This document shows, one piece after another, positions 1 through 64,000 of a DNA stretch of 64,000 nucleotides. The DNA comes from a virus: positions 22,554-86,553 of IMG/VR virus record IMGVR_UViG_3300028581_000026; one strand, 5' to 3'. The position numbers and the translations under genes were made by a program. Positions within the stretch are counted from its first letter, which is position 1, and each line of letters opens with the position of its first letter. The notes beneath the pieces were generated by a model. The model was not told the origin of the DNA, did no database searches, and worked only from the letters and a program-made list of their open reading frames with translations.

Positions 1-858
1 TGGTGATGTGACTTGTGGTGGTGTTATTGGTTCTGTATCACTACTTTGAGCCAATATATTTTTTGACTCTGGAGTTGATGCGTATTGGGCTACTTTGGTA
101 TCTAAATCAGGTACAATTTTTCTTAATTCATCTTCAGTTCCTTTAAAGTCAGTTAATCCGTACCAATCTAACCAACCCATATACCATTTAGTATTCCCCA
201 TCAATTTTCTAACTGCTGGTCTACCTAAAGACTCAAATGTCTTTAATTCCTTTCCTGCTAATCCAAAAATTTCTAACCAAGATTTTGCAGTATTAACGAA
301 CCCTCCACCTAAAAATGGAATATATTTAGCGGTTTGTTCTAACATTTTTATTACTTTTTCACCCCAAAATGGTGCTTTCTCAAGAATTTTTACAACAGGA
401 CCACCAACATTTTTTGCAGTTTCAGCTATTTTTGCGGCGTCTTTTGCTAATATTGCGGCTTTTAAAAGATTAACCCCTTTACCACCAACCTTTATTAAAT
501 TAAATGTCGGTTTTAATACACCCCCAAGAATGTCGCCAATTAATGGTACTGCACTAATCCAAGACAAAATAGCAAATAGGATGTCGCCTTGTCTCCAATA
601 ACTATATCCATTATATAAGTCAATTGGTGTTCCAACAACAGGAAGCATACCTAAAACATCCATAACTGTATTATACCAACGAGCTTCATTAATATTTATT
701 TTTTTATTTGGGTACAATACATTATATATTTCCAAAACAATTTTTTTCTCGTTTTTAGATAATTTATTCCATTTTTGTTTTGTTATTATTTTTTCTTTTT
801 CTTCATGGTACAATTGATTGACTTTTTGTTTGAATTGCACATCAGTTAAAATTTCCAT
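1..858 (-). CDS. putative virion-associated protein with toxin-type hydrophobic linker (3' end outside window)
   Basis: The frame is open from an ATG at 858 to the window edge (286 codons), so the C-terminus is missing. Residues about 60-115 read like the glycine-rich hydrophobic linker found before the toxin domain of polymorphic toxins (VVGTPIDLYNGY and later AVPLIGDILGG). A helical, Ala/Lys-rich stretch follows. A TATTTATA late-type element lies 12 nt upstream at 871-878. Near residue 57 is an I-N-E/A site of the (L/I)-x-E type used by T4-like prohead proteases. I do not recognise a family over the full length. A virion-carried effector is an inference; the missing C-terminus would decide it. 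Confidence 0.6.
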   Translation of the reverse strand, partial: MEILTDVQFKQKVNQLYHEEKEKIITKQKWNKLSKNEKKIVLEIYNVLYPNKKININEARWYNTVMDVLGMLPVVGTPIDLYNGYSYWRQGDILFAILSWISAVPLIGDILGGVLKPTFNLIKVGGKGVNLLKAAILAKDAAKIAETAKNVGGPVVKILEKAPFWGEKVIKMLEQTAKYIPFLGGGFVNTAKSWLEIFGLAGKELKTFESLGRPAVRKLMGNTKWYMGWLDWYGLTDFKGTEDELRKIVPDLDTKVAQYASTPESKNILAQSSDTEPITPPQVTSP

Positions 859-870
859 AAATATGTTTTC

Positions 871-878
871 TATAAATA
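871..878 (-). promoter_or_regulatory. late-promoter-like TATTTATA
   Basis: Sense-strand TATTTATA, 12 nt upstream of the ATG at 858. It is one of the exact copies of an 8-mer that recurs before putative virion genes in this window. Confidence 0.5.
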
Positions 879-900
879 CTCAACAAACTAAAAAAGGAAC

Positions 901-1734
901 TCAATGAGTCCCTTCCATATTCTTAAATATATGTGCTATCACATCCACCGTCCATCCATTCCCCAACATTTTATACCTCTGAGTATTTGATAACCCACTC
1001 GTATAATTTAGTGGTAATGTTTGCATTAACTCACAATCTTGTGGTGAGTATTTATAAATCTGTCCCAATTCATTTTTACAAAATGAATTAACTTGTCCCT
1101 TATACATTGTCGCGGTTAAACAAGATGCTTTCTCTTTGTAGTGTTGGACAACATCCTTTCTAATCTTTGGTCCCCCATAAAATAATAAGTCCAAGTAGTT
1201 CGGATATTTGTCTTTAAATTCTGGACTGATAACATCACATATTCTTAAACCCAAATCTTTTGGTTGTGTTATGTTTGGAATATTTGTCCAATATAATCTT
1301 GGTCTATTCTGACAAGAGACCAATTTACTATTTATCTGAATTGGTTTAACACCCATTTGTTCAGATATAATATCTTGCCACTCCTGTTTCATTACAACAT
1401 TTTCAAGTAGAAAATATTTTGGATTACATTCATTTTTTATTCTAACAAACTCAAAGAATAATTTACTCCTTGGGTCATCAAAGTTCAATCCCTTTCCAAC
1501 ATTTGAAAATCCTTGGCAAGGTGACCCACCAATTATAAGGTGGATTGGTGGTAAGTCAGAACCTTTAATTTGTGTAACATCCCCAAGTTGAATTGTGTTG
1601 GGGAAATTCTTTTGTGTTATTTTGATTGCATAGGGATCAACTTCACTTGAGAAATAATTTTCATATTTTATTCCTATTTTATTAAGTGCGACTTGTCCAC
1701 AGCTAACCCCATCGAAAAGACTTAGTACATTCAT
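901..1734 (-). CDS. C5-cytosine DNA methyltransferase (Dcm-like)
   Basis: Would transfer a methyl group from SAM to C5 of cytosine in DNA. Motif I (LFDGVSCGQ) is at residues 6-14, the catalytic PCQG at 72-75, ENV at 111-113, QNRPRLYW at 142-149, and motif X (GNGWTVDVIAHI) near the C-terminus. At 277 aa it is compact, with a very short target-recognition region between motifs VIII and IX. It is a clear paralog of the gene at 2372-3433; the first about 70 residues and the last about 25 are nearly interchangeable. It is last of three methyltransferase genes in a minus-strand run. No restriction partner is adjacent, so self-protection or genome modification is more likely than restriction-modification. 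Confidence 0.93.
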   Translation of the reverse strand: MNVLSLFDGVSCGQVALNKIGIKYENYFSSEVDPYAIKITQKNFPNTIQLGDVTQIKGSDLPPIHLIIGGSPCQGFSNVGKGLNFDDPRSKLFFEFVRIKNECNPKYFLLENVVMKQEWQDIISEQMGVKPIQINSKLVSCQNRPRLYWTNIPNITQPKDLGLRICDVISPEFKDKYPNYLDLLFYGGPKIRKDVVQHYKEKASCLTATMYKGQVNSFCKNELGQIYKYSPQDCELMQTLPLNYTSGLSNTQRYKMLGNGWTVDVIAHIFKNMEGTH

Positions 1735-1754
1735 TATTTAATATTTTTATAAAA

Positions 1755-2375
1755 TTAGTTGATTTTATTTGAAATGTCAATTTGTCTGATAACACAATCC
1801 AAGATATATTTCCCAACATTGGGATCAACACAATTTCTTATTATTTGGTCTTTTCTATGTTTTAGTTTAAACACCCTTAAATCAAAATATCCTTTGTCAG
1901 ACATACCTCTTTCGTTATGGGTTAAACCATCTTTAATTTCAATTTTGGGAATATCAATGTTTGTCCAAAACAAATGTCTTCCCAATTTTATAGTTGGCTG
2001 AACAAGTGTCTCATAGTATGGTTTAACATTTTCAACAACGAATTTTATATTGGTGTTTTTTGTATAATTTTGTAAGAAAATAATCTCAGCCCATAATTTC
2101 ATATCTGGCATAACTGAATCGTAACTTCCACTTTTACTTGCCATCATTCTAACTTTGCTATGACTTTGACAAGGTGGACTAGACCAAATAAAATCAAAGT
2201 TTCTCCAATTCTTGGCAAGGTATTCGTGAGCATCACCAACAATTACATTATCATTCGGAAAAAAATGTTTATATACATTTGCAATTTCTTCATTATACTC
2301 AATGGCTGTTACTTCAACATTTTCCCAATATTTTCTATTTCCCCCAATTCCAGCATATAGATTTAATACATTCAT
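1755..2375 (-). CDS. small C5-cytosine methyltransferase-like protein
   Basis: Contains a Rossmann SAM-binding start (NLYAGIGGNRKYW, residues 5-17), a PPCQ catalytic motif at 67-70 and ENV at 115-117, followed by a GRHLFWTNI segment matching the R-x-R-x-F/YW region of C5 methyltransferases. At 206 aa it lacks a recognisable motif X and target-recognition domain. It could be a minimal enzyme, a subunit working with a neighbour, or a degenerate copy. It starts inside the end of the upstream methyltransferase gene (ATGA overlap at 2372-2375), so the pair is probably co-translated. Confidence 0.82.
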   Translation of the reverse strand: MNVLNLYAGIGGNRKYWENVEVTAIEYNEEIANVYKHFFPNDNVIVGDAHEYLAKNWRNFDFIWSSPPCQSHSKVRMMASKSGSYDSVMPDMKLWAEIIFLQNYTKNTNIKFVVENVKPYYETLVQPTIKLGRHLFWTNIDIPKIEIKDGLTHNERGMSDKGYFDLRVFKLKHRKDQIIRNCVDPNVGKYILDCVIRQIDISNKIN

Positions 2376-3433
2376 TGTTCAATATTTTTTAATATGTGTG
2401 CAATAACGTCCACCGTCCATCCATTTCCCAACATTTTTCTCGCTTGAGTTGATGTGACAACATTAGTATAGTTATCAGGAATTGTTTGTAGTCGTTCCAT
2501 TTCAATTAAATGTAGTTTTCTATATCTCCAAGTATTATCAACAATATAATCCAATGGTGACTCTACTGTAACCAAACAATTACCTTTACCATTTTTCTGC
2601 TGTGCATACATCTTATGTTCTTTACTCCTAGGTGTTGAGTCCTTACCAGTTTCCTGTCTTATCTTTCTCCTCATATCTTTACCCTCTTGAGTTCTTGTTT
2701 CATAAAATGAAATTGGTGTGTTATCTGACAAATTAACAACAATTTTTTTACTATTAATTGCCTTGAAAGTTATTGCTAATTCATTCTGTTCAAAATCTAT
2801 ACTAGACCTTAAATTTGAAATTTTTTCATCAATTGATAACCCCATCGGTTGTTCTTCAACTATATCTTTCAACATAATTTTCTTATCAATAGGTTGGGTT
2901 ACATTGGGAATGTTTGTCCAATACAATCTTCTTCTGTTTTGTGCTGAAACAAGTGCTGAATTGATTTCAATAGGTTTGACTCCCAAGACATCAGAAATCA
3001 TATTTTCCCACTTCTTTAACATCTTAACGTTTTCTAGTAGAAAATATTTTGGTTTAACTTCTTTCAGTATTCTAACATATTCCCAAAATAGATAAGATTG
3101 TCCTTGGAACTCAAATCCATCATTTTTCAATCTTAGATATTCATCCAAAGTAGTAATCTCATAATTGTCTTTTGTTGCCATACCTTTCATATTACCAGCA
3201 AAAGACAAGTTTTGACAAGGTGAACCACCAAATAAAATGTCTATTGCAGGTAGATTACTACTAGTTATTTCTTTTATGTCCCCCAATTGAATTGTATTGG
3301 GGTAATTGTGTTGTGTTACTTTAATAGCATACTTATCCACTTCTGAGGCAAAGTAATTATCATACTTTATCCCAGCACGATTCAATGCAACTTGGCCACA
3401 ACTAATTCCATCAAACAGACTTAATACATTCAT
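2372..3433 (-). CDS. C5-cytosine DNA methyltransferase (Dcm-like)
   Basis: At 353 aa this is the largest of the tandem C5 methyltransferases. Motif I (LFDGISCGQ) is at 6-14, the catalytic PCQN at 72-75, then ENV, QNRRRLYW, and motif X (GNGWTVDVIAHI). Unlike its paralog at 901-1734 it has an intact central target-recognition region (roughly residues 200-310), so the two enzymes probably recognise different sequences. It overlaps the DUF3310 gene upstream (3430) and the small methyltransferase downstream by 4 nt, giving a translationally coupled run. Confidence 0.93.
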   Translation of the reverse strand: MNVLSLFDGISCGQVALNRAGIKYDNYFASEVDKYAIKVTQHNYPNTIQLGDIKEITSSNLPAIDILFGGSPCQNLSFAGNMKGMATKDNYEITTLDEYLRLKNDGFEFQGQSYLFWEYVRILKEVKPKYFLLENVKMLKKWENMISDVLGVKPIEINSALVSAQNRRRLYWTNIPNVTQPIDKKIMLKDIVEEQPMGLSIDEKISNLRSSIDFEQNELAITFKAINSKKIVVNLSDNTPISFYETRTQEGKDMRRKIRQETGKDSTPRSKEHKMYAQQKNGKGNCLVTVESPLDYIVDNTWRYRKLHLIEMERLQTIPDNYTNVVTSTQARKMLGNGWTVDVIAHILKNIEQ

Positions 3434-3675
3434 TTATTTTCCAATTGATTAATATGATGTTGAAGATACCACAAGGCTTTTTTAAGGTCTTCAATTTCTT
3501 TTGATTTATCTTTCTTTCCAGCTCTACTAATATACTTTACGGTGTTACCCAAAGCAAATCCTAATTCCCAAGCATCAATAACTTTGATGGCTTCATATAC
3601 ATTTGATTCTCCCCCATAATGACTGGGGTGATTGATATTTTCTTTCTTCTCCCAAGTTTTAGTTACGGTCTCCAT
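3430..3675 (-). CDS. DUF3310 family protein
   Basis: The 81-aa sequence matches the DUF3310 pattern: NHPSHYGGE, then YEAIKVIDAW, GNTVKYISRAGKK and DLKKALWYLQHHI. The family is common in phages, often beside nucleotide metabolism or DNA modification genes; its biochemical role is not settled as far as I know. The gene overlaps the C5 methyltransferase downstream by 4 nt and the small gene upstream by 13 nt, so it belongs to the same transcript. Confidence 0.9.
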   Translation of the reverse strand: METVTKTWEKKENINHPSHYGGESNVYEAIKVIDAWELGFALGNTVKYISRAGKKDKSKEIEDLKKALWYLQHHINQLENK

Positions 3676-3869
3676 TTGATTTCTTCATTTTTAGTTTTAT
3701 TCATATTTTTTCCTGTTTTTTCATAATCTTGGAGAAGTTGTTCAACTATATTATCCAAAGGATTATTTCCGTTTTCTTTTTGGGATTGATAAACGGATAA
3801 GGATACATCTTTTGTTTCCTTCCAACCTTTTGTGTTGGTCAATGTGATTCTGATTTTTAATGATTCCAT
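3663..3869 (-). CDS. hypothetical protein (68 aa)
   Basis: Not recognised. The first half alternates like beta strands (KIRITLTNTKGWKETKDVSL), and the C-terminus is basic and ends in KWRP. It overlaps the start of the DUF3310 gene. ATG at 3869 is the only reasonable start. Confidence 0.65.
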   Translation of the reverse strand: MESLKIRITLTNTKGWKETKDVSLSVYQSQKENGNNPLDNIVEQLLQDYEKTGKNMNKTKNEEIKWRP

Positions 3870-3908
3870 ATGTTTTTTAAAAATGATAAAATATTTCAGT
3901 TAAATTGT

Positions 3909-4604
3909 CTATCTAATTGTTAAGTTTTTTGATTGGAATATATAAGACAATACCTTTCTCTTTATTAATGGAAATAACGTTTCTTCGAATGGAACGTCTT
4001 TGGAACAAAAGATATTGAACACTGGTAACTCATTCTCTTTTGATATGATAATTTTTAATATGTTGGGATCAGTAACTTCAGTAAATGTTGTCTTGTTTGA
4101 ATTCTTATACTTTCTAATATTATACTCCCAAATCTTGGTAAAATTATTAGATTTGGTATTACAATAACCCTTCTTTGAAGTTAAGTTATCTTCGTTTAAA
4201 ATGGAGGTTACTTCAATGGAATCGTAAACTACTGTCCATATTGATTTAATGATATTGAAATAATCCTGAAGTTTTGTATCACTATATTTCAATATTTCTT
4301 TTAATTCGGTTCTTTTTGGTTCTGTAAGATTGGGGATTTCTTTTGTCTTTAAATCGGTAAAACTTAATTCTTCATCAATTGATTTAAGTTTTTTATCAAC
4401 ATATATAATTTTTCCGTGTTTGGATATGTTTTTGATATTTGCTAAATGGAGGGTTATTTCCGTAAACATTGGATAAACTTTCATTTCTTCCAATTGGGTA
4501 TTTAATTTTTGGAAATAACCCAACAAAACATATTGTTTTTGTTCTGCATCAATTACACCATGGAACAACCAATCTGTATCCATCAAAAACTTTAATTTCT
4601 TCAT
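3909..4604 (-). CDS. hypothetical phage protein (231 aa)
   Basis: Not recognised. The N-terminus (KKLKFLMDTDWLFHGVIDAE) leads into a helical region and a Lys-rich C-terminal half, with no membrane segment or signal peptide. Size, composition and lack of low complexity suggest a real cytoplasmic protein. It stands between 36-40 nt gaps and shares the minus-strand direction of its neighbours. Confidence 0.7.
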   Translation of the reverse strand: MKKLKFLMDTDWLFHGVIDAEQKQYVLLGYFQKLNTQLEEMKVYPMFTEITLHLANIKNISKHGKIIYVDKKLKSIDEELSFTDLKTKEIPNLTEPKRTELKEILKYSDTKLQDYFNIIKSIWTVVYDSIEVTSILNEDNLTSKKGYCNTKSNNFTKIWEYNIRKYKNSNKTTFTEVTDPNILKIIISKENELPVFNIFCSKDVPFEETLFPLIKRKVLSYIFQSKNLTIR

Positions 4605-4640
4605 AATACCAAATATAATTAAAGTTTTGATTAAAATAAA

Positions 4641-5987
4641 TTAATTAATTCTCATTACAACAAATCTATGTCTTTGACCATCCGAGGTTGTAACCATTTG
4701 TTCATCATAACTCGACAAAATTCTAATTCCATCAATATCTACCATCTCTTTAGCTATTTCATCAATATCCACATAATATTTCAAATCAGCACCCATATTT
4801 GTTAGATAATCAATTGGGCTTTCACTATCAACCAATGAATCAACTTTATCTTCAATCATTTCATCTGTTGGTTCGGTGTCAGGTTCAATACCATCAAGTT
4901 CCTCTTGAGCATTATCAATCAGTTCTTGAATTTCATCATATTTTTCAGAATATTCATCTGGGTCTTCAATTTCATCTTCCAAATTACTTTGTTGTTCTTC
5001 CAATTGACTAATATAATTTTCCAATTGTTCTTTTCTTTCTTCTTGTTCTTCTGTTAACTCAAAGTCATCAGAGTCAAACCAAGATTCTGGACTATCACGG
5101 ATACTATCTTCATAATGTTCTCTCATTTCATCTCTTACTTGGTCTTCATCAATGTATTGTGCTAAATCAACACCTTCAAGTCCAAGTTCTATCGTATATT
5201 GTAAAGCAGATTTTTCAGCGTCAGCCATAGTTCCAACAGCATATTCTTTCCCTCTATGTCCAACAACTTCAAACATACTCATCTCATAGTGTCTATATTT
5301 CATTGGTATGATAGAATATACATCGGCAACATCGTTAGTCAAATCATCAATTTCTTCTTGTAGATTATCAATTTCATTATATAATTCTTCCCTTTCTTCG
5401 GAGTCTGGGTCTAATTCAGCACCTTGTTGTACTAATTCTTCAATTCTTTCCTTTAAAGATTCAATTTCTTCTTTCGTATCTTCATCCATTTCATCTAGTT
5501 CTCCTTCACTAACCAAATATTGGTATAAGGCATTGACTATTAGTCCTTCGTCATCTATATCAGGATTATCCAAATCCCATTCACCACTTTCTTTTCTTTC
5601 TAGGGCTAATTCCTTTTTTTCTTGTTCCTCTCGTGCAATCCTTCGTTTTTCTATGGGTGTACCCCAATCAGTAACATAACCTTTTACAATGGTTTTACCA
5701 ATGTCAGATATCTTGGTATGTGATACATCTAAATTACCATAAATGTAAGCAACATTACCCAACTCAGTCATTTCTGGCATATCACTCAATTTTAAATTAC
5801 CTGTTATGTAAAGTGGTTTTCCTTTGAATTTTTTAATATAAGTTGCATCGGCTTGATAATACGCCATCTTCATTAATGTTCTATATTCATCTGGTGCCAT
5901 TATATAATACTCATAATCCTCATTTTGTTCTTTCAACAATTTGATTAACCTTTTGAATTGTTCTTCGTTTAATATTATTTTTCTCAT
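4641..5987 (-). CDS. acidic coiled-coil protein with putative capsid-targeting N-terminus
   Basis: Starts with MRKIILNEEQFKRLIKLLKE, a version of the basic N-terminal tag shared with other genes here; the LKE/Q or QNE/D site fits a T4-type (L/I)-x-E or related cleavage. Residues about 45-110 resemble strand-loop pentapeptide or leucine-rich pieces (PLYITGNLKLSDMP, YIYGNLDVSHTKISD). The rest is very acidic and predicted coiled coil (repeated Glu-rich heptads at about 160-220 and 310-380). This acidity suits a head-internal or scaffold-like protein. It overlaps the upstream 113-aa gene by 4 nt. Confidence 0.75.
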   Translation of the reverse strand: MRKIILNEEQFKRLIKLLKEQNEDYEYYIMAPDEYRTLMKMAYYQADATYIKKFKGKPLYITGNLKLSDMPEMTELGNVAYIYGNLDVSHTKISDIGKTIVKGYVTDWGTPIEKRRIAREEQEKKELALERKESGEWDLDNPDIDDEGLIVNALYQYLVSEGELDEMDEDTKEEIESLKERIEELVQQGAELDPDSEEREELYNEIDNLQEEIDDLTNDVADVYSIIPMKYRHYEMSMFEVVGHRGKEYAVGTMADAEKSALQYTIELGLEGVDLAQYIDEDQVRDEMREHYEDSIRDSPESWFDSDDFELTEEQEERKEQLENYISQLEEQQSNLEDEIEDPDEYSEKYDEIQELIDNAQEELDGIEPDTEPTDEMIEDKVDSLVDSESPIDYLTNMGADLKYYVDIDEIAKEMVDIDGIRILSSYDEQMVTTSDGQRHRFVVMRIN

Positions 5988-6325
5988 AATAGTTTTCTTA
6001 ATGTTCTTCTTATTTGTTCTGACATCTCTCTACCAGGATTTATATTATCTGATTTATCATCCTTAGTTGGTTGTCCACCACCAGTTCCAATTGGTTCATA
6101 TGTTACATTAGGTTCTTTATATTTGAATGGACCATCATTGAATTTGAATGGGGGGTCATCATCGTCACAATCATAATATCCTTTTTTGCAACAATCCAAC
6201 CATGTTCCCGCCATACTAAACATTTCTTGTGCTTGTTTATGATGAGGGTCTTTTCTCATTCTACCTTCATCGTGTTTAGGTTTTAATAATTTACTATATT
6301 TCTTTTTAATAAAATTAAGTCTCAT
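5984..6325 (-). CDS. hypothetical protein (113 aa)
   Basis: Not recognised. It begins with a basic segment (MRLNFIKKKYSKLLKPK), carries a CC pair and an Asp run (CDDDDPP), is rich in Gly/Pro/Asp in the middle, and ends in the basic helix SEQIRRTLRKLL. It overlaps the acidic coiled-coil gene by 4 nt. It may be another small virion protein, but I have no family evidence. Confidence 0.6.
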   Translation of the reverse strand: MRLNFIKKKYSKLLKPKHDEGRMRKDPHHKQAQEMFSMAGTWLDCCKKGYYDCDDDDPPFKFNDGPFKYKEPNVTYEPIGTGGGQPTKDDKSDNINPGREMSEQIRRTLRKLL

Positions 6326-6355
6326 TTTTCTTATTTCTTCTACTGATACCCCAAT

Positions 6356-6760
6356 TTATTTTGATAGTAATTCAGCAAACTCATAAAACTTGGGATCAGG
6401 TAAATGGTCATATTTTTTAATGAAATCATTTATCTTTTCTTCATTACTATTTGATGAAAAATTTCTTTGAGCAGGTAAATCTACCCCACTTTTATATTTC
6501 TTTTTCAATTCATCTACCTTATAGTGTGCGGTATTGTATATCCTGTGTAACATATTCAAATGTTTTTTATCACAAACATTATCACTTGGTGCTAACTCAT
6601 TCAAATGTTCATCTAGTTCCATCATAAAAGAATATGCTTCGTCAAAAGATGTGTAAGTATTATTTTCACCAATCGTAGGTTCGTTTAGTTTGGATTCATT
6701 TAACACCCTTTTAACCAACTTGGTTAAATCTCGTTCTGTACGTCTGATTATTTTTCTCAT
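6356..6760 (-). CDS. small protein with putative capsid-targeting N-terminus
   Basis: The start at 6760 is chosen because it gives the tag RRTERDLTKLVKRVLNE, almost the same as in the gene at 33443-33850. A longer in-frame extension would be hydrophobic and would run into the plus-strand nuclease gene. After the L-N-E/S site the 134-aa protein is a helical, charged sequence with no known domain. An AATAAATA element (plus strand; sense TATTTATT) lies 30 nt upstream at 6791-6798. Probably head cargo processed by the prohead protease (inference). Confidence 0.75.
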   Translation of the reverse strand: MRKIIRRTERDLTKLVKRVLNESKLNEPTIGENNTYTSFDEAYSFMMELDEHLNELAPSDNVCDKKHLNMLHRIYNTAHYKVDELKKKYKSGVDLPAQRNFSSNSNEEKINDFIKKYDHLPDPKFYEFAELLSK

Positions 6761-6817
6761 TAAAAAAGTATTTTTGTTTAATTTACATATAATAAATATA
6801 TCAGTAATTAGATATTT

Positions 6818-7420
6818 ATGGTTATGAATATTGGGATATATAAAATACAAAATAAAATAAACAATAAAGTTTATATTGGTAGTTCTATTGTTTTGAATAA
6901 AAGAAAGTATAAACATTTTTGGATGCTGAACAAAGGTGTTCACCCAAACATTTATTTACAGAAATCTTATAATAAAAATGGTACTGAGGTTTTTGAATTT
7001 GAAATATTGGAATTATGTGAAGAAAATGATTTAATTTCAAGAGAAAATTATTATATTAATTATTATAAGTCTAATGAGATGGAGTTTGGTTACAATTTAG
7101 CATTGGTTGGGGATTCAAGAAGAAATATTGTAAGCGATGAAGTTAAAATGAAATTATCAAAACATAATCAAATTAAAAATGGTAATTTTTCAAAATATAG
7201 TTTAATCAATTTGAAAAATAATATATTTAACATTTTTGATAACTTAAAGGATGGTGCTAGATATTTATTAGATAATGGGTTCGCTAATGGTAATGAAAAA
7301 AATGTTAGACAAACATTATCAGTTTGTTTGAGGGGTAAACCAATAGACAATGGTAATAAAAAATGTAATACAATCAGACAAACTTGTTATAGTCATAGAT
7401 TTGAAATCATAAACAACTAA
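6818..7420 (+). CDS. free-standing GIY-YIG homing-type endonuclease
   Basis: The N-terminal GIY-YIG catalytic core is clear: GIYKIQNKINNKVYIGSS, then the Arg-containing helix (NKRKYKHFWML), the conserved Glu-region (SRENYYINYYKS) and GYNLALVGDSRRN. The C-terminal part (about 120-200) looks like a NUMOD/IENR-type DNA-binding repeat ending in YSHRFEI. It lies on the plus strand inside a long minus-strand block, as expected for a mobile endonuclease gene inserted between genes. ATG at 6818 or 6824 could be the start. Confidence 0.9.
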   Translation: MVMNIGIYKIQNKINNKVYIGSSIVLNKRKYKHFWMLNKGVHPNIYLQKSYNKNGTEVFEFEILELCEENDLISRENYYINYYKSNEMEFGYNLALVGDSRRNIVSDEVKMKLSKHNQIKNGNFSKYSLINLKNNIFNIFDNLKDGARYLLDNGFANGNEKNVRQTLSVCLRGKPIDNGNKKCNTIRQTCYSHRFEIINN

Positions 7421-7434
7421 AAAACAAAACAATT

Positions 7435-7584
7435 ATGGCCGGATGTGGATGTAAAAACAAACCAGTTCAACCTACCCATTCAACTCCAGCGAATCAATCT
7501 CAGCCAAACACTCAGAATTCGCAAAGTAACACAATTCAGGAGTCAATCAAGAAAGTCGTTGAGAAATATTATAAGAAAAAATAA
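7435..7584 (+). CDS. small CGC-containing basic protein (49 aa)
   Basis: Starts MAGCGCKNKPVQP. A Pro/Gln/Asn/Ser/Thr-rich middle is followed by a basic amphipathic end (ESIKKVVEKYYKKK). The start is 14 nt after the GIY-YIG stop, and a strong terminator follows, so this is a complete small gene. Cysteines at 4 and 6 could bind metal or be modified. Function unknown. Confidence 0.7.
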   Translation: MAGCGCKNKPVQPTHSTPANQSQPNTQNSQSNTIQESIKKVVEKYYKKK

Positions 7585-7609
7585 TATTTTTTGATGGGGA
7601 GGTAAAATG

Positions 7610-7637
7610 AAGGGGACATTATTTGTCCCTTTTTTTA
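7610..7637 (+). terminator. Rho-independent terminator
   Basis: AGGGGACA, loop TTATT, TGTCCCTTTTTTT: a GC-containing stem followed by a T-run, 26 nt after the small CGC gene. Confidence 0.85.
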
Positions 7638-7680
7638 TTTATATTGTCATAATTTTTTTGTATACATTAATTAAAAAATT

Positions 7681-8502
7681 ATGAAATACATAAACACATT
7701 TTCAAAGGAGGGGTTTGTTAATCTATTTGCGGATTATATAATAAAAAATATTGACCCCATCCACAAATCACGTTTTCAAGTTATTGATTTTAAATCATTT
7801 TTGGTTGTATATGGTTCAACATCCTCTGATACTGTTTTGGACTTAAATAAACTTAGAGACACCTTTGTTGAACAACATAAATCTTTAATTGATTTTCTAA
7901 ATCTAAAACATATTAACATCATTGACTTAATTGATTATAGAGAACCACTAAATTCAAATGAATTTCATTTCACATATTACAATAGTGATAGACCAATATT
8001 CAATCAAAAGGTAATTGATGAAGTTAATAGAGAAACAGAATATAACAAAGAGTTTTTGAATAACATAAATTATACAGACAAGTTGGAGTTAGAATTCTAT
8101 TCCCCATTTATGTCTCACAACTTAACTATTGTCAATTCTACGAACTTTATGTCCGTGTCCTCATCTTTCCCTTATGGTTATAGTCTAAATCTTGGTAGGA
8201 GAGAGTTTTATTATGGGGAGTATGTCTGTAATCATCTGTTTGATATTTTGGTCACAGATAAGATTCTATTCAAATATACCTCTGATATAATTGATGATGA
8301 TTTGAATGTAGATATTGTTTGTGATTCAATATATGATTTTAAAGATATCAAATCATTGGTGCTAGATGTATTTGATTTTAACTTTAATAAGTTCGTCAAT
8401 GACTATCTAAATGACTTTGATATTGAAACCGATATTACTAATCAGTTGGGCGATAAACCTTGGTTGGTTAAAGATAGAATGAAAGATTTGATTATATTTT
8501 AA
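7681..8502 (+). CDS. hypothetical protein (273 aa), possibly a distant SAM-synthetase-like fold
   Basis: No confident family. The first about 70 residues (LFADYIIKNIDPIHKSRFQV, FLVVYGSTSSD, LDLNKLRDTF) follow the order of the N-terminal domain of methionine adenosyltransferase (ADQISDAxLDxxLxxDPxAR, then a conserved GE strand). The catalytic HPDK loop is missing, so this is only a hint. The rest is Asp/Asn/Phe-rich. A TATTTATA lies at 7636-7643. The gene is closed by a bidirectional terminator facing the next gene. Confidence 0.65.
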   Translation: MKYINTFSKEGFVNLFADYIIKNIDPIHKSRFQVIDFKSFLVVYGSTSSDTVLDLNKLRDTFVEQHKSLIDFLNLKHINIIDLIDYREPLNSNEFHFTYYNSDRPIFNQKVIDEVNRETEYNKEFLNNINYTDKLELEFYSPFMSHNLTIVNSTNFMSVSSSFPYGYSLNLGRREFYYGEYVCNHLFDILVTDKILFKYTSDIIDDDLNVDIVCDSIYDFKDIKSLVLDVFDFNFNKFVNDYLNDFDIETDITNQLGDKPWLVKDRMKDLIIF

Positions 8503-8505
8503 ATT

Positions 8506-8537
8506 AAAAATCCCCACCTTAGAGATGGGGATTTTTT
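8506..8537. terminator. bidirectional terminator
   Basis: AAATCCCCA / TGGGGATTT stem with A-run before and T-run after, placed exactly between the convergent genes ending at 8502 (plus) and 8541 (minus). Confidence 0.9.
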
Positions 8538-8540
8538 GTT

Positions 8541-8993
8541 TTAGTTAATTGTGTATAACTCAAAATATACATACAATTCACCCTGAAAGTTATCAGCTCC
8601 TTCGGTTGCGGGATTTGCGTTATATAACTTAAATTCCAATCCTATAGGACCTCCAGTTGAAATCAAATAAGGTATTGCGTTATCATCACCTGTCTGACTA
8701 TAATACACCGAGAACTGTACATACACATTATCTATATTACCTACAGTTAAATCCAATGCTGGATTATTGATGTAAAATGTTACATTACTAGTAAACGCGG
8801 ATGTTGGTGCTGTTGCCGCTGTAATATTAGTAATGTCAATAATCCCAAATGTTGTATCTACTGTAACGGTATTAGTTACATCCAAATCCAATTCATAATG
8901 TTTAGTGTCTTTTCCAGTTACATTGATTCCGTTTACTGATAACGAAGTTGTGTCAACTGTGTCTGTGATTAATCTGTCTACTTTTAATGGCAT
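8541..8993 (-). CDS. beta-rich virion-type protein (150 aa)
   Basis: Thr/Asp/Asn-rich with alternating hydrophobics and no helices. The start (MPLKVDRLITDTVDTTSLSV) resembles the opening of phage fibre or capsid decoration proteins, and the C-terminus ends in GELYVYFELYTIN. A TATTTATA element is 33 nt upstream at 9027-9034, in line with a late structural gene. Exact role unknown. Confidence 0.65.
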   Translation of the reverse strand: MPLKVDRLITDTVDTTSLSVNGINVTGKDTKHYELDLDVTNTVTVDTTFGIIDITNITAATAPTSAFTSNVTFYINNPALDLTVGNIDNVYVQFSVYYSQTGDDNAIPYLISTGGPIGLEFKLYNANPATEGADNFQGELYVYFELYTIN

Positions 8994-9026
8994 AATTTGT
9001 TTTTTTTTAGTTTATGTTTATTTCAA

Positions 9027-9034
9027 TATAAATA
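9027..9034 (-). promoter_or_regulatory. late-promoter-like TATTTATA
   Basis: Exact sense-strand TATTTATA 33 nt before the structural-type gene starting at 8993. Confidence 0.4.
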
Positions 9035-9070
9035 TTTACAATATCAATAAAGTCATTATAATGTGAAATC

Positions 9071-9104
9071 AAAAATCCCCACCGATTATGATGGGGATTG
9101 TTTT
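9071..9104 (-). terminator. Rho-independent terminator
   Basis: AATCCCCA / TGGGGATT stem with loop CCGATTATGA, followed in the minus direction by TTTTTG. It overlaps the stop of the glutaredoxin-like gene. Confidence 0.8.
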
Positions 9105-9390
9105 ACATTAAGAACTTTTTAATTATTTCAAGACCTTCCTCCAATTCATTGAAATCAACCTCTGGAGCAAATAACATTGGTATTGGTTCATCTGATTCAC
9201 TTTCATCAACCAACATAAATGATGGAACGTAATCCTTACCAGTTAATTCAACAAAGATGTCAAACTCATCACTATACTCATCAATGTCCCTATCGTAAAA
9301 ATGAATTCCATTATCTTTTAACATTTGTTTGAAGACTACACAATGGGGGCATCCCTTCATTGTATATAGGATTACCAACTTATTATCCAT
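9103..9390 (-). CDS. glutaredoxin-like protein
   Basis: A 95-aa thioredoxin-fold protein with CPHC at residues 14-17 after the first strand (LVILYTMKGCPHC) and the cis-proline position in DYVPSFMLV. Likely reduces disulfides, for example in phage or host ribonucleotide reductase. It overlaps the thioredoxin gene by 8 nt, so both are made from one transcript that ends at the adjacent terminator. CPHC rather than the classic CPYC is seen in some glutaredoxins and DsbA-like proteins. Confidence 0.85.
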   Translation of the reverse strand: MDNKLVILYTMKGCPHCVVFKQMLKDNGIHFYDRDIDEYSDEFDIFVELTGKDYVPSFMLVDESESDEPIPMLFAPEVDFNELEEGLEIIKKFLM

Positions 9391-9691
9391 TGATTAAGTT
9401 TTTAACGATTGTATTTAATTCTCCTTCAGTCATTATTCCCGACTTAGTAAATACTTCCCCACCATTATTAAATGCCTTTGTTGTTGGTACAGCTCTGACA
9501 CCTAATTCTATGGCATAGTCCCCATTGTGTTCAACGTTCATTGTGTACATAGGTATTTGAGAGTTTTCGGAAACTTTCTCAAATGTTGGTTTATACATTT
9601 TACATGGGCCGCAAAAGGACACCCAAAAGTCAACTATGACTTGTTCCCCATTATTAATCTTTGACTTTAATTCTTCACTTGTAATTTCCAT
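9383..9691 (-). CDS. thioredoxin
   Basis: A 102-aa single-domain thioredoxin: VIVDFWVSFCGPCKMYKP with the CGPC active site at 27-30, and the cis-proline in VRAVPTTKAF. Full length for the family. The usual WCGPC tryptophan is Phe. It is coupled to the glutaredoxin gene downstream and to the 105-aa gene upstream by overlap, forming a small redox operon. Confidence 0.93.
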   Translation of the reverse strand: MEITSEELKSKINNGEQVIVDFWVSFCGPCKMYKPTFEKVSENSQIPMYTMNVEHNGDYAIELGVRAVPTTKAFNNGGEVFTKSGIMTEGELNTIVKNLING

Positions 9692-10008
9692 TATTTGTTT
9701 AATTTTATAAGATTATGTAATGTAAATTCGGCAACATTCAATCTGTCTACCGTAGTAAAAATAAATATATTAATACCCCCTTTTATGTAAATAAGAATTC
9801 CACTTGAGTCATATTCGACTAGTCTGTCCACCTCAACAATCTTATAGTCAATGACTTCCTTATTCACATATATAAGATATGATTTGTTAAGGAATTTCTC
9901 AATTTTTTCCTTATCAATTTTTTCATTTTCAAGATATAAAATTGATGGTTCAACCTTATATCTTTCCTTGAAAATTCTGGTTATTCGTTCATCAAAAGAG
10001 TAGTTCAT
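9691..10008 (-). CDS. hypothetical protein (105 aa)
   Basis: Not recognised. Alternating beta/alpha composition (DYKIVEVDRLVEYDSSGILI) and no membrane segment. It overlaps the thioredoxin start by one base and the PcfJ-like gene upstream by 17 nt, so it is an operon member. Confidence 0.65.
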   Translation of the reverse strand: MNYSFDERITRIFKERYKVEPSILYLENEKIDKEKIEKFLNKSYLIYVNKEVIDYKIVEVDRLVEYDSSGILIYIKGGINIFIFTTVDRLNVAEFTLHNLIKLNK

Positions 10009-11707
10009 CTATAAAGTTTGTATCTGGTGTTCTAATTAAGTTAAAGGATGGTTTATATATTTCAATTGAGCTATTATCAAATCTCAATGTTCTATTTATT
10101 TTTTTCCCTCTTTGTCCTGGTGTCATATATATTTCCTTAAGGTCATTAAAGATAATTTTCCCTTCAAGTTTCACCCCTTTATATTCAACAGAATAATTTG
10201 GTAGTTCAAATATATTATTATCCATTATATATTTAATCCGTTTATCCATTTCTTCCAAATATGAATCCCAAGTTATGTCCAATTGTTTATTAAACCTACC
10301 CAAACTTTGAACTCTAACCAATTCAATATTATCTTCATCTCCATATATTTTGTACTCCACAGAAGCTCTTTCCTCCCCTTCTATGTCACCAACCCTAATG
10401 GATATAATTATTGATTCTGGACGATTGTTGTAAGTTCTAACACAATTTGATTGGACAATACTTTCCATTGAATATTCTTGAAATGTTGTTAATAAGACTG
10501 GATAATAGTTATCCATTGGTTCTTCAACAATTTCCTTAAATCTTGGGTTATACATTCTTTGATATCTTGGATCTTTGAATTTGGCAACCTTCTCACTCCA
10601 AATGAAATGTTCTGAATTAAATTCGGCATATGTTTTTGATTTCCAAGTTACAGGTTCAAATTGACTAAGTTTATCTCTGAATTCCAAATGGTCAATGAAT
10701 GTATTATGATTGATTGAACCATTTATCATAAGTTTGAATATATCAAAACAATTTAATAACTCATTTTTGGAAAATGAATACATATAATACGGATAATAGA
10801 GATGTTCTATACCAGGCATTGGGGGTGATTCAACAATATATTTAATCACACTATCCTCCTTGGATAATATAAAATTATTACCAAATAATTCTAAAGCAAA
10901 TCTCAAATTATATATTCCCCTAACTGTTGTAACTGTATGTAGAACCCTTTTAATCTTATCACCATTCAATCTATTAACACTCATATAAGCATCAATGAAT
11001 TTGAACTTATGTTTCTTATATATTTTCTTGGTTATTTGGGGGTATGATGGTTTAAATATATGCCAATTGTTTGGTAATTTAACCCCAATTCCATCCAAAT
11101 AATGTTTATATATTCTGATGTCAGGACTAACAATTGAATTGTCTAGATTGGGGATATGTTCCAAAAATAAGTCAAAGCACTTATTGATTTCTTTTGTATT
11201 TAAATCAACTTCTTCAAAAGTTTGTGGTTTAATATTATTTGGTTTAAAATATTGGAATATAACCTTGGAGAGAGTTGAAAGTGGGGTTAAATACCAAGTA
11301 TTTTTATGGATAGTATTAAATTTCTTTTTTCTTCGTATTGTATTATTACCTGTGTATATTTCATTTTTCTTGTAATTGTAAGTTACAAATTTAATGAACA
11401 TATGTTTATTAAAATACTTTTGTCCCACCATTCTATGATTACTATAAAAATAGAACTTGAGTGAGACCTTATCTTCTGAGGTTTCTACTTTAATCCTATA
11501 TCTATCGTGTCTACATTCAGCAAATTGATTTCCGTAATTACTAACAAAAGATTTGTCATCAAATAATGTTTCCAATAAACTGTCAAAAATATATTCCGGC
11601 TGAAAAAAGAATGGGTTGTCTTGTTTCGGTTTGTCTATTATGTCACAATAATTCTTATATGTTTTTGTTAGATATTTTTCAATCTTATATTCGTATATTA
11701 CCCCCAT
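9992..11707 (-). CDS. PcfJ-like protein
   Basis: The 571-aa protein carries at about residues 400-490 the PcfJ-type signature: a leading TFQEYSMESIVQSNCVRTY block, then SIIISIRVGDIEGEERASVE and VRVQSLGRFNKQ (conserved N-C-V-x-x-Y, S-x-R and G-R-x-N). PcfJ-like proteins are widespread on conjugative plasmids and large phages; their activity is not established to my knowledge. The N-terminal 380 residues are Tyr/Phe/Lys-rich without a recognised domain. First gene of the run leading into thioredoxin and glutaredoxin. Confidence 0.7.
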   Translation of the reverse strand: MGVIYEYKIEKYLTKTYKNYCDIIDKPKQDNPFFFQPEYIFDSLLETLFDDKSFVSNYGNQFAECRHDRYRIKVETSEDKVSLKFYFYSNHRMVGQKYFNKHMFIKFVTYNYKKNEIYTGNNTIRRKKKFNTIHKNTWYLTPLSTLSKVIFQYFKPNNIKPQTFEEVDLNTKEINKCFDLFLEHIPNLDNSIVSPDIRIYKHYLDGIGVKLPNNWHIFKPSYPQITKKIYKKHKFKFIDAYMSVNRLNGDKIKRVLHTVTTVRGIYNLRFALELFGNNFILSKEDSVIKYIVESPPMPGIEHLYYPYYMYSFSKNELLNCFDIFKLMINGSINHNTFIDHLEFRDKLSQFEPVTWKSKTYAEFNSEHFIWSEKVAKFKDPRYQRMYNPRFKEIVEEPMDNYYPVLLTTFQEYSMESIVQSNCVRTYNNRPESIIISIRVGDIEGEERASVEYKIYGDEDNIELVRVQSLGRFNKQLDITWDSYLEEMDKRIKYIMDNNIFELPNYSVEYKGVKLEGKIIFNDLKEIYMTPGQRGKKINRTLRFDNSSIEIYKPSFNLIRTPDTNFIDELLF

Positions 11708-11732
11708 ATAATTTCTTTTAGAAATTAATAAT

Positions 11733-11768
11733 AAAAAATGGGGAGAATATCAAGTATCTCCCCATTTT
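11733..11768 (-). terminator. Rho-independent terminator
   Basis: AAAATGGGGAGA / TCTCCCCATTTT stem with A- and T-runs on either side, just after the stop of the DUF932 gene at 11773. Confidence 0.9.
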
Positions 11769-11772
11769 ATTT

Positions 11773-12522
11773 TTAATAGACAAGAGTGTCGGCAAGTTCC
11801 CAGAGTTTGGTGTTCATGGTGTTGGTCGCCATAATGTTCTTGAGACCTTTGAGAGAGGTTTTCTTGCCAGCCTGACTTCTGTACTCAAGTCCGCCTTTTA
11901 CGAACTTCTCTTGTACAATGTTGAAGGTAGTCCAAAGGTTGTCATCATTGTCGCCAGTTCTTTGTGGAGTAATCAACTCCTCATAATCCACGAATGGAAC
12001 TGAACCCATTCCCCACTTGATGATTGATGCGTCCTTTGCAAACTGAATCTTCTCACCTTCCGTCATCATTCTGTCCATCATCTTATCAACTGAGCTTTGG
12101 ATGAGTGGAAGTTTCTTGGAGAAACTCTCAGTAAGTTTCTTAACTTCCTCACTATCAAATCCCATGTGACGGATATTGAATTGTTCGGCTGTTGCAGTTG
12201 GGACTGTAAGACCGTTGGAACAAACCAATCTGAAGAGCCCAGCACCTACATTCAGAGTTGTCATACCATTGTGGCTGTTACGGATTATTGCCTCAACTAA
12301 TGTGTCACCAACTTTTGGTAGTTCTCCGTTTCTGAACCTCAACTCGTGAGTACCATACAAATCCTTACCATTTTGTTTGACTGAGGAGAGTTCCCATCCT
12401 TGGTTGGTAAAGTTTTCCACTATATCCATAGTTGGTACAAACATGTATTTGTTGGACATTTTAGGATCTGCTGAAGTTGCGAATACTGCTGGAGCGATAG
12501 ATTTGATTTCTTGGATTGTCAT
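11773..12522 (-). CDS. DUF932 (phage/plasmid-like, TIGR03299-type) protein
   Basis: The 249-aa protein matches the DUF932 pattern: KYMFVPTMDIVENFTNQGWE, GTHELRFRN, VEAIIRNSHNG, GLFRLVCSNGLTVPTA, and later WTTFNIVQEKFVKGG. The family occurs on phages and plasmids; function unknown. Codon use is clearly richer in G/C third positions than the neighbours, suggesting high expression or separate origin. It has its own 50-nt upstream block (12547-12594) and its own terminator, so it is a single-gene transcription unit. Confidence 0.88.
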   Translation of the reverse strand: MTIQEIKSIAPAVFATSADPKMSNKYMFVPTMDIVENFTNQGWELSSVKQNGKDLYGTHELRFRNGELPKVGDTLVEAIIRNSHNGMTTLNVGAGLFRLVCSNGLTVPTATAEQFNIRHMGFDSEEVKKLTESFSKKLPLIQSSVDKMMDRMMTEGEKIQFAKDASIIKWGMGSVPFVDYEELITPQRTGDNDDNLWTTFNIVQEKFVKGGLEYRSQAGKKTSLKGLKNIMATNTMNTKLWELADTLVY

Positions 12523-12546
12523 ATGATTTATGTTTTTAATTGGTTG

Positions 12547-12594
12547 ATAATTAACTTACAATACTATAAACCTAAGATTGGGGTGGAAAGTTCC
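12547..12594 (-). promoter_or_regulatory. repeated promoter block, copy 1 (DUF932 gene)
   Basis: Sense strand: GGAACTTTCCACCCCAATC, then TTAGGTTTATAGTATTGTAA and GTTAATTAT. Nearly identical to copy 2 and partly to copy 3. It contains a TATAGT -10-like hexamer and a TAGTATTG close to the Bacteroidetes TAnnTTTG element. It lies about 25-70 nt before the ATG at 12522. Confidence 0.6.
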
Positions 12595-12607
12595 TATAGT
12601 TTAAAAT

Positions 12608-12832
12608 TTATTTTACTAATTCAATATAAGTACTCCCCATAAATGAACCTTTAAGGTTGAAAGTTAAGGTAGAAAATAAACCTGAATGATTACTTACTTT
12701 GAAGTATCTACCTGATGGAGTAATTTCTGTTACAACACCTTCTTCACCATCAACATTTAAAAATTTTTTATGGAGAACTGAATCTTGTCCTACTGAAATA
12801 GTAATTCCCATTTTGTTAGTGAATGTCTTCAT
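12608..12832 (-). CDS. hypothetical small protein (74 aa)
   Basis: Beta-rich, with a TNKMGITISVGQDSVL start and an EGVVTEITPSGRYFKV segment that looks like a small SH3-like or OB-like barrel. Not recognised further. It has its own upstream promoter block (copy 2) that matches the DUF932 one. Confidence 0.65.
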   Translation of the reverse strand: MKTFTNKMGITISVGQDSVLHKKFLNVDGEEGVVTEITPSGRYFKVSNHSGLFSTLTFNLKGSFMGSTYIELVK

Positions 12833-12856
12833 ATCAGATATATTTTTTATTGGTGG

Positions 12857-12904
12857 ATAATAAACTTACAATATTATAAACCTAAGATTGGGGTGGAAAG
12901 TTCC
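12857..12904 (-). promoter_or_regulatory. repeated promoter block, copy 2
   Basis: Same block as copy 1, differing at only a few positions. It has a perfect TATAAT within TTTATAATATTGTAAG, 25-72 nt before the ATG at 12832. Confidence 0.6.
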
Positions 12905-12922
12905 CTAAAGATTTATATTTTT

Positions 12923-13114
12923 TTAAAATTTGGTTTTGAACCGTAAATTCAATTCATCGAATAAAGAATTAATCTTATCAATTTCCTTTTGGTAAAATTC
13001 CTTTACCTCTGTATATTCAGTTTTATCCATTTCTCTAACGAAATGATTTCTGAGAGTAAGTGTGTGTGCTGTCAAGAGAACAAATTGTTCCCCAGATAAT
13101 TTGAAGTTTTTCAT
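12923..13114 (-). CDS. hypothetical small helical protein (63 aa)
   Basis: All-helical composition (LSGEQFVLLTAHTLTLRNHF, then EVKEFYQKEIDKINSLFDEL). Not recognised. It has its own upstream block, a diverged third copy of the repeated promoter. Confidence 0.6.
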   Translation of the reverse strand: MKNFKLSGEQFVLLTAHTLTLRNHFVREMDKTEYTEVKEFYQKEIDKINSLFDELNLRFKTKF

Positions 13115-13135
13115 AATGATGGATTTTAATATTAA

Positions 13136-13185
13136 ATAATCAACTTACAATACAATAAACCAAGGTCACCCCCAGTTAGTTCCAA
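13136..13185 (-). promoter_or_regulatory. repeated promoter block, diverged copy 3
   Basis: Keeps the core GGTTTATTGTATTGTAAGTT and the following ATTAT; the upstream GGAACTTTCC-CCCC part is only partly conserved. It lies 22-71 nt before the ATG at 13114. Confidence 0.5.
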
Positions 13186-13201
13186 GAAGTTCAAAATATT
13201 T

Positions 13202-13480
13202 TTAATTTAATGAAAATAAACCATATTTGGTTTCAATGAATACACCATCCAAAGTTAATATTCCTTTTGGATTTTTCTTAATACTCACAACAACATCAAT
13301 CAGTTGTGTTCTGGTTGGGATGAGATCCAATCCAGCGTCAAGGTTTTTATAACAAAGTTCTTTTACCTTCTCATAAAAAACTTCTTTGAGGTCTCCCCCA
13401 ATTAATTCCATTAACTCGTTGGGGTTTTTCTCAAAGAAGTTTATAAAATTCTTAATGTATATTTCAACATCTATGTTCAT
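13202..13480 (-). CDS. hypothetical protein (92 aa)
   Basis: Not recognised. Helical first half (NFFEKNPNELMELIGGDLKE), beta-type second half (GILTLDGVFIETKYGLFSLN). It lies 13 nt after the 520-aa gene and may share its transcript. Confidence 0.6.
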   Translation of the reverse strand: MNIDVEIYIKNFINFFEKNPNELMELIGGDLKEVFYEKVKELCYKNLDAGLDLIPTRTQLIDVVVSIKKNPKGILTLDGVFIETKYGLFSLN

Positions 13481-13493
13481 AATAATTTATTTT

Positions 13494-15056
13494 TTATTGT
13501 ACATAAAACATTCCATCTTTTCTTTCAATCAATTTCTCTTTCAAAACTGGTGGTATCATAGGATTACTACCTCTAAGTACTATAAAATTCAATTCTTCCA
13601 ATTCACTGATACTTTCTGGTAGTTGTTTCACTAGGGGACAATTAAGAATAGAAAGAAATGTCAAGTTTTTCAAGTTTGAAACTGTATTTGGGATATTTTT
13701 AGCTGAAGCGTCAAATACCAATGAAGTTAGTTCGGTAAATCTACCAATAGAATCTGGTATTTCAAAAGCTCTGTTTTGGTCTTTTGTACTGTTAATAAGT
13801 TGTAAAATTTTAATATTAGCAGGTAATTTATCTAACAAAGCTTCAAAACCAAATATTTCAAAAATTCCTTTACTAGTTGGGTAGGTAATGATTGCTTCCT
13901 CATTACTACTCATAACATATTTTTTAAATAACATCTCAAATCCCTCTCTGAATATTGGTAATCCATCAAATATTTCTCTCATTATACCATTCTGACCAAA
14001 ATATTTACCCAAATCAATTTGGCGGTCTAATAAATCCATAAATTGTTCTTTAATGAAATTAAATTGGAATCTATTTTTTGGTAATCCCGACTTTGGTGAT
14101 ACATTACCACCGTCATTTGTTGGTAAAATAACATACAATGGGGAATCTATAGCACATTTTGTTTTAACATTTTCATAAGGTGTTGTGTAATAATCAAAGT
14201 TACTTACATATCCTTTTTCACCTTTTAATAGAGCGTTACCTGGTGCCGAAGTACACCAATTAGACTCACCATCATTTTTCAATTGACTTCCACCATAAAA
14301 TACTGCCGCGTGTCTAGCCAATGGATTTTTAGGATTAATTTCAACAACAACCCAATCTTTACCTTGATAAACTATCGGACAATCAAATTTACTATAAGGA
14401 TTATCACCTTGAACTTTTTCAGCTTCTTTCCTAACCTGTTTATTTATATTTTTTTCCGGTATTTGATAATTCATACAGACATCACCCAAATCTTTTGGTG
14501 TTAATTTATTGATGTCTTTTTTATCTAAAGGTAATAAATCTTTAAATTTCTTTAATTGATGGAATTTAATTAAATCAGTTTTAAGACTAGGTAAATCCTC
14601 AATAAAAAGTCTACGATATTCTGTAACTGCTCTTTTGTATTCTGGTGATTTGGGGTCTAGTTCTTTTATATTACTTGGTAATTTTGCGGCATAATAAGAT
14701 AATATCCAATTTGCATATTCACCAACTTTCACTTTTTCCATATCATCTATACTAGCACCATCAATATCAAAATTAGATGGCTCAGTTCCAGCTATACAAG
14801 GTGATGTTGCACAAGGTATTGTTGTTGGGTCGGAAAATATGATTTGTTTTAATACTTGAAATGGTGTTATTTGTACTTGTTCCAATTCATTTGTTTGGTC
14901 ATTAAGTTTAGTCATTGTACTACCAGCCAATTTACCTTTTGCATTTGGATTTTTTCTGAGGTCTTCTTCTGATGGTATTACCAATTTATCATACAACATC
15001 TTGAATCTAGATGTATTTTCAAGTATTAATCGTTTTAGTATTGATTTGAATCTCAT
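13494..15056 (-). CDS. large leucine-rich-repeat protein with putative capsid-targeting N-terminus
   Basis: Begins MRFKSILKRLILENTSRF, a basic helix ending in I-L-E/N, the T4-type prohead protease pattern. Residues about 240-350 form a domain I know from other large-phage proteins: WVVVEINPKNPLARHAAVFYG, SNWCTSAPG, PLYVILP, RFQFNFIKEQFMDLLDRQID. The C-terminal about 120 residues are leucine-rich repeats (FTELTSLVFDA, LKNLTFLSILNCP, LEELNFIVLRGS). A TATTTATA element is 15 nt upstream. The layout suggests a head-packaged protein possibly acting in the host at infection; this is an inference. Confidence 0.75.
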   Translation of the reverse strand: MRFKSILKRLILENTSRFKMLYDKLVIPSEEDLRKNPNAKGKLAGSTMTKLNDQTNELEQVQITPFQVLKQIIFSDPTTIPCATSPCIAGTEPSNFDIDGASIDDMEKVKVGEYANWILSYYAAKLPSNIKELDPKSPEYKRAVTEYRRLFIEDLPSLKTDLIKFHQLKKFKDLLPLDKKDINKLTPKDLGDVCMNYQIPEKNINKQVRKEAEKVQGDNPYSKFDCPIVYQGKDWVVVEINPKNPLARHAAVFYGGSQLKNDGESNWCTSAPGNALLKGEKGYVSNFDYYTTPYENVKTKCAIDSPLYVILPTNDGGNVSPKSGLPKNRFQFNFIKEQFMDLLDRQIDLGKYFGQNGIMREIFDGLPIFREGFEMLFKKYVMSSNEEAIITYPTSKGIFEIFGFEALLDKLPANIKILQLINSTKDQNRAFEIPDSIGRFTELTSLVFDASAKNIPNTVSNLKNLTFLSILNCPLVKQLPESISELEELNFIVLRGSNPMIPPVLKEKLIERKDGMFYVQ

Positions 15057-15071
15057 TGTAAAATTTTTATT

Positions 15072-15079
15072 TATAAATA
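15072..15079 (-). promoter_or_regulatory. late-promoter-like TATTTATA
   Basis: Exact TATTTATA (sense) followed by AATAAAAA, 15 nt before the ATG of the leucine-rich-repeat protein. Confidence 0.5.
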
Positions 15080-15144
15080 TCTTAAAAAATCAAAATCTTT
15101 ATTAGTTATAAAAGTATGGTATTTTTATAATAAAAAATATAGAT

Positions 15145-15291
15145 ATGAAACAAGAAAAAAGTTGCAAAAGTTGCAAAAAAGGTTTAAGTGGGCAACAAAT
15201 TGGGTTATTCGGATTATCATTATTTATCCTTGGAACTTCCATTTATGGGACAATATTATTATTCAAAAATATTATTTCCCTTTTCTATTAA
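15145..15291 (+). CDS. small single-pass membrane protein with CxxC (48 aa)
   Basis: [13 protein letters not shown] is followed by one hydrophobic segment ([20 protein letters not shown]). The CKSCKK motif could bind metal. It is encoded on the plus strand and its last 20 nt overlap the end of the convergent dnaJ gene. Short, so moderately certain. Confidence 0.55.
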
Positions 15292-16189
15292 ATTTAACAT
15301 TTAGATAGATAATCAAATCCCCAATATACTCACCCCTATATCCTTTTCCTTTTACCCTCAATGGTTTGGTTGAATCAAAATCATCTGGTAATTTGACGAG
15401 GATATTTCCATTGGGGTGGGGTATTTCAAGATTTTCTTTGGATAAATCATTTAAGCTTAGATATGATTGATATATTAAATGATTTTCTCTCTTCTCAAAA
15501 TTATCTTTTGGTTTAATGAACACACGAATAATTAAATTACCATATCCCCCACTAAAATAATCACCCTTACCTTGTAATCTTAGAAACTGTCCTTCATCAA
15601 TACCTTGGGGTATTTTGACCTTAATTGAATCTTTTTTGGGGTTTGTACCAGAACCACCACATCCATTACAAACTTTTTTAAATAACTCACCAACGCCTCT
15701 ACAAGTGTTACAAGGTTGTCTTATTACTTGTTGAAAAAACCCTGACCCCATTGTTATTGTTGTATGTCCAACACCATTACATTGATGACATCTTATTCTT
15801 TCACCTCCAGCACCATTACAAGGTTCACATTTAATCTTTCGTTCATATTCAAATGTCTTTTCAACACCAATATATGATTCAAGACAACCAATTTCAACAT
15901 TAACAACTTTCTCAGGAGCACTGGTTTTACGTTGTGTAAATCCCCCGCCATTGAAGAAGTCATTAAACATACTGCCTAAGTCACCATATGGATTTTTTCT
16001 TTGGTTATCGTATTGTTGTCGTTTGGTATCATCCCCCAATATATCATAGGCTTGAGATATTTTTTTAAACTTCTCTTCATCCCCACTTTTGTCTGGATGA
16101 TGTTCCATTGCCAACTTTCTATATGTCTTTTTGATTTCATCTGGGGTGGCGGTTTCAGTTACACCCAATATGTCATAGTAATTTTCCAT
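15272..16189 (-). CDS. dnaJ: DnaJ-type co-chaperone
   Basis: Type I (A) DnaJ: J domain with HPD at 31-33, a G/F-rich linker (about 75-95), four zinc-finger repeats ([32 protein letters not shown]) and the C-terminal substrate domain ([19 protein letters not shown]). At 305 aa it is shorter than bacterial DnaJ (about 370) mainly at the C-terminus. It would recruit host DnaK, plausibly for replication or capsid and tail folding. No dnaK or grpE is seen nearby. Confidence 0.95.
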
Positions 16190-16225
16190 TATTTATATTA
16201 TTTAAAGTCTAATTATTTTTATATT

Positions 16226-16864
16226 ATGAACTACCAAATAGTCCTATTCAAAAATAAAGAAAAGAAAAAAATAATCAATAAGTTTATCACCTTTGATAAG
16301 GCAAAGAAAGGTTATGAAAATCTGTTAAAGAAAAGTGAAAATGTTATTTTCAATGTTCAGACTCAGAATGGAAAACCTTGTAATTATGAAATCGCCTTAA
16401 TCGGAAAAGATAAACGAAAGGATCCAATATACCTTAAAGATAGTTTGGGTAGGAATATTAAGGTTGAATTGGACACTGATGAGTTCAGTATTATAAAGAT
16501 TCATCAATACAACAAGGAAGAATCATTTTTGGATTACAAGACAAAAAATAAAATAACCACCAACCAATTTATAAACAAATATTTAAAGGGTGGTGGTTTA
16601 AAAATGATATCAAAACTAAACAACAAGATTGTTCTTCAAAATGAAGAAAAGATAAATCTATTTACATTCAAAAGTGAAGAAGATGCTCTTAGGTTCACCG
16701 ATGTTTTATCAAATTTATTTGTTAAAACAAATCGTAAAGATTGTATGATTGTTAATGATTATTCCACAATACAGAGGAAATCATTATATGATATGTTGGT
16801 GGATAATGGGTTTTCTAGAGAGTATCTCCAGACATATTCAACTGCGTTTCTTTTAAAAAAATAA
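16226..16864 (+). CDS. hypothetical phage protein (212 aa)
   Basis: Not recognised. Start at 16226 (MNYQIVLFKNKEKKKIINKF) is chosen because the longer frame is antisense to the dnaJ start and has a hydrophobic nonsense-like N-terminus. The protein is basic, alpha/beta, with a conserved-looking end (RKSLYDMLVDNGFSREYLQTY). TATTTATA lies 28 nt upstream at 16190-16197. It is convergent with and overlaps the next minus gene by 50 nt. Confidence 0.7.
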   Translation: MNYQIVLFKNKEKKKIINKFITFDKAKKGYENLLKKSENVIFNVQTQNGKPCNYEIALIGKDKRKDPIYLKDSLGRNIKVELDTDEFSIIKIHQYNKEESFLDYKTKNKITTNQFINKYLKGGGLKMISKLNNKIVLQNEEKINLFTFKSEEDALRFTDVLSNLFVKTNRKDCMIVNDYSTIQRKSLYDMLVDNGFSREYLQTYSTAFLLKK

Positions 16865-17063
16865 ACTCAGTTCCAGAAATATCTATTTTAAATTGGGTGG
16901 TATTTGAAAAGTCATTCACTTGAGTTTTAATCATATTGAAATCATTATCATTAAGGGAATATACAACTACCACTTTTGAGTTTGGTATTATGTCTAATAA
17001 TCCATCTGACACCATTGCCATTTTTTGAATTAACCCATTAACACCTTCTTGATTCTTTGCCAT
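16815..17063 (-). CDS. hypothetical protein (82 aa)
   Basis: Not recognised. A compact alpha/beta sequence (GLLDIIPNSKVVVVYSLNDN). It overlaps the convergent plus gene by 50 nt at its 3' end and the upstream 61-aa gene by 34 nt. Confidence 0.55.
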   Translation of the reverse strand: MAKNQEGVNGLIQKMAMVSDGLLDIIPNSKVVVVYSLNDNDFNMIKTQVNDFSNTTQFKIDISGTEFIFLKETQLNMSGDTL

Positions 17064-17215
17064 ATTGTTAGTTTCTTTGGTTTTTGTGGTAAAATATCTT
17101 CTTTTTTATATTTTTTGATTTCCTTGATTGTTTCAAGTTTTTGGAGGTTGGTTTGATTTTCACCTTTTTTAATCTCACTAAACAGCCACTCTATCTGTGT
17201 TGATTTGTTCTTCAT
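17030..17215 (-). CDS. hypothetical basic protein (61 aa)
   Basis: Lys-rich and helical, ending KKLTIWQRIKKVLMG. Not recognised. It overlaps genes on both sides (38 nt with the 146-aa gene), typical of this packed minus-strand run. Confidence 0.5.
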   Translation of the reverse strand: MKNKSTQIEWLFSEIKKGENQTNLQKLETIKEIKKYKKEDILPQKPKKLTIWQRIKKVLMG

Positions 17216-17618
17216 CGTCTTCCAATTTTAATTTTTGTTTGGGATCAATTATTTCATTAATTTGAAAATTCAAACCCTTTAATTTATCTAAATTTTGTTT
17301 CTCAAATATCCGTTTAAGTTCATTAACTTTGTCTTCAAACAATTTGTCCTTTTCTTCCCTTTCCTTATTGTACTTGATGATACTACAAATGTTTTGATAT
17401 ACCCGTTCTATTTCAGTTTCATTAAATTCACTTACATATGAAAATAATCTTTCATTTGGTACTGTACTTTGTTGTTCCATGATTTTGGTTTCATCAACAT
17501 ATTTCTTGGGTATTTTCCAAGTATTAGGAAAACTGATATCAAAAGACAAATACGTTTCAATCTTTCTTACAGATTGTATATATGGAAATAGTGTTGAAAA
17601 TTCTTTATATAAACTCAT
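17178..17618 (-). CDS. hypothetical protein with coiled coil (146 aa)
   Basis: The N-terminal half is globular (SFPNTWKIPKKYVDETKI) and the C-terminal half is a charged helix (NKEREEKDKLFEDKVNELKR). It resembles phage proteins of unknown function with an N-terminal beta domain and a coiled-coil tail. It overlaps the next gene upstream by 4 nt. Confidence 0.65.
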   Translation of the reverse strand: MSLYKEFSTLFPYIQSVRKIETYLSFDISFPNTWKIPKKYVDETKIMEQQSTVPNERLFSYVSEFNETEIERVYQNICSIIKYNKEREEKDKLFEDKVNELKRIFEKQNLDKLKGLNFQINEIIDPKQKLKLEDDEEQINTDRVAV

Positions 17619-17803
17619 ATTCTAATTAAGTATGTTATTATGTATGATATTGTCATCCCTAACAATATTAGCTCTCTACTATTAAAAATTAACCTTCGAG
17701 GGGGATTTGAAAAGAGAGAGCTAACAAATGTAATGCAAGTCCTTGTTAGGACAAGAATTGAAAAAATAAACACGAATAAAAATAAACTATCTAAACTAAG
17801 CAT
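17615..17803 (-). CDS. small two-pass membrane protein (62 aa)
   Basis: Two hydrophobic segments (SLFLFVFIFSILVLTRTCI and LILLGMTISYIITYLI) separated by a basic loop. Its ATG overlaps the stop of the H1-like gene (ATGCTTAG), so the two are coupled. It could be holin-like in size and topology, but nothing confirms that. Confidence 0.55.
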   Translation of the reverse strand: MLSLDSLFLFVFIFSILVLTRTCITFVSSLFSNPPRRLIFNSRELILLGMTISYIITYLIRI

Positions 17804-17975
17804 CGGTTTTTTTTCTTTCTTCTAAAATTTCAGTTCTAAGTGTTTGTAGTTGAATTTTAATATCTTGTGCTAATTTTCTCGCTCTAGTTCCAGCACTGTT
17901 ATTACCCTTAAAGAATTTTGTTGTATCTGTTGTCAATTCTTCAACTAATGTTTTGATTTTTTCTAATGTTTCCAT
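17796..17975 (-). CDS. histone H1-like (Hc1-type) protein
   Basis: The 59-aa protein METLEKIKTLVEELTTDTTK...NSAGTRARKLAQDIKI carries the AGTRARK signature and length of the Bacteroidetes/Chlamydiae Hc1 family, small basic chromatin-like proteins. It would bind DNA or a host regulator; in a phage it could condense the genome or modulate the host nucleoid. It is coupled by an 8-nt overlap to the membrane-protein gene downstream. Also an indicator of a Bacteroidetes host. Confidence 0.82.
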   Translation of the reverse strand: METLEKIKTLVEELTTDTTKFFKGNNSAGTRARKLAQDIKIQLQTLRTEILEERKKTDA

Positions 17976-18029
17976 TGTTTTTTTTTATTTAATTTTAGAT
18001 TTATTTTATTTAATTGTAAATAGAAAAAG

Positions 18030-18497
18030 TTAAATAGACATATTCTTATCAAGGTTTTTATATATAACTGAAATCAAATCTAAATCAGATTTTGAAAATG
18101 ATGTCTTAGTATTAAACAATTGCATTAAGAAAGTTTTAACACTACTTTTAACCTTTTCCTCCTTTTGGTTATAGTACACATCCATAAAAAAACTTTTGAA
18201 ATAATCAAAATGTTCCCCCTTCTTTTTAAAAACAAGTCCTTCTTTCTTAAAGTTTTCAATTGTCTTGTTAAAACACCATTCAAAATGGTTTAAATTATCT
18301 TCATTGGTTAATTTTATCTTAGTTTCATTACTATCTGTTGTATTACCCAAATAGGTCTCACATATAATCATATGTAATGAAAGACTAAAGTCAGAATATA
18401 ATTCCAATTTCTCTGGGATTATATTATTGACTCTAAACCAAACATCAACATCATCGGAGGGTAAGGGTTTTGATAAATAATTAAAAAAATTCTCCAT
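18030..18497 (-). CDS. hypothetical protein (155 aa)
   Basis: Not recognised. A helical protein (ELYSDFSLSLHMIICETYLG; NHFEWCFNKTIENFKKEG) ending in a second helical domain. The ATG lies inside an 11-bp hairpin with a following T-run (see 18490-18517), which probably limits its translation or transcription. Confidence 0.65.
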   Translation of the reverse strand: MENFFNYLSKPLPSDDVDVWFRVNNIIPEKLELYSDFSLSLHMIICETYLGNTTDSNETKIKLTNEDNLNHFEWCFNKTIENFKKEGLVFKKKGEHFDYFKSFFMDVYYNQKEEKVKSSVKTFLMQLFNTKTSFSKSDLDLISVIYKNLDKNMSI

Positions 18498-18517
18498 AAG
18501 GATTAGCTTATGGAGAA
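18490..18517 (-). promoter_or_regulatory. start-codon hairpin / terminator-like element
   Basis: Sense: TTCTCCATAAG, loop CTAATC, CTTATGGAGAA, then TTTTTTT. The perfect 11-bp stem buries the ATG of the 155-aa gene in its 3' arm, and the T-run after it would make it an intrinsic terminator. Confidence 0.7.
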
Positions 18518-18545
18518 ATTATAATGTATATTTAACAAATGTATA

Positions 18546-19919
18546 TTATTGAGTTTTTCTATTATATGAAAATAAATTTTTTATTCGGTCAAATTCTTCA
18601 TTTAAGATATTGATTCTTTTCTCATCAATAGTTTCCATTTTTAAATTCAACTTTCCAACTTCCTCAAATTTTTCATCAAATACTGGTTGTGATACGCGTT
18701 TGTAAGATTGGTCTTTTAGTTTCTTTAGAGTATTCTTTTTTCTCATCTTATTGAATCTTTCATTGGCATCAGATTCTAAGGCGTTTCCACCAGGTGCATT
18801 TCCAGTTGTTGAGTCTCCTTTAAAGTATTTATCCATACGTTTTTCATTAAACTCAATTCCGTCAGAAACTGGGAAATTTTGTCCTCCAATTTCATAATTA
18901 AAGTCTTCCAACTCATCTGTCATCTCATAAGCTTTTTTACTCATTTCTCCCAATTCGCCATTCCCAACTGGAAACTTTTTAGGGTTCATTTCATATTTTC
19001 CTTTTGATCCGTCTTTAAGATAATCTTTCATCTTTTTACCCAAAGATGTCATATAGTCTTTGTTTTCTTTTCCAGATTCTCTATGAGCTTTTTCATATGT
19101 TACCATACCTCTAGGTTTTTCCAATGATTTCATTTTTGTCTTTTGTTCATTAACAATATTTTCAATTAAATCAACCATATCATCCTCACTTAATCTGATG
19201 ATATCTCCACGACTATCTTTAATACGATATTCAATAGATTCTTTTAGTTTAACACCACGTCCTTTTAAAATGTCCTTTCTTGTTACTTTACCATCACCAG
19301 TTAAATCGGGGAATTTCTTACCTTCTTTGGTCTCTTCACGATGTTTGCCTTTACGAAGAAGTTTGAAATCCTCTGAGTCAAGTTTTCCATTTTTGTTCTT
19401 GTCCAAATTTCTTTGATTACCTTTAAGTTGTCTACTTTCAACATAATCAAATTTGTTTTTACGATTTAAGTCATGTGATCTCTCGTTTAATTTACTATAA
19501 CCACACTCATTACATTCACCTTCATTCATTTTACCAACACCACATTGTTCGCATAATCTTCCTTCAGTAACTAAATCATCGTTACCACCTTCAGGGTCTA
19601 AGAAATACTCGCCATTGTCGTCATCATCTTCAATTTTGCCCAATAAATCTTTTAACATATTTTCAAATTCACGTTTTCGTGTTATACCTCCAATGTCGCC
19701 ATCTTTAAGGTCATCAAATTTTTTACCTGATTTAAATTTACGCAATCTAGTTCCTTTTGGTAAAAAAGGAGTGTTGTCCCCCATGCCTTTCTCGTCTCCA
19801 AAAGCTTCTTCAATTTCCATTTCTTTTATTTTACCATACAACATATCAGCCTTGTCTTTCAAGGTTTCATTAAGGTTATGTCTAATAGCTTTTTTTAAGT
19901 ATTTGTCTGAGTATTTCAT
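18546..19919 (-). CDS. head-cargo-like protein with zinc ribbon, EF-hand loops and internal tag copy
   Basis: Starts MKYSDKYLKKAIRHNLNE/T, a basic segment ending in L-N-E. Then comes an acidic part with a zinc-ribbon-like CEQCG...CNECG pair (about 120-140), two EF-hand-type loops (DKNKNGKLDSEDF and DLTGDGKVTRKDIL) and, near residue 245, a second copy of the tag motif (IIRLSEDDMVDLIENIVNEQ). The rest is Lys/Glu-rich. TATTTATA is 13 nt upstream. It resembles multi-domain internal head or scaffold proteins of large T4-like phages; exact role unknown. Confidence 0.7.
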   Translation of the reverse strand: MKYSDKYLKKAIRHNLNETLKDKADMLYGKIKEMEIEEAFGDEKGMGDNTPFLPKGTRLRKFKSGKKFDDLKDGDIGGITRKREFENMLKDLLGKIEDDDDNGEYFLDPEGGNDDLVTEGRLCEQCGVGKMNEGECNECGYSKLNERSHDLNRKNKFDYVESRQLKGNQRNLDKNKNGKLDSEDFKLLRKGKHREETKEGKKFPDLTGDGKVTRKDILKGRGVKLKESIEYRIKDSRGDIIRLSEDDMVDLIENIVNEQKTKMKSLEKPRGMVTYEKAHRESGKENKDYMTSLGKKMKDYLKDGSKGKYEMNPKKFPVGNGELGEMSKKAYEMTDELEDFNYEIGGQNFPVSDGIEFNEKRMDKYFKGDSTTGNAPGGNALESDANERFNKMRKKNTLKKLKDQSYKRVSQPVFDEKFEEVGKLNLKMETIDEKRINILNEEFDRIKNLFSYNRKTQ

Positions 19920-19932
19920 TGTTTGTTTTTAT

Positions 19933-19940
19933 TATAAATA
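19933..19940 (-). promoter_or_regulatory. late-promoter-like TATTTATA
   Basis: Exact TATTTATA (sense) followed by ATAAAAA, 13 nt before the ATG at 19919. Confidence 0.5.
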
Positions 19941-19943
19941 TGT

Positions 19944-20660
19944 TCATTTTATGTTTGAGTAATGATTGATTATCATTTTCTTAATCATTTGTTCACTAAG
20001 ATTATATTTTTTACTTAATTCAGAAATCGTTCTTTTTATCATTTCTTCATTAGTAAACTTTAATGCTTTGATATCCCCTTGGTTACAATATGGAAATTTT
20101 TTACATTTCTTTTTTACGGTTACGAATTTACCACCAGGTATTTGAGTTTTACTCTTGCCTCTCCAATCTTTTTTACTTGTTGACTTAGCCCAAGCCGCTG
20201 GAGTCACATAAGAACCTGAAGACGCAACTCCAGTTGCTTCCTTGAATTCACCTTTATCTGATTTTCCTTGACAATGTGCTTTTTGACTGAAACCTTTTGG
20301 ATTGTCACAGTCAATAGAATCTTTATATTTTTGACTCCATTTTTCTGTCATATCTTTTTTATTAGTTGTAAATAGCGGGACGGAATATCCACCGGCACTA
20401 CCTGACCCAGTAACTTCTTTAGTCTCTGATTTTCCCATTGAATATAATTTACCAATAGGTTTGTCCATTTTTGGTGTTTTTTGGGACAGATTATTAACTA
20501 TATCCCCTTTTTTAATCTTTTTCTTGATTATTGTGTTTTCTGTTTGTTCTAGTTTACTCATAATATCACTAGTTGATTTAAATAATTCTCCTTGGTCTTC
20601 CCCTCCACTTGATGTGGCAAGATTTCCAATTTTATTCGCCAAGTTTTTAGTTAAACTCAT
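19944..20660 (-). CDS. putative head-associated protein (238 aa)
   Basis: Basic and Gly/Ser/Lys-rich, with short conserved-looking blocks: GSGSAGGYSVPLF, NPKGFSQKAHCQGK, GSYVTPAAWAKSTSKKDWRG, KKFPYCNQGD. Blocks of the NPKGFSQ-AHC and TPAxWAKS kind recur in uncultured large-phage proteins next to head genes. The C-terminus (FTNEEMIKRTISELSKKYNL) is a helix resembling the tag motif. It lies 2 nt from the upstream 222-aa gene. Structural role inferred from context. Confidence 0.65.
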   Translation of the reverse strand: MSLTKNLANKIGNLATSSGGEDQGELFKSTSDIMSKLEQTENTIIKKKIKKGDIVNNLSQKTPKMDKPIGKLYSMGKSETKEVTGSGSAGGYSVPLFTTNKKDMTEKWSQKYKDSIDCDNPKGFSQKAHCQGKSDKGEFKEATGVASSGSYVTPAAWAKSTSKKDWRGKSKTQIPGGKFVTVKKKCKKFPYCNQGDIKALKFTNEEMIKRTISELSKKYNLSEQMIKKMIINHYSNIK

Positions 20661-20662
20661 AT

Positions 20663-21331
20663 TTATGGCATTTTAGTTAATTTTCTATTACCTAATACTT
20701 TGGACCATTTTGATTTGAACTTTTCATAATAAGTTTTTAGTTTTTGTATCATTTCCATAAAATCATCATCGGTATTAATCATTTCCCCTCTGATATATAT
20801 TCCATTTTCTTCACCTAATGAAAATATAAAATCAATTTCAAACTCAATTAATTTACCAGACCATTCAACTAAATTTGGATAAACATTTAATTGATTAAAC
20901 TCAGCTAAATCAGATACTTCAGTTACAAATTCATTCATTGTTTCTTGAAAAGCCACTTTTTCATCTGTAGTTATTTCAAGTTCTGATTGTTTTTTCCCAT
21001 GAAAGACTAAAATACCCCCAGATATTCTATATGCCTGTCTTTTATCTCTTGGTGATGATTTAGTTTCTTCATCATAAGACATATCCCTATCAGGTTGTCT
21101 CCTATCTCCCCCTCTATCAGATTGTCTTTGTCTACCAAAATCCATATCATCTTCAATTGCTGAAGCTACATTAATTTTTTTGGTTATATCACCAGAAGTT
21201 GGGACAACACCTTGTTCTAATATTAGGCTATATTTTTGTCTGATTTCATTCATTTCATAAATTGTATTACTACTAGACAACATATTTTGTGATGCTTTTA
21301 GTAATCTCTTTATTTCATCATGTTTGTTCAT
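20663..21331 (-). CDS. putative processed head protein (222 aa)
   Basis: Residues 1-45 are a helical leader (DEIKRLLKASQNMLSSSN, then EIRQKYSLILE/Q) ending in an I-L-E site of the prohead-protease type. An Arg/Asp/Gln-rich linker follows (DRGGDRRQPDRD) and then an alpha/beta domain (about 100-222). It overlaps the amidase-like gene by 4 nt. Likely a virion protein; no closer match seen. Confidence 0.65.
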   Translation of the reverse strand: MNKHDEIKRLLKASQNMLSSSNTIYEMNEIRQKYSLILEQGVVPTSGDITKKINVASAIEDDMDFGRQRQSDRGGDRRQPDRDMSYDEETKSSPRDKRQAYRISGGILVFHGKKQSELEITTDEKVAFQETMNEFVTEVSDLAEFNQLNVYPNLVEWSGKLIEFEIDFIFSLGEENGIYIRGEMINTDDDFMEMIQKLKTYYEKFKSKWSKVLGNRKLTKMP

Positions 21332-21918
21332 ATATCTATTATGTTTCTTAATTTATCAAAATCAAAAGAAGGGTTTACATCAGTATAATTCACATCAAAA
21401 TTACTCCTAGATACAATTCCCTTAAATATTTCAATTCCGTTTATTTTTGTATTGTGTCCTGTTATTTCTTTGGTTATTTTCATCTCATCCATTATTGTTT
21501 TGAGTAGATAACCCAAACTTTCAATTTGATTTGATGTATATTTATCCCAAAAAAAATAATCCCTCCACTTTCTCTCATAAGGAATACCCTTATAAATATC
21601 ACCAATCCAATTAACATAATAATTTTCCAATGGTTGTTTTTCTAACCACCCCAAATTTTCTAAACTTATTATGATTCCGTTTCTGTTTATATTGGGTTCA
21701 TTGAAATAATTGGTGTGTTCAATATTGTCCAGTAATTGCAATATATCCCCATTTTTCTTTATTACATAATTTGGAATTCTATCAAATTTTCCATTACATC
21801 TATATAACAAAGAAGCCAAATAATTCTCAACATTCCTTCCGGTGTGTGTGAGAATTATTTGGTTTTTCTTCTTTTGTTTACCTAATGGTTTAAAGTTTCC
21901 GTATTTAATTACCTCCAC
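21328..21918 (-). CDS. N-acetylmuramoyl-L-alanine amidase-like (amidase_2/PGRP) protein
   Basis: Follows the amidase_2 fold: IILTHTG (zinc-ligand-type His at 25), FDRIPNYVIKKNGDILQLL, INRNGIIISLENLG, and a late GHNTKINGIEIFKG-SRSNFD segment. The usual last zinc-binding DPGxxFxW is altered (VNPSFDFD), so catalysis is uncertain. At 196 aa it is a free-standing domain, suited to an endolysin or a virion-associated muralytic protein. It sits next to membrane-protein genes that could form a lysis cassette. Confidence 0.75.
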   Translation of the reverse strand: MEVIKYGNFKPLGKQKKKNQIILTHTGRNVENYLASLLYRCNGKFDRIPNYVIKKNGDILQLLDNIEHTNYFNEPNINRNGIIISLENLGWLEKQPLENYYVNWIGDIYKGIPYERKWRDYFFWDKYTSNQIESLGYLLKTIMDEMKITKEITGHNTKINGIEIFKGIVSRSNFDVNYTDVNPSFDFDKLRNIIDI

Positions 21919-21919
21919 T

Positions 21920-22669
21920 TTATTGTATTTTAGTATATGTTAATTTTCTTGGTTTTGGTTTCTCAATATATTGTGGTTTTGGTATGAATTGTATTGTTGG
22001 TAGTGTTGTTGTCTCAGTTATACTTTCAACTTCTTCAGCAATTATTTCCTCAACTTCTTGAGTCTCTTCAACTTTTGGTTCTTCTTGAATTGGTTCTTTT
22101 TTCTTTCTTCCCCTCTTTGTCTTTGGTTTTTCTTCTTGTTCCAATGTTGATTTCAAATCAAACAAAGATACTATTTCCAAATCCCTATCGTTCTCAATTA
22201 TTGGTTTGGGTTTTTCATATCTCACAAAGAAATGTAATGATGTTAATGATATGATTGGGAGTAATCCCCCACCTAGTATTGCCAACCATCTTTTATGTGA
22301 AATCACATCCGTTGGTTCTGTCCCAAATATCTCAAATATTGGGGACATAAGTTCAACCCAGGCTTTGAATAACTCACCATTTGCATCAATCTCCTTATAT
22401 GAATAGAATATATTTCCAATCATTTGAACGAATGTGACCAATCCGAACATAAACCATACCCCACCTTTAATCTTCTGTGTAGCGGCAATTAGAGCGGTAA
22501 TCGCACCTATTTCTATTGCCACCGATAGATAGATTGCCCAACTGAATGGATTGGTAATATCATACCAAGCAACAACGTGAGATATGGATATACCCGCCAC
22601 CAAAAAGATGGGGACTAAGAACATTGATCGGATGGGATTATCTTTAATCCATTTTAATAAGTTATTCAT
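21920..22669 (-). CDS. membrane protein with acidic/proline-rich tail (249 aa)
   Basis: Four hydrophobic segments in the first 170 residues (for example MFLVPIFLVAGISISHVVAW and WLAILGGGLLPIISLTSLHF) are followed by a cytoplasmic-type tail with KPKTKRGRKKK, a Glu/Val-rich stretch and Pro/Lys-rich end. Not recognised. Between the amidase-like gene and a small membrane-anchored coiled-coil gene (4-nt overlap), a role in lysis or envelope interaction is possible. Confidence 0.7.
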   Translation of the reverse strand: MNNLLKWIKDNPIRSMFLVPIFLVAGISISHVVAWYDITNPFSWAIYLSVAIEIGAITALIAATQKIKGGVWFMFGLVTFVQMIGNIFYSYKEIDANGELFKAWVELMSPIFEIFGTEPTDVISHKRWLAILGGGLLPIISLTSLHFFVRYEKPKPIIENDRDLEIVSLFDLKSTLEQEEKPKTKRGRKKKEPIQEEPKVEETQEVEEIIAEEVESITETTTLPTIQFIPKPQYIEKPKPRKLTYTKIQ

Positions 22670-22959
22670 TTATCTAAGGTCTTGAGTTCTTTATCTATTT
22701 CAGCTTGTCTATTCAAATCCATTATTTTTCTGTCAGTTGATTGTATCATTCTTTTCTCAACTTTCAATCCTTCAACTTTGATTTCTTTTTGTAGAGTTTT
22801 GGTCAAGATATCCAAACTTTTTTGGACTCCCTCAACTTGTTTTAACATTTTCTTTTCACTCATTTTTCTACTCATAGAAGTAGTACAAGTGGACACCATT
22901 AATAGAACGAATACTACGATTAGTCCGTGTTTCCCAATAAATTCAGTTATTGTTTTCAT
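22666..22959 (-). CDS. membrane-anchored coiled-coil protein (97 aa)
   Basis: One N-terminal transmembrane segment (LIVVFVLLMVSTCTTSM) is followed by a charged coiled coil (KKMLKQVEGVQKSLDILTK and on). This is the topology of an inner-membrane spanin, but no partner lipoprotein is seen. TATTTATA is 12 nt upstream, so it heads the late unit running into 249-aa, amidase and head genes. Confidence 0.65.
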   Translation of the reverse strand: MKTITEFIGKHGLIVVFVLLMVSTCTTSMSRKMSEKKMLKQVEGVQKSLDILTKTLQKEIKVEGLKVEKRMIQSTDRKIMDLNRQAEIDKELKTLDK

Positions 22960-22971
22960 ACTTTATTTTTT

Positions 22972-22979
22972 TATAAATA
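22972..22979 (-). promoter_or_regulatory. late-promoter-like TATTTATA
   Basis: Exact TATTTATA (sense) followed by AAAAAAATAAAG, 12 nt before the ATG at 22959. Confidence 0.5.
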
Positions 22980-22993
22980 TTAGTTAATTGTTA

Positions 22994-23794
22994 TTACATC
23001 CACTCAAATAAATCATTGGATAAGTTTCTCAACTTTCTCAAACTTTTTTCCTTTATCTGGCGCACCCTCTCTTTCGTCAAATTAAAGTCACCACCGATGT
23101 CTTCCAATGTTCTTGGTGCTCCTGTCAACCCAAAATAATCTTCCACTATAACTCGTTCTCGTTCATCCAAACAGGTCAATAGTCCCAGCAATTTGGTTCT
23201 AAGAATGTCTTTGGTGTTAAATGACTCATCCGGCATATCCGCCTCATCATTTTTGATAACATCAAATAAACTATCACCCTCTTCATTGATATCCATATCA
23301 AGGTTAATCATTGATGGTAATGACGCAAACTTACCTTCCAATTCACCACCCTTGTCTTCAATCTCCTTCTTGGCTCTATGTAAGTCTTGGACAACATTAA
23401 CTGGGAGACGAATGGTTCTTGCATTGTCATTCAAACTTTGAATAATTGATTGTTTAACCCACCACACAGCATAGGATATAAACCTCAAATCTTTATTCCA
23501 GTCAAAGTTCTTGATTGCTTTCATTAAACCATAATTACCTTCAGCAATTAGTTCATCCAAATCAAGTCCTTGATTTTGATATTGTTTGGCAACCGTAATT
23601 ACAAATCGTAAATTACCTTCCAATAGTTCTTTGTTAACATCCTCAATCTGTCTTGGTGTCAATTCACCAGACTTCATTAGGACGGATAGTTCTTTCTCCC
23701 TCTCAGGAGTCATAACTTTCTTCTTACGAATGTCCTTGAGGTAGGATTGGATCTCTTCTTGATTAATTGGAATACCTGAATTTTTCTCTTTCAT
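22994..23794 (-). CDS. sigma-70 family RNA polymerase sigma factor (RpoD-like)
   Basis: A 266-aa primary-type sigma factor. Region 1.2 (EIQSYLKDIRKKKVMTPERE) is at 14-33, region 2 including 2.3/2.4 (FDWNKDLRFISYAVWWVKQS) at about 61-121, region 3 (about 122-180), and region 4 with the helix-turn-helix (TLEDIGGDFNLTKERVRQIK) at 205-258. It lacks region 1.1, as do Bacteroidetes RpoD proteins. It should redirect host RNA polymerase to phage promoters, for example TATTTATA or the 50-nt blocks. It overlaps the upstream gene by 4 nt. Confidence 0.95.
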   Translation of the reverse strand: MKEKNSGIPINQEEIQSYLKDIRKKKVMTPEREKELSVLMKSGELTPRQIEDVNKELLEGNLRFVITVAKQYQNQGLDLDELIAEGNYGLMKAIKNFDWNKDLRFISYAVWWVKQSIIQSLNDNARTIRLPVNVVQDLHRAKKEIEDKGGELEGKFASLPSMINLDMDINEEGDSLFDVIKNDEADMPDESFNTKDILRTKLLGLLTCLDERERVIVEDYFGLTGAPRTLEDIGGDFNLTKERVRQIKEKSLRKLRNLSNDLFEWM

Positions 23795-24357
23795 TTTGAA
23801 TATTTTTTTAACAATTCTTTTTCTTCGTCAGTCAATGACTTCATACCACTAACATTAATCTTGTCCAAAAGTTCATCCAAGGTGGGAATATGTTTAACAA
23901 CTTCCTTTTTGTCATCACCGAATAAACGATTAAATCTATCACTAAAGTGTCTGCTACTAGGAGGTGGTCCCCATTCTCCTTTTGGTTTTTTTGGTACATC
24001 ATTGAATCCAAGGAATAAATCATCCCTAAGTTCATCTTGTTCATCTTCTGAATAATCATCATTTGTTGCACACAAATCCGTACCAAATAGATGTTGTTCA
24101 TTCTCTTTATTAAACCAATATGACATTTTGTCAGTTTGTGCTAATACAAAGGGGATTGATAAGTCACCCAAGATTGCATTAAAGAAATCTGTGGCCTGTT
24201 TGAAAGATGACCTGGTTTCAAATGTCATTAGGATGGTTTGTTCCCCATAAAAATATTTAACTTCTTTTGAGGTGAGGGTTTGGACTTCTTTTGCCAAAGA
24301 GATGACAAAATCTTCCTGTTTTTTGTGTGACACAAAAACTGTTAATAGATACTTCAT
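23791..24357 (-). CDS. hypothetical protein upstream of sigma gene (188 aa)
   Basis: Not recognised. A ferredoxin-like N-terminal half (KYLLTVFVSHKKQEDFVISL; TILMTFETRSSFKQATDFFN), then an acidic, Pro-containing linker (KKPKGEWGPPPSS), then a short helical end. Its stop overlaps the start of the sigma gene by 4 nt, so it may be a coupled partner or regulator of the sigma factor (inference). Confidence 0.65.
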   Translation of the reverse strand: MKYLLTVFVSHKKQEDFVISLAKEVQTLTSKEVKYFYGEQTILMTFETRSSFKQATDFFNAILGDLSIPFVLAQTDKMSYWFNKENEQHLFGTDLCATNDDYSEDEQDELRDDLFLGFNDVPKKPKGEWGPPPSSRHFSDRFNRLFGDDKKEVVKHIPTLDELLDKINVSGMKSLTDEEKELLKKYSK

Positions 24358-24399
24358 ATTGATGTGTTTTAAATTGTGGAATATAAAGGTAAGAAACTT

Positions 24400-26619
24400 T
24401 TATTGACTTACACTACTGATATTATTTTCCTTTGTAATTTTAACAATGTTATCCGCCCAATTACTAACAAGTGGGTTATGAGTTATAACAAACAACTTCT
24501 CAAAATAGTTCTTTATTTTACCAAAAAATTCACCAACCATATCAAGATTTTCATTTGATATTTTTCCAAACACTTCATCCATTACCACAATATTCGGTTT
24601 TGGTAAAGAACTTATTTTAGTTAGTACCGCTCTCAACGCCAATGATGCCACAGTTCTTTCATAACCTGATCCTGATGACATAAGTTTCTCAATCTGGGTA
24701 TTATTATCAATCATTATAAATTCAACCTCATTCTTGTCATTTATGTTAATCTCCAATCTAAAATGACAGCTATCTTCCAATAACCTTTGTAACTCAGAAT
24801 TCAACATCGGAATCATTGTTTTCATTATGGTTTTGGATATTCCATTCTTCCCAAAGATTTCCAAATATAACTTATAGATTTTCTCCTTGTTAGCTTCTTC
24901 TTTAATCTTAACAATTGTTTGTTCATTCTGCTCAATCTTATCTTTCAATGACTGAACCTGATAATTGTTTGAATCAATAATTCTTTGAACGGAAGTCTTC
25001 TCCCTATCTAATTCCTCAATTCTTAGGTTAGCTTTGATAAGTTGGGTTTCAATCTTGCTGTTGGTGGATATGTTATCCTGTAACAAATTGAATTTTTCCA
25101 ACTTATCTTCCAATCCTTTAATTTTCATCACATACCCTTCAATTGTCAATTCATATTTTTCTTTGATAAGTTTGTTTTTCTCATACTCATCAAATTCTTT
25201 TTTGAGTTGGACATACTTGGCTTCTTTGTCAATTATAATATTCATTTCCCCCTCAAATTGGTTCTTTTGTATGTTATAATTGTCAAGTTCAGATATTTTT
25301 GATTGGGTTATGGATGCCATCATCAATTCAATCCCACAATGTTCGCACTTAATCCCACCATCAACGGAGGATTTAAGTTCATTGATTGATTTGATTTTCT
25401 GTTCAATCTGAACAATTTCTTTGTATAGAACTTTATGGGTTTCCTTTAACTTATCGTGTTCTTGTTCTGAATAAAACTCTGTTGGCTCAATAACCTTGAG
25501 TTCTTTTAATTGTCTATCAACACCTTGTTTTAGGGTTTTAATTCCCATAATTTCGCTTTGAACATTTTCCGGTACAATCTTGGCGATTTCAATATCAATA
25601 TCCATATGTTTGGATTTCAATAGATTATCCCTATATTCTTGTCCCTTGATTATTCTGTTCTGAACATCAATCAAATTGTTTTGTTGGGTGATATTGTCTG
25701 ATGTTAATTCATTTATCCTGGTGGAATATCCATCATTATCTGACTTCAGTTTCTCACTGGAATAAACATTTGATAACATTGATTTTGAAAACTCCGAATA
25801 GATTTCCTTTCCAATTTCTTCTTTCTTTTTAAGGAAGTCCAATCCCATAAACTTGGATAATACTTGTCCTCTTGCTGTGGGTTTGGAATCAATTAACTCT
25901 TCAAGGTTTGTTGCCGTGGTTAGAATTGTCATTAAGAAATCATCCTTTGTTCCAATGGATGTTTTAATAAAGTTTTCCGTTTCTCTTCTTTGTTCCCCAG
26001 TAAAGTTCTGTAATGAACCATCTGATAATTTCTTATAGAAGTCCAATTCAGTTTTTACATTCCAGGTGTCATCCTTTTTCTTTTTTCTTTCAATATTTCT
26101 GATGATGATATATTCATCCCCATCAATTATTATTTCACCTTTGACATGGACTTTATCGTAGTTTGAGAATCTATTGAATATTTCTTCAGCTTTGGTTGTC
26201 TTGGTTGTTTCATTGAAGAATAAGAATAACAATAGATCAACGGTTAGAACGGTGTTATGAGACACAATACCATTTGTATAATATTGATGAACTTCAGCAA
26301 CTTGGATATCATATAGGTCATCTTTAATGTCCAATAATTCAATGTTGGAGACATTACTACTACCACTAATAGTTTGTATGCTTTCACCAATTTTAATCTC
26401 TTTAAGAACAACGAATTGGTTATCGGTATTTTTTAACTTATGATAATCGGCACCTTCAACAGACATCCCATTATCAAGTTCGCATCTATAAACTTCAGCA
26501 TTTTTTTCAGTTATACCACACCATTCAATGTTTTTATACCCATATGGTGTGTTTACTTTAAACCCTAAATCACCATATTTTTGGTATAAATTATATAAAT
26601 CCCCTATTTTAATTTTCAT
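24400..26619 (-). CDS. gp46/SbcC-like recombination ATPase, C-terminal part with split-intein C-fragment
   Basis: Residues 1-122 are an intein C-fragment ending in IVSHN; block B-like GADYHKL is at about 57-63, and YDIQVAEVHQYYTNGIVSHN contains blocks F and G. From Thr123 (TVLTVDLLLFLFF) the gp46 sequence resumes right after the Walker A lysine. Then a coiled coil with a zinc hook (CEHC at 425-428), a second coiled coil, the ABC signature (SSGSGYERT), Walker B (IVVMDEVFGKIS) and the ITHN switch. Trans-splicing with the 27675-28280 product would restore the P-loop. It works with gp47 (35250-36029) in DNA-end processing. Confidence 0.93.
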   Translation of the reverse strand: MKIKIGDLYNLYQKYGDLGFKVNTPYGYKNIEWCGITEKNAEVYRCELDNGMSVEGADYHKLKNTDNQFVVLKEIKIGESIQTISGSSNVSNIELLDIKDDLYDIQVAEVHQYYTNGIVSHNTVLTVDLLLFLFFNETTKTTKAEEIFNRFSNYDKVHVKGEIIIDGDEYIIIRNIERKKKKDDTWNVKTELDFYKKLSDGSLQNFTGEQRRETENFIKTSIGTKDDFLMTILTTATNLEELIDSKPTARGQVLSKFMGLDFLKKKEEIGKEIYSEFSKSMLSNVYSSEKLKSDNDGYSTRINELTSDNITQQNNLIDVQNRIIKGQEYRDNLLKSKHMDIDIEIAKIVPENVQSEIMGIKTLKQGVDRQLKELKVIEPTEFYSEQEHDKLKETHKVLYKEIVQIEQKIKSINELKSSVDGGIKCEHCGIELMMASITQSKISELDNYNIQKNQFEGEMNIIIDKEAKYVQLKKEFDEYEKNKLIKEKYELTIEGYVMKIKGLEDKLEKFNLLQDNISTNSKIETQLIKANLRIEELDREKTSVQRIIDSNNYQVQSLKDKIEQNEQTIVKIKEEANKEKIYKLYLEIFGKNGISKTIMKTMIPMLNSELQRLLEDSCHFRLEININDKNEVEFIMIDNNTQIEKLMSSGSGYERTVASLALRAVLTKISSLPKPNIVVMDEVFGKISNENLDMVGEFFGKIKNYFEKLFVITHNPLVSNWADNIVKITKENNISSVSQ

Positions 26620-27619
26620 TTTTTAAAAATTTTACACACTTTTTAATAACCTCATCTTTTTCTTTTCTATACTCAGAATCCCATATCACTAACACATCAA
26701 AATTATGTCTATTGGCTAATTTAATCTTAACCTCATCTTTTTTCCAAATATCTTCAGATGTTATACTTTTACGGAAAGGATTTGGGGTATCTGTAGTTAT
26801 AAAAATATTAGGATTTGCATGATAACTATCTCCATTGTATTCAATAATTTTTTTATTAAAAGTATCGGTAAAGTCATATCTATAAAACCCTTCATCACCA
26901 GTTAATACAAATTCACCACCTTTTTTAGCAAACATAACATAATTCAATTCTTCAATATTTTCGTAATATTTTAATAATTCAAAAAACAAATCTTGTGACA
27001 CTTTTGAATATCCTGATTTTAAATTACCGTTTTTATATAGTGATTGTTGCCATTTTTTTTGTCTTTCAAAAAATATCTTTTTACCCTCATCTTCCCCATA
27101 TTTCTCAATACATTTAACTAAACTAAATTTATTTTGGAATTCTGAAACTTTATTTTTTGACTCTTCAACTGAAAATCCTTTTTTTATCCAATATTCAACA
27201 CTTCTTGGTGAGTGTAATTTACCTTCTTTAAGTTTTTTTTCTTGAAAAAGTTTAACTCCATCTTTTTCACCATATTTTATTATGAATGACCTTTCAGTGT
27301 TCATCAAGTGTAATTCTGTTTGAAGTTTAGCATCTTCTAATGAAAATCCTCTACTTATCCAATATTCAATTAAATTTGGTTTCATTTCTTTAACTTTCTT
27401 TTTCGATTCTTCTTCAGTTAAACCCCTTTGAATCCAATATTTAACACTAAATGCAGAACCTTTAGCAATAGTAATTCCCGCATCTTTTAATCTTTTAACA
27501 ATTGTTGATGTATCAACATTGTATTTTTTGGATATAAAAGTTGTGGATTTCATTTCATTGATATATAAATTTATTATATCTTGAATTTGATTTTCCGTAA
27601 AATTACACATTTTTCCCAT
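26609..27619 (-). CDS. Vsr-like (EDxHD) homing endonuclease inside the split gp46 locus
   Basis: The N-terminal helix-turn-helix (about 7-50) is followed by three copies of a 22-residue module (YWIQRGLTEEESKKKV, YWISRGFSLEDAKLQT, YWIKKGFSVEESKNKV). The C-terminal catalytic domain has YDF (249-251), IIEYNGDSYHANP with E260, D264 and H267, and DVLVIWDSEYRK. This fits the EDxHD family related to Vsr mismatch nucleases found with fractured phage genes. It lies between the intein halves, overlapping the C-part start by 11 nt, and presumably spreads the split-intein allele. Confidence 0.88.
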   Translation of the reverse strand: MGKMCNFTENQIQDIINLYINEMKSTTFISKKYNVDTSTIVKRLKDAGITIAKGSAFSVKYWIQRGLTEEESKKKVKEMKPNLIEYWISRGFSLEDAKLQTELHLMNTERSFIIKYGEKDGVKLFQEKKLKEGKLHSPRSVEYWIKKGFSVEESKNKVSEFQNKFSLVKCIEKYGEDEGKKIFFERQKKWQQSLYKNGNLKSGYSKVSQDLFFELLKYYENIEELNYVMFAKKGGEFVLTGDEGFYRYDFTDTFNKKIIEYNGDSYHANPNIFITTDTPNPFRKSITSEDIWKKDEVKIKLANRHNFDVLVIWDSEYRKEKDEVIKKCVKFLKNEN

Positions 27620-27674
27620 ACCTTTTTAGAAATAAATATACCCATATAACTAAAAAGGTAAGGAGTGAATGTAA

Positions 27675-28280
27675 TTATTTTAATTCATTGGGTAAAAACC
27701 CTAACTTATTAATTATATAGTCAATATCAAATTCTATTTCAATCTCCGTATCACCCCTAACGCATTTCCCGCCAAAATTACTAGGCGTTGATTCCACCAC
27801 CGAGATACCATTACATTTGTCAAAATCTATTTTTTGATTTTGTCCATAAGATAAGAAATTGGAGAATTCAATATTTTTGATATACCATTTTTTGAATGGG
27901 GTTACATCTTCATCTGATAATAGTCTATTATCAACTATTCTGTCAAGATTGAATATTTCATCTGACAATTGATTTTGATTTTTGGTGTCAAGGTATGATT
28001 TAACCAATTCATATTGATAATTTTTATCAAGGATATTGAAGGAGACATCAACCGATTGATTTGTTGTTTCAACTGATTTTGTCTTGGTTATAACATTGAT
28101 ATTGGTTGAGTTATATTTTTTTTGGAAGTAATGTTTTACACTTTTTATTTTTTCTTGTGTGAAGTTTTCGGCATAATCTTCCCAAATAACCTGGATGTAT
28201 GGATTATCAAATTTGTTGAAATCTATATCTTTTATCATAAAATTGTAATTGTATTCTGGTGGTGGATTAAATAAATCCAT
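27675..28280 (-). CDS. gp46/SbcC-like recombination ATPase, N-terminal part with split-intein N-fragment
   Basis: Residues 133-172 are the start of an SMC/SbcC-type ATPase (IKNIEFSNFLSYGQNQ, then ESTPSNFGGK, the Walker A up to its lysine). At Cys173 a 29-residue intein N-fragment begins (CVRGDTEIEIEFDIDY) and ends at a stop codon. Such short N-fragments characterise atypical split inteins (AceL-TerL and VidaL type). Residues 1-132 are an extra domain not found at the N-terminus of T4 gp46; I do not recognise it. Trans-splicing to the 24400-26619 product is required for an active P-loop. Confidence 0.92.
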   Translation of the reverse strand: MDLFNPPPEYNYNFMIKDIDFNKFDNPYIQVIWEDYAENFTQEKIKSVKHYFQKKYNSTNINVITKTKSVETTNQSVDVSFNILDKNYQYELVKSYLDTKNQNQLSDEIFNLDRIVDNRLLSDEDVTPFKKWYIKNIEFSNFLSYGQNQKIDFDKCNGISVVESTPSNFGGKCVRGDTEIEIEFDIDYIINKLGFLPNELK

Positions 28281-28291
28281 ATTTGTTATTG

Positions 28292-28456
28292 GATGTTTTG
28301 GATTTTATCAAACTTTCGTAAACATTTGTGTTATAAGTAATTGCTACCATTCCGTTTCAAATGGAGTTTCGTGATGAAAAACAAAAAGAATTTCCCAACC
28401 TTTTCAGGTCATTCCTACCGCAGGTCACTTACAGGAAACGCCCCACAACAAGAATT
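28292..28456 (-). other. non-coding, GC-richer stretch with GAAA-tetraloop hairpin
   Basis: No plausible gene on either strand. Relative to the surroundings it is G/C-rich. On the minus strand it contains GACCT-GAAA-AGGTT inside an outer GAAT/ATTC pairing, a repeated TGACCTG, and CCATT...AATGG. It lies directly upstream of the gp46 N-part gene. It could be a 5'-UTR structure or the remnant of a mobile intron. Confidence 0.4.
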
Positions 28457-28591
28457 TTATAGGTTTTCAATTTCTGTTTTGACTAATAAAATATCACAAG
28501 AGGTTGAACCGTCCCTACCATAGGGATATAATTCATCATATTCATCTCTTAAACTTAACCACTTAATTTTTAATTCTTTTAATTTTTCCAT
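28457..28591 (-). CDS. small hypothetical protein (44 aa)
   Basis: MEKLKELKIKWLSLRDEYDE...SCDILLVKTEIENL. Helical, charged, with an in-frame stop just before the structured non-coding stretch. Too short to classify; supported by position in the minus-strand run and sensible amino-acid composition. Confidence 0.5.
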   Translation of the reverse strand: MEKLKELKIKWLSLRDEYDELYPYGRDGSTSCDILLVKTEIENL

Positions 28592-28618
28592 AAGTTTAAT
28601 TGTTTTTAAAGTTCGTTA

Positions 28619-28882
28619 TTACCCAGGAAAATCGGTATCAACATCACTTTCTCTATTTTCCAATTCACTTGGATCAACGATTGAGAAGCCAAGTTCTTGT
28701 CCCCCAATTGAAACCTTCAAATCATTTTCAAGTTGTTCATTTTGGGTTAATTTTTCTTGGTATTCTTTTAATTTTTGTTCCAACAATTGTGTGTATTGTT
28801 TTTGAAACTTTTTCTTCTCAGTAGCAATCTTTTCGTTTCTTTTGGCTACTTTCTTTCTGTGTTCTTTAGCTTTTTTTCCCAT
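28619..28882 (-). CDS. small basic coiled-coil protein (87 aa)
   Basis: Opens with MGKKAKEHRKKVAKRNEKIA, strongly basic, followed by a coiled coil and a short acidic tail (ESDVDTDFPG). Small proteins with this KKAKEHRKKV-type opening are frequent in large phages of uncultured lineages; function unknown. Nucleic-acid binding is possible from the charge. Confidence 0.7.
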   Translation of the reverse strand: MGKKAKEHRKKVAKRNEKIATEKKKFQKQYTQLLEQKLKEYQEKLTQNEQLENDLKVSIGGQELGFSIVDPSELENRESDVDTDFPG

Positions 28883-28891
28883 TTTTTTTAT

Positions 28892-29098
28892 TTATTTAAA
28901 TTTTTGTATTGAAAACATTTTTTCTCCGTAACATCTTAATGTGTGAAGAACATCCTTAATTGAGTGATTAACTTTGTAGAACTCATTTGGATTTACGGTT
29001 GTAATCATTGTAACATTATCCCCATCTTTATAAACGGAAACTATTTTATCCAAATTAATATAAACAGAACTTTCTTCTTGTTTGAATTCGATGAACAT
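28892..29098 (-). CDS. hypothetical protein (68 aa)
   Basis: Small beta-rich protein (SSVYINLDKIVSVYKDGDNV; VNPNEFYKVNHSIKDVLHTL). The pattern recalls short FlbD-like or LytTR-like barrels, but I would not assign it. It sits between two small genes in the same direction. Confidence 0.55.
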   Translation of the reverse strand: MFIEFKQEESSVYINLDKIVSVYKDGDNVTMITTVNPNEFYKVNHSIKDVLHTLRCYGEKMFSIQKFK

Positions 29099-29099
29099 A

Positions 29100-29333
29100 T
29101 TATAATTGTTTTAAAAGTTTAACCCATCCCAATCCATTACAATAAGAATATCCAGCTTCTTTAGCCTTCAATCTACATTCATCATTGTCATTTTGGTATT
29201 CTTCAGGAGCAAAATTGGATTCCCATTTGATTATGGTATCTTGTCCATCCATTTCAGCAACATCTTGATCTGGTGTTAGATAATGAATATCTTTACCACC
29301 ATTACCTTTCATTGTAAATTCATATACTATCAT
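29100..29333 (-). CDS. hypothetical protein (77 aa)
   Basis: Start at 29333 (MIVYEFTMKGNGGKD) is chosen over an upstream ATG because that one overlaps a consensus promoter. The protein ends CNGLGWVKLLKQL and has a DQDVAEMDGQDTIIKWESNF core. Not recognised. It has its own E. coli-like promoter 29 nt upstream. Confidence 0.6.
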   Translation of the reverse strand: MIVYEFTMKGNGGKDIHYLTPDQDVAEMDGQDTIIKWESNFAPEEYQNDNDECRLKAKEAGYSYCNGLGWVKLLKQL

Positions 29334-29361
29334 CGTCTTAAATTTTAATTGTGATAGATGA

Positions 29362-29390
29362 ATAATAGAAAATTTGGGTGAGATTGTCAA
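29362..29390 (-). promoter_or_regulatory. sigma-70-type promoter TTGACA-17-TATTAT
   Basis: TTGACA (29385-29390), 17-nt spacer, TATTAT (29362-29367), about 29 nt before the ATG at 29333 and just after the terminator of the previous gene. Confidence 0.65.
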
Positions 29391-29392
29391 AC

Positions 29393-29425
29393 AAAAATTC
29401 CACCTTTATTGGGGTGGAATCTCTT
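29393..29425 (-). terminator. Rho-independent terminator
   Basis: Sense: GATTCCACC, short loop, GGTGGAATTTTTG. An 8-bp stem plus T-run overlapping the end of the gene at 29406-29651. Confidence 0.8.
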
Positions 29426-29651
29426 TAATTATAACCTCAGATTCGGTGATAATAACAACCCTGGCACCACACGAAAGGAGGGGTTTATCATTTCCACCAT
29501 ATATAACTTTACTCGGACCTAATATCTCAACTTCATTACAATAGGTATTCTTCTTACCTTGTTTTACGGTTATAACAGGTAAGTTTGTTCCTTTTGTTTT
29601 ATTGGAACGGATGTGATGTTGATTGACATGGATATAGGTTTTCATTACCAA
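29406..29651 (-). CDS. hypothetical protein (81 aa)
   Basis: Beta-rich (TYIHVNQHHIRSNKTKGTNL; EVEILGPSKVIYGGNDKPLL; ARVVIITESEVIIKE). The motif order (HVNQHxIRxN, CNEVxIxGPxxVIY) is one I associate with conserved small proteins of large phages, function unknown. Start may be Met1 or Met3. It overlaps the upstream tagged gene by 7 nt. Confidence 0.65.
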   Translation of the reverse strand: MVMKTYIHVNQHHIRSNKTKGTNLPVITVKQGKKNTYCNEVEILGPSKVIYGGNDKPLLSCGARVVIITESEVIIKEIPPQ

Positions 29652-30016
29652 TTACGATCTGTTTTGTTGCGAATAAGTTCAATTTCTTTGATGCGTAATC
29701 TTATAGATGTTATTTGTTTGAAGTAGAATTCAATTTCAGAATAAATTGGCTCAAAATTATAGTGAGACATAAGTCCTTCAGAATAAGTATTTACTGTAGC
29801 AACTAAACCTCTTTCATTTTCACCCAAATCAATTACATCTATTTTTACAATAGAATCAATCCAATCAGTAATATCTTCATTATATTCATTTGGATTATCA
29901 TTTTCTTCAATATCCGTTTTAATGGTATTGAGTATTTCATTAATTGTTTTTTCAACCTTTCTTCTTTGTTTCTCGCTGGTTTGTTCTTCTAATATTTTTC
30001 TGATAATATCTCTCAT
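29645..30016 (-). CDS. small protein with putative capsid-targeting N-terminus (123 aa)
   Basis: Starts MRDIIRKILEEQTSEKQRRK: a basic amphipathic helix with I-L-E/E at residues 8-11, a short version of the shared tag. The rest is a small alpha/beta domain (DWIDSIVKIDVIDLGENERG) ending in a basic helix. The late-type element (AATAAATA on the plus strand) lies 11 nt upstream at 30028-30035. Probably head cargo; molecular role unknown. Confidence 0.65.
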   Translation of the reverse strand: MRDIIRKILEEQTSEKQRRKVEKTINEILNTIKTDIEENDNPNEYNEDITDWIDSIVKIDVIDLGENERGLVATVNTYSEGLMSHYNFEPIYSEIEFYFKQITSIRLRIKEIELIRNKTDRNW

Positions 30017-30027
30017 TGTGTTTTAAT

Positions 30028-30035
30028 AATAAATA
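30028..30035 (-). promoter_or_regulatory. late-promoter-like element (TATTTATT)
   Basis: Sense TATTTATT, one mismatch to TATTTATA, 11 nt before the ATG at 30016. It lies just inside the start of the region between this gene and the 39-aa gene. Confidence 0.4.
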
Positions 30036-30039
30036 TTGA

Positions 30040-30159
30040 TTAAATCTTGTTTTTCATCTTTAATACCTTATAGATATGTTCGGTAATATATTGGGTATCA
30101 CCATTTGGTGCCATAATCAAATATCCATCCTTTAATTCTTTTAATACTACAAATTTCAT
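30040..30159 (-). CDS. small hypothetical protein (39 aa)
   Basis: MKFVVLKELKDGYLIMAPNG...YKVLKMKNKI. A beta-hairpin-like opening and basic tail. Its ATG is 1 nt from the stop of the ABC-exporter-like gene, fitting translational coupling. Not recognised. Confidence 0.5.
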   Translation of the reverse strand: MKFVVLKELKDGYLIMAPNGDTQYITEHIYKVLKMKNKI

Positions 30160-30160
30160 A

Positions 30161-30994
30161 TTATATTTTTATTCGGTTAACAACATCTTTCATTCTCGCA
30201 AAGATTTCCATAGCAATAGGAAATGACATCAGAGAGATTAAAAACTGATTAATGTAAGCATACATCGCAACAGCTTCACCCTGGGTCATATTAAAATTAT
30301 AACTAGTAAATATCACCAAGGCTAACACCAAAAAGATACTTTTAACAATATTCAACGACGCCCAATTCTTACCCTGTATTGTTGACATACCGACAATAAC
30401 TTTAGCTCTCCTCTTATAAAATGTTTCAATGGTTGTATCATCATTTGTTTCCATTGTCTTCGTCTTTTGTTCGTAGTGGGTATGTGAGACTCGTGTGGCT
30501 TGAGCAATCTTGTTATAGAATAAATAAACAATCAATGATATTGGTAGAATACAACTAATGACAACAAATCCTGTTAATGTATGTTGATAAAATATAAAAA
30601 CCAAACTTCCAACAATATTAATTAATGCCATTACAAAATAATGAATGTCACTCTCCAAGAAGTTAATCACATAATTGGTTAAATCAGTTCTTGCTATCTT
30701 AACGGATGTTTCCGCATCTTTATTGTGTTTAAGGAATCTAAATATAATATCATTATACATCTTTGTATAAACCTTGGTATCATATACCATTCTCTTATAC
30801 ATAAAAATATTTTGTAATATATTAATAACCAAAAAAACACCCAACCACATATAATTTTTAACCAATAAACCATCAATCGTCTTTCCCAAGATAAAAGGTT
30901 CAACCAAAAATAATAGTTGGGCTATTATGATGTATAGATATATAAACATCAAAGAAAATTTATATTCTTTGATGATATTATAGATGTATTTCAT
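30161..30994 (-). CDS. ABC-exporter transmembrane domain without ATPase
   Basis: The 277-aa protein has six hydrophobic segments in the arrangement of a type I ABC exporter (ABC_membrane): IAQLLFLVEPFILGKTIDGL, a long cytoplasmic loop with DLTNYVINFLESDIHYF, paired segments at about 125-165, ETFYKRRAKVIVGMSTIQGK and a final pair near 220-265. The nucleotide-binding domain is absent and no separate one is encoded nearby. It may pair with a host ATPase, act as a dominant-negative subunit, or alter the envelope. Such a gene is unusual in phages. Confidence 0.8.
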   Translation of the reverse strand: MKYIYNIIKEYKFSLMFIYLYIIIAQLLFLVEPFILGKTIDGLLVKNYMWLGVFLVINILQNIFMYKRMVYDTKVYTKMYNDIIFRFLKHNKDAETSVKIARTDLTNYVINFLESDIHYFVMALINIVGSLVFIFYQHTLTGFVVISCILPISLIVYLFYNKIAQATRVSHTHYEQKTKTMETNDDTTIETFYKRRAKVIVGMSTIQGKNWASLNIVKSIFLVLALVIFTSYNFNMTQGEAVAMYAYINQFLISLMSFPIAMEIFARMKDVVNRIKI

Positions 30995-31056
30995 TTTTTA
31001 ATTAGATAATGGTATTCTTGGAGTAGTGCTTGATAATCTTTATCTAGTTTGTTCAT
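30991..31056 (-). CDS. possible tiny leader ORF (21 aa)
   Basis: MNKLDKDYQALLQEYHYLIKK, whose TGA overlaps the ATG of the ABC-like gene (ATGA). Helical and charged. It may serve translational coupling only; short length makes it uncertain. Confidence 0.3.
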   Translation of the reverse strand: MNKLDKDYQALLQEYHYLIKK

Positions 31057-31249
31057 GTATATAACCTCTATTTTCTGTGTATTTGAATAATATTTGATTT
31101 TCTTTTAATTCAGGAAATCCGAATGTATAATTTTGTACCATTATGGTTTTCCAATTTTCACCAGAGTCTTCAGCATTATAAGTGAATTCTCTTGGATTGT
31201 CCAAGTTTATTAGAAAAACTGGACGAGTTATTTCAATTATATTTTCCAT
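31040..31249 (-). CDS. hypothetical protein (69 aa)
   Basis: Beta-type composition (IIEITRPVFLINLDNPREFT; MVQNYTFGFPELKENQILFK). Not recognised. It starts 1 nt from the stop of the next upstream gene, so it is an operon member. Confidence 0.55.
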   Translation of the reverse strand: MENIIEITRPVFLINLDNPREFTYNAEDSGENWKTIMVQNYTFGFPELKENQILFKYTENRGYIHEQTR

Positions 31250-31447
31250 CTATTTTATTAATTCAATTTGTTTTTTTAACTCATCACATATTTCATATTC
31301 TTCGTGTTTAATGAAATATGGTAGTAAATAATTTTCTAATATCTCCAATCTTTTATGAGTTTCAAGTCCATCCATTTTGAAATCTGATTTCTTAACATCG
31401 TTATATGTCTCCCACATTACTTTGTTTAATAAATCGTAATTACTCAT
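31250..31447 (-). CDS. hypothetical protein with UvrB/C-like helical end (65 aa)
   Basis: Start at 31447 (MSNYDLLNKVMWETYN) overlaps the upstream gene by 8 nt; an earlier ATG at 31468 is possible. The last 25 residues (FIKHEEYEICDELKKQIELI) resemble the UVR interaction motif (EEYExAxxLRDxI). Function unknown. Confidence 0.6.
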   Translation of the reverse strand: MSNYDLLNKVMWETYNDVKKSDFKMDGLETHKRLEILENYLLPYFIKHEEYEICDELKKQIELIK

Positions 31448-32303
31448 ACCACCTTTGTTTAAACTCATTTTTTTTGTTATTAAACTCCTCTTCAGTCAAT
31501 ATGATTAATTCATTAGGATCATTGAACATTTCTTCAATGTGGGGTTGAGTACCAAGCAAATCCCCACTTTCATAAGCTTCCTTTATTTCGGTTACTTCCT
31601 CAAGGTATTTTTTATAAGTTTCCATCAATTTATTATTTGGGTTTGGTGGATTAACGATATAATTGTTTAATAAGTTCCAATCATCCAATAATGTATTTAA
31701 CACTTCAAAACATAATTCTTGTGTAATTTTACTTCGTTCATAAGATCCCTTTCTACCTTGAGTTCCAGTTTTGCTTCCCCTTGGTGCTGGTTGGTGGTGA
31801 CATTCCGTATTCCCATTCTTGCAAACAGGTCTTGGTATCCAAGTATTACTATTTGTCCATATATCTGTGGGTTTGGCTCGTTCATCACCATATACGCAAT
31901 ACCAAATGGTATGTCTTGTGAATTCTTGCATCCAGGGCATCTTTCTCAACATCCCCCTTGGATTTTCAATAAAGAATACCATATTGGGATTTATCTTTAA
32001 CCATTCCTTTATTAAAGATATAAAATGTTGATTAACGATATCACATTTCTTGGCATATTCACTTTTGGGTTCAGTTCCGTTTCTATGGTGGGATATTGCC
32101 GCAATTGTGTATGTTGTGCAATCTGGGGATGCCCATATAAAGTCCGGAACGAAGGGAACATCATTTAAGGTTAATTCACCAATATCTTTTGATAAATTAA
32201 TTCCCTCATATTGTTCCCAATCAACCGAGAATACCTCCATTCCCAATGATTCCGCAACCTTTCCTATTGACCTGCTCCCAGCAAATAATTCCAATACTTT
32301 CAT
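31440..32303 (-). CDS. Dcm-like DNA cytosine methyltransferase with altered catalytic motif
   Basis: Motif I (VLELFAGSRSIGKVAE) at 3-18 and ENPRG at 113-117 place it in the C5-methyltransferase fold, but motif IV reads SPDCTTY (C62) instead of PCQ. Phage proteins with the SPDC(T/S) variant are common and their chemistry is unclear to me. The basic middle (PAPRGSKTGTQGRKGSYERS) may contact DNA. It could methylate or otherwise modify pyrimidines. It overlaps genes at both ends (4 and 8 nt). Confidence 0.8.
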   Translation of the reverse strand: MKVLELFAGSRSIGKVAESLGMEVFSVDWEQYEGINLSKDIGELTLNDVPFVPDFIWASPDCTTYTIAAISHHRNGTEPKSEYAKKCDIVNQHFISLIKEWLKINPNMVFFIENPRGMLRKMPWMQEFTRHTIWYCVYGDERAKPTDIWTNSNTWIPRPVCKNGNTECHHQPAPRGSKTGTQGRKGSYERSKITQELCFEVLNTLLDDWNLLNNYIVNPPNPNNKLMETYKKYLEEVTEIKEAYESGDLLGTQPHIEEMFNDPNELIILTEEEFNNKKNEFKQRWYE

Positions 32304-32650
32304 TGTTTTGGTCTGTTTTCTTCAAAATATTCAACAACCGCATTGATTGCCCATACAGCTCCAGATGATAAGATTCCATCAAAGAACCAAGAACCCCATA
32401 TTGGAATTCCATATAATGTATGAATTGGTGAGAATATTACCAATGATAAAAACCATCCTCCGTGAAAACTGAAACACATCGGACAAGATAAAATACCATC
32501 AATAAATCTTGGGAAGAATGATAATTTTGAATTTGAATCTCCAGCTTTCTTAAAGAAATCTCTTAGTCCTTGGAATATACTTCCGTAAACCATAATGTTC
32601 ATTAATCCATAGGATAAGATGAACCAAGTGATAATTTGAATTGTAATCAT
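32300..32650 (-). CDS. DUF1360-like membrane protein (116 aa)
   Basis: Hydrophobic throughout, with two to three membrane segments and the metal-binding-like LSCPMCFSFHGGWFLS motif between them, as in DUF1360 proteins (CxxC followed by aromatic/W). The C-terminus is cytosolic and acidic. Known from phages and Bacillus spore genomes; function unknown. It overlaps the Dcm-like gene by 4 nt. Confidence 0.65.
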   Translation of the reverse strand: MITIQIITWFILSYGLMNIMVYGSIFQGLRDFFKKAGDSNSKLSFFPRFIDGILSCPMCFSFHGGWFLSLVIFSPIHTLYGIPIWGSWFFDGILSSGAVWAINAVVEYFEENRPKQ

Positions 32651-32659
32651 ATTTGTATA

Positions 32660-33067
32660 TTATTTTTGTATGTTTATTGAAATTTTATATTTTAAACCAT
32701 TATCACTCATTATATCCCAAGTAATACTTAAATCGTCAGGATTGAATAATCTTGGGGATATTACATTATCGTTTCCAAGTTTATTAAGAGAACATTGAAT
32801 ACATTCAACTATTGATTTTGGAATTTCATTTGTTTTTACAAAATTGTTTATTTCCGCTTCAGTTAGATAAAGTCCGACATTACCATCTTCATCACCAAAT
32901 GTTTGTCTGAATTTTTCAACTAACCCCATTGGGAGTTCATAATTTTTTAATGTTGGGTTTGGTTCAGATTTGTCAATGTAGTAGTATATTCCTCCTTGAC
33001 TTGAAATTGGGGACTTCGTAATACTATCACCTTTAGATACAATATCCATAAATCTTTTGGAGTCCAT
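32660..33067 (-). CDS. hypothetical protein (135 aa)
   Basis: Not recognised. Alpha/beta with a conserved-looking middle (FGDEDGNVGLYLTEAEINNF). It sits 9 nt after the DUF1360-like gene start in the same direction. No motifs of catalysis or membrane insertion seen. Confidence 0.6.
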   Translation of the reverse strand: MDSKRFMDIVSKGDSITKSPISSQGGIYYYIDKSEPNPTLKNYELPMGLVEKFRQTFGDEDGNVGLYLTEAEINNFVKTNEIPKSIVECIQCSLNKLGNDNVISPRLFNPDDLSITWDIMSDNGLKYKISINIQK

Positions 33068-33096
33068 TAATTTTTATGTTAAATCGTTTTCCATCG

Positions 33097-33393
33097 TTAA
33101 ATTATATTTGTTTTGTCATTTATTATACAAATTGACTCATCCAACTTTTCACATATTTGTTTCAATTCTTCGGTCTTGAAGTCATCCAAACAAAACCATT
33201 CTCGTTCAATATTATAATGTTTAAATCTGAAATGGAGAGCTTTTTCAAGTTGGGTGGGGTACTTTGTTTCGTATTCAAGTATAAGGATTAAATTTGGGGA
33301 ATTCAACTCCTTAAGCCTATTTTTAACCTTTCTTTTTGTATAACCAATCTTAACCTGATCTGAGTTATCTTTGATAAAGTAAACAAATCCCAC
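33097..33393 (-). CDS. T5orf172/MUG113-type GIY-YIG nuclease domain protein
   Basis: The 98-aa single domain: GFVYFIKDNSDQVKIGYTKR, KNRLKELNSPNLILILEYET, and LEKALHFRFKHYNIEREWF (conserved E-x-x-LH-x-x-F and E-W-F), the T5orf172 variant of GIY-YIG. Possibly a free-standing nuclease. The start codon is GTG inside a 10-bp hairpin (33386-33421), so expression is probably controlled. Confidence 0.85.
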   Translation of the reverse strand: MGFVYFIKDNSDQVKIGYTKRKVKNRLKELNSPNLILILEYETKYPTQLEKALHFRFKHYNIEREWFCLDDFKTEELKQICEKLDESICIINDKTNII

Positions 33394-33421
33394 TACTTTT
33401 TTATATTAAAATAGTGGGATT
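33386..33421 (-). promoter_or_regulatory. start-codon hairpin
   Basis: AATCCCACTA / TAGTGGGATT perfect 10-bp stem with a 16-nt AT-rich loop. The GTG start of the T5orf172 protein lies in the 3' arm, and the following TTGTTTACTTT makes it terminator-like. Confidence 0.65.
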
Positions 33422-33442
33422 ATATAAAAGGTAAATATTATG

Positions 33443-33850
33443 TTATTTATTTTCCAATATGGTGTCAGCGACAATTGAATAGTAGAAGTCAGACAATTCA
33501 TCATCTTCCATTTCTTTTATATCATCAAACCCTAAAGCATGTAATAAATTTGATATATCGTAATAATAGTATGGGATATCAATTGAACTGGGAAGTCCTT
33601 GTAACCATTCAATTAATGCTTTCTTTTGCCCATATCTTTTGATTGCCCAACCATACTCATCCAAAAATACCTCAAAAAGTTGGGTGAATTTGTTATCAAC
33701 TTTCCTTTTGAAGTCATATCCTTCAAAACTAATTCTATCTTTCAAGAATTTTTTTAATTGGTCGTAGGGGTCATCTTCTCTAATCTCATTGATTGTTCTT
33801 TTGATTAGTTTGGTTAAATCAGATTCGGTTAATCTTCTAATTCTTTTCAT
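33443..33850 (-). CDS. small protein with clearest capsid-targeting tag (135 aa)
   Basis: Start at 33850 gives RRLTESDLTKLIKRTINE/I, the best copy of the shared tag and an I-N-E cleavage site. A longer start (33874) adds only eight hydrophobic residues and would include the promoter. After the tag comes a helical domain (RISFEGYDFKRKVDNKFTQL, PSSIDIPYYYYDISNLLHAL) with an acidic end. TATTTATA is 12 nt upstream. Likely packaged in the head and processed (inference). Confidence 0.75.
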   Translation of the reverse strand: MKRIRRLTESDLTKLIKRTINEIREDDPYDQLKKFLKDRISFEGYDFKRKVDNKFTQLFEVFLDEYGWAIKRYGQKKALIEWLQGLPSSIDIPYYYYDISNLLHALGFDDIKEMEDDELSDFYYSIVADTILENK

Positions 33851-33862
33851 AATTGTTTTAAT

Positions 33863-33870
33863 TATAAATA
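33863..33870 (-). promoter_or_regulatory. late-promoter-like TATTTATA
   Basis: Exact TATTTATA (sense) then ATTAAAAC, 12 nt before the tagged gene starting at 33850. Confidence 0.5.
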
Positions 33871-34446
33871 TCACAAGTTTTGACTTATGTTTGAACCTTT
33901 CATATAAACAGCACCAGTATTTGATACCAATTGTTCAATCTTATTATTGAGTTCAGTTATTATCTTATCCTTATCACCCATTTCCCTTCTCAATTTCATC
34001 AAGGTTTCTTGTAACATAACCATCTTTTCATTTGGTTTTTCAACCTCCTTGATTACCTCAACCTGGACAATTTTTTCCACTATCTTCTCCACTTCCACCG
34101 GTACTTGGACAATTTTTTCTACTATAACCTCATTTGTGGAAAATATTTTCTGCTCAATTGGGACTTCTTTGATTATTTCAACAATCTTCTCAACCTCTTT
34201 AATGACCTCGATTGGGATCTCTTTAATCGTCTCTTTTTCCACATATTTAATAACCTCAATCGGAATTTCTTTCTCAACATATTCAATAATTTTTTCTGTG
34301 TTATTACCAATTAAACCATATCTCTCAATATCATATCCCTTCTTAAAACATTTCTGAAAGAACTTATCAACATCTTCAATGTTATTTAACTTACAATAAT
34401 CAGTTAAATCCTTTTGGTTTTGTTTATTGAGGGTTAGTTTGTTCAT
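33871..34446 (-). CDS. Val/Glu/Lys repeat protein (191 aa)
   Basis: Residues about 50-140 are tandem variants of EIPIEVIKEVEKIVEII and VPVEVEKIVEKIV, giving an extended beta or coiled rod; the C-terminal 45 residues are a conventional coiled coil (LMKLRREMGDKDKIITELNN). The N-terminal about 45 residues (LTDYCKLNNIEDVDKFFQKC) look like a small helical domain common in phage proteins with such IEVxKEVEK repeats. Function unknown. Overlaps the Dam-like gene by 23 nt. Confidence 0.65.
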   Translation of the reverse strand: MNKLTLNKQNQKDLTDYCKLNNIEDVDKFFQKCFKKGYDIERYGLIGNNTEKIIEYVEKEIPIEVIKYVEKETIKEIPIEVIKEVEKIVEIIKEVPIEQKIFSTNEVIVEKIVQVPVEVEKIVEKIVQVEVIKEVEKPNEKMVMLQETLMKLRREMGDKDKIITELNNKIEQLVSNTGAVYMKGSNISQNL

Positions 34447-35257
34447 TATAGTTATATATTATTATCTCCTGACTATTCTTGGAGTTCTTATTTCTTGCCA
34501 CCTTCTCATAATCACCTTCCAATATCTTATGATTAAATCCATCATCCAATAACTTATAAATAATCTCAGACTTCTCGTTGTTCTTATGTTCCCCCAATAC
34601 ACCACTCAACATAAATGAATGACCCATATTGTTTAATTCAACAATATAATCATACAACTGACTTTCTTTTGTCTTTGACCAATAAGCATTATATCCCGCC
34701 TCAGTATTTGTATATGGGGGATCAATATAAATCATACTGGGATTTTTGGGTTTAATCTCACTAAAATCCTTGGATATAAAATAAATCTTATCTTTGTGGT
34801 TGGAGATATGTCCAACAAATTCATTCACCTTCTTCTCGGTTGAAGCATTCCAGGTTCTCTTTCCAAATGTCTGATTAAATTCAAAACTCTTATTGAACCT
34901 CATCATATTGTTTGTACAAGATAACATTAATGCCCATAACTTCTCTGGGGACTTATTGGTATTGAAACTTTTTCTCAATTCCATAAACCCCTCAGAGTCA
35001 TCCTTATTGACCAATACGGACTTTGTTTTGGTTATGATAGATGTTGAATCATTAACCAAATCTTTGTGGATTCCAACCAATTCTTTTATAATGTCATTGA
35101 CCAATATCTTTTCATATCGGTCAACAACATTGGTATAGACCGAACCTCCACCACAAAATAAATCAACGAAATATTTCTTGGTGTAATCGAAGTTTGGAAT
35201 TAGTTGGTCTAATAACTTAAACTTTGAACCGGTGTAATTGAAGGGGGTATTAACCAT
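34424..35257 (-). CDS. Dam-like (D12 class) N6-adenine DNA methyltransferase
   Basis: Start at 35257 (MVNTPFNYTGSKFKLLDQLI) is chosen because it gives the canonical FNYxGSK opening and overlaps the gp47 stop (ATGGTTAA). Motif I is DLFCGGGSVYTNV (32-44), the catalytic DPPY at 179-182, and motif VI-X includes SFMLSG. At 277 aa it is full length for the Dam family. It methylates adenine, probably in a GATC-like site, to protect phage DNA. Coupled to gp47. Confidence 0.95.
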   Translation of the reverse strand: MVNTPFNYTGSKFKLLDQLIPNFDYTKKYFVDLFCGGGSVYTNVVDRYEKILVNDIIKELVGIHKDLVNDSTSIITKTKSVLVNKDDSEGFMELRKSFNTNKSPEKLWALMLSCTNNMMRFNKSFEFNQTFGKRTWNASTEKKVNEFVGHISNHKDKIYFISKDFSEIKPKNPSMIYIDPPYTNTEAGYNAYWSKTKESQLYDYIVELNNMGHSFMLSGVLGEHKNNEKSEIIYKLLDDGFNHKILEGDYEKVARNKNSKNSQEIIIYNYNEQTNPQ

Positions 35258-36029
35258 TTGCGAGTGTTTCATTTTCGTTAAGAATGTCTTCATATGAATT
35301 AATAACAAATTTAAGGAAAGGTCTTGGATTATCCAAATCCACAAAGGAATATTTGTTATTTATTACATCATAAATTCCAAATCCGTGTTTCTTTATATTC
35401 TCCCCATAGTTTTGTTGTACAACTGAACCTATCATATATGCTTTCTTACCATTTGGAATATCAAAAATTTGACGTTTGTGTATGTCTCCACATAGAATTA
35501 GGTCACACCCATCAAACTTATCCACTTCATATCCTGTCTCAAACTTATATCCAATGTCGGTATATAAACCAACAATGGGTCCGTGAAATAATCCAATCTT
35601 TAATCTGTCTGACTTCTCTATAATTGGTGGGATGTTGTGTTCAAATAATGAATAAACAACCCAATCTATATTCTCGTCTTGATATACACCTCTATCCTTG
35701 TAATAAACAATATTGTCATTGTCCATTGATTGAATGATGGGGGTTAATGTGTCTAGTCTTGATAAGTTGTTTTCAAGCATGTCATGGTTGCCTACAATTA
35801 TAATTGTTTTGGCTATCTTTGAACATTCATCCAATACCCACCTTACCATTTCAATAAGTTCAGGACTGACTTGGTTTTTACTATGGACTAAATCACCTGT
35901 GAATACCACTCTATCAGGTTTTATTTCCTTGAATTGATTGAACATATCCGTAAGGATTGTTTTATATAGGTCGTGGTCTTTAATTAATCTCAAATGTAAA
36001 TCTGAGAAATGAACCAATTTTTTAATCAT
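35250..36029 (-). CDS. gp47/SbcD-like metallophosphoesterase, recombination nuclease subunit
   Basis: All calcineurin-type motifs are present: HFSDLHL (D10, H12), VFTGDLVHS (D46), IVGNHDM (80-84), LFHGPI (H149) and CGDIHKRQ (180-187). 259 aa, near T4 gp47 length. With the gp46-like ATPase (24400-28280) it forms the Mre11-Rad50-type complex that resects DNA ends for recombination-dependent replication. It has a Bacteroidetes-type promoter just upstream in the inverted-repeat region. Confidence 0.95.
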   Translation of the reverse strand: MIKKLVHFSDLHLRLIKDHDLYKTILTDMFNQFKEIKPDRVVFTGDLVHSKNQVSPELIEMVRWVLDECSKIAKTIIIVGNHDMLENNLSRLDTLTPIIQSMDNDNIVYYKDRGVYQDENIDWVVYSLFEHNIPPIIEKSDRLKIGLFHGPIVGLYTDIGYKFETGYEVDKFDGCDLILCGDIHKRQIFDIPNGKKAYMIGSVVQQNYGENIKKHGFGIYDVINNKYSFVDLDNPRPFLKFVINSYEDILNENETLANG

Positions 36030-36120
36030 ATTAATTACAATTTTATTTTTGAATCTTGAAGGTTGTGTTGTTTAATACCTTGATTTTGTTGGGGTTGGGG
36101 GGTACTGGATATATTTCTTA

Positions 36121-36244
36121 GTTATGTGTAAGTGTGGTTCTGTCCTCCGAATTAACTTCCGTGTTAGAAAATTTTAGAAAAAACCCACCGCACATTTTTA
36201 ATAATTTTTTAAGAACACAAAGATAAGGAAATTTTTTATTTTAA
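36121..36244. repeat. left imperfect inverted repeat of the methylase-helicase module
   Basis: Contains GTTATGTGTAAGTGTG (36121-36136), AGAAAATTTTAGAAAAAA (36166-36183), ATTTTTAATAATTTTT (36194-36209) and AAATTTTTTATTTTAA (36229-36244). All four recur in the same order and similar spacing, inverted, at 41146-41018. Its 206-nt intergenic setting (36030-36235) holds no gene. Confidence 0.75.
36215..36226 (-). promoter_or_regulatory. Bacteroidetes-type promoter TATCTTTG for gp47
   Basis: Sense TTATCTTTGTGTT matches TAnnTTTG. A TTTG lies 21 nt upstream inside the end of the 135-aa gene. It points toward gp47. A near copy (AATCTTTGTG) lies in the right repeat, pointing at the helicase gene. Confidence 0.5.
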
Positions 36245-36643
36245 TTCAAAATCCAGGAAAGACATATTATATAAATTTAACTTATATTTTCCTGATGGAT
36301 TAAACAATCTTTCAATTATCTCACAGGATTCCTTCTGTAATTCCACCATAAAGATTTGATTTTCAATTATATGTTTCCATCTTTTTCCTGGATTAGGTTC
36401 CCAGTCTTTAAGACCTTCCATTAATTTTTCAATTAGAATGATTGAATATTGTCCAAAACCCGCACAAGGATCAAGAAATGTAGATGTTGGATCCTTAAAT
36501 AATTCAGGATCAATGTTAGATACATGTTCCTCAACTAAATAAAATTCAGTAAAAACTTCACCAAAAGTATCAGCATGTTCTTTCCTATACTTGGTCAGTT
36601 TATTAATTTCATCTTTTATTTTCTTAATACCTTTTATTGCCAT
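36236..36643 (-). CDS. N6-adenine methyltransferase fragment
   Basis: The 135-aa protein has the FGEVFTEFYLVEEHVSNI lead-in and motif I (STFLDPCAGFGQYSIIL) of type I/IIG adenine methyltransferases, then MVELQKESCEII and NMSFLDF, and stops where the catalytic NPPY should follow. It therefore lacks the active site. It could be a truncated relic or a SAM-binding regulatory subunit. The stop codon lies within the left inverted repeat. Confidence 0.75.
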   Translation of the reverse strand: MAIKGIKKIKDEINKLTKYRKEHADTFGEVFTEFYLVEEHVSNIDPELFKDPTSTFLDPCAGFGQYSIILIEKLMEGLKDWEPNPGKRWKHIIENQIFMVELQKESCEIIERLFNPSGKYKLNLYNMSFLDFELK

Positions 36644-36645
36644 TT

Positions 36646-36921
36646 TTATTTACATTCTTTTAAGTCTAAAAGATCATTCTCTTTTGATTGATCACCATCC
36701 GTTCTTAAATATTTATCTTTTACAATATGAACTTTTGTTCCCTCTGATGTTTTAATTTCTACTTCATTTTCATTCTTTTCTAAATCTCTAACTTCTTTGA
36801 TGAAATCTTCTTTTTTCTTTCTACTATATTTAGTTTTGTCTGTATCACTTACAACACCAACTTTTTCAATAACACCATCTTTGTCTTTATTTACACAATA
36901 AATTTCTTTTACAATTTTCAT
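36646..36921 (-). CDS. DUF3892 family protein (91 aa)
   Basis: Pattern VKEIYCVNKDKDGVIEKVGV, EVEIKTSEGTKVHIVKDKYLRT, and LLDLKECK fits DUF3892, a small family linked in genomes to DNA-modification or mobile modules; biochemical role unknown. It lies 2 nt from the methyltransferase fragment and 10 nt after the 454-aa methyltransferase. Confidence 0.7.
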   Translation of the reverse strand: MKIVKEIYCVNKDKDGVIEKVGVVSDTDKTKYSRKKKEDFIKEVRDLEKNENEVEIKTSEGTKVHIVKDKYLRTDGDQSKENDLLDLKECK

Positions 36922-36931
36922 AATTTTATTA

Positions 36932-38296
36932 TTATTTTTTAATTAATTTTAATCTTTCACATCTTTCTTCAATAGTTTGTATGTCTTCCTCTGTTAGATT
37001 TAGATATTTGTAAATGTTTTCATCATCTACTTTCTCTAATTTTGAAAAATCAATATGTGGAACTAGAGATAGTGTAGATATTGTAATTGTCTGTTTATTT
37101 TTTATAAGAGAAACACAAAATCTGAAAACCTTTGTATTAATATAATTAAAGAAATTAATCATATCATTCTTATTATTGAAATTCCAATTAACTAAACTTT
37201 GATTACAAATTTCCCCAACATTTCCAATGAGAACTCTACCCATGGAATATGGATTGGCACCATATTTTGATGTTGTGAATATTTTATAAAGATTGAAATC
37301 ATTCTTGATCCTATCAGTTAAATATTCATTTGGTAAATATTTAACAGAACCTTTTTGTTCAGAAACATGACATTTCACACAATGTCCATTATCAATATCA
37401 ATAAGTCTATTATCATTTGATGATAAATTATAATATGATTGAGGTCTAAAATTCAACATATCTAATTTATCAAATTTTAAAAATTTATCCAAAACCTTTA
37501 ATTCATTTGTATTTAATTCATATGGTAAAAAGTTCAAAGCAACTTTTCTATTATAAGCAACACCATTTAATTCAAATGTATCTTTTGTGTTTTCATTATC
37601 AATAACAAAATATGAAACACCTCCTGATATTTCAGTTCCCTTAAACGGATTTCTGGAATAATGAACAATTTTATCAACATTATAACCATTAATCATCTTT
37701 TCCCTGAATTTTTTATGTGATGGAAGGTTCATCCAATTAGATTTAGTAATCATAATTACATATCTATCCGCTAACTCAAAAGCCTTATCTACGAATTCTG
37801 GATATATACTAGAGGATCTGTTTCCACCTTCGCCACGAACTCCGTTATATGGTGGATTTGTTATAACACAAGTAAATTTCTTTTTCAATTCATCTAAATT
37901 ATTTTTTTCATCAAGGATGTTATAATTATATCTATTAAAATCCAATAAGTTTTTAATTTTTAGTATCTTTTGAACCTTTATCATAGTTGATTTAGCAATA
38001 TCTACCTGTGCTTTTGAAATATCATTTCCAGCAATTTTACTATGTATAAATTTATTTCTTTCTTCATTATCTGGAATTATATTTTCTAAAAAATTCCAAA
38101 ATTCTAAATATAAACACAACAAAAATGTTCCTTTCCCACAACAAATATCTAAATATGAAAAATTAACATTAAATTTTTGAGAAATCAAATCTCTACAAAC
38201 AGAAATAGGAGTCATCGTTGATGAATCCGAACTTTCTAATTTATCTATTTGCTTGAATAGGATATCTATTCGCAATTGTTGTTCTTTTGAAATCAT
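36932..38296 (-). CDS. Eco57I-like N6-adenine DNA methyltransferase (454 aa)
   Basis: SAM-binding motif I (SYLDICCGKGTFLLCLY) at about 47-63 and catalytic NPPYNGVRGEG at about 150 define an adenine methyltransferase. ITKSNWMNLPSHKKFREKMI matches the Eco57I-type post-catalytic segment, and the C-terminal about 180 residues would be the target-recognition domain. It includes a CVKCH pair (about 315) that may bind zinc. It lies between DUF3892 and membrane-protein genes in the inverted-repeat-bounded module. Confidence 0.9.
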   Translation of the reverse strand: MISKEQQLRIDILFKQIDKLESSDSSTMTPISVCRDLISQKFNVNFSYLDICCGKGTFLLCLYLEFWNFLENIIPDNEERNKFIHSKIAGNDISKAQVDIAKSTMIKVQKILKIKNLLDFNRYNYNILDEKNNLDELKKKFTCVITNPPYNGVRGEGGNRSSSIYPEFVDKAFELADRYVIMITKSNWMNLPSHKKFREKMINGYNVDKIVHYSRNPFKGTEISGGVSYFVIDNENTKDTFELNGVAYNRKVALNFLPYELNTNELKVLDKFLKFDKLDMLNFRPQSYYNLSSNDNRLIDIDNGHCVKCHVSEQKGSVKYLPNEYLTDRIKNDFNLYKIFTTSKYGANPYSMGRVLIGNVGEICNQSLVNWNFNNKNDMINFFNYINTKVFRFCVSLIKNKQTITISTLSLVPHIDFSKLEKVDDENIYKYLNLTEEDIQTIEERCERLKLIKK

Positions 38297-38298
38297 TT

Positions 38299-38811
38299 TT
38301 AGAAATTTAGTATTTTACACACATACAACTTATCAATATACTTTTGATCTTTCATTATATTATAAACCATAATGTAATTAAAAGCACTCCACTCGATAGA
38401 TTTACCGATCATTTTTGTATTAACTTCACCTGTGTTAATATCAATTGTTGTGTCAATTTGTATATTAGATGCTTTTGATGTTAGCAATCGTTTAGTATTA
38501 TTAATAAAAGATGAAATTTCTTTTTTCTTAAAAATCAATTTAGAAGTATCAAATCTTTCCAGTTTAGCCAAAAATTCATCCAAATCAACTCTTTTAGTTT
38601 CCACAAAATCGGTAAATTCTTTTGAAATCTTAATATTTGTAAAATCTTCAATTTTTGTTTCAGTTCCATCATTAATTCTATTTTCAGATATTAATGGAAA
38701 AGATTTTAATATTCTATGAAATTCAACATTGCGATTGAAAAATAAATATCTAATACCAAAATATAATGATGGTATTCCAAAAAGTCCTAAAATTGTTAAA
38801 ATTATCTCCAT
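38299..38811 (-). CDS. membrane-anchored hypothetical protein (170 aa)
   Basis: One N-terminal transmembrane segment (IILTILGLFGIPSLYFGI) then a cytoplasmic charged domain (VDLDEFLAKLERFDTSKLIF). No known family. It lies 2 nt from both the methyltransferase and the helicase genes, so it belongs to the module. It may anchor the complex at the membrane or act as the effector of a defence system (inference). Confidence 0.7.
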   Translation of the reverse strand: MEIILTILGLFGIPSLYFGIRYLFFNRNVEFHRILKSFPLISENRINDGTETKIEDFTNIKISKEFTDFVETKRVDLDEFLAKLERFDTSKLIFKKKEISSFINNTKRLLTSKASNIQIDTTIDINTGEVNTKMIGKSIEWSAFNYIMVYNIMKDQKYIDKLYVCKILNF

Positions 38812-38813
38812 AA

Positions 38814-40964
38814 TTAGTTATATAAATATTCGTTGTTAATATTGAATAAATCAATGCTATCATTAATCTTTTCTTCTAAAATAAATCCTTTATCTAAAAG
38901 AACTTTGAAAGTTTCAACGCCAATTCCTGTTTGTGTCTTAAATTCTTCTTTATAGTTGAATATATCATTTATGTTTGAAATTTTATCCACCACAAAAAGA
39001 AAGTTCTTAAATCTGTTTGTAATCAATCTTGCTTTGATTATATAATCTTCTATTTTTTCAACTTCACCACTTTTACCTTCACTAACTTTTGTTCTTTTAG
39101 AATTTTTGCCCCTACCTTTTGATGATTTATTTAATTCTGTTTGTTCTTCTTTTGTTAAATTACCATGAATATTTTCTAATATTTCCTTAATATCATCATC
39201 AAATTTTCCTATATTTAACATAGATAAAGAACCAAAATAATCAGTTAAAATTCTATTAAAATGTTCCAATAAATCATCACTTTTCATCTTAACAATAGAA
39301 GCACCATCAACACTAAATATCGGCATACATTTTAACATTTCAGAACTAAATTTAGATGGTTCATATCCAGTATATTTAGATATAATGGTTGAATATTCAA
39401 TATAACATTTCAACATTCTATCTGAGTTAAAATCAACTATATGAACTTTCTCTTTCAAAAATTCACCATAATTGCTAATCCAAGGACTGCCGATTCTCAT
39501 TCCTGTTTGAAACCAATTTTCAGCAGAATATCCATCATCTAACATCCAAACAGATTTCCATTGTTTTACGGTTGAACCAGTATTCCATCTACCACAAGAT
39601 AATGTAATTGTCTTACCAACTTTATTGTAAATTCTATTTTTAGTATCTTCTAAATCCTTTACTTTATCACCAGAAGCATTAACTACTTTATAATCTTTCC
39701 AATAAGGATGTTCAGACAAAACTTTTTCAATAGTATCACAATTTATAATTTGTGGTAAATACCAAAACATATGATTAGTTATTAAACCATTCATACTTGG
39801 ATCTAATTTAATCCATTCCAAAAAATCATATACTAATTTTTCATTAGAAAATAATTTGTAATTTGTAATTTTTTCTTCCTCTGAATAAAATTTCAAGAAT
39901 TTATTTACTAAACTATTATTATACTTACACAAGAAAACTTCAAATTCAGGTAATGAACGATAAATGTCTGTTTCCCAACCACTTTCTTTCTCCAATCTTC
40001 TTTTTAATTGTTCTTGTAGATATGTCCAAGTAAAAACTTCTTCTTTATCATATTTTCCATCTAAAATAGCCTTAAATGGAGTTCCTGATAAGGCAAGTTC
40101 ATAATCATAATTTAATTTTGATAAGAAGTTTTTAGATCTTTCAGTTTCATAACCATAGTGCATTTCATCCGAAATAACTAAATCAATTCTTTGTTCAAAA
40201 ACTGGATTCCATTTGTCTTTATGTTGTTTTATAATATTTCCTTCATCATCTTTAACTTCTCCCAGAGCATCCTGAAATGAAGCAAATATAATTTGAACTT
40301 TATCAGTTTCTTCAAATTTAACTTCATCTAATCCAATTGATTTTTTGAAAACAAAATCTTTGAATTCAATATGATCTATATCATCTTGCCAACTTTCAGC
40401 AACACCATTTGGTTTATATGTTAAAACAAGAACTCTTTTGAATTCCATATTTTTAACAATTCTATAAGAAATATGACATTTACCAGAACGCATTTTAGCA
40501 TTAACCAATGCTCTTACAATCTTTCTTTTTTCGGTTCTACTAATATTCAATTTGAATAATTTACAAACACCATCAACAATATCTTTTTGTTCTTCTCTTG
40601 GTGGATAAGTTTTCAATTTTTTTGTTCCATATAGAATATCATTAACTTCTCTTGTTGCTTGCTCTATTGTATCAAATTCAAAAAATTCTCTATCTCTATC
40701 CTCTCTATATTTAGGAAAACCTCTTTTTTCAAGTTCAGGATGGACTTCTTTATCTGATAAAGGTGAATTTTTCCAAACTTTTAGTATAGTTGGCTTTTCA
40801 AAAACAAAAGTCCCATCAAGTGTTTCAACTCGGACATCAGCATCAATTGCTTCTCCAACTTTAATAATACAACCTCTTCTTAATGGTTCTAATCCGTGTT
40901 CTGTTCTATCCAAATCAGCAGGATATTGTAAAGTTTTAGTTGATATAAGGTATAAATCTTTCAT
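38814..40964 (-). CDS. T5orf172 nuclease - superfamily II helicase fusion (716 aa)
   Basis: Residues 1-115 are a T5orf172-like nuclease domain (CIIKVGEAIDADVRVETLDG, LEKRGFPKYREDRDREFFEF). From about 130 a superfamily II helicase follows: VNAKMRSGKCHISYR (Walker A with Cys where Ser/Thr is usual), LVISDEMHYGYET (motif II), LALSGTPFKAI (motif III) and WFQTGMRIGSP (motif VI). A KRTK-rich linker near 650 precedes the C-terminus. A nuclease-helicase next to an adenine methyltransferase fits a restriction- or anti-phage-like system. Confidence 0.88.
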   Translation of the reverse strand: MKDLYLISTKTLQYPADLDRTEHGLEPLRRGCIIKVGEAIDADVRVETLDGTFVFEKPTILKVWKNSPLSDKEVHPELEKRGFPKYREDRDREFFEFDTIEQATREVNDILYGTKKLKTYPPREEQKDIVDGVCKLFKLNISRTEKRKIVRALVNAKMRSGKCHISYRIVKNMEFKRVLVLTYKPNGVAESWQDDIDHIEFKDFVFKKSIGLDEVKFEETDKVQIIFASFQDALGEVKDDEGNIIKQHKDKWNPVFEQRIDLVISDEMHYGYETERSKNFLSKLNYDYELALSGTPFKAILDGKYDKEEVFTWTYLQEQLKRRLEKESGWETDIYRSLPEFEVFLCKYNNSLVNKFLKFYSEEEKITNYKLFSNEKLVYDFLEWIKLDPSMNGLITNHMFWYLPQIINCDTIEKVLSEHPYWKDYKVVNASGDKVKDLEDTKNRIYNKVGKTITLSCGRWNTGSTVKQWKSVWMLDDGYSAENWFQTGMRIGSPWISNYGEFLKEKVHIVDFNSDRMLKCYIEYSTIISKYTGYEPSKFSSEMLKCMPIFSVDGASIVKMKSDDLLEHFNRILTDYFGSLSMLNIGKFDDDIKEILENIHGNLTKEEQTELNKSSKGRGKNSKRTKVSEGKSGEVEKIEDYIIKARLITNRFKNFLFVVDKISNINDIFNYKEEFKTQTGIGVETFKVLLDKGFILEEKINDSIDLFNINNEYLYN

Positions 40965-41017
40965 TCTTTATTTATAAAATAAGTTAATATCCAAAGTGTA
41001 AAAATACAAAAAATTCC

Positions 41018-41146
41018 TTAAAATAAAAAATTTAAGGACACAAAGATTAAAAATTATTAAAAATTTCCCTCCCTTCTTTTTTCTAAAATTTTCTTTCAGT
41101 TCTACGATTAAACATTCTGCCTCAATAATTCACACCTACACATAAC
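41018..41146. repeat. right imperfect inverted repeat of the methylase-helicase module
   Basis: Inverted counterpart of 36121-36244: TTAAAATAAAAAATTT (41018-41033), AAAAATTATTAAAAAT (41049-41064), TTTTTTCTAAAATTTTCT (41077-41094), CACACCTACACATAAC (41131-41146). Between the first two is an ACACAAAGAT core that is in direct, not inverted, orientation relative to the left copy. Confidence 0.75.
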
Positions 41147-41267
41147 AAGGTGTATATGTAATGTGAGGTTCAGTAGTTAATTTAACATTTGTTCTTCTAA
41201 TTAGGTTCATCGGTTAAGTCAAGTTTAGTGTTTCAAATCTCACACTACATATACACCCAACCGTTAT
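41142..41267. repeat. long imperfect hairpin, attC-like architecture
   Basis: ATAAC (41142) pairs with GTTAT (41263), then 19-nt arms GGTGTATATGTAATGTGAG and CTCACACTACATATACACC (18 of 19 pair), with a 71-nt variable centre. The 126-nt length and TAAC...GTTA ends recall integron attC sites, but core boxes do not match well. The gap 40965-41313 holds no gene. Confidence 0.55.
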
Positions 41268-41313
41268 AAAACATTATAAACGACCACCCCATTCAAATTT
41301 TATATCATCAACA

Positions 41314-42087
41314 TTATAGTGATAAGTTGAAAACTTCATTAAATAGTTTATTTAAATTCTCTACTTTCTCATTATCAACAACTCCATTATCAATATATAA
41401 GTTCCTATTTACTTCAATCATTATACTATAAACATTTTTATTGTTGTAATAGTTAATTGGGACAATTGTACCAAAATAAGGGGTATCTATTTCAATGGAA
41501 TAACCTTTTTCTTTAATAAAAGAAAACAAAAAATTACTTAACCAATTAGGGGTATGGATTTTATCCGTACCTAAACAAAAATTAGGTCTTATTGATTCTT
41601 GTACTAAATCAGATTTGAATGGGGTATCAGAATATGAATGACAATCAATTATGATAGCTAAACCATTCTTTTCAATTTTTTCTTTAACCAATGAACTTAA
41701 AGAATTGTGATGTTTTTTATAATATTGTTCAAATATAATTTCTTTACTTGTCGTTTCTCTAAGTAGTTCTCCTGAATCAGTTTTGGTGTAATAAAACCCC
41801 CTTCCATACTGGAACATAATTTCATTTTCATCGTCAAGTCTTTCAACATCACAAAAAACTCGACTATATGGGAATATTATTTTACTTGTCCCTTCAATAT
41901 TAAAAATTTCATCTGTCGCAAAATCCGTTAATAAATCAATCTCTTTATTAGTTAAATCGATATTAACATAGTCAGTTAAATATTCTTTTGGTATTTCAAT
42001 TTTGGAATGTGGAATATGAAAAATAAATGAGTCTTTAATGACATCACTAAATAAATTTATACCCAATAGGGTATTACCCTTTATCAT
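41314..42087 (-). CDS. N-formylglutamate amidohydrolase-like protein
   Basis: The 257-aa protein follows the family pattern: FIFHIPHSKIEIP (zinc His), YSRVFCDVERL, IDCHSYSDTPF (zinc H and S) and IMIEVNRNLYI. The family hydrolyses N-formylglutamate or related amides, and distant members are found in phage genomes with unknown targets, possibly peptidoglycan or protein modifications. Full length. It is the last gene before the hairpin region. Confidence 0.85.
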   Translation of the reverse strand: MIKGNTLLGINLFSDVIKDSFIFHIPHSKIEIPKEYLTDYVNIDLTNKEIDLLTDFATDEIFNIEGTSKIIFPYSRVFCDVERLDDENEIMFQYGRGFYYTKTDSGELLRETTSKEIIFEQYYKKHHNSLSSLVKEKIEKNGLAIIIDCHSYSDTPFKSDLVQESIRPNFCLGTDKIHTPNWLSNFLFSFIKEKGYSIEIDTPYFGTIVPINYYNNKNVYSIMIEVNRNLYIDNGVVDNEKVENLNKLFNEVFNLSL

Positions 42088-42100
42088 ATTTTATTAAAAT

Positions 42101-42708
42101 TTATATGGTTTTCAAATAAAATCTTATACTCTCTCTTATTTTTAAATCTTCATCAATACAATCTTTATGTTTTCTGAAAATTACATCAGATTTTCCATAT
42201 TTTTTTTCAAATTTACCTCCTTCATCATATTGAGGATCAAATTCATATCTGTCATATTCAACAAACCCCAATTTCTCATACAGTTTACTAAGAAATCCAT
42301 CAAAATGGTCTAAATAACAACCACCATTTTTTATCGACGATTTCATTAAATCGTCCCCAATCCCTTTAACATTCGGTTCATTATTGAAAACTGAAACAAT
42401 CTCAGAAAATTCTCCATCTTTTTTCTTCAATGCGTAACCAATGTCGTAATTTTTAAGTTTGAACAATTTCATTTCTTCTAATTCTGGAATTGAGTACGAA
42501 GTAAGCATTTCCATATGTTTACTTTTGCCAATAGCATCATAAAAACTTTTGGCATCTTGTGGTTTCTCCCAATTATCTGATTCAATGGCTTTGATTACTT
42601 TATTTTTTTTACATCATCGTTCTCATTTATATTATAACTTTTAAATAAACTAGTAAAATTTAAATGTTGTTCGACTAATTTTAAATATTTTTTTCTTTTC
42701 AAGTACAT
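42101..42708 (-). pseudogene. GNAT-like acetyltransferase, frameshifted at an A8 run
   Basis: The 3' frame (42101-42514) encodes a GNAT-like core ending with GFLSKLYEKLGFVEYDRYEF. Upstream codons in the same frame (NKVIKAIESDNWEKPQDAKS) continue beyond its ATG, and joining them with the 5' frame (MYLKRKKYLKLVEQHLNFTS from 42708) requires one extra A at eight consecutive A's (T8 at 42603-42610). Hence a homopolymer sequencing error, a recent mutation, or a -1 ribosomal slip. TATTTATA is 12 nt upstream. If functional, about 203 aa. Confidence 0.6.
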
Positions 42709-42720
42709 AATTGTTTTTTA

Positions 42721-42728
42721 TATAAATA
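42721..42728 (-). promoter_or_regulatory. late-promoter-like TATTTATA
   Basis: Exact TATTTATA (sense), 12 nt before the ATG at 42708. This supports 42708 as the true start of the frameshifted gene. Confidence 0.5.
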
Positions 42729-42793
42729 TAATCAGCCAAATTAATTTTATTAACTATCAAATAATTTGAAGACCTCATACCAAGTTGATTTTC

Positions 42794-43072
42794 TTATGTT
42801 GTCGGTTTTTCATCGATTAAATACTTGAATCGGCTATTCCCAAATTCATCTATAATCATTACCCTCCCATCAATGTCTGTTTCTTCAAATATTAATTCGT
42901 TTTTATAATAAGTTGAAGTATATACCTTAGTACCTTCATTATTTCCATGTCGACATTCAACTCTACTTGTACCATCATCCCATAATAATATTGTAATTGT
43001 GTATGAACAATTTGGAAATCGTTGTATAATATCATTTTTTACTAATTCTATTTGTCTTTCAATTTCAATCAT
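42794..43072 (-). CDS. hypothetical protein (92 aa)
   Basis: Helical start (IEIERQIELVKNDIIQRFPN) and beta-sheet remainder (SYTITILLWDDGTSRVECRH). Not recognised. It overlaps the next upstream gene by 8 nt. Confidence 0.6.
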   Translation of the reverse strand: MIEIERQIELVKNDIIQRFPNCSYTITILLWDDGTSRVECRHGNNEGTKVYTSTYYKNELIFEETDIDGRVMIIDEFGNSRFKYLIDEKPTT

Positions 43073-43271
43073 ATTCTTGATTAATTCGTTTTAATAAATG
43101 TTCATCAGATTGATAATCAACGGATCTGACATCATCACCAACAAAGGCATCAATTCTTCCCAACTTATATGCTCTCATTAACATTGATTCCTCAAATTCC
43201 CTTGTTTCACCTTCCAATTCATCGGAGAAACCCAACATATAAGTCTCCAATAATATCTTGTTATCTATCAT
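43065..43271 (-). CDS. hypothetical acidic protein (68 aa)
   Basis: Helical, acidic, with RAYKLGRIDAFVGDDVRSVD. Small proteins with an AYxxGRxDAxxGDD pattern occur in phages; function unknown. It overlaps both neighbours (8 and 4 nt). Confidence 0.6.
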   Translation of the reverse strand: MIDNKILLETYMLGFSDELEGETREFEESMLMRAYKLGRIDAFVGDDVRSVDYQSDEHLLKRINQEYD

Positions 43272-43498
43272 TTGTCAAACAATTTGAAGTCCTCATTAAC
43301 GTGTCCGCAATCATCACAACGATAAGTTGGAAATGGTACTAAGGTGTCTTCTAATGCTCCAGTGAAGAGTTTTGATACTCTCTTAATCATCACAACTTCT
43401 TTAAAATACATTGACCCACAACTTTCACATACAACGGTTGGTTGTTGTTTTAAATCAATCTTGGGTAGGTTTTGTTCGGTATTAATTAGATTTTCCAT
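43268..43498 (-). CDS. zinc-ribbon protein (76 aa)
   Basis: CESCG (25-29) and CDDCG (60-64) form a classic C-x2-C / C-x2-C zinc ribbon with a beta-strand core. Such short ribbons are common in phage DNA-metabolism operons. Its stop overlaps the 68-aa gene by 4 nt. Confidence 0.8.
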   Translation of the reverse strand: MENLINTEQNLPKIDLKQQPTVVCESCGSMYFKEVVMIKRVSKLFTGALEDTLVPFPTYRCDDCGHVNEDFKLFDK

Positions 43499-43499
43499 A

Positions 43500-43664
43500 T
43501 TATTTTTTATATATTAATTCAAATGTTTTAGGGTTTACACCAATTATTTCTCTATTTGAGACAAATTTAACACCATTGTATTCAAACATAAACCTTTTCT
43601 TAAGTTTATTCGTTACAAATCTGAAATCATCAAAATAATCCTTTTCCGTCATTTGTTTTTCCAT
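43500..43664 (-). CDS. small hypothetical protein (54 aa)
   Basis: MEKQMTEKDYFDDFRFVTNK, then FMFEYNGVKFVSNREIIG. Its ATG is 3 nt after the stop of the nuclease gene and it ends 1 nt before the zinc-ribbon gene, so it fills the gap exactly. Not recognised. Confidence 0.6.
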   Translation of the reverse strand: MEKQMTEKDYFDDFRFVTNKLKKRFMFEYNGVKFVSNREIIGVNPKTFELIYKK

Positions 43665-43667
43665 TAT

Positions 43668-44513
43668 TTAAAATATTTTAAGTTTTGCTACTTGTGAAAT
43701 AACATTCATCGGAATTCTAAATTCCTCAAATGTCCCATCGTCCTTCAATAATATTATAATCGCACCAAAAAGTCCAATTTTTTCATATTTACTTCCCTCC
43801 AACATTTTAAATAATAACCTTAAATATAATGGAAGTTGAACATAATAATGCCCCAACGCATTATTGGGTAAATTACCAAATGGATCTTTCATTGGTTTGG
43901 TAAAATGATTGGATTCGAAGTTCTTAGGTTTATTCGTTTTATAATCTGTACAGAATATTCCAATCGTATTTTTCTCCTTGTTCTCAATCAACCACATCTT
44001 ATCTGGTTGTCCAACATATTTCAATTCATTATCCCCCAATACCATCTCCGTATCTAGTAATAGAGCGCCTCTTTTCTTCATTAATTCCAAGAAATCTATA
44101 CCAGCATTAACCATCCTGTCACTCTTCAATATCTGTTCAAAATCACAATCAAAGATGGGTTGTCTGACTTCTTTATTAATACCAAACATTTCCAATGATT
44201 TTCGTTCTAGTAAGTAGTGAGTTCTACTACCCAAATTGGTGGAGTATGTACCAGCATCAGACCATTCTTTTAATAGTTTTTGTTGTTCATCAACATCCCC
44301 CTTTGCTTTCTTTAAAGCAATTTCCTCAGCAGGAAATTCATCATAATATTTTTTAATTACCTTGGAAACTGAAAGCCAATCATCCTTTAATATATTATCA
44401 ACATCCAACATTGTATATTGGTGTTTTTCTTCCTCAAATGTCAATTGTAGTTCTTGTTGTCTTTTTCTAACAATCTCCAATATCTCGTCTCTAACCTTAA
44501 ATAAATCTGTCAT
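43668..44513 (-). CDS. PD-(D/E)XK nuclease (RecB/Cas4-type)
   Basis: RecB-family motifs in order: GSRTHYLLE (His at about 98), LLDTEMVLGDNELKYVGQPDK (E, G-x-PD), IFCTDYKTNKPKN (D-x-K-T) and YYVQLPLYLRLL (Q-x-x-x-Y). 281 aa. Probably an exonuclease in replication or recombination. It overlaps the primase stop by 4 nt, so the two are co-translated. Confidence 0.88.
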   Translation of the reverse strand: MTDLFKVRDEILEIVRKRQQELQLTFEEEKHQYTMLDVDNILKDDWLSVSKVIKKYYDEFPAEEIALKKAKGDVDEQQKLLKEWSDAGTYSTNLGSRTHYLLERKSLEMFGINKEVRQPIFDCDFEQILKSDRMVNAGIDFLELMKKRGALLLDTEMVLGDNELKYVGQPDKMWLIENKEKNTIGIFCTDYKTNKPKNFESNHFTKPMKDPFGNLPNNALGHYYVQLPLYLRLLFKMLEGSKYEKIGLFGAIIILLKDDGTFEEFRIPMNVISQVAKLKIF

Positions 44514-45418
44514 CGTATTGTTATATAATATTCATTAATGTTTCCCCTCAAATCGGCAATATCTTTATCAAGGGGTAATTTAACAACCCTTATTCTTCCA
44601 TATAAGTTCCCACCATTTAATTCGTGGTATAATTTTATTGTATTTTCATAAGCATCACCATCCAACGCAATCGTTATTTCCCCTTTTGTTTTCTCATATA
44701 AGGTATCAAATAATAATGAACTCATATGTTTTCCTAACATTGGGATGCTATTCGGAATGAAAATGGAATCAAATGCCCCTTCAACCAAAGTTATATCTTT
44801 TTCCCAATCTATCAAACTTTCAAAGAAGATGATTTTATCTTTTTCAGCTTCAGGGTTCTTGTATTTGGCTCTACTATGTAAATCCCAACTTCTGGCAATA
44901 TAATAATTTAATTCATCCTTTTTATCATAGGAGGGGATTATTATTCTTCCTAAATGACTTCCATTATCACAAAAACCAATTCCATATCTTTCAATCATTT
45001 CATCGGTTATCCCCCTATTTGTTAAATAATTATACGCTTGTCTTCTTACTGGGTAGATACTTGAAACTTCGTTAAACTTTTTGAAATGTTCAGGTAGTTT
45101 TAATTTGGGTATTTTTTTATTTATTGGTTTTATTTCATCTGGTGCTAATAAAGAATATGTTTTATAGTGGGACTTCTTACCATATTTTTTAATTAGATGG
45201 GGTAATGACCCGTGCATATTGTTTGTGTCACCACAAGACCAACAATGATAAACGTGTTGGAAGTAATTTATTTCTAGGTTTCCTTTGTGTTTTCCATCAT
45301 CACAAATTGGGCAATTGACCGAAAGTTGTCCCTTGGATTCATAATGTCGTTTTTCTTTCCCAAAAATTTCTTTAAGGATATCAACGATTATTTCATTATC
45401 ATCTAACATATTATTCAC
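44510..45418 (-). CDS. DnaG-type DNA primase
   Basis: N-terminal zinc-binding domain (CPICD at 36-40, CWSCG at 59-63), then the primase core (NYLTNRGITDEMIERYGIG) and a TOPRIM domain with VEGAFDSIF and the metal-binding LDGDA. At 302 aa it is compact, lacking a DnaB-binding C-terminal domain, like T4 gp61. It synthesises RNA primers for lagging-strand replication. First gene of the minus-strand run, divergent from the tail genes. Confidence 0.93.
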   Translation of the reverse strand: MNNMLDDNEIIVDILKEIFGKEKRHYESKGQLSVNCPICDDGKHKGNLEINYFQHVYHCWSCGDTNNMHGSLPHLIKKYGKKSHYKTYSLLAPDEIKPINKKIPKLKLPEHFKKFNEVSSIYPVRRQAYNYLTNRGITDEMIERYGIGFCDNGSHLGRIIIPSYDKKDELNYYIARSWDLHSRAKYKNPEAEKDKIIFFESLIDWEKDITLVEGAFDSIFIPNSIPMLGKHMSSLLFDTLYEKTKGEITIALDGDAYENTIKLYHELNGGNLYGRIRVVKLPLDKDIADLRGNINEYYITIR

Positions 45419-45437
45419 AAAGTTTTACTACCTAATA

Positions 45438-45445
45438 TATTTATT
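45438..45445 (+). promoter_or_regulatory. late-promoter-like element (TATTTATT)
   Basis: TATTTATT followed by AAAAACA, 17 nt before the first tail gene at 45463, within the divergent 44-nt gap. Confidence 0.45.
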
Positions 45446-45462
45446 AAAAACAATTTTGTCAA

Positions 45463-45678
45463 ATGCCAACAACAATAACAATAAATGATGTAACTGGAGC
45501 AACACCTTTTGACATTTATTTATGTGATGATCCTTTAACCACTTGTGTTTATGTTGATACCTATAGTGGTGGAACATACTCATTTGATGTACCATTAATT
45601 ATGGATGGTCAATTATCATATAATATTAAAGTTGTTGATGATAATAATTGTGAAATAATCTCCAATTTAGTAGTTTAA
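45463..45678 (+). CDS. small beta-sandwich tail protein (71 aa)
   Basis: Fully beta composition (TITINDVTGATPFDIYLCDD, YNIKVVDDNNCEIIS). It is homologous to the 99-aa protein at 47750: both have PF/PY-x-x-Y-x-CD, a hydrophobic strand, and a terminal DxxxCE. Probably a domain of the fibre complex. The stop is 3 nt before the next ATG. Confidence 0.7.
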   Translation: MPTTITINDVTGATPFDIYLCDDPLTTCVYVDTYSGGTYSFDVPLIMDGQLSYNIKVVDDNNCEIISNLVV

Positions 45679-45681
45679 CAA

Positions 45682-47718
45682 ATGAGTTGTCCTTGTCCAT
45701 CGGGTTATACCCCAACCATAGATTCAGATGCCTGTATGTATACCATAACCGCAGCAACAAGTGGTGGTTCATTTTTTTATACCGCAACAACTGGTAGTGT
45801 TAATACAGTGTATGATGCGTATGGTGTTATTTTTTATGAAGACATTACAAATCTTTCATTCCCAATAACAAATTCAGGTTCAACTACTTCAGCATATACT
45901 GAAAATGGGACATTACTTTTTAATACGCAATTTTTAGTTGATAATAGTGGAAGGATTTTAAATATTCAAGCTGGTGGTCAAGGTTTTACACCTTCACCGT
46001 ATTTTGGACCACCTATTTTAACAAATTCACTTTGGGGTAGTGGAACTACAATAACCGGTAGATTAAATAATGCTGGAATATGGGTTTCAAGTGGTGCAAC
46101 AGCACCTCCATATGATGAATATATTGGGTTTTCATATTGTTTAGATATACCAATTGGTGGTACATATTATATTGCGGTTTCAGGTGACGATTATTTTAGA
46201 TTTAAAATTAATGGTAATCTGGTTTATCAATCAATTTCAACTTTTCCTGGTACATCTATTGCTCAAGGTTATGGCACTGTATTTTTGAGTGTTTTTCCAT
46301 ATACATTTACTTCAGGGTTGAATATAATCGAAATGGAGAATTTAAACCTTACATTATCTCCAGCAAGTTTTGTTGCTGAAATATATAGTGGTTCAGTCTC
46401 AACATTAAGTGGTTATACTAGTTATTCTCAATTAAGTGCTGATACTTTGTTTTCAACATTAAATTTTGTTGGTCAAGATATACTTTTATCCGAAAGTGGC
46501 GCAACATCCAACACTGGTTATACTTGTCCAAGTGGATATTCTTTATATACTTGTAGTGGTACACCATATTGTGTTCTAATTGATAAAACCGATATTGTTA
46601 ATTATTGTGTTAATGACACAGGATTGGGTTATGATGATTATTTCAAGTATGGTGGAATTCATAACTCTGAACCTTATTGGAGTGGTGAAACAAATGGTTA
46701 TGTTATCTATTATACAACTGGTGGAACTTGGTGTTTATCAACAATATTAGATGGAACTTGTTTATTGGAGGGACCTGATCCTTGTAACTCAGTTTGTCCT
46801 GATTTGTGTGACACTTATGTATTCAGTGGTGCTTGTCCCACTCCTACTCCAACCCCAACTGTTAATTGTTCCGTATTGGATTTTAATGCGATATTTGATT
46901 GTGAGGTTACACCCACACCAAGTATTACCCCAACAATCTCCACAACTCCAACAATGACACCAACACCATCACCAAGTGACCCTTGTGGTGGTAGAGCTAT
47001 TGATGTAACTATAAGTGGTTATACGCCAACTCCAACGGCAACATCAACTCCAACACCTACCCCAACACCTCAGATTACAAGACCTTGTAGTGTGTCAGGA
47101 ACGGTTGTTTTTAACACAATTGATGGACAGCTTAAATCACCTAGTAGCAAACAATTCCAAGATTGTTATACTGGAGAAATGTATTATACGACAAATAGTA
47201 TTCCATTGCCATCAGGAGGTACAATTAGTCAATTTATGATATTCAAAGCATCAGTTAATGGAAATTCAAAATGTATTTCATTCTTGGGTTATAATTTGGA
47301 TACCATTGGGGTTGATTCAATTTCATTGGTAACCGGGCCTTTAGGGTTTTCTAATGTTGGTCAATGTTCACTTTGTGTTCCAGATGTTTCACCGACACCA
47401 ACGGCCACCGTAACACCTTCTGTTACTCCAACAATGACACCAACACCAACGCCATCTATGTTACCAGGTTATTATGTGTATAGACAATGTGGTAATCCAA
47501 CCGAATATGTAATTCAGACTTTGGCCATACCAACATTCACGCCAAATCAAGTGTTCAAAACAATTGCAAATGATTTATGTTGGGAATATATGTATTACTC
47601 ATCCACATATCCAACATTACCATTGGGATCAACGTTTACTTATGTGAATGGAAGTTTCTTCCCATCTTTAGGTAATACATTCTTTAATACTTGTATTGAT
47701 TGTTTGGTAAGTTTATAA
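45682..47718 (+). CDS. tail-fibre-like protein with Thr/Pro linkers (678 aa)
   Basis: Starts with a Cys-rich MSCPCPSGYTPTID. A beta-rich region (about 20-280) with a PA14-like lectin pattern (GDDYFRFKINGNLVY) follows, then Cys-containing domains and three Thr-Pro linkers (PTPTPTPTV near 390, TPTPSITPTISTTPTMTPTP near 415, PTATSTPTPTPTP near 455 and again near 575). The linkers look like glycosylation-prone stalks. Large adhesive virion protein, probably receptor-binding. Confidence 0.75.
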   Translation: MSCPCPSGYTPTIDSDACMYTITAATSGGSFFYTATTGSVNTVYDAYGVIFYEDITNLSFPITNSGSTTSAYTENGTLLFNTQFLVDNSGRILNIQAGGQGFTPSPYFGPPILTNSLWGSGTTITGRLNNAGIWVSSGATAPPYDEYIGFSYCLDIPIGGTYYIAVSGDDYFRFKINGNLVYQSISTFPGTSIAQGYGTVFLSVFPYTFTSGLNIIEMENLNLTLSPASFVAEIYSGSVSTLSGYTSYSQLSADTLFSTLNFVGQDILLSESGATSNTGYTCPSGYSLYTCSGTPYCVLIDKTDIVNYCVNDTGLGYDDYFKYGGIHNSEPYWSGETNGYVIYYTTGGTWCLSTILDGTCLLEGPDPCNSVCPDLCDTYVFSGACPTPTPTPTVNCSVLDFNAIFDCEVTPTPSITPTISTTPTMTPTPSPSDPCGGRAIDVTISGYTPTPTATSTPTPTPTPQITRPCSVSGTVVFNTIDGQLKSPSSKQFQDCYTGEMYYTTNSIPLPSGGTISQFMIFKASVNGNSKCISFLGYNLDTIGVDSISLVTGPLGFSNVGQCSLCVPDVSPTPTATVTPSVTPTMTPTPTPSMLPGYYVYRQCGNPTEYVIQTLAIPTFTPNQVFKTIANDLCWEYMYYSSTYPTLPLGSTFTYVNGSFFPSLGNTFFNTCIDCLVSL

Positions 47719-47725
47719 TTTGTTA

Positions 47726-47733
47726 TATTTATA
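47726..47733 (+). promoter_or_regulatory. late-promoter-like TATTTATA
   Basis: Exact TATTTATA, 16 nt before the ATG at 47750 and just after the stop of the 678-aa gene. Confidence 0.5.
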
Positions 47734-47749
47734 GTAATATAACTCAAAA

Positions 47750-48049
47750 ATGAACGCACTTGTTTTTAACAATATCTTTGGTTTAAATCAACCATATACC
47801 GTTTATGTATGTGATGTCTTTGGTAATCAATGTATACTGTTGGCTTATATTGCAACAACCGTACCTGTCGTTAATACAATTATTCTTCCTCCACAATTTA
47901 GTTCAGCACCAGCAATTGGGGTTAAGGTAATTACAAGTGATGGGTGTGAAAGATTTAAAATTTTATATTGTAGTGAGGATATAAAAGAATTTATGGGCTT
48001 GGAGGATTTTTATTTTATGGATGGTGTCGGATATTTCTTTATGTCCTAA
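47750..48049 (+). CDS. small beta-sandwich tail protein (99 aa)
   Basis: Paralog of the 71-aa protein at 45463 with an added C-terminus (CSEDIKEFMGLEDFYFMDGV). Likely a virion component; role unknown. Confidence 0.65.
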   Translation: MNALVFNNIFGLNQPYTVYVCDVFGNQCILLAYIATTVPVVNTIILPPQFSSAPAIGVKVITSDGCERFKILYCSEDIKEFMGLEDFYFMDGVGYFFMS

Positions 48050-48050
48050 C

Positions 48051-48058
48051 TATTTATA
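48051..48058 (+). promoter_or_regulatory. late-promoter-like TATTTATA
   Basis: Exact TATTTATA followed by AAGAAAAAAA, 13 nt before the ATG at 48072. Confidence 0.5.
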
Positions 48059-48071
48059 AAGAAAAAAATAA

Positions 48072-48743
48072 ATGGCATTTCTTACCGATAGAACCTTAAC
48101 AACTGGTGTAACCGTTAATGATTTAATTCACATTGTAATTACTGGTGATACTTCTCAAAATCCAGCAGGTTCTTCATATAAGGCAACAATGGGTCAAGTA
48201 CTTGACTTGATAAATCCAACTACTCTAACTGGAGGTACATATGACCCACTAACAGGTACTATAACATTTTATGATGATATTGGTGGTAGTTTTAATGTCA
48301 CTGGTTTAGTTACTGGTTATACAAATACCGCAGTTACAGGACTTACTTATAATAATGCAAATACATTTACAATTTTAGAAAATGATGGTACAACACATAG
48401 TGCTAGTTTTAATATTGTTACTGGTTTAACTATTAACGCATTATTAGATGGTCTATCAATTAAGAATGGAACAGGAAATGCCGATAATGTTAGTAACTTA
48501 ATAGAAGGTATTAACGCTTCTAATGTTAAAACATCAATTATAAGAGCAGATGGTGCAATATCTGGAAGTAGTTTATATGTTAGTGGTACAACAGGTTATA
48601 ACCAATTAATTGTTAAAACAACATATACCCCATCAGGAACAACAGATACAAATGGTGTACTTGGTGATATATCTTGGGATGCTAGTTATGTGTATGTCAA
48701 AACTGCTGCAGGATGGAAACGTTCAGGTTTAACAACTTGGTAA
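48072..48743 (+). CDS. short tail-fibre-like protein (223 aa)
   Basis: Gly/Thr/Asn-rich beta repeats (TLTGGTYDPLTGTITFYDDI, TAVTGLTYNNANTFTILEND) and a C-terminal GDISWDASYVYVKTAAGWKR, the conserved tip motif seen at the end of many phage fibres (D-x-x-YxYVKTxxGWKR). Probably a trimeric distal fibre. Confidence 0.8.
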   Translation: MAFLTDRTLTTGVTVNDLIHIVITGDTSQNPAGSSYKATMGQVLDLINPTTLTGGTYDPLTGTITFYDDIGGSFNVTGLVTGYTNTAVTGLTYNNANTFTILENDGTTHSASFNIVTGLTINALLDGLSIKNGTGNADNVSNLIEGINASNVKTSIIRADGAISGSSLYVSGTTGYNQLIVKTTYTPSGTTDTNGVLGDISWDASYVYVKTAAGWKRSGLTTW

Positions 48744-48751
48744 TTATATAT

Positions 48752-48759
48752 TATTTATA
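48752..48759 (+). promoter_or_regulatory. late-promoter-like TATTTATA
   Basis: Exact TATTTATA, 29 nt before the glycosyltransferase ATG, upstream of the start-codon hairpin. Confidence 0.45.
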
Positions 48760-48768
48760 AAGTCAAAT

Positions 48769-48798
48769 AATCCTCTATATTTTTTTATATGGAGGATT
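48769..48798 (+). promoter_or_regulatory. start-codon hairpin
   Basis: AATCCTCTATAT, loop TTTTTT, ATATGGAGGATT: 12 bp with one G-T pair. The ATG of the glycosyltransferase and a GGAGG lie in the 3' arm, followed by TAATTTTTG. It could act as terminator and translational block. Confidence 0.7.
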
Positions 48799-49766
48799 TA
48801 ATTTTTGTAACAGCACAACCTGATGTTCCCTACTTTCATTGGCAAGTTAGAATTTATGTTCATAACTTTATAAGTTTGGGAATAAACCCCAACCAAATAC
48901 ACGTAATTTTTGCGATGGTTATGGGAAATAAAGAACCAACCAAAGAGTCGTTAGACTTGAAAGAGTTGGGAATTAATGTTCATCATTACTTAGATGAAAG
49001 ACATAAAAAACATTATATACCAAACATAAAACCTTTTCTAATCTATAAATGGTTGGAACAATATCCCCAATATGGGAAACTATTTTTCTTGCACGATGCG
49101 GATATTATATTCAGAAAATTACCTGATTTTAATTCATTAATTAAGGATAATACAATCTATGTTTCCGATACAATTGGGTATATTGGACACGACTACCTAA
49201 AAAGTTGTAGTGAAAGATATGAAATGAAATACCCAACTTTAGAAAAGGATTCACTATTAACAAAAATGGTTGATGTTGTTGGAATTGACATTGATACCCT
49301 TAAAATCAATCAAAATAACTCAGGTGGAGGTCAATATATAATTAAAAATACCCCATCAAGTGAATGGTATAAAATATATATGGATTGTGTCCCACTTTAT
49401 AATACAATGATGGATTATCATAAAGAGTTTCCAATTGATTTTGGTGCTATCCAATTTTGGACTGCTGAAATGTGGTCATTATTATGGAATTTATGGTATT
49501 TCAAATGCGATGTTAAAATATCAGATGAACTTAGTTTCTCTTGGGCTACTGATGATATAAGAAAATATGACCAACATAATATTCTTCATATGGCTGGGGT
49601 AACTGATGAATTAAAACATAATAAATTCTATAAGGGGGAATATATTAATGTGAACCCATTGGATAAATTAAAAGAGAATCCAAACTTTTTTGATTATGTG
49701 GATAAAAATAGTTCAACCATAAAGTATATTGATATTATGAAATCATTGGTAGAAAATAATGATTAA
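48789..49766 (+). CDS. putative glycosyltransferase (HPAT/SGT-like)
   Basis: The 325-aa protein starts with LIFVTAQPDVPYFHWQVRIY and has a DxD nucleotide-sugar motif in FFLHDADIIF (D103, D105), then YVSDTIGYIG and SGGGQYIIKN. This order resembles the hydroxyproline O-arabinosyltransferase / peptidyl-serine galactosyltransferase group (GT95/96-like). It lies among fibre genes whose Thr/Pro- and poly-Thr linkers could be its targets (inference). Confidence 0.7.
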   Translation: MEDLIFVTAQPDVPYFHWQVRIYVHNFISLGINPNQIHVIFAMVMGNKEPTKESLDLKELGINVHHYLDERHKKHYIPNIKPFLIYKWLEQYPQYGKLFFLHDADIIFRKLPDFNSLIKDNTIYVSDTIGYIGHDYLKSCSERYEMKYPTLEKDSLLTKMVDVVGIDIDTLKINQNNSGGGQYIIKNTPSSEWYKIYMDCVPLYNTMMDYHKEFPIDFGAIQFWTAEMWSLLWNLWYFKCDVKISDELSFSWATDDIRKYDQHNILHMAGVTDELKHNKFYKGEYINVNPLDKLKENPNFFDYVDKNSSTIKYIDIMKSLVENND

Positions 49767-49769
49767 TTG

Positions 49770-49777
49770 TATTTATC
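49770..49777 (+). promoter_or_regulatory. late-promoter-like element (TATTTATC)
   Basis: One mismatch to TATTTATA, 18 nt before the ATG at 49796. Confidence 0.35.
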
Positions 49778-49795
49778 AATAATTAACGATATAAA

Positions 49796-51340
49796 ATGTC
49801 AAAAGGTTTATTAGAACTTTCCCCAACTTGGTGTAATAATAAAATCATAACTTATGATTTTTGTTTGGCCCCTTATGCTTGTCTTAGTGGTACAACATCA
49901 CCAATGCCGACACTATATAATAGTAAGGTTTATTATACAATACCCACAAGTCCAATAACATATCTTTGGTGGAGTCCAAATTTGAATAAATGGGTATTCT
50001 CTGAAGTTTTGGGAACTCCTAGTAATATAACATTAGATTATACTGGAGATTATCCATATACCTCTACTGTAAAATGGGACGGTAATTTTGTTGGTAGTGA
50101 ATTCTTTAAGACTTGTGATTGTACTTGTTTTACAAAACCAAATTATTCTGATAATAATTTTTTACCAATTAATGAATGTGGTGTAATTACAATTTATCCA
50201 ATGGGTATTAGTTGTACCCCAATACCACCATCAAAAGTAGGTGGTACTGGTAGTTTATCTTTATTGATAACTGGGGGAACTCCACCGTATTCTATTCGTC
50301 TTTTAAATTCAACAGGTAATTCAACATATGGTGTTATTGGGTCTTCAAATTTTTACAATATACCCAATTTATTAGTTGGTACTTATTTTGTTGAGGTTAC
50401 TGATAATTTTGGTGATTTTCAACAAGTAATTAATTGTACAATTGTCGCACCACCACCATTACCCACTCCAACACCGCCACCGATACCAACAACACCGCAG
50501 CAATATCAAGAAATTACTTTCTGTTTAAGAATTAAAGCGACAGGTGACCGAAATAGTCCAGGTTTTAGTATTGATTTAAGTTTCATAATATTTTCTTTTA
50601 ATTACACTAACAATATTATAACACCAATTTTTATTTCAAATACAGGTGAAGAATTTGTTATTTGGGATTATACTAGCAATGTTTGGTCGTTATCCGCAAC
50701 GAGTTCTAGTCAACTTACAACTCCAAGTAAATTAGGGCCTCAAACTCCTTCAACTTGGAAGATGATAAATTCTACACCATTACCTCCATTTCCTAATATT
50801 GGGCGACCTGTGAATACTTGGAGTTTATTTAATACATCAAATCCGATTATTCCAGCTATTTCATCAACAAACGGTGTTTGTCTTGCTCCGCCAATATTAG
50901 TCTTTTGGATTAATGAAAGTTGGTGGCAATATTATGGTTCAAACATCCCACCACAATATCGTGGGGTAGCTTGTGGTGGAAATAATAAAACACCTTATTT
51001 TAAATGGTTTATACAAAATCCAGGAGGAGTTATAGTTACAAGTTACGACATATTATGTACACATATTGGTACTGGTGATGTATATTGGGATATAACAAAT
51101 ATTAATCCAAGTCAATTTGAAGTTAGTGACACGATTCCTTGGCAAAGTCCTGCGGTAACTGGGAGTACACAAAATAATTCATTAAGAAATAATAGGGGCT
51201 GGCAGGGTCCTTGTCTTCCACCTTTTTCAAACCCTAATTTTAGTGTAACACTAACAGCAAATTCAGTTAGTGGTTCGTTAACGGCAACAATAAACTTCAT
51301 TTACTGTCAAACTGTAACTACCGGTATATGTAGTATATAA
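49796..51340 (+). CDS. tail-fibre/adhesin-like protein with SprB-type domain (514 aa)
   Basis: Residues about 140-215 match a SprB-type repeat: GTGSLSLLITGGTPPYSIRL, then LLVGTYFVEVTDNFGDFQQV. A Pro/Thr linker (PPPLPTPTPPPIPTTPQQY) leads to a beta-rich C-terminal domain (about 240-514) with many aromatic residues. The N-terminal part (SPTWCNNKIITYDFCLAPYA) is Cys-containing. Probable receptor-binding or fibre protein. Confidence 0.7.
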   Translation: MSKGLLELSPTWCNNKIITYDFCLAPYACLSGTTSPMPTLYNSKVYYTIPTSPITYLWWSPNLNKWVFSEVLGTPSNITLDYTGDYPYTSTVKWDGNFVGSEFFKTCDCTCFTKPNYSDNNFLPINECGVITIYPMGISCTPIPPSKVGGTGSLSLLITGGTPPYSIRLLNSTGNSTYGVIGSSNFYNIPNLLVGTYFVEVTDNFGDFQQVINCTIVAPPPLPTPTPPPIPTTPQQYQEITFCLRIKATGDRNSPGFSIDLSFIIFSFNYTNNIITPIFISNTGEEFVIWDYTSNVWSLSATSSSQLTTPSKLGPQTPSTWKMINSTPLPPFPNIGRPVNTWSLFNTSNPIIPAISSTNGVCLAPPILVFWINESWWQYYGSNIPPQYRGVACGGNNKTPYFKWFIQNPGGVIVTSYDILCTHIGTGDVYWDITNINPSQFEVSDTIPWQSPAVTGSTQNNSLRNNRGWQGPCLPPFSNPNFSVTLTANSVSGSLTATINFIYCQTVTTGICSI

Positions 51341-51348
51341 ATCAACTT

Positions 51349-52074
51349 ATGGCGATTTTTTCTGAAGTAACAATAAATCAAACAATATGTGGATGTGATG
51401 GAGGTCTAACAATATTCGCATCAGACGGTTATCCCCCATACTCGTTTTCAATTAATAATGGATTAAGTTATAACCCCTTCCCAATTTTCAATAATCTATG
51501 TGAAGGTAATTATGTTGTAATCGCAAATGACATATCTGGAAATTCTTCAACAAATTTTGTTACACTTAATCCCCCATCAAATCCAATTGCATATACAATA
51601 TATCTGAATACAACATCACAGATTATTAGTACATCACCAACACAAGTAATTACAGAATATAAGACATATGTGAATGTATTCCCAACACTACAAAGTGGGG
51701 TTACAATTTCATTTAAAATAAATCATTCAAATTTATACCAATCATCACCAAACGAATTTTCATCGTCAGGTACATCAAATTCTTCATTGGTTATTGATAC
51801 GATAACAATACCAAACACAAGTTCAGGAACAACAACTGGTTCAACCTTTAATCCAATTCCTGGATGTCAAGGAGAACCATTATATCTGACAACTTTTAAT
51901 GAAGAATGGTCATCGTTGAGTTATACATTGGGAACTGAATTTGAATTAGCAACAATAGACATTGTAAATAAAAACGAATTCATTAATTGTTATATCGGAA
52001 CTAGTCAACATAATTTCACAATCTCAAATGTGTCAATTAGTGGTTGTGGTTGTTGTTCAGCAATAACAGCATAA
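51349..52074 (+). CDS. SprB-domain-containing tail protein (241 aa)
   Basis: Residues about 1-80 form a SprB-like repeat (CGCDGGLTIFASDGYPPYSF, LCEGNYVVIANDISGN). A second beta domain (about 90-240) follows and ends in SGCGCCSAITA. It is co-directional with the large fibre gene that follows and may be an accessory fibre subunit. Confidence 0.65.
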   Translation: MAIFSEVTINQTICGCDGGLTIFASDGYPPYSFSINNGLSYNPFPIFNNLCEGNYVVIANDISGNSSTNFVTLNPPSNPIAYTIYLNTTSQIISTSPTQVITEYKTYVNVFPTLQSGVTISFKINHSNLYQSSPNEFSSSGTSNSSLVIDTITIPNTSSGTTTGSTFNPIPGCQGEPLYLTTFNEEWSSLSYTLGTEFELATIDIVNKNEFINCYIGTSQHNFTISNVSISGCGCCSAITA

Positions 52075-52088
52075 AAGATGAATTAATA

Positions 52089-52096
52089 TATTTATT
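52089..52096 (+). promoter_or_regulatory. late-promoter-like element (TATTTATT)
   Basis: TATTTATT only 4 nt before the ATG at 52101. The short distance could mean a leaderless start or a fortuitous match. Confidence 0.25.
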
Positions 52097-52100
52097 AGGT

Positions 52101-55100
52101 ATGGGATACATTTTAAAAAATACATCAGGTTTAATTAACACCAGGCTAACTGACGCTGGTAGGCAAAAATTGTCACAAGGTAGATTCAATATATCATATT
52201 TTCAAATTGGAGATAGTGAGGTTAGTTATAGTGTTATACCTAATTTCAATTATACCAAATATAATGTCTTTGAACCTAGTTTTAATGCTCAGAATACAGC
52301 TGGTGCTCCTCAGTCAAATAAAGAAAATATAAAATACCCAATATTCGTTGATGAAATTGGGGGAAATACTTATGGAATTCCTTTTATGGATTCCATTGTT
52401 GAATCTGTGTATAATACAGCTCAACCTAGAGGGTTTTTCTTGGGGACATCAATTCCAAATACAGAAGAATATAATTGGAGTGCTTTAACAATGAATTGTT
52501 ATGCTATTAGTGCTAATTATATCGTTCAAATGAATACCCTAAATGGTACAAATACTATTGATGTTATTTATAGTGGAAATAATTCAAATGTTATTAGAAA
52601 TTATAAAGTTGGTGATATCATCACTATAATTTATGATGGTTATGGTAAAAGTAATTCATCTTGTTATACCGCAACTACCACCACAACAACAATAGCCCCA
52701 ACTACAACTACCACAACAACTGACCCTTGTAGTCCTCCAGTACCTCCAGCTACAACCACAACAACAACTTGTGCTCCAATAGTATGTGGACCTTGTGAAC
52801 CAATTGAAGGAGAAACTTGTGTTGTGGGATTTCAGAGTTGTTATCCAATTCTTACTTATAAAATTGTTGGGGTTTGTTTAAATACTTTAACATTAGATAG
52901 AACAACCCCGGATTATTCTTATTTATCTAACCAATGTTATGGTAGAACTATTATTTATCCATCAGGAATGACGGAAATATATGATAGTGTAACACCCTCG
53001 CTTCATTGGAATAATGATGTTATTAATTTTGAATCCGTTTGTTATAATGACCAATTTAATGTGAAGGTTTGGAATATGAACATTCCTTGGTCTGAAAGTC
53101 CAGCAGGTCTTGACTCATCAACATCCAATGACTATACCAAGTTTGGTTCAGTTAATTATTTGGGTTCAAAAGAATATTTGGGGTACGCCAATAGTAGTGG
53201 TCAAACAGATACAAGTTTTACATTCTATATAAATTCTTTTGATGAAATTGTTCAAGTTTTACCACAAGACCAAAAAGCAATTGCCATCATTCATTATACA
53301 AATCAAACCATTGATTTATTCTATGGTGAGAAGTTTGCTACACAGCCATTTGATGATAGTGTGGAAGACACAACTGGTCAAGGTAGAAACTTTAAATTAC
53401 ATCTTCCTTGGTTGATGTGGCATAAAAATCCAAATTGTTGTTTAGGTCAGACATTTTGGATTGACCCTCCAGGTTTTGAAGATTTGGATTTATTCCAAGT
53501 TAATTATATTAAGTCAACCAAGAATCTTGAGATGAATGACCCAGGTATTAGATATTTCCATTTGTGGGATAATAATCCTAATGTTAATGCTCTAACTCCA
53601 AACATTCCAAATCGTGTTGGTAAGGTATTTCCTGACTTAAAAATTATTGTTATTGATGATGAAGAATTGATTGCCGCGATGTCATATAAGTCAAATAGAA
53701 ATTGGACATTACCAGCCCCAAAAGTTGCCTTAATTACACCAAATATTTGTGGTTTGGATAATAATTCGGTTGAGGGTATTTTGACAGGTAATACTGAATA
53801 TCTTTATGTGACATATAGATTATCTAATTCATATGGTTTTACGAATTCATTACATTGTAATTATTATCAAGCAATTCAAGGACCTAATGTGAGTTGCAAT
53901 CCACTTCCATCACAAAATGTAAGTGTAAGGTTTGGTGGTGAGTTTGGTTGTCTTTCAACTCAATTTAATCCAATCACAACCACAACAACTACGTTTAACC
54001 CTTGCCCTTGTTGGTTTAGTGGATTTACTATGTTTTATCAGATTAATAATGTATTTTTAACTCTTGTCGTTATACCAACACCAAAAACATTAAATAATTA
54101 TCCAATATTTAATGTTTTTGGTAATGAATTTTACGCTAACATTAGTTGGGATTCAACTAATTGGGTTTTTGACACGGCAGCAAATGAGTCTTATAATATA
54201 TTATTTGACACTAATGAACCAATTGGTAATTATGAAATTATAGGGGCTGGAATTTCAGGGGTTTCTCAATGTGGATTATACAATAGAATAGTTACCACTC
54301 AATGTATTTCTGGTGGATCAATTTGCGATAACATTTTCTATGATTTTGCATTATCAGGGGGTACTGGAATATATACCGATCAAGACTTAGGTAAGTACAT
54401 CACATTTAGTGGTAATACTTGGGTTTTAATTGAAAATAACATTGTTGAAGCCACATTAACTGGATTAACTAGTGGTGATACACCATATGGTACTTGGACA
54501 ACAACTACTCCATCGTTAACTGGTTTCACAACAACAAATTATGATGACTTTTTTACATTTGGTTGCGAATGTATTACATTGACAACTAATCTTGTAACAG
54601 CTGGGAGTTCTATGATTATTTATACCGATTGTTATGGTGTTTTAAATACATTAGATGCTGATTTTGGGTTTGGTATTGATTTATGTGTTTATAATATAAA
54701 TGGTGAAACAAGTGAAGTTTCTTGGTTTTATGTATCTGGCGATACACTAGAACAGACCGAATGTGTTAGTGCTTGTACTACAACCACAACAACTGTTAAT
54801 TGTTCCCAATTTATAGTTACAACCACAACAACATTCCCAGTAATATCTACAACCACAACAATATGTCCATCTTATTGTTCAATGCCTCTTGGATTTTATG
54901 CCGATACATTCCAAATCATTTGTCAGAAAGTTGATGGTAATGGAAGACCTGAACCTAGTGAGTGGAAAATAATTGATTATACCGACCAATTAAGTGGTTC
55001 AACAATTAATGGTTACTTAACCGAAGAAGGTCTAACGGGAAATACATTTGTTATTACACAAGACTTATATGATGAAGCGGATACATATGTATTAACCGAC

Positions 55101-55397
55101 TATATTGATTTACCATCAGGAACAACAACAAATCTTAATTTTGGTGATGAATACTATTTCTATGGAAATTTAGATACAGACATTCAAGCCACAATTTATG
55201 AAATGAGATATAAAATAAACTTGGGTCAATCAGAGTTTTTGGTATCATCAAATCCAACTTGGGAAAACACCAAAAAAGTTCATCTGTCTGAAATTGGTCT
55301 TTACGATTCTGACAAAACTCTTATGATTGTATCGAAACTACAATCACCATACCCAAGGAATGGTATTCAACAATTTGTAGTTAAATTTGATTTTTAA
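52101..55397 (+). CDS. large tail/baseplate fibre protein with poly-Thr linkers (1098 aa)
   Basis: Start at 52101 gives MGYILKNTSGLINTRLTDAG followed by QKLSQGRFNISYFQIGDSEV, a conserved N-terminal attachment module of large-phage tail proteins (INTRLTDxGRxxLxxG...GDSE). Then a long beta-rich body with four poly-Thr clusters (TATTTTTIAPTTTTTTTDP, TTTTTCAP, ITTTTTTFNP, TTTTVNC...TTTTFPV). Probably a fibre proximal to the baseplate, with linkers separating adhesive domains. The stop is 3 nt before the RuvC-like gene. Confidence 0.8.
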   Translation: MGYILKNTSGLINTRLTDAGRQKLSQGRFNISYFQIGDSEVSYSVIPNFNYTKYNVFEPSFNAQNTAGAPQSNKENIKYPIFVDEIGGNTYGIPFMDSIVESVYNTAQPRGFFLGTSIPNTEEYNWSALTMNCYAISANYIVQMNTLNGTNTIDVIYSGNNSNVIRNYKVGDIITIIYDGYGKSNSSCYTATTTTTTIAPTTTTTTTDPCSPPVPPATTTTTTCAPIVCGPCEPIEGETCVVGFQSCYPILTYKIVGVCLNTLTLDRTTPDYSYLSNQCYGRTIIYPSGMTEIYDSVTPSLHWNNDVINFESVCYNDQFNVKVWNMNIPWSESPAGLDSSTSNDYTKFGSVNYLGSKEYLGYANSSGQTDTSFTFYINSFDEIVQVLPQDQKAIAIIHYTNQTIDLFYGEKFATQPFDDSVEDTTGQGRNFKLHLPWLMWHKNPNCCLGQTFWIDPPGFEDLDLFQVNYIKSTKNLEMNDPGIRYFHLWDNNPNVNALTPNIPNRVGKVFPDLKIIVIDDEELIAAMSYKSNRNWTLPAPKVALITPNICGLDNNSVEGILTGNTEYLYVTYRLSNSYGFTNSLHCNYYQAIQGPNVSCNPLPSQNVSVRFGGEFGCLSTQFNPITTTTTTFNPCPCWFSGFTMFYQINNVFLTLVVIPTPKTLNNYPIFNVFGNEFYANISWDSTNWVFDTAANESYNILFDTNEPIGNYEIIGAGISGVSQCGLYNRIVTTQCISGGSICDNIFYDFALSGGTGIYTDQDLGKYITFSGNTWVLIENNIVEATLTGLTSGDTPYGTWTTTTPSLTGFTTTNYDDFFTFGCECITLTTNLVTAGSSMIIYTDCYGVLNTLDADFGFGIDLCVYNINGETSEVSWFYVSGDTLEQTECVSACTTTTTTVNCSQFIVTTTTTFPVISTTTTICPSYCSMPLGFYADTFQIICQKVDGNGRPEPSEWKIIDYTDQLSGSTINGYLTEEGLTGNTFVITQDLYDEADTYVLTDYIDLPSGTTTNLNFGDEYYFYGNLDTDIQATIYEMRYKINLGQSEFLVSSNPTWENTKKVHLSEIGLYDSDKTLMIVSKLQSPYPRNGIQQFVVKFDF

Positions 55398-55399
55398 TT

Positions 55400-55999
55400 A
55401 TGTCTAAAACAATTGAAACAACCCCCAAAATACTAGGTTTAGATGTGTCCACCAAGACTATTGGTTGGGCACTTTTTGATATCGCATCAAAAGAACTTTT
55501 GGAATTAACTCATATTTCTCCTGTTGTCAAACCAAAGGAAGATAACAAAATTAAGGAATTATTTCTTAAAACTGAAATCTTTAAAACAAAATTGGAACAA
55601 TATAAAGGACTTGGTATTACAAAGGTAGTAATTGAAGAACCTCTACTTAATAGTAATAATGTTTATACGATACAAACTCTGTTACGTTTTAACACCATTA
55701 TTTCAAAGGAAATTTATGATGCCCTAGGTTTAGTACCAGAATATATCTCAACCTATAATTCAAGGAAGAATGCTTTTCCTTGGTTGGTTAAAGAAAATGA
55801 TAAAAAGAAACTTGTTTTATTTGGTGGTTTCCCAAAAGATTGTGATAAGAAACAAATCATTTGGGAACAAGTTGCAAAGAAAGAACCCCAAATTAATTGG
55901 GTCTATACCAAAAACAATACACTCAAAAAAGAGAATTTCGATATGAGTGACGCTTATTGTTGTGTTCTAGGTTATATGAAACAAGAAAATATATGGTAA
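55400..55999 (+). CDS. RuvC-like Holliday-junction resolvase
   Basis: RNase-H fold: ILGLDVSTKTIGWALFD with the catalytic Asp at 15, KVVIEEPLLNSN (E79/E80), and C-terminal FDMSDAYCCVLGYM (D-x-x-D-A). 199 aa. It probably resolves recombination intermediates before packaging, replacing T4 gp49. It is an enzyme gene inside the tail cluster, closed by a strong terminator. Confidence 0.88.
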   Translation: MSKTIETTPKILGLDVSTKTIGWALFDIASKELLELTHISPVVKPKEDNKIKELFLKTEIFKTKLEQYKGLGITKVVIEEPLLNSNNVYTIQTLLRFNTIISKEIYDALGLVPEYISTYNSRKNAFPWLVKENDKKKLVLFGGFPKDCDKKQIIWEQVAKKEPQINWVYTKNNTLKKENFDMSDAYCCVLGYMKQENIW

Positions 56000-56000
56000 A

Positions 56001-56035
56001 ATAAAACCCCACTTTTTAGGTGGGGTTTTATTTTA
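56001..56035. terminator. bidirectional terminator
   Basis: AAAACCCCAC / GTGGGGTTTT stem with A- and T-runs, between the convergent genes ending at 55999 and 56033. Confidence 0.9.
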
Positions 56036-59000
56036 TGGTACAGCAATATCTCCCGATATTGTCCAAGAATATGTTCCTATGATATTAGATCTGGCGGTGT
56101 CAGCGGCACTACCTATTTGATATTGTAACCCAAGAGCCCCCAAAAACACACCATTTTGTAATGAAGGTAAGGAATTCCATCCAACTAAAAGTGATTCATA
56201 ATTTGATTGACTTATTCCACAAGTGTTTAACATAAATGACATACTTGTAACATTTGAAACATCCCATCCACTTATATCTTGATTAAATAATGTCGCATTT
56301 GCGAACATACTTAACATATTTGTTACATTAGATACATCCCATCCACTTATATCTTGATTAAATAATGTCGCATTTGCGAACATATTACTCATGTTAGTTG
56401 CATTAGACACATTCCATCCACTCAGTGGTTGGTTAAATACTATTGCAGTTGAAAACATTCCAGACATATTTGTTATATTGGATACATTCCAATTATTCAA
56501 CGGTTGATTAAATGATGTTGCCGAAGTAAACATATTTGCTGAATTAACTAAGTTAGATACATCCCAATTATTTATATCTTGATTAAAATCAAATGCGGTT
56601 TGGAACATTCTAAGTGTAGTTGTAACATTTGATACGTCCCAAGAACCAATAGGGTGATTAAATGATGTCGCATTTCTAAATGTTTCAGTCATATCAGTAA
56701 TTGTTGAAACGTCCCAAAACTCAGCATTATTGATTGTTGTAATTGAAGTACAATTTCTAAATGTTTGAACTAATGTTGATGTTGTTGATAAGTCAATGAA
56801 ATCTGTAGTCCCACTCAATTCCAAATTAACACAACCATAGAAATGACCTGGTGAATCACCTAATTCTAAAATACCCCATTGTTTAATCTCCATTAATTTT
56901 CCTCTATCTCCACTATTATTAAATGTCCAACCACTTAATTGTCCACTAATTGATACCTCATATGTACCAACTGCGGTATATGTATGTTCAACATTTGGAT
57001 CATTCCAAGTATTAATTGTTTCAACTACACCATCGCCCCAATCCACATCAAAACTATATGAACCACCACTTACTAAAGGTAACTTAAACGTATCAATATT
57101 TGTTGACCCTAAACTAATTTTTGTTGTATCTACCGTAAATATAAATGGAGCTAAAACTGGTAGAGCACATACTTCACAACTTATATCATAATAAACTTTA
57201 ACCCCAACAATTACTTCAGAATCAATATATTCTTGTGGTGGATTACTTATTGTTCCAATCGTTATTTTATTTTCAATTGGTTCAATATCTACATATGTTA
57301 TTCCGGAATAACTCAATAACAAAATCTTAACCGTATCGTAATATAAATTATCCGCAGGAAAATCGTTTAATGTTGTTGCAGTATAAAAGGTTTGACCTGT
57401 ACTTGATGTTGTAACACCAGATAATGTCACTTCAACCTCAAATACCGCTGAATTTAGAATACAATTTGTGTCACCAGATGTCAAGTCCTTAAATCCTTCT
57501 ATTAACATCTGTTGTGGACCTTTTCTTAGATTTTGTGTCTGATTGGTTAATAATCCTTGTGAAATGGTATAAGTTTGATTTGATTGCAATAACGTATAAC
57601 CTATTAATGTTATACTTCTACTCAATGTACATCCATAAGCATCCGTAATTGTAACAGAATAAGTCCCTGCTGAAAGATTATTAATCGTTAGACCTGTTTG
57701 TCCATTTACATTTGGACTCCAATTAACGGCAAATGGTGGAGTTCCATCTGTAATGAAAATACTGATTTCACCATCATTTGAAAATAAAGGATTCAATGAT
57801 GATAAAACATAATTTAGATTACTTAGATTTGGTATTGTTATTGGTAAAATCTGTTGACATAAATTAACATCCGTAACTTTTGCAGTATAATTCCCTGGTA
57901 ATAAATTTTGGAATGTATAAGTTAATCCTGTTTGACCAAAAATGTCATAACCATTAATTTCATACCTATATGGTCCAGTTCCTCCACTAGTAATTGATAA
58001 TACAACTTCTCCATTCGGTAAATTACAAGTAGCGCCAGATGTTATTGCCGATAAATCAAATAACACATTATTACTAATAACCACAGTACCTGAATAAGGA
58101 CATATGTTTAATGAATCCGTAATTGTTATGGTATAAGTGTCAGAACTTAAAGATGTAAATATAAATCCACCATTTTGTAATGGTTGTATCCCAATTTGTG
58201 AATTATTAAGAGAATCTGTTAAAGTATATGTATATGGTGCTGTCCCACCGAATATAGATATTGATATTTGACCATCAAAATTATTGCAATTTGAGTTTGT
58301 AACATCAAATGTAACAACAGATATAGCACTAGGGGTTAATAATGTCGTGTACGCAGTTGATTGACATAATCCAGCATCTGTGACTGTGGTTGAGAAGTAA
58401 CCCGCAGGTAATCCGGTGAATGTATAAGATGGTGAGAATGTTATCACAATTTCACCATTTGAACCTTGTATATGATATGGGGCAGTTCCCCCTGAAATAT
58501 AAACAGTCGCCTCACCTGTGGCTGAAAAACAAGTTGGTTGAGTATCAATTAAAATTAAACTTGTTAATATGGGTACTGATTCTATTATAGCTCCTTGAGA
58601 CGTACTACATCCAAAGCTATCGGTAACTACAACAGAGTATGACCCATCAGATAATCCGGTAATAGATGGTGTTGTTTGTCCATTAGACCAAAGATATGTA
58701 TATGGTGGAGTTCCTGTTAGTCCCGTAACATACAATGAACCTAAATTTACAGCGCAAGCTGAATTATTAACCTGATACAATCCAAAATTTAATGTTGTTG
58801 AACTTTTAATTATACAACTCTGACTTTTACCTGAACAGCCTCCTCCATCATCAGCAATTACATAATATGTCCCTGCCGACAAAGTATTAAAAACGGCAGT
58901 ATTAACTGGTAGTGATATTACTTGGGATATCCCATCATTAACTTCATATAAATAAAATATTGAGTTATTGTATAAATTATTAGTTGTTGCGGTTATAGAC

Positions 59001-59320
59001 CCATTGTCAAAACCACAAGTTGTATTTGTGGAGTCAATAGATACACAAGTTCCTGACGATATATTAATATTAACCAAAAAATACGTATTCCCTGAAGAAC
59101 AGCTATCAACAATATTAAAGGTATACGTTCCAGCAGTTAGTCCGGTTTGCGAATATCCGGTAATACCAAGACCTAATACAGTTGTTCCTGTTGTTGGGCT
59201 AATCCGTTGGATTATGTAATCTGGCGCTGTCCCATCAATACTAATATCAAAAGCACCTAAACTACTATTTGAACAATCCCCTGTTATACCATTAATTCCA
59301 ACTCCTAAATCACAAGCCAT
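56033..59320 (-). CDS. SprB/PKD/BspA-repeat adhesin-like virion protein (1095 aa)
   Basis: Residues about 1-600 hold six or seven SprB-type repeats, e.g. TGTPPYTYLWSNGQTTPSIT followed by LSDGSYSVVVTDSFGC. Around 690-790 is a PKD-like part (YSFDVDWGDGVVETINTWND, AVGTYEVSISG). About 800-1080 are DUF285 (BspA-type) repeats of 25 residues (MFANATLFNQDISGWDVSNV). SprB repeats come from Flavobacteria gliding adhesins. It is last of the baseplate operon and presumably binds the host surface. Confidence 0.88.
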   Translation of the reverse strand: MACDLGVGINGITGDCSNSSLGAFDISIDGTAPDYIIQRISPTTGTTVLGLGITGYSQTGLTAGTYTFNIVDSCSSGNTYFLVNINISSGTCVSIDSTNTTCGFDNGSITATTNNLYNNSIFYLYEVNDGISQVISLPVNTAVFNTLSAGTYYVIADDGGGCSGKSQSCIIKSSTTLNFGLYQVNNSACAVNLGSLYVTGLTGTPPYTYLWSNGQTTPSITGLSDGSYSVVVTDSFGCSTSQGAIIESVPILTSLILIDTQPTCFSATGEATVYISGGTAPYHIQGSNGEIVITFSPSYTFTGLPAGYFSTTVTDAGLCQSTAYTTLLTPSAISVVTFDVTNSNCNNFDGQISISIFGGTAPYTYTLTDSLNNSQIGIQPLQNGGFIFTSLSSDTYTITITDSLNICPYSGTVVISNNVLFDLSAITSGATCNLPNGEVVLSITSGGTGPYRYEINGYDIFGQTGLTYTFQNLLPGNYTAKVTDVNLCQQILPITIPNLSNLNYVLSSLNPLFSNDGEISIFITDGTPPFAVNWSPNVNGQTGLTINNLSAGTYSVTITDAYGCTLSRSITLIGYTLLQSNQTYTISQGLLTNQTQNLRKGPQQMLIEGFKDLTSGDTNCILNSAVFEVEVTLSGVTTSSTGQTFYTATTLNDFPADNLYYDTVKILLLSYSGITYVDIEPIENKITIGTISNPPQEYIDSEVIVGVKVYYDISCEVCALPVLAPFIFTVDTTKISLGSTNIDTFKLPLVSGGSYSFDVDWGDGVVETINTWNDPNVEHTYTAVGTYEVSISGQLSGWTFNNSGDRGKLMEIKQWGILELGDSPGHFYGCVNLELSGTTDFIDLSTTSTLVQTFRNCTSITTINNAEFWDVSTITDMTETFRNATSFNHPIGSWDVSNVTTTLRMFQTAFDFNQDINNWDVSNLVNSANMFTSATSFNQPLNNWNVSNITNMSGMFSTAIVFNQPLSGWNVSNATNMSNMFANATLFNQDISGWDVSNVTNMLSMFANATLFNQDISGWDVSNVTSMSFMLNTCGISQSNYESLLVGWNSLPSLQNGVFLGALGLQYQIGSAADTARSNIIGTYSWTISGDIAVP
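56260..56409 (-). repeat. 75-bp near-identical tandem units in the BspA-like region
   Basis: Copies starting at 56260 and 56335 share about 50 identical nucleotides including ATATCTTGATTAAATAATGT and CGCATTTGCGAACATA. 75 bp equals one 25-residue DUF285 unit. Confidence 0.8.
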
Positions 59321-62300
59321 TAATTACAATAAATTTTAAAGTTTATACCAATATCTATACTAAATGTAAATCCACTATCGTCAGTTGAACACACTTGATT
59401 GTAAACAACAACCGTATTACTATCAGTTAAGTAATAATCATATCCCAAGGATTTTAAAGAGTTTAAAGCTGAAATCAATGCGTTATAATATTGTGTTTCA
59501 GTTGGTGCATTAAATGGAGCTATTGAATATGTGTTTCCGGTGAAAAATTCATTCTGAACAATGGTGTTACCACTTACTTTTAGTTCAATATACCAATTAC
59601 TTTGTAGTGTGTTTAATAAACAATCGTTTAGTTCATATCCATTTACACTTAAATAATTATTCAAAATACTTCCTAATACTCCAGTTAATGTTAATATTTG
59701 AGGATTTGACTGCCAAGAATAAATTTGACACTCAACAGATTCAGCACTACAATCATACTGAAATACATCTGTAATAAGTGTTGATGGTCTATTGAGTGGT
59801 ACTCCACCTTTAAATCCGCCATTATTATTTTTAACACTTCCACCATCATTAAATTTAATTGATGGAACTTCAACACCACTAGGTGGTGTTGATATTGATG
59901 GACTTGTTTTAGGATCTTTAATTGGAGGGAATTCTTGAGCCCCACCCTTATCATTAGGCACAATTTCGCAACCCTCTTGTCTTCTCCAAACAAATTTTTG
60001 TCTATGGAATATTGAATTTTCCATTCTAATTCCTGTGTTCCAAATTGTTGTTGCGGGAACCATTTGTTCAATCAATCTAATCCAATAATCACCCATCCCA
60101 TTAACGTATTCAATCATATTTTCATATTTGAAATTGTTATTTGGTAGATTGGCAATTTCCTCAGATTGGATATATCTCCAATAGATTGAATCCAAGGTTG
60201 GATACCCCCCAGTTTTTCCATTTGATGAGAATTGTCTATTTCTAACATTGATTGTATTTTGCCAAAATGTTTGAGCAAATTCAAAGAATGTTTTTCTCTT
60301 TGGTTGGGGATTGATAATAGTCCAATCCACCCCACCTTTATTAGGATAATATTTAATTGGGTTTGGGTCACATGCTGTTGGTTGAATATAATTTAAACCT
60401 TGATTTGGGATTGGGTAATTGTCTTGTCTTGACATTGACCATACATCATATAATAACCCTTGAGCTGGGTTCATAAAGATATCAACGTTTTTAACATTTA
60501 ATACCAATCTTTCATCATCAACAAAATACCTTGCATTTAAATTACCATCTAAATTACTCCGTAATCCAGTTTCGGTATCAAACCAACTCTTATTATTATC
60601 AATTTGAGAAGTTAATCTAAAACCAAGATTCATAAATGGAAATCTCCTATATCTATTTAAATATATTTGACCATATGATGGTGGTAGTAGATTTGTCTGT
60701 AATACTGTACTTTGACCTGTAAATATACTAAATGTTAAATTAATAACTTCTGGGCCTCTGTGTTGTGGAGTTTGTTCAAACCATCCTCCTCCAATTTGGA
60801 AGAAATAACTCTCCGTATCTTCAGGTGTCCTTGGGTAACCTTGAGAATCTATCGGATAATCCTCCAAATTTAAATTAACACTAGTAATTGAATTTGTTGA
60901 GGTGAATCCCGTGTATTCAATACCTTGAATTGAAAATATATTTCCTTCTTCTAATATTGGGGTTTCTTGAATATATGTCCCACCAGAAATTAAACCCCAA
61001 TAAGTGTCAAATTCAGATAAATTAATTCTTTGGTCGGCTAAATAAATATATTCATTGAACTCAACCAATGCTTCAGGGGCTCCAACTAACCTTAATAAAC
61101 CTTCAATTGATTTTCTAGTACCTTTTGATTTAAAAAGATAGGCTGAATTTAATATTATATTCCTAAAGTATTGATAATTTAATTCATCCGGAGTTGAGCG
61201 TATTGCTACACCACTGAAATTTGAGGTGTCCGTATTTGTATCACCGAATATTGAGGTTAAAAAATTGTCGTTTGATATTGGTGTTATATTTGTATTCCAT
61301 CCTAATGTTTGTGCTAAATTTTTTAATAACTGGGATGGAATATCATTTCTAACTGTATAATTAACCGAATTTACAAATGATAGAGATGTAATGAATTTTT
61401 GAACATCATCAAAACTTCTACCGAAAATTTGTAATATTTTTTCAATTTTTCTATCATCAGTGTCAAATTCTGTAAATGCTCCAGTTGCTAAAAACCTTGA
61501 TACTAAATTTGTTTGTTGATTATCATAATAAACCGCAATTTCATTTAAAGAAGTTAAATATCTATCAAAATTAGATGTTAAAATATCAATATTCCATCTA
61601 CCATACAACGGAAAAGTTATTTGACGATTTTGGATATAAACTGTTCCATCTTCAGCTTCAATTGGTACTTTGAATGTTGAGGTATATAATGGTGTTATAT
61701 CCCTATTTAATAAGAAATTTTCAACATCATCTAAATCTTCATTGAAGACTTTTGCAACAACAAAGTCATTTGGTCGTATAACTATATCATTATATATTGT
61801 TGTTTGACCTAAAAATGGATTTCCACTTACATATATTGTTAAATAACCACTAGTTAATCCGCTTGTTGATACTATTCTAGTTACATTATATCCATTACCT
61901 AAATAATACAGTGAATAATTGACATACTGAGTTGTCATATCTCTCAATGGAGATACTTTTATTTCTCTTAATTCCAAATTCCTAGTTGAATTAACCGTAT
62001 AATCAATTTCAAAAGGATTACGAATTCTTGATAAATTCAATCGGAATGAGGTTTCATTCGCTACAACGTTATAAACAATATTTTCTGCGGTAACACCGGA
62101 TGTATAATCAATACTAATTGATGTTGATTCAATTGCCGCAGGGAAATAATTAATAATTTTTGTGATGGCAGATGATATCCTTTTGACCATTGAACCATAT
62201 AAAACAAAGTTTGTTACTTGAGATAAATCAAAATTTGGATATATCTTAAAATTATTCTCAATAATTGCCTTGGCTTGATTAATATCGGTAATTCCCATTG

Positions 62301-62490
62301 AGTCCAAGCTCATTGGATTTGAGAATACCCCAGTACTAAAATTACGATTAACTTTTTCAGTAACCGCAGTTGTGAAATTAAAATTACCTTGAGTTAAACC
62401 ACCCCCAGTAACAAGTTGGAATCCTACCAAATTGTCAGAAAAAGTACCTTCACCTGTTGGTGGTTGTGGGGGACAAGTAAATTTAGCCAT
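59320..62490 (-). CDS. baseplate/tail-wedge-like structural protein (1056 aa)
   Basis: Very large beta-rich protein with helical insertions. Residues about 345-480 include a P2 gpI-like segment (RKIEKILQIFGRSFDDVQKF; LKNLAQTLGWN; FKSKGTRKSIEGLLRLVGAP) found in tail and baseplate proteins. The N-terminus starts with MAKFTCPPQPPTGEGTFSD. The start overlaps the stop of the upstream 302-aa gene by 1 nt. Probably a wedge component; assignment is from composition, motif and context. Confidence 0.75.
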   Translation of the reverse strand: MAKFTCPPQPPTGEGTFSDNLVGFQLVTGGGLTQGNFNFTTAVTEKVNRNFSTGVFSNPMSLDSMGITDINQAKAIIENNFKIYPNFDLSQVTNFVLYGSMVKRISSAITKIINYFPAAIESTSISIDYTSGVTAENIVYNVVANETSFRLNLSRIRNPFEIDYTVNSTRNLELREIKVSPLRDMTTQYVNYSLYYLGNGYNVTRIVSTSGLTSGYLTIYVSGNPFLGQTTIYNDIVIRPNDFVVAKVFNEDLDDVENFLLNRDITPLYTSTFKVPIEAEDGTVYIQNRQITFPLYGRWNIDILTSNFDRYLTSLNEIAVYYDNQQTNLVSRFLATGAFTEFDTDDRKIEKILQIFGRSFDDVQKFITSLSFVNSVNYTVRNDIPSQLLKNLAQTLGWNTNITPISNDNFLTSIFGDTNTDTSNFSGVAIRSTPDELNYQYFRNIILNSAYLFKSKGTRKSIEGLLRLVGAPEALVEFNEYIYLADQRINLSEFDTYWGLISGGTYIQETPILEEGNIFSIQGIEYTGFTSTNSITSVNLNLEDYPIDSQGYPRTPEDTESYFFQIGGGWFEQTPQHRGPEVINLTFSIFTGQSTVLQTNLLPPSYGQIYLNRYRRFPFMNLGFRLTSQIDNNKSWFDTETGLRSNLDGNLNARYFVDDERLVLNVKNVDIFMNPAQGLLYDVWSMSRQDNYPIPNQGLNYIQPTACDPNPIKYYPNKGGVDWTIINPQPKRKTFFEFAQTFWQNTINVRNRQFSSNGKTGGYPTLDSIYWRYIQSEEIANLPNNNFKYENMIEYVNGMGDYWIRLIEQMVPATTIWNTGIRMENSIFHRQKFVWRRQEGCEIVPNDKGGAQEFPPIKDPKTSPSISTPPSGVEVPSIKFNDGGSVKNNNGGFKGGVPLNRPSTLITDVFQYDCSAESVECQIYSWQSNPQILTLTGVLGSILNNYLSVNGYELNDCLLNTLQSNWYIELKVSGNTIVQNEFFTGNTYSIAPFNAPTETQYYNALISALNSLKSLGYDYYLTDSNTVVVYNQVCSTDDSGFTFSIDIGINFKIYCN

Positions 62491-63398
62491 TATTGAGTTA
62501 TATTTGTGAAGTTTTTACTGAAATCAACATTATCTCCTCTGTCTTGTCTAACCTCAAATAGAAGGTCATTAAATTGGTCTCGTATTTCGTATAAATTGTA
62601 TTGTTTATATATGTTATTATTACTATCGTATAATGTGTAAATACCATCATCAATTGATTTGGTCTGATTGCCAAATAATCCAATAGCCAATGTTGAAAAG
62701 TCGTGTTCAGCAATTTCAATATCCATAACAATCGGATTAAAGAATGTATTTGTTATAATAATATTCTGATTTGGTTGTCCAATATATGGTACAGCATTAG
62801 GTTTGTTAGATGGTGCGGTTGATGGTGATAATGTACAAAATATTAGATTTGAATTTGAATCTGTATATCGGTATCTAATTGACCTCTGAGAGGTGTTTGT
62901 TAAGTTTTGGACAACTGGTTCGCAAAAGAAAGATGATGTAATGATACGGAAGAAATTGGGTATTTTAGACCCATCTGTATTCAAGTATTCAACTCTGAAT
63001 CCAACCAACCCTTGATTGGTGAATTTATTTCTAAATTCATTTGGAACTGAGTTTAAATCAATAACCAAACCCTTAACATTAGGTAATGCTGATAATATGC
63101 CGCAATCCAAAATTGTAGTTCTAATTTGAGCAGGTCTAATCATTAATGTATAGATTCCAACTCTGTTAAATTGTTCCGCAGGTAATGTTAAATTATATAA
63201 ACCACCCAATATCTCAACATTGGCGTTTCCACCAGTGCTTGAGTTATTGAAATATGGTCTTAAGATTGATTTCGCATTTAATTTTGTTAATAAGAAGTTC
63301 TGTGTTTCATCTCTTGATGGTGTATAATTCAATATAATTTCAACATCTTCTGGGGAAACATCCGCTTGTCTTATGGTTCCATAATTGCCTATTGCCAT
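62490..63398 (-). CDS. tail/baseplate structural protein (302 aa)
   Basis: Beta-rich, with YGTIRQADVSPEDVEIILNY, LIDL-type strands and a helix-poor C-terminus (YEIRDQFNDLLFEVRQDRGD). Not assigned to a named family, but located directly upstream of the wedge-like gene with 1-nt overlap, and preceded by TATTTATA. Likely a baseplate or tail-tube-associated protein. Confidence 0.7.
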   Translation of the reverse strand: MAIGNYGTIRQADVSPEDVEIILNYTPSRDETQNFLLTKLNAKSILRPYFNNSSTGGNANVEILGGLYNLTLPAEQFNRVGIYTLMIRPAQIRTTILDCGILSALPNVKGLVIDLNSVPNEFRNKFTNQGLVGFRVEYLNTDGSKIPNFFRIITSSFFCEPVVQNLTNTSQRSIRYRYTDSNSNLIFCTLSPSTAPSNKPNAVPYIGQPNQNIIITNTFFNPIVMDIEIAEHDFSTLAIGLFGNQTKSIDDGIYTLYDSNNNIYKQYNLYEIRDQFNDLLFEVRQDRGDNVDFSKNFTNITQ

Positions 63399-63414
63399 TT
63401 TTTTATTTGTTTTT

Positions 63415-63422
63415 TATAAATA
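63415..63422 (-). promoter_or_regulatory. late-promoter-like TATTTATA
   Basis: Exact TATTTATA (sense) followed by AAAAAACAAATAAAAAAA, 16 nt before the ATG at 63398. Probably drives the 302-aa, wedge-like and SprB/BspA genes as one operon. Confidence 0.5.
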
Positions 63423-63428
63423 TCAATT

Positions 63429-64000
63429 TTATGTTTTTATAACATTAAAAAATCCATAACCATACTTGGTTAAATCCCCAACATTATCTACCTCACCCAA
63501 TCTCATAAGTCTCTCTAAAGCCGAATTCTTTCCTCTCTCAACAAATACAGCAGATTGTACTTCAGGTTCATCAACAACATTTAAGAGATATTCTTCCTTG
63601 GTTATTGCTGAACATACAACATCAATTGGACTTACACCTGAAACAACGAATATGGTTAAATCTTCAGGATAATCAAAATAATCTAAATTATTGATTGTAT
63701 ATGCTGTATATGGAAATTGTGGATTTGGTTGGTATACAATACCCTTTACTCCTGTTGATCCAGTTACTGGGGTGCTATGTTTAAATTTAATAGGTCCATA
63801 TTGTACTAAGTCATTGATTGATGAATTGGTATAGCCTGATATAACCAAAGGTCCATCTAAGAAGGGATTATCCCCACTCTGATATATTTCACAAGTTGTA
63901 TCTCCGCTAAACAAGTAATCATAATCTAATGAAGTACCTGACCAACTACCACCCAACGGAGTGAAATACGCCGTACCGCTAACATTATCCACAGTTACTG
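63429..64000 (-). CDS. tail structural protein, 5' end beyond window
   Basis: The frame is open through the window edge. A GTG at 63992 is a possible start but the codons before it (Val-Thr) are also open, so the gene likely continues. The C-terminal part (VFVERGKNSALERLMRLGEV, LTKYGYGFFNVIKT) is a pattern I associate with structural proteins near the tail genes of large phages. Beta-rich. Confidence 0.65.
   Translation of the reverse strand, partial: VTVDNVSGTAYFTPLGGSWSGTSLDYDYLFSGDTTCEIYQSGDNPFLDGPLVISGYTNSSINDLVQYGPIKFKHSTPVTGSTGVKGIVYQPNPQFPYTAYTINNLDYFDYPEDLTIFVVSGVSPIDVVCSAITKEEYLLNVVDEPEVQSAVFVERGKNSALERLMRLGEVDNVGDLTKYGYGFFNVIKT

What the first reader, a model, noticed from the sequence alone, without database searches (positions are those of the whole stretch)
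4641..33850. Dispersed family of proteins with a shared N-terminal capsid-targeting-like tag
At least six otherwise unrelated genes begin with a short basic amphipathic segment ending in (L/I)-x-E: 33850 (RRLTESDLTKLIKRTINE), 6760 (RRTERDLTKLVKRVLNE), 5987 (IILNEEQFKRLIKLLKE), 15056 (SILKRLILE), 19919 (LKKAIRHNLNE), 30016 (RDIIRKILEE). 21331 has a longer leader ending ILE. T4 internal proteins carry N-terminal capsid-targeting sequences cut after (L/I)-x-E by the gp21 prohead protease. The tags here therefore look like head-import signals for many cargo proteins, including a leucine-rich-repeat protein.
Basis: partly seen in the sequence, partly recalled or inferred. Interest (0 to 1): 0.85.

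Follow-up and report, generated by a model that had tools for sequence, protein, structure and literature searches.

The report
Capsid-import tags on many phage proteins
A huge lake phage appears to put short, interchangeable address labels on the front of dozens of unrelated proteins, most likely so that they are packed into the virus head, trimmed there by the head protease and injected into the host together with the DNA.

Summary
The tags are real. All seven N-termini are at the stated coordinates. More lie in the rest of the 86.5-kb record. The bare L/I-x-E motif is uninformative (31% of N-termini versus 30% of internal windows). The shared tag sequences are not: among proteins without body homology, strong N-terminal matches outnumber internal ones 13 to 1 in this record and about 10 to 1 in 322-kb relatives.

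One 22-residue tag sits on 146 ORFs from 111 body families. Conservation stops at the E. In a second class the spacing varies, yet 109 of 117 ORFs keep L/I/V-x-E. Homologous bodies carry different tags.

The record is a fragment of the freshwater Bacteroidetes "bS21" huge-phage clade. Relatives encode a T4 gp21-family (S77) protease, found in every tag-recruited contig that also has the portal (11 of 11; 5 of 16 have neither). Their major capsid protein reads LINE|A at T4's cleavage column (79 of 82).

Best reading: T4-like capsid-targeting propeptides, expanded to roughly 40 genes per genome, several tag classes and modular swapping. Virion location and cleavage remain unproven.

The parts
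33785..33850 (-). Tag, ESDL class, MKRIRRLTESDLTKLIKRTINE, of the 135-aa protein 33443-33850 (body matches phrog_11100 from residue 31, i.e. after the tag)
6695..6760 (-). Tag, ESDL class, MRKIIRRTERDLTKLVKRVLNE, of the protein 6356-6760
   Evidence: HMM 36 bits
5928..5987 (-). Tag MRKIILNEEQFKRLIKLLKE of the 448-aa protein 4641-5987; orthologues in G003 and G004 end IVE|Q
15018..15056 (-). Tag MRFKSILKRLILE of the 520-aa leucine-rich-repeat protein 13494-15056; four homologues end LILE, LITE, LVTE, LITE
19866..19919 (-). Tag MKYSDKYLKKAIRHNLNE of the 457-aa protein 18546-19919; homologues end LNE|T, LKE|T, INE|T
19134..19202 (-). Second, internal ESDL-type tag (aa 240-262, IIRLSEDDMVDLIENIVNE) in the same protein, also found in the G003 and G004 orthologues
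21215..21331 (-). 39-residue leader ending SLILE|Q of the 222-aa protein 20663-21331; four orthologues end ISE, ITE, LTE, LTE before Q
29984..30016 (-). Tag MRDIIRKILEE (RILREE class) of the 123-aa protein 29645-30016
685..858 (-). 58-residue leader ending ININE|ARWYNT of a 305-aa protein that runs off the window (record 22494-23411); homologues end LLSE|SKWYNT and LISE|SKWYNT

Best explanation
The tags are capsid-targeting propeptides of the T4 kind, greatly multiplied. During head assembly the N-terminal part of each tag, mostly a short basic amphipathic helix, binds the internal core (scaffold) of the prohead and carries its protein inside. The phage's gp21-family serine protease then cuts after the E of L/I-x-E, freeing the cargo and clearing the tag. 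After DNA packaging the cargo stays in the head and is ejected with the genome to act in the new host. Shown by computation: the tags are shared, modular, interchangeable and end at L/I-x-E; the clade encodes an S77 protease; its major capsid protein carries the same motif at the T4 cleavage column. Inferred: core binding, cleavage at the tag end, presence in the virion, injection. Cargo types seen on relatives (peptidoglycan-binding and lysin-like domains, an Acb1/2H-phosphoesterase homologue, nucleases, LRR) fit proteins useful at the start of infection, but this was not tested.
For: (1) N-terminal similarity among body-unrelated proteins, pairs >=34, N-terminus versus position 60: G000 13/1, G003 103/10, G004 59/8, G006 17/6, G024 87/9; against T4 4/2, crAss001 0/2, phage G part 1/0. 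(2) 146 distinct ESDL-tagged ORFs in 111 body families (88 singletons); E at residue 22 in 140 of 146, I/L/V/M at residue 20 in 146 of 146, residue 21 free; 3.4 bits at the E, 1.4 at the next residue, 0.5 and then 0.1-0.3 beyond. (3) Independent class MNLQExIxRIxxMM, searched only on residues 1-14: [LIV]xE in residues 15-25 of 109 of 117 ORFs against 12-23 of 114-117 in five later windows, with the E at residue 17, 18 or 19 in 106 of 109. (4) EEEK class: 46 of 47 against 3-7 of 46-47 in later windows. (5) Homologous bodies with different tags, joined near the E, including neighbouring paralogues G003 79695 and 80163. (6) S77 protease and portal present together in 11 of 16 tag-recruited contigs and absent together in the other 5. 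(7) Capsid-protein site LINE at T4's column in 79 of 82, E in 82 of 82. (8) In T4 the same comparison finds MKTYQEFIAE|A and MELITE|LF pairs (protein names IPII/IPIII and Alt recalled); Alt cleavage at ITE-6 is stated in PMC5694885 (passages), L/I-X-E for gp21 in PMC9026906 (passages). (9) Third-position codons vary at conserved tag residues, so selection is on protein.
Against: No virion proteomics for this clade was found. The window's own record gave no protease match. Co-occurrence of tag and protease is one clade (portals 73-86% identical) and so close to one observation; random contigs gave S77 in 3 of 10. Contig G042 (211 kb) has MKxxxxFxEFINE-type N-termini but no S77 and only fragments of Gp23. 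The ITE class (MKIIITE...) is short and its end less clear. Many tagged bodies are small and uncharacterised, and only 7 Pfam families hit among 82 scanned, so a role in infection is not shown.
Confidence: 0.82

Rival explanations
1. The tags are propeptides cut by the head protease but serve mainly as degradable scaffold adaptors or assembly aids: tagged proteins enter the prohead core and most are cleared or stay inert, without being injected effectors.
For: T4 core proteins gp22, gp67 and gp68 are cut and mostly removed (PMC9026906, passages). The clade's own gp67-like protein starts MKFGIIKSKIEKVLLES and its scaffold has LTE|Q.
Against: The wide range of bodies (111 families on one tag), with lysin-like and Acb1-like domains, is unlike core proteins. 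Tagged genes cluster, in G003 mostly at the two ends of the contig, away from the head genes at 238-256 kb.
Confidence: 0.08
2. The tags direct proteins to another place (membrane, tail, or a phage-made compartment in the cell), and the terminal E is part of the binding helix, not a cut site.
For: Amphipathic basic helices also bind membranes; no cleavage has been measured.
Against: In the MNLQE and EEEK classes the L/I-x-E keeps its place only loosely (spacing varies) yet is nearly always there, which fits a recognition motif better than a fixed helix. The same motif lies at the capsid protein's cleavage column.
Confidence: 0.07
3. The N-termini are shared only because the genes are paralogues or because a DNA element (mobile leader, regulatory site) is copied along.
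For: Tagged genes cluster: 24, 18 and 19 neighbouring tagged pairs against 4.8-6.4 in shuffles. Some tagged bodies are paralogues.
Against: 111 body families without detectable homology; synonymous codons vary freely at conserved residues; different tags on homologous bodies.
Confidence: 0.02
4. The set is a chance collection of N-termini containing L/I-x-E.
For: The bare motif is in about 30% of any 30-residue window.
Against: The excess of N-terminal sequence similarity is about tenfold and absent in crAss001, the part of phage G and, apart from a few pairs, T4.
Confidence: 0.01

Closest known systems
T4 capsid targeting sequences (IPI, IPII, IPIII, Alt) and gp21
   Same: Short N-terminal propeptide; L/I-x-E end; S77 protease; same motif in the capsid protein at the same column; interchangeable on different proteins. 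Alt's MELITE resembles the MKIIITE class.
   Different: Different tag sequences; several classes per genome; about 40 tagged genes instead of a handful; internal repeats of tags; Bacteroidetes hosts.
phiKZ / 201phi2-1 / SPN3US head propeptides
   Same: Giant phages with many head proteins cut after E by gp21 relatives: 19 proteins in phiKZ and in 201phi2-1 and nine substrates in SPN3US (passages of PMC10052503).
   Different: A-x-E (SPN3US) or S-x-E (phiKZ) type motifs (passages) and mostly long propeptides of 111-254 residues in SPN3US; no shared short modular tag on dozens of unrelated genes is described in the passages read.
bS21-encoding huge phages of freshwater Bacteroidetes (Chen et al. 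2022, PMC9723584)
   Same: Same clade by features: complete genomes of 293-331 kb, 31-34% GC, bS21 on the opposite strand within the head genes (passages; bS21 confirmed here, PF01165 over cut-off).
   Different: The passages found do not mention tags (term search). The authors only raise capsid delivery for bS21 itself, which has no tag in G003.
Flavobacterium phage immuto and other S77 phages
   Same: Own repeated N-termini: MKKQILSEQFxRMQxLAGIITE and MENFDLKKFLVENKLTxNSKLLKE in immuto, MKITKRQLKRIIREE in contig G040.
   Different: Different tag sequences; immuto's were counted by pattern, not by a calibrated model.

Membership tests
T4-type capsid targeting sequence | Short N-terminal propeptide, about 10-20 residues | tested here: met
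T4-type capsid targeting sequence | Ends in L/I-x-E | tested here: met
T4-type capsid targeting sequence | Phage encodes a gp21-family (S77) prohead protease | tested here: met
   Met for the clade: 3 of 20 relatives, 11 of 16 tag-recruited contigs. Not seen in the window's own record, a fragment
T4-type capsid targeting sequence | Same motif at the major capsid protein's cleavage site | tested here: met
   E in 82 of 82, LINE in 79 of 82 at the T4 column; cleavage itself not observed
T4-type capsid targeting sequence | Sequence similarity to the T4 tags (MKTYQEFIAE, MELITE) | tested here: not met
   Class HMMs give 1 of 252 T4 ORFs, at the false-positive level; only a loose likeness of MELITE to MKIIITE. 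Homology to the T4 tags is therefore not claimed
T4-type capsid targeting sequence | Tag moves between unrelated proteins | tested here: met
T4-type capsid targeting sequence | Protein is in the mature head, is cut, and enters the host | not testable with these tools
   needs virion proteomics
phiKZ-type propeptide | Cleavage motif A/S-x-E | tested here: not met
   P3 is I/L/V/M in 146 of 146
Sec signal peptide | Hydrophobic core | tested here: not met
   The N-terminal excess persists after removing N-termini with a hydrophobic stretch
bS21 huge-phage clade | bS21 on the opposite strand within the head genes | tested here: inconclusive
   Seen in G003, and in G004 and G006 by eye; the window's record lacks this region

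The most novel reading that the evidence does not exclude
These phages run a general head-import code: several interchangeable address tags on about a tenth of all genes, plus polyproteins with a tag before each repeat (636-aa protein in G024 with five ESxLxEE-type units; 786-aa protein of this record with the tag repeated at residues 12 and 561) that are cut into separate cargo inside the head. The virion would then deliver an arsenal of tens of different effectors, including an Acb1-like anti-CBASS homologue, before any phage gene is expressed.
Probability: 0.4. Interest if true: 0.9.

Novelty: new variant of a known kind. Interest (0 to 1): 0.76.

Why it matters
If right, the tag lets one read from sequence alone which of the many unknown genes of huge phages are carried in the virion and act first in the host, where anti-defence proteins are expected. 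It would also widen the T4 targeting principle from a handful of proteins to tens per virion, and offer several new short tags for loading foreign proteins into phage heads. In the text library searched, no paper holds the strings LTESDL, MKIIITE or NLQENI, and searches on capsid targeting with jumbo phages, metagenomes and prohead proteases listed no paper that describes such tags by title or abstract.

Tried and rejected
Bare L/I-x-E counting: rejected as evidence. BLAST of one tag against named phages: no match even at E 10. A 1098-aa structural protein of the window has no relative in the phage collection. Structure prediction was not used: the LRR protein has only identical copies (4 loci) in the viral collection, too shallow an alignment, and homologues taken by other routes are not on the list of sequences allowed for folding. 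The MMKYD class HMM rests on two seeds and is unreliable: without it the counts are G000 11, G003 45, G004 43, G006 10, G024 38. HMM calls contain some false positives (23 decoy hits among 9540 decoys over six classes). In one search some 'none' labels are tags that the HMMs missed, and some class differences are only HMM labels; the swaps named in the text were judged by eye. In one search the G040 row is a wrong gene and was ignored. In one search, 5 of 80 capsid loci gave no usable N-terminus and were dropped. In one search one ORF shorter than 40 aa was dropped. C-terminal tags were looked at only by eye and by the C-terminal column; no clear class emerged.
Full report
What was checked. 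The window is bases 22554-86553 of an 86,553-base IMG/VR virus record, G000. The rest of the record adds more, among them MKIIISEQQLKQLITE, MSLKQTIRRILREE, MRNLIRRILREE, MKLKETIRRILRED, MRNLIRKILREE, MKRIVRLTEQDLVRLVKRVINE and a double tag at record 13975.

Is it more than chance? The L/I-x-E motif alone is not: it occurs in 0.310 of N-termini and 0.302 of internal windows of the record. The sequences are. All pairs of proteins without body homology were compared over a 24-residue window, with hydrophobic N-termini removed. Pairs scoring >=34 (N-terminus / position 60 / position 36 / C-terminus) were: G000 13/1/1/5; G003 103/10/10/16; G004 59/8/6/10; G006 17/6/3/8; G024 87/9/8/17; G040 30/2/0/5; G041 14/3/1/6; immuto 11/1/2/0; first 159 kb of G042 29/4/3/10. 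Controls: T4 4/2/4/4, crAss001 0/2/2/1, part of phage G 1/0/0/1, contig G039 11/4/3/3.

Outside the forced positions, residue 20 is I/L/V/M in 146 of 146, residue 21 is free (K46, N41, S27), residue 22 is E in 140 of 146, and information falls from 3.4 bits to 1.4 (mostly Q) and 0.5, then 0.1-0.3. The bodies form 111 families, 88 of them singletons. A second class was searched only on residues 1-14 (MNLQExIxRIxxMM): 109 of 117 ORFs have [LIV]xE in residues 15-25, against 12 of 117 to 23 of 114 in later windows, although the E sits at residue 17, 18 or 19; these bodies form 47 families. In a third class (EEEK) it is 46 of 47 against 3-7. A motif that is kept while its spacing varies behaves like a recognition site.

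Modularity. Homologous bodies carry different tags, joined near the E: G003 37716 MKIIITELQYKLLQE|Q and G004 225079 MSLQDTIRRILREE| (62% identical bodies); G003 59100 (EEEK tag) and an ESDL-tagged homologue in L266; neighbouring paralogues G003 79695 (...RILSEQ) and 80163 (...FLVEQ), both followed by PPVTSGTT. Orthologues of the window's own genes keep only the end: LRR protein LILE, LILE, LITE, LVTE, LITE; the 21331 protein LILE, ISE, ITE, LTE, LTE, each before Q; the 19919 protein LNE, LNE, LKE, INE, each before T, and LNE|T in the G003 orthologue.

Who carries it. A baseplate-region protein of the window has 393 relatives in IMG/VR (80 kept), in contigs up to 322 kb. Their head module contains a portal, a gp67-like protein, an S77 protease, an acidic scaffold and a T4-like capsid protein (gp67-like and scaffold named by position and likeness, no family match), with a bS21 gene on the opposite strand (PF01165 over cut-off in G003). 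These are the features of the bS21 huge phages of freshwater Bacteroidetes, 293-331 kb (PMC9723584; passages and abstract seen). HMM calling gives 49 tagged of 365 ORFs in G003, 44 of 335 in G004, 41 of 348 in G024 and 12 of 207 in G006, against 1 of 252 in T4, 1 of 101 in crAss001 and 1 of 99 in the phage G part. Tagged genes cluster (24, 18 and 19 neighbouring pairs against shuffle means of 6.4, 5.7 and 4.8).

The protease and the capsid protein. PF03420 is over its cut-off in G003, G004 and G006 (3 of 20 relatives) and in 11 of 16 tag-recruited contigs >=100 kb. The portal is found in exactly the same 11 of 16, so the 5 misses lack the head module. Among random contigs 3 of 10 have S77. T4, immuto, Mel-JY01 and LR756508 ring; crAss001 and phage G do not. 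ELNHP and G(I/V)SSRG align with T4 gp21. In 82 capsid proteins aligned with T4 gp23, the column of T4 FLTE|A is E in 82 of 82, and 79 read NQAS[FHY]LINE. That this is T4's cleavage site is recalled; the L/I-X-E specificity of gp21 and the role of the T4 targeting sequences are in PMC9026906 (passages). In T4 itself the comparison recovers the two MKTYQEFIAE proteins and the two MELITE proteins. Cleavage of Alt after ITE-6 is stated in PMC5694885 (passages).

Cargo. Of 82 tagged proteins chosen from the record and G003, G006 and G024 (the list includes window genes that the HMM missed), 5 have a peptidoglycan-binding domain, and one each matches Acb1 (over cut-off; G003, MELNEQLTKIKTMMGINE|), TseH, GH19 chitinase, LRR and others. 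PHROGs add endolysin-like, endonuclease VII and RNA-ligase matches. Most are unknown. The 457-aa protein of the window has a second, internal ESDL tag, also found in the G003 and G004 orthologues. A 636-aa protein of G024 has an N-terminal tag and four further ESxLxEE units at residues 139, 227, 337 and 446, unique among the 15 sets scanned. This suggests polyproteins cut into several cargo units, which is inference.

Results against. No virion data. The window's own record gave no protease match. The tag-protease link is essentially one clade. Contig G042 carries MKxxxxFxEFINE-type N-termini without a detectable S77 gene and with only Gp23 fragments; its head genes may lie off the contig. Other S77 phages have repeated but different N-termini, so the function, not the sequence, would be shared.

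Verdict. Observation confirmed and much larger than reported; interpretation supported; a new, expanded and modular variant of the T4 capsid-targeting principle, with location and cleavage still to be shown.

Noticed in passing
G024 (IMG/VR 3300031951_000001) 29734-31644; L358:9834-11744: 636-aa protein with an N-terminal tag and four internal repeats of ES(V/I)LxE about 100 residues apart, possibly a polyprotein cut in the head.
   Followed up: partly
G003; L090:9710-10273: Tagged protein matching Acb1 (anti-CBASS, PF23474, over cut-off) and weakly the 2'-5' RNA ligase superfamily: a candidate virion-delivered anti-defence protein.
   Followed up: partly
G042 (IMG/VR 3300037087_000760), first 159 kb: About a dozen genes start with MKxxxxFxEF(I/V/L)NE-like N-termini, very like T4's MKTYQEFIAE, in a contig with no detectable S77 protease and only fragments of Gp23 in small ORFs.
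   Followed up: partly
G039 (IMG/VR 3300031418_000006): Several proteins share an N-terminal (F/H/L)G(L/M)E(A/D/T/G/S)(I/L) element, possibly a phiKZ-like propeptide motif; no S77 or Gp23 match in this contig.
   Followed up: no
window 1-858 (record 22494-23411): 305-aa protein with a 58-residue leader ending ININE, then ARWYNT...; homologues SKWYNT...(GIFDPTG in G003) in G003 and G024. It recalls pre-toxin domains (from memory); no Pfam match.
   Followed up: partly
window 901-3433 and 31440-32303: Four DNA-methyltransferase-like genes by their MNVLSLFDG / MNVLNLYAG / MKVLELFAG starts (recalled motif), two of them near-tandem copies around a third.
   Followed up: no
window 6818-7420: GIY-YIG-like endonuclease (recalled motif) on the plus strand whose start overlaps the upstream extension of the 6760 gene; supports the 6760 ATG as the real start.
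   Followed up: no
record 11611-13971 (L002:311-2671): 786-aa protein with a tandem repeat of a module (tag, then GYYW(I/V)DL...HCGRS...SLRS...HLTA), one copy per tag; no family match in PHROGs.
   Followed up: partly

What the first reader, a model, noticed from the sequence alone, without database searches (positions are those of the whole stretch)
24400..28280. Atypical split intein breaks the P-loop of a gp46-like recombination ATPase
The N-half ends ESTPSNFGGK followed by a 29-residue intein fragment starting CVRGDTEIEIE and a stop; the C-half starts with a 122-residue intein fragment ending GIVSHN followed by TVLTVDLL. Joined exteins restore the Walker A Gly-Lys-Thr. Split position (29 + 122) is that of the atypical AceL-TerL/VidaL-type inteins, not the usual 100 + 35. 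Activity of gp46 thus depends on trans-splicing.
Basis: partly seen in the sequence, partly recalled or inferred. Interest (0 to 1): 0.85.

Follow-up and report, generated by a model that had tools for sequence, protein, structure and literature searches.

The report
Mobile split intein interrupting phage gp46
A phage DNA-repair gene is broken in two inside its ATP-binding loop by a mobile element made of an unusually split protein-splicing domain plus its own DNA-cutting enzyme, so the two protein halves must be stitched together after translation; the kind of element is known, but this host gene and its series of intermediate forms are, as far as I could search, undescribed.

Summary
A gp46/SbcC-like ATPase is encoded in two ORFs: 172 extein residues ending ESTPSNFGGK plus a 29-residue intein-N, and a 122-residue intein-C ending GIVSHN plus 617 extein residues starting TVLTVDLL. 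So this is a 'fractured gene': split intein plus free-standing endonuclease. About 25 related IMG/VR loci carry the gene uninterrupted. Split alleles are scattered over the gene tree, and five of six have inteins more alike than their exteins, which indicates horizontal mobility. Contiguous homologues show that the two fragments are one HINT domain; one folds at pLDDT 97 and matches the atypically split VidaL intein best. Related elements sit at GK|T/S of TerL, DnaB, ClpA/B-like and UvsX genes. Cultured T4-like phages carry annotated TerL versions, so it is a new member of a known kind. New here: gp46 as host, a graded set of alleles (empty, split with endonuclease, split without, contiguous), and an endonuclease leader with a T4-like hairpin and promoter. 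Splicing and homing are inferred, not shown.

The parts
27765..28280 (-). N-extein of gp46/SbcC-like ATPase (172 aa), ends in Walker A ...NFGGK
   Evidence: colinear with uninterrupted relatives
27678..27764 (-). Intein-N, 29 aa (Cys1, block A CVRGDTEIEIE), followed by stop 27675-27677
   Evidence: 29 aa in nearly all of the gp46 subfamily; dN/dS about 0.07-0.22 among five close alleles
27620..27674 (-). Leader of the endonuclease gene: inverted repeat ACCTTTTTAG (27650-27659) / CTAAAAAGGT (27620-27629) enclosing TATATTTATT (27631-27640)
   Evidence: Fold z about -3.3 to -3.6; motif is promoter-like in this window; coordinates
26609..27619 (-). Free-standing EDxHD (Vsr-like) homing endonuclease ORF, 336 aa, with an N-terminal helical/HTH-like region, probably DNA-binding
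   Evidence: phrog_22677; invariant E236, D249, E260, H267, D295, K298; model pLDDT 84.8 matches Vsr 1cw0 (prob 1.00) and I-Bth0305I 3r3p (prob 0.96)
26609..26619 (-). 11-nt overlap of the endonuclease stop with the C-half start (possible translational coupling)
   Evidence: the overlap is kept in L004, L013, L014
26254..26619 (-). Intein-C, 122 aa, ending ...YYTNGIVSHN (block F Asp, penultimate His, terminal Asn)
   Evidence: invariant D104, H121, N122 and block B H60 in A2
24400..26253 (-). C-extein of gp46/SbcC-like ATPase (617 aa, Thr+1) with Walker B region, plus stop
   Evidence: phrog_77 E 3e-33 and SbcC_Walker_B

Best explanation
The locus is a fractured gene: a mobile, class-1, atypically split (29 + 122 aa) intein inserted between Lys and Thr of Walker A in a phage gp46/SbcC-like recombination ATPase. 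A free-standing EDxHD homing endonuclease gene lies in the break. Proposed working: (1) The two halves are made as separate polypeptides, and the C-half is probably translated partly by coupling to the endonuclease stop. (2) IntN docks on IntC, Cys1 forms the thioester, it passes to Thr+1, Asn122 cyclises, and an uninterrupted GK-T P-loop is restored. (3) The endonuclease cuts intein-less gp46 alleles near the insertion codon during co-infection, and recombination repair copies in the whole intein-N/endonuclease/intein-C block. (4) Endonuclease expression is restrained by a leader hairpin that hides its start region on read-through mRNA and is relieved by a promoter inside the hairpin, as for T4 I-TevI. 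Shown here: gene anatomy, homology, fold, conservation of catalytic residues, purifying selection, and presence/absence with horizontal spread. Inferred: splicing activity, DNA cleavage and homing, and hairpin/promoter control (the weakest step).
For: Exact colinearity with ~25 uninterrupted alleles; the sister gene L008 (92/88% aa identity) is uninterrupted. Six distinct split alleles, five with the endonuclease. Split alleles are polyphyletic on the extein tree: 5 changes, at least 3 forced by starred branches. L013 and L032 exteins are sisters (100/99) with inteins 45-46% identical in intC, while L002/L013 inteins are 81% identical over 59-61% exteins. Element pN is below extein pN in all 10 pairs of L002/4/11/13/14 (permutation P<0.001); pS is lower in 8 of 10 at P<0.05. 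dN/dS is 0.04-0.22 in intN/intC/HE of these alleles. Contiguous homologues L070/L072. Intein model pLDDT 96.9 with VidaL as best PDB hit. Endonuclease fold like Vsr and I-Bth0305I. Same GK|T/S position in related elements in TerL, DnaB, Clp and UvsX.
Against: No splicing, cleavage or expression data. Block B carries Ala in place of Thr (GADYH), though this is usual in related inteins (A2). The hairpin is significant in only about half of the related leaders, and is weak or absent in L004, L014 and L032. Synonymous sites of the exteins are near saturation, so rate ratios are rough. The co-conversion signal rests on 30 nt.
Confidence: 0.9

Rival explanations
1. Genes-in-pieces without splicing: the endonuclease insertion split gp46, and the halves work non-covalently, as reported for NrdA split by mobE in phage Aeh1.
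For: Phage genes split by endonucleases with working separate pieces are known (PMC10448857, citing Friedrich et al.). The halves end and start in open reading frames.
Against: The extra 29 + 122 residues are a full HINT domain with conserved Cys1, block F Asp, His-Asn and Thr/Ser+1, under purifying selection. The break falls between Lys and Thr of Walker A, where an unspliced protein could hardly bind ATP.
Confidence: 0.05
2. A decayed intein: the element is a relic, and the phage relies on another repair pathway.
For: No activity data. Some relatives have lost the endonuclease (L011, L074) or hold a truncated one (L079).
Against: All three ORFs are intact in five diverged lineages with dN/dS about 0.1 among the close ones; the catalytic residues of intein and endonuclease are invariant.
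Confidence: 0.03
3. The endonuclease is only a bystander; spread is by ordinary recombination of gp46 alleles.
For: Phages of this group recombine (patchwork identity of L002 to L006 and L008). L011 and L074 carry the split intein without an endonuclease.
Against: An intact catalytic motif under selection, in the same intein gap in several unrelated host genes.
Confidence: 0.07

Closest known systems
Fractured genes with split inteins and Vsr-related endonucleases (Dassa et al. 2009, 10.1093/nar/gkp095; paper not held, content from memory and from citing papers)
   Same: Conserved phage enzyme broken by a split intein with a free-standing endonuclease gene in the break; EDxHD/Vsr-type endonuclease.
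   Different: Those inteins, as I recall them, are split at the canonical position (about 100 + 40); here the split is at 29 + 122. Whether gp46 was among the host genes of that study I could not check.
Atypically split TerL inteins: AceL-TerL (25+104), GOS-TerL (37+115) (sizes from PMC11766414), and VidaL
   Same: Short intein-N, long intein-C, class 1. VidaL is the best PDB fold match, and TerL inteins are the nearest in cultured phages.
   Different: The host protein is gp46/SbcC, not terminase; Thr+1 rather than the Cys+1 listed for AceL-TerL and GOS-TerL.
Fractured TerL of Escherichia phage HY03, Pseudomonas phage PspYZU05, Campylobacter phage F379; split gp17A/17B of Aeromonas phage PX29
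   Same: N-extein + short intein-N / endonuclease / intein-C + C-extein; the PX29 record notes N-intein, C-intein and GIY-YIG endonuclease.
   Different: Another gene, other insertion sites in some (HY03, PspYZU05 and PX29 are not at the P-loop), other endonuclease types; PX29 carries the endonuclease in the C-half ORF.
gp41-like helicase of Vibrio phage vB_VmeM-32 (KU160494)
   Same: Short intein-N, an endonuclease homologous to the window's, intein-C, P-loop insertion.
   Different: DnaB-type helicase host gene; not annotated as such in the record; the exact extein junction differs slightly (intein-C is followed by TGKS).
I-TevI, segB and mobE leaders of T4-like phages (PMC2988022)
   Same: Endonuclease start region inside an RNA hairpin with a promoter placed so that its transcript lacks one arm.
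   Different: Here only predicted; the promoter motif is ATATTTATA-like, not the T4 late TATAAATA.

Membership tests
Inteins (class 1) | Cys/Ser1, block F, penultimate His, terminal Asn, Cys/Ser/Thr +1 | tested here: met
   CVRGDTEIEIE ... DIQVAEVHQYYTNGIVSHN|T; invariant columns in A2
Inteins (class 1) | HINT fold | tested here: met
   Contiguous homologue L070, pLDDT 96.9; 62 PDB hits at E<=0.001, those listed nearly all inteins
Inteins (class 1) | Block B TxxH | tested here: inconclusive
   His60 invariant; Thr replaced by Ala (GADYH), as in relatives
Split inteins, atypical (short-N) type | Two ORFs, intein-N about 15-40 aa | tested here: met
   29 + 122 aa; contiguous relatives show that nothing is missing
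Split inteins, atypical (short-N) type | Trans-splicing activity | not testable with these tools
   Needs expression
Fractured genes (Dassa et al. 2009) | Free-standing endonuclease gene between the split-intein halves of a conserved enzyme | tested here: met
   ORF 27619..26609
EDxHD homing endonucleases | Vsr-like catalytic fold with E/D/H/D residues | tested here: met
   3r3p prob 0.96, 1cw0 prob 1.00; E236, D249, H267, D295 invariant in A1; D249 and H267 still at least 90% conserved in the wider A3
EDxHD homing endonucleases | Site-specific cleavage of the empty allele | not testable with these tools
   Empty alleles exist; cleavage untested
gp46/SbcC/Rad50 ATPase | Walker A after splicing and SbcC Walker B region | tested here: met
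   phrog_77 3e-33 for the C-half; uninterrupted sister L008 1e-39 over 748 aa

The most novel reading that the evidence does not exclude
The gp46 P-loop site holds a full life cycle of gene fracture: empty allele, split intein with endonuclease (one fracture, nearly always ending LPxELK*), split intein after endonuclease loss (L011, L074; truncated remnant in L079; endonuclease exchanged for GIY-YIG in L081), and re-fusion to a contiguous intein. L082 still carries the old C-half start MKK inside its linker. This would show how split inteins arise and can revert. The endonuclease is also run by a T4-like hairpin and promoter switch carried with the element.
Probability: 0.5. Interest if true: 0.65.

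Novelty: new member of a known kind. Interest (0 to 1): 0.5.

Why it matters
The element breaks the catalytic P-loop of the ATPase that (as gp46/47 in T4) may help to process the DNA breaks on which homing depends, so it sits in part of its own replication machinery. The set of alleles makes the origin of split inteins testable in one gene family. It also offers several new short-N split inteins (29 aa, Cys1/Thr+1), a format that is useful for protein semi-synthesis.

Tried and rejected
Assembly artefact: rejected, identical in L002 and L003 and homologous in diverged phages. Chance similarity: rejected by fold and profile evidence. phmmer of the endonuclease against PDB sequences: no hit, so the fold search was needed. 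Pfam hits of the endonuclease (Flavodoxin_3, WH_DRP) are below cut-off and were ignored. A clean topology test of intein against extein trees: not decisive, p-AU 0.136 for L002+L004 and few supported branches in the intein tree; identity contrasts and presence/absence carry the argument. T4 late promoter TATAAATA on the coding strand of the leader: not found; the motif there is ATATTTAT-like. Cellular genomes: no relative found with the patterns tried. Dassa 2009 was not held, so its list of host genes could not be checked; searches for intein together with gp46 or SbcC/Rad50 found no report of an intein in gp46 (titles, abstracts and counts only, not every paper was read). Limits: the survey comes from scans capped at 80 loci and an N-half pattern that required [GSA]K before Cys, so its counts are not a census and GK|T/S is partly built in; three DnaB loci without N-half are filed there under gp46.

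Full report
WHAT IS THERE. On the minus strand, a gp46/SbcC-like ATPase is encoded in two ORFs. The N-half (28280..27675) is 172 residues of extein ending ESTPSNFGGK, then CVRGDTEIEIEFDIDYIINKLGFLPNELK and a stop. The C-half (26619..24400) is 122 residues of intein ending YYTNGIVSHN, then 617 residues of extein starting TVLTVDLL. The C-half hits phrog_77, an SbcC-like family (3e-33), and the intein C-terminal models of Pfam (below cut-off) and NCBIfam (above cut-off).

WHAT WAS MISSED. Between the halves lies a 336-aa ORF (27619..26609) that overlaps the C-half start codon by 11 nt. Its sequence finds no PDB entry, but its model (mean pLDDT 84.8) matches E. coli Vsr (1cw0, probability 1.00) and the catalytic domain of the homing endonuclease I-Bth0305I (3r3p, 0.96). 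E-values there are weak (0.08-0.4), so the family rests on fold probability plus the motif: E236, D249, E260, H267, D295 and K298 are invariant across eight homologues that include cultured Caulobacter, Campylobacter and Vibrio phages. This is the EDxHD type (family described in PMC3943268). The locus is therefore a fractured gene, not only a split intein.

EMPTY AND FILLED ALLELES. IMG/VR returned 34 loci with this gp46. Mapping the five parts onto them: about 25 are uninterrupted; L002/L003 (identical to the window over the whole 3.9 kb), L004, L013, L014 and L032 carry intein-N, endonuclease and intein-C; L011 carries both intein parts with only 43 nt between them and no endonuclease. The closest gene to the window's, L008, is uninterrupted (92% and 88% aa identity). 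On the extein tree the split alleles are scattered: five changes, at least three forced by well supported branches. The exteins of L013 and L032 are sisters with inteins 45-46% identical in intC, whereas L002 and L013 share 81% in intein-C over 59-61% exteins. In all ten pairs of the five close alleles the element differs less in amino acids than the exteins (permutation P<0.001), and in eight of ten also at synonymous sites (P<0.05). This is what horizontal movement predicts. The last 30 nt before the insertion in the window are 87% like split L004 but 67% like sister L008, and L002 and L004 share PSNF where nearly all uninterrupted alleles have PPNF; this fits co-conversion but rests on few sites.

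THE TWO PIECES ARE ONE INTEIN. In other phages the same gp46 site holds a contiguous intein: L070 (..LPDEITIGELN..), L072 (..LGFLPDELNEEITIGELN..) and L082. Against the window's ..LGFLPNELK* and MKIKIGDLY.., nothing is missing at the break. The L070 intein folds at mean pLDDT 96.9, and its best PDB match is the VidaL intein (6vgv, E 5e-10, TM 0.84), which from my own knowledge is itself an atypically split intein. The catalytic residues are conserved (A2); block B has Ala for Thr, as in its relatives. dN/dS of 0.04-0.22 across intein-N, intein-C and endonuclease of the close alleles indicates maintenance.

A WIDER FAMILY. The endonuclease and intein-C searches find the same layout in TerL, DnaB-like helicase, ClpA/B-like ATPase and UvsX genes (identified) as well as in very different gp46 lineages (L043, L044, L091, L205). 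Insertion is between Lys and Thr/Ser of Walker A, the 'classic' P-loop intein site (PMC5050341). Among cultured phages, fractured TerL genes with a short intein-N are present in HY03, PspYZU05, F379 and PX29, and the PX29 record already names N-intein, C-intein and endonuclease. Vibrio phage vB_VmeM-32 has the arrangement, with a homologue of the window's endonuclease, in a gp41-like helicase. Hence 'new member of a known kind'.

GAIN AND LOSS OF THE ENDONUCLEASE. In the 29-residue subfamily nearly all split alleles end at the same LPxELK* point, which suggests one fracture. L011 and L074 have lost the endonuclease, L079 holds only a short zinc-finger-like remnant, and L081 has a GIY-YIG ORF instead. 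L082 is contiguous but retains MKK, the start of its relatives' C-halves, inside the linker LPNELKKLENAMKKIITI: probably a re-fusion scar. On the intein tree the contiguous forms lie among split ones, but several branches are long and few are well supported, so direction is inferred.

EXPRESSION. The 55-nt leader of the endonuclease contains a perfect 10-bp inverted repeat whose 3' arm covers AAAAAGG next to the ATG (27620-27629 with 27650-27659; z about -3.3 to -3.6). In the loop lies TATATTTATT, 21 nt before the ATG. In this window TATTTATA occurs 14-30 nt upstream of a same-strand ORF in 9 of 24 cases, against 1 of 24 for its reverse complement, and with the overlapping ATATTTAT it is the top of 56 permutations. 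So it is probably a promoter element of this phage. A transcript starting there would lack the 5' arm. This is the layout described for T4 I-TevI, segB and Aeh1 mobE (PMC2988022). About half of the related gp46 leaders fold significantly (8 of 16 with z below -2), the others do not, so this part is tentative.

VERDICT. Trans-splicing is very likely (0.9) but untested. The finding is of real interest for the evolution of split inteins, but it belongs to a known kind.

Noticed in passing
window, e.g. 878(-), 15079(-), 19940(-), 22979(-), 33870(-), 38828(-), 48051(+), 63422(-): ATATTTATA-like motif 17-27 nt before many start codons on the same strand: probably a promoter element of this phage.
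   Followed up: partly
L205, L206, L209, L210: Two fractured genes lie close together in one phage: a DnaB-like helicase and gp46, each with its own atypical split intein.
   Followed up: no
L081 3118-3984: The same gp46 split-intein gap holds a GIY-YIG endonuclease instead of the EDxHD one.
   Followed up: partly
L057 1834-5000 (Vibrio phage vB_VmeM-32, KU160494): gp41-like helicase fractured at its P-loop by an atypical split intein with an endonuclease of the same family; the record does not annotate it so.
   Followed up: partly
L045 3893-4951: A relative of the endonuclease stands free between uninterrupted genes.
   Followed up: no
L047, L052: UvsX-like recombinase fractured at STGK|T (L047; N-half only seen in L052) by the same kind of element.
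   Followed up: partly
window 22994-23794: Phage-encoded RNA polymerase sigma factor gene downstream of the fractured gp46 (phrog_351).
   Followed up: no
window 31440-32303 and 36932-38296: Two DNA methyltransferase-like genes.
   Followed up: no
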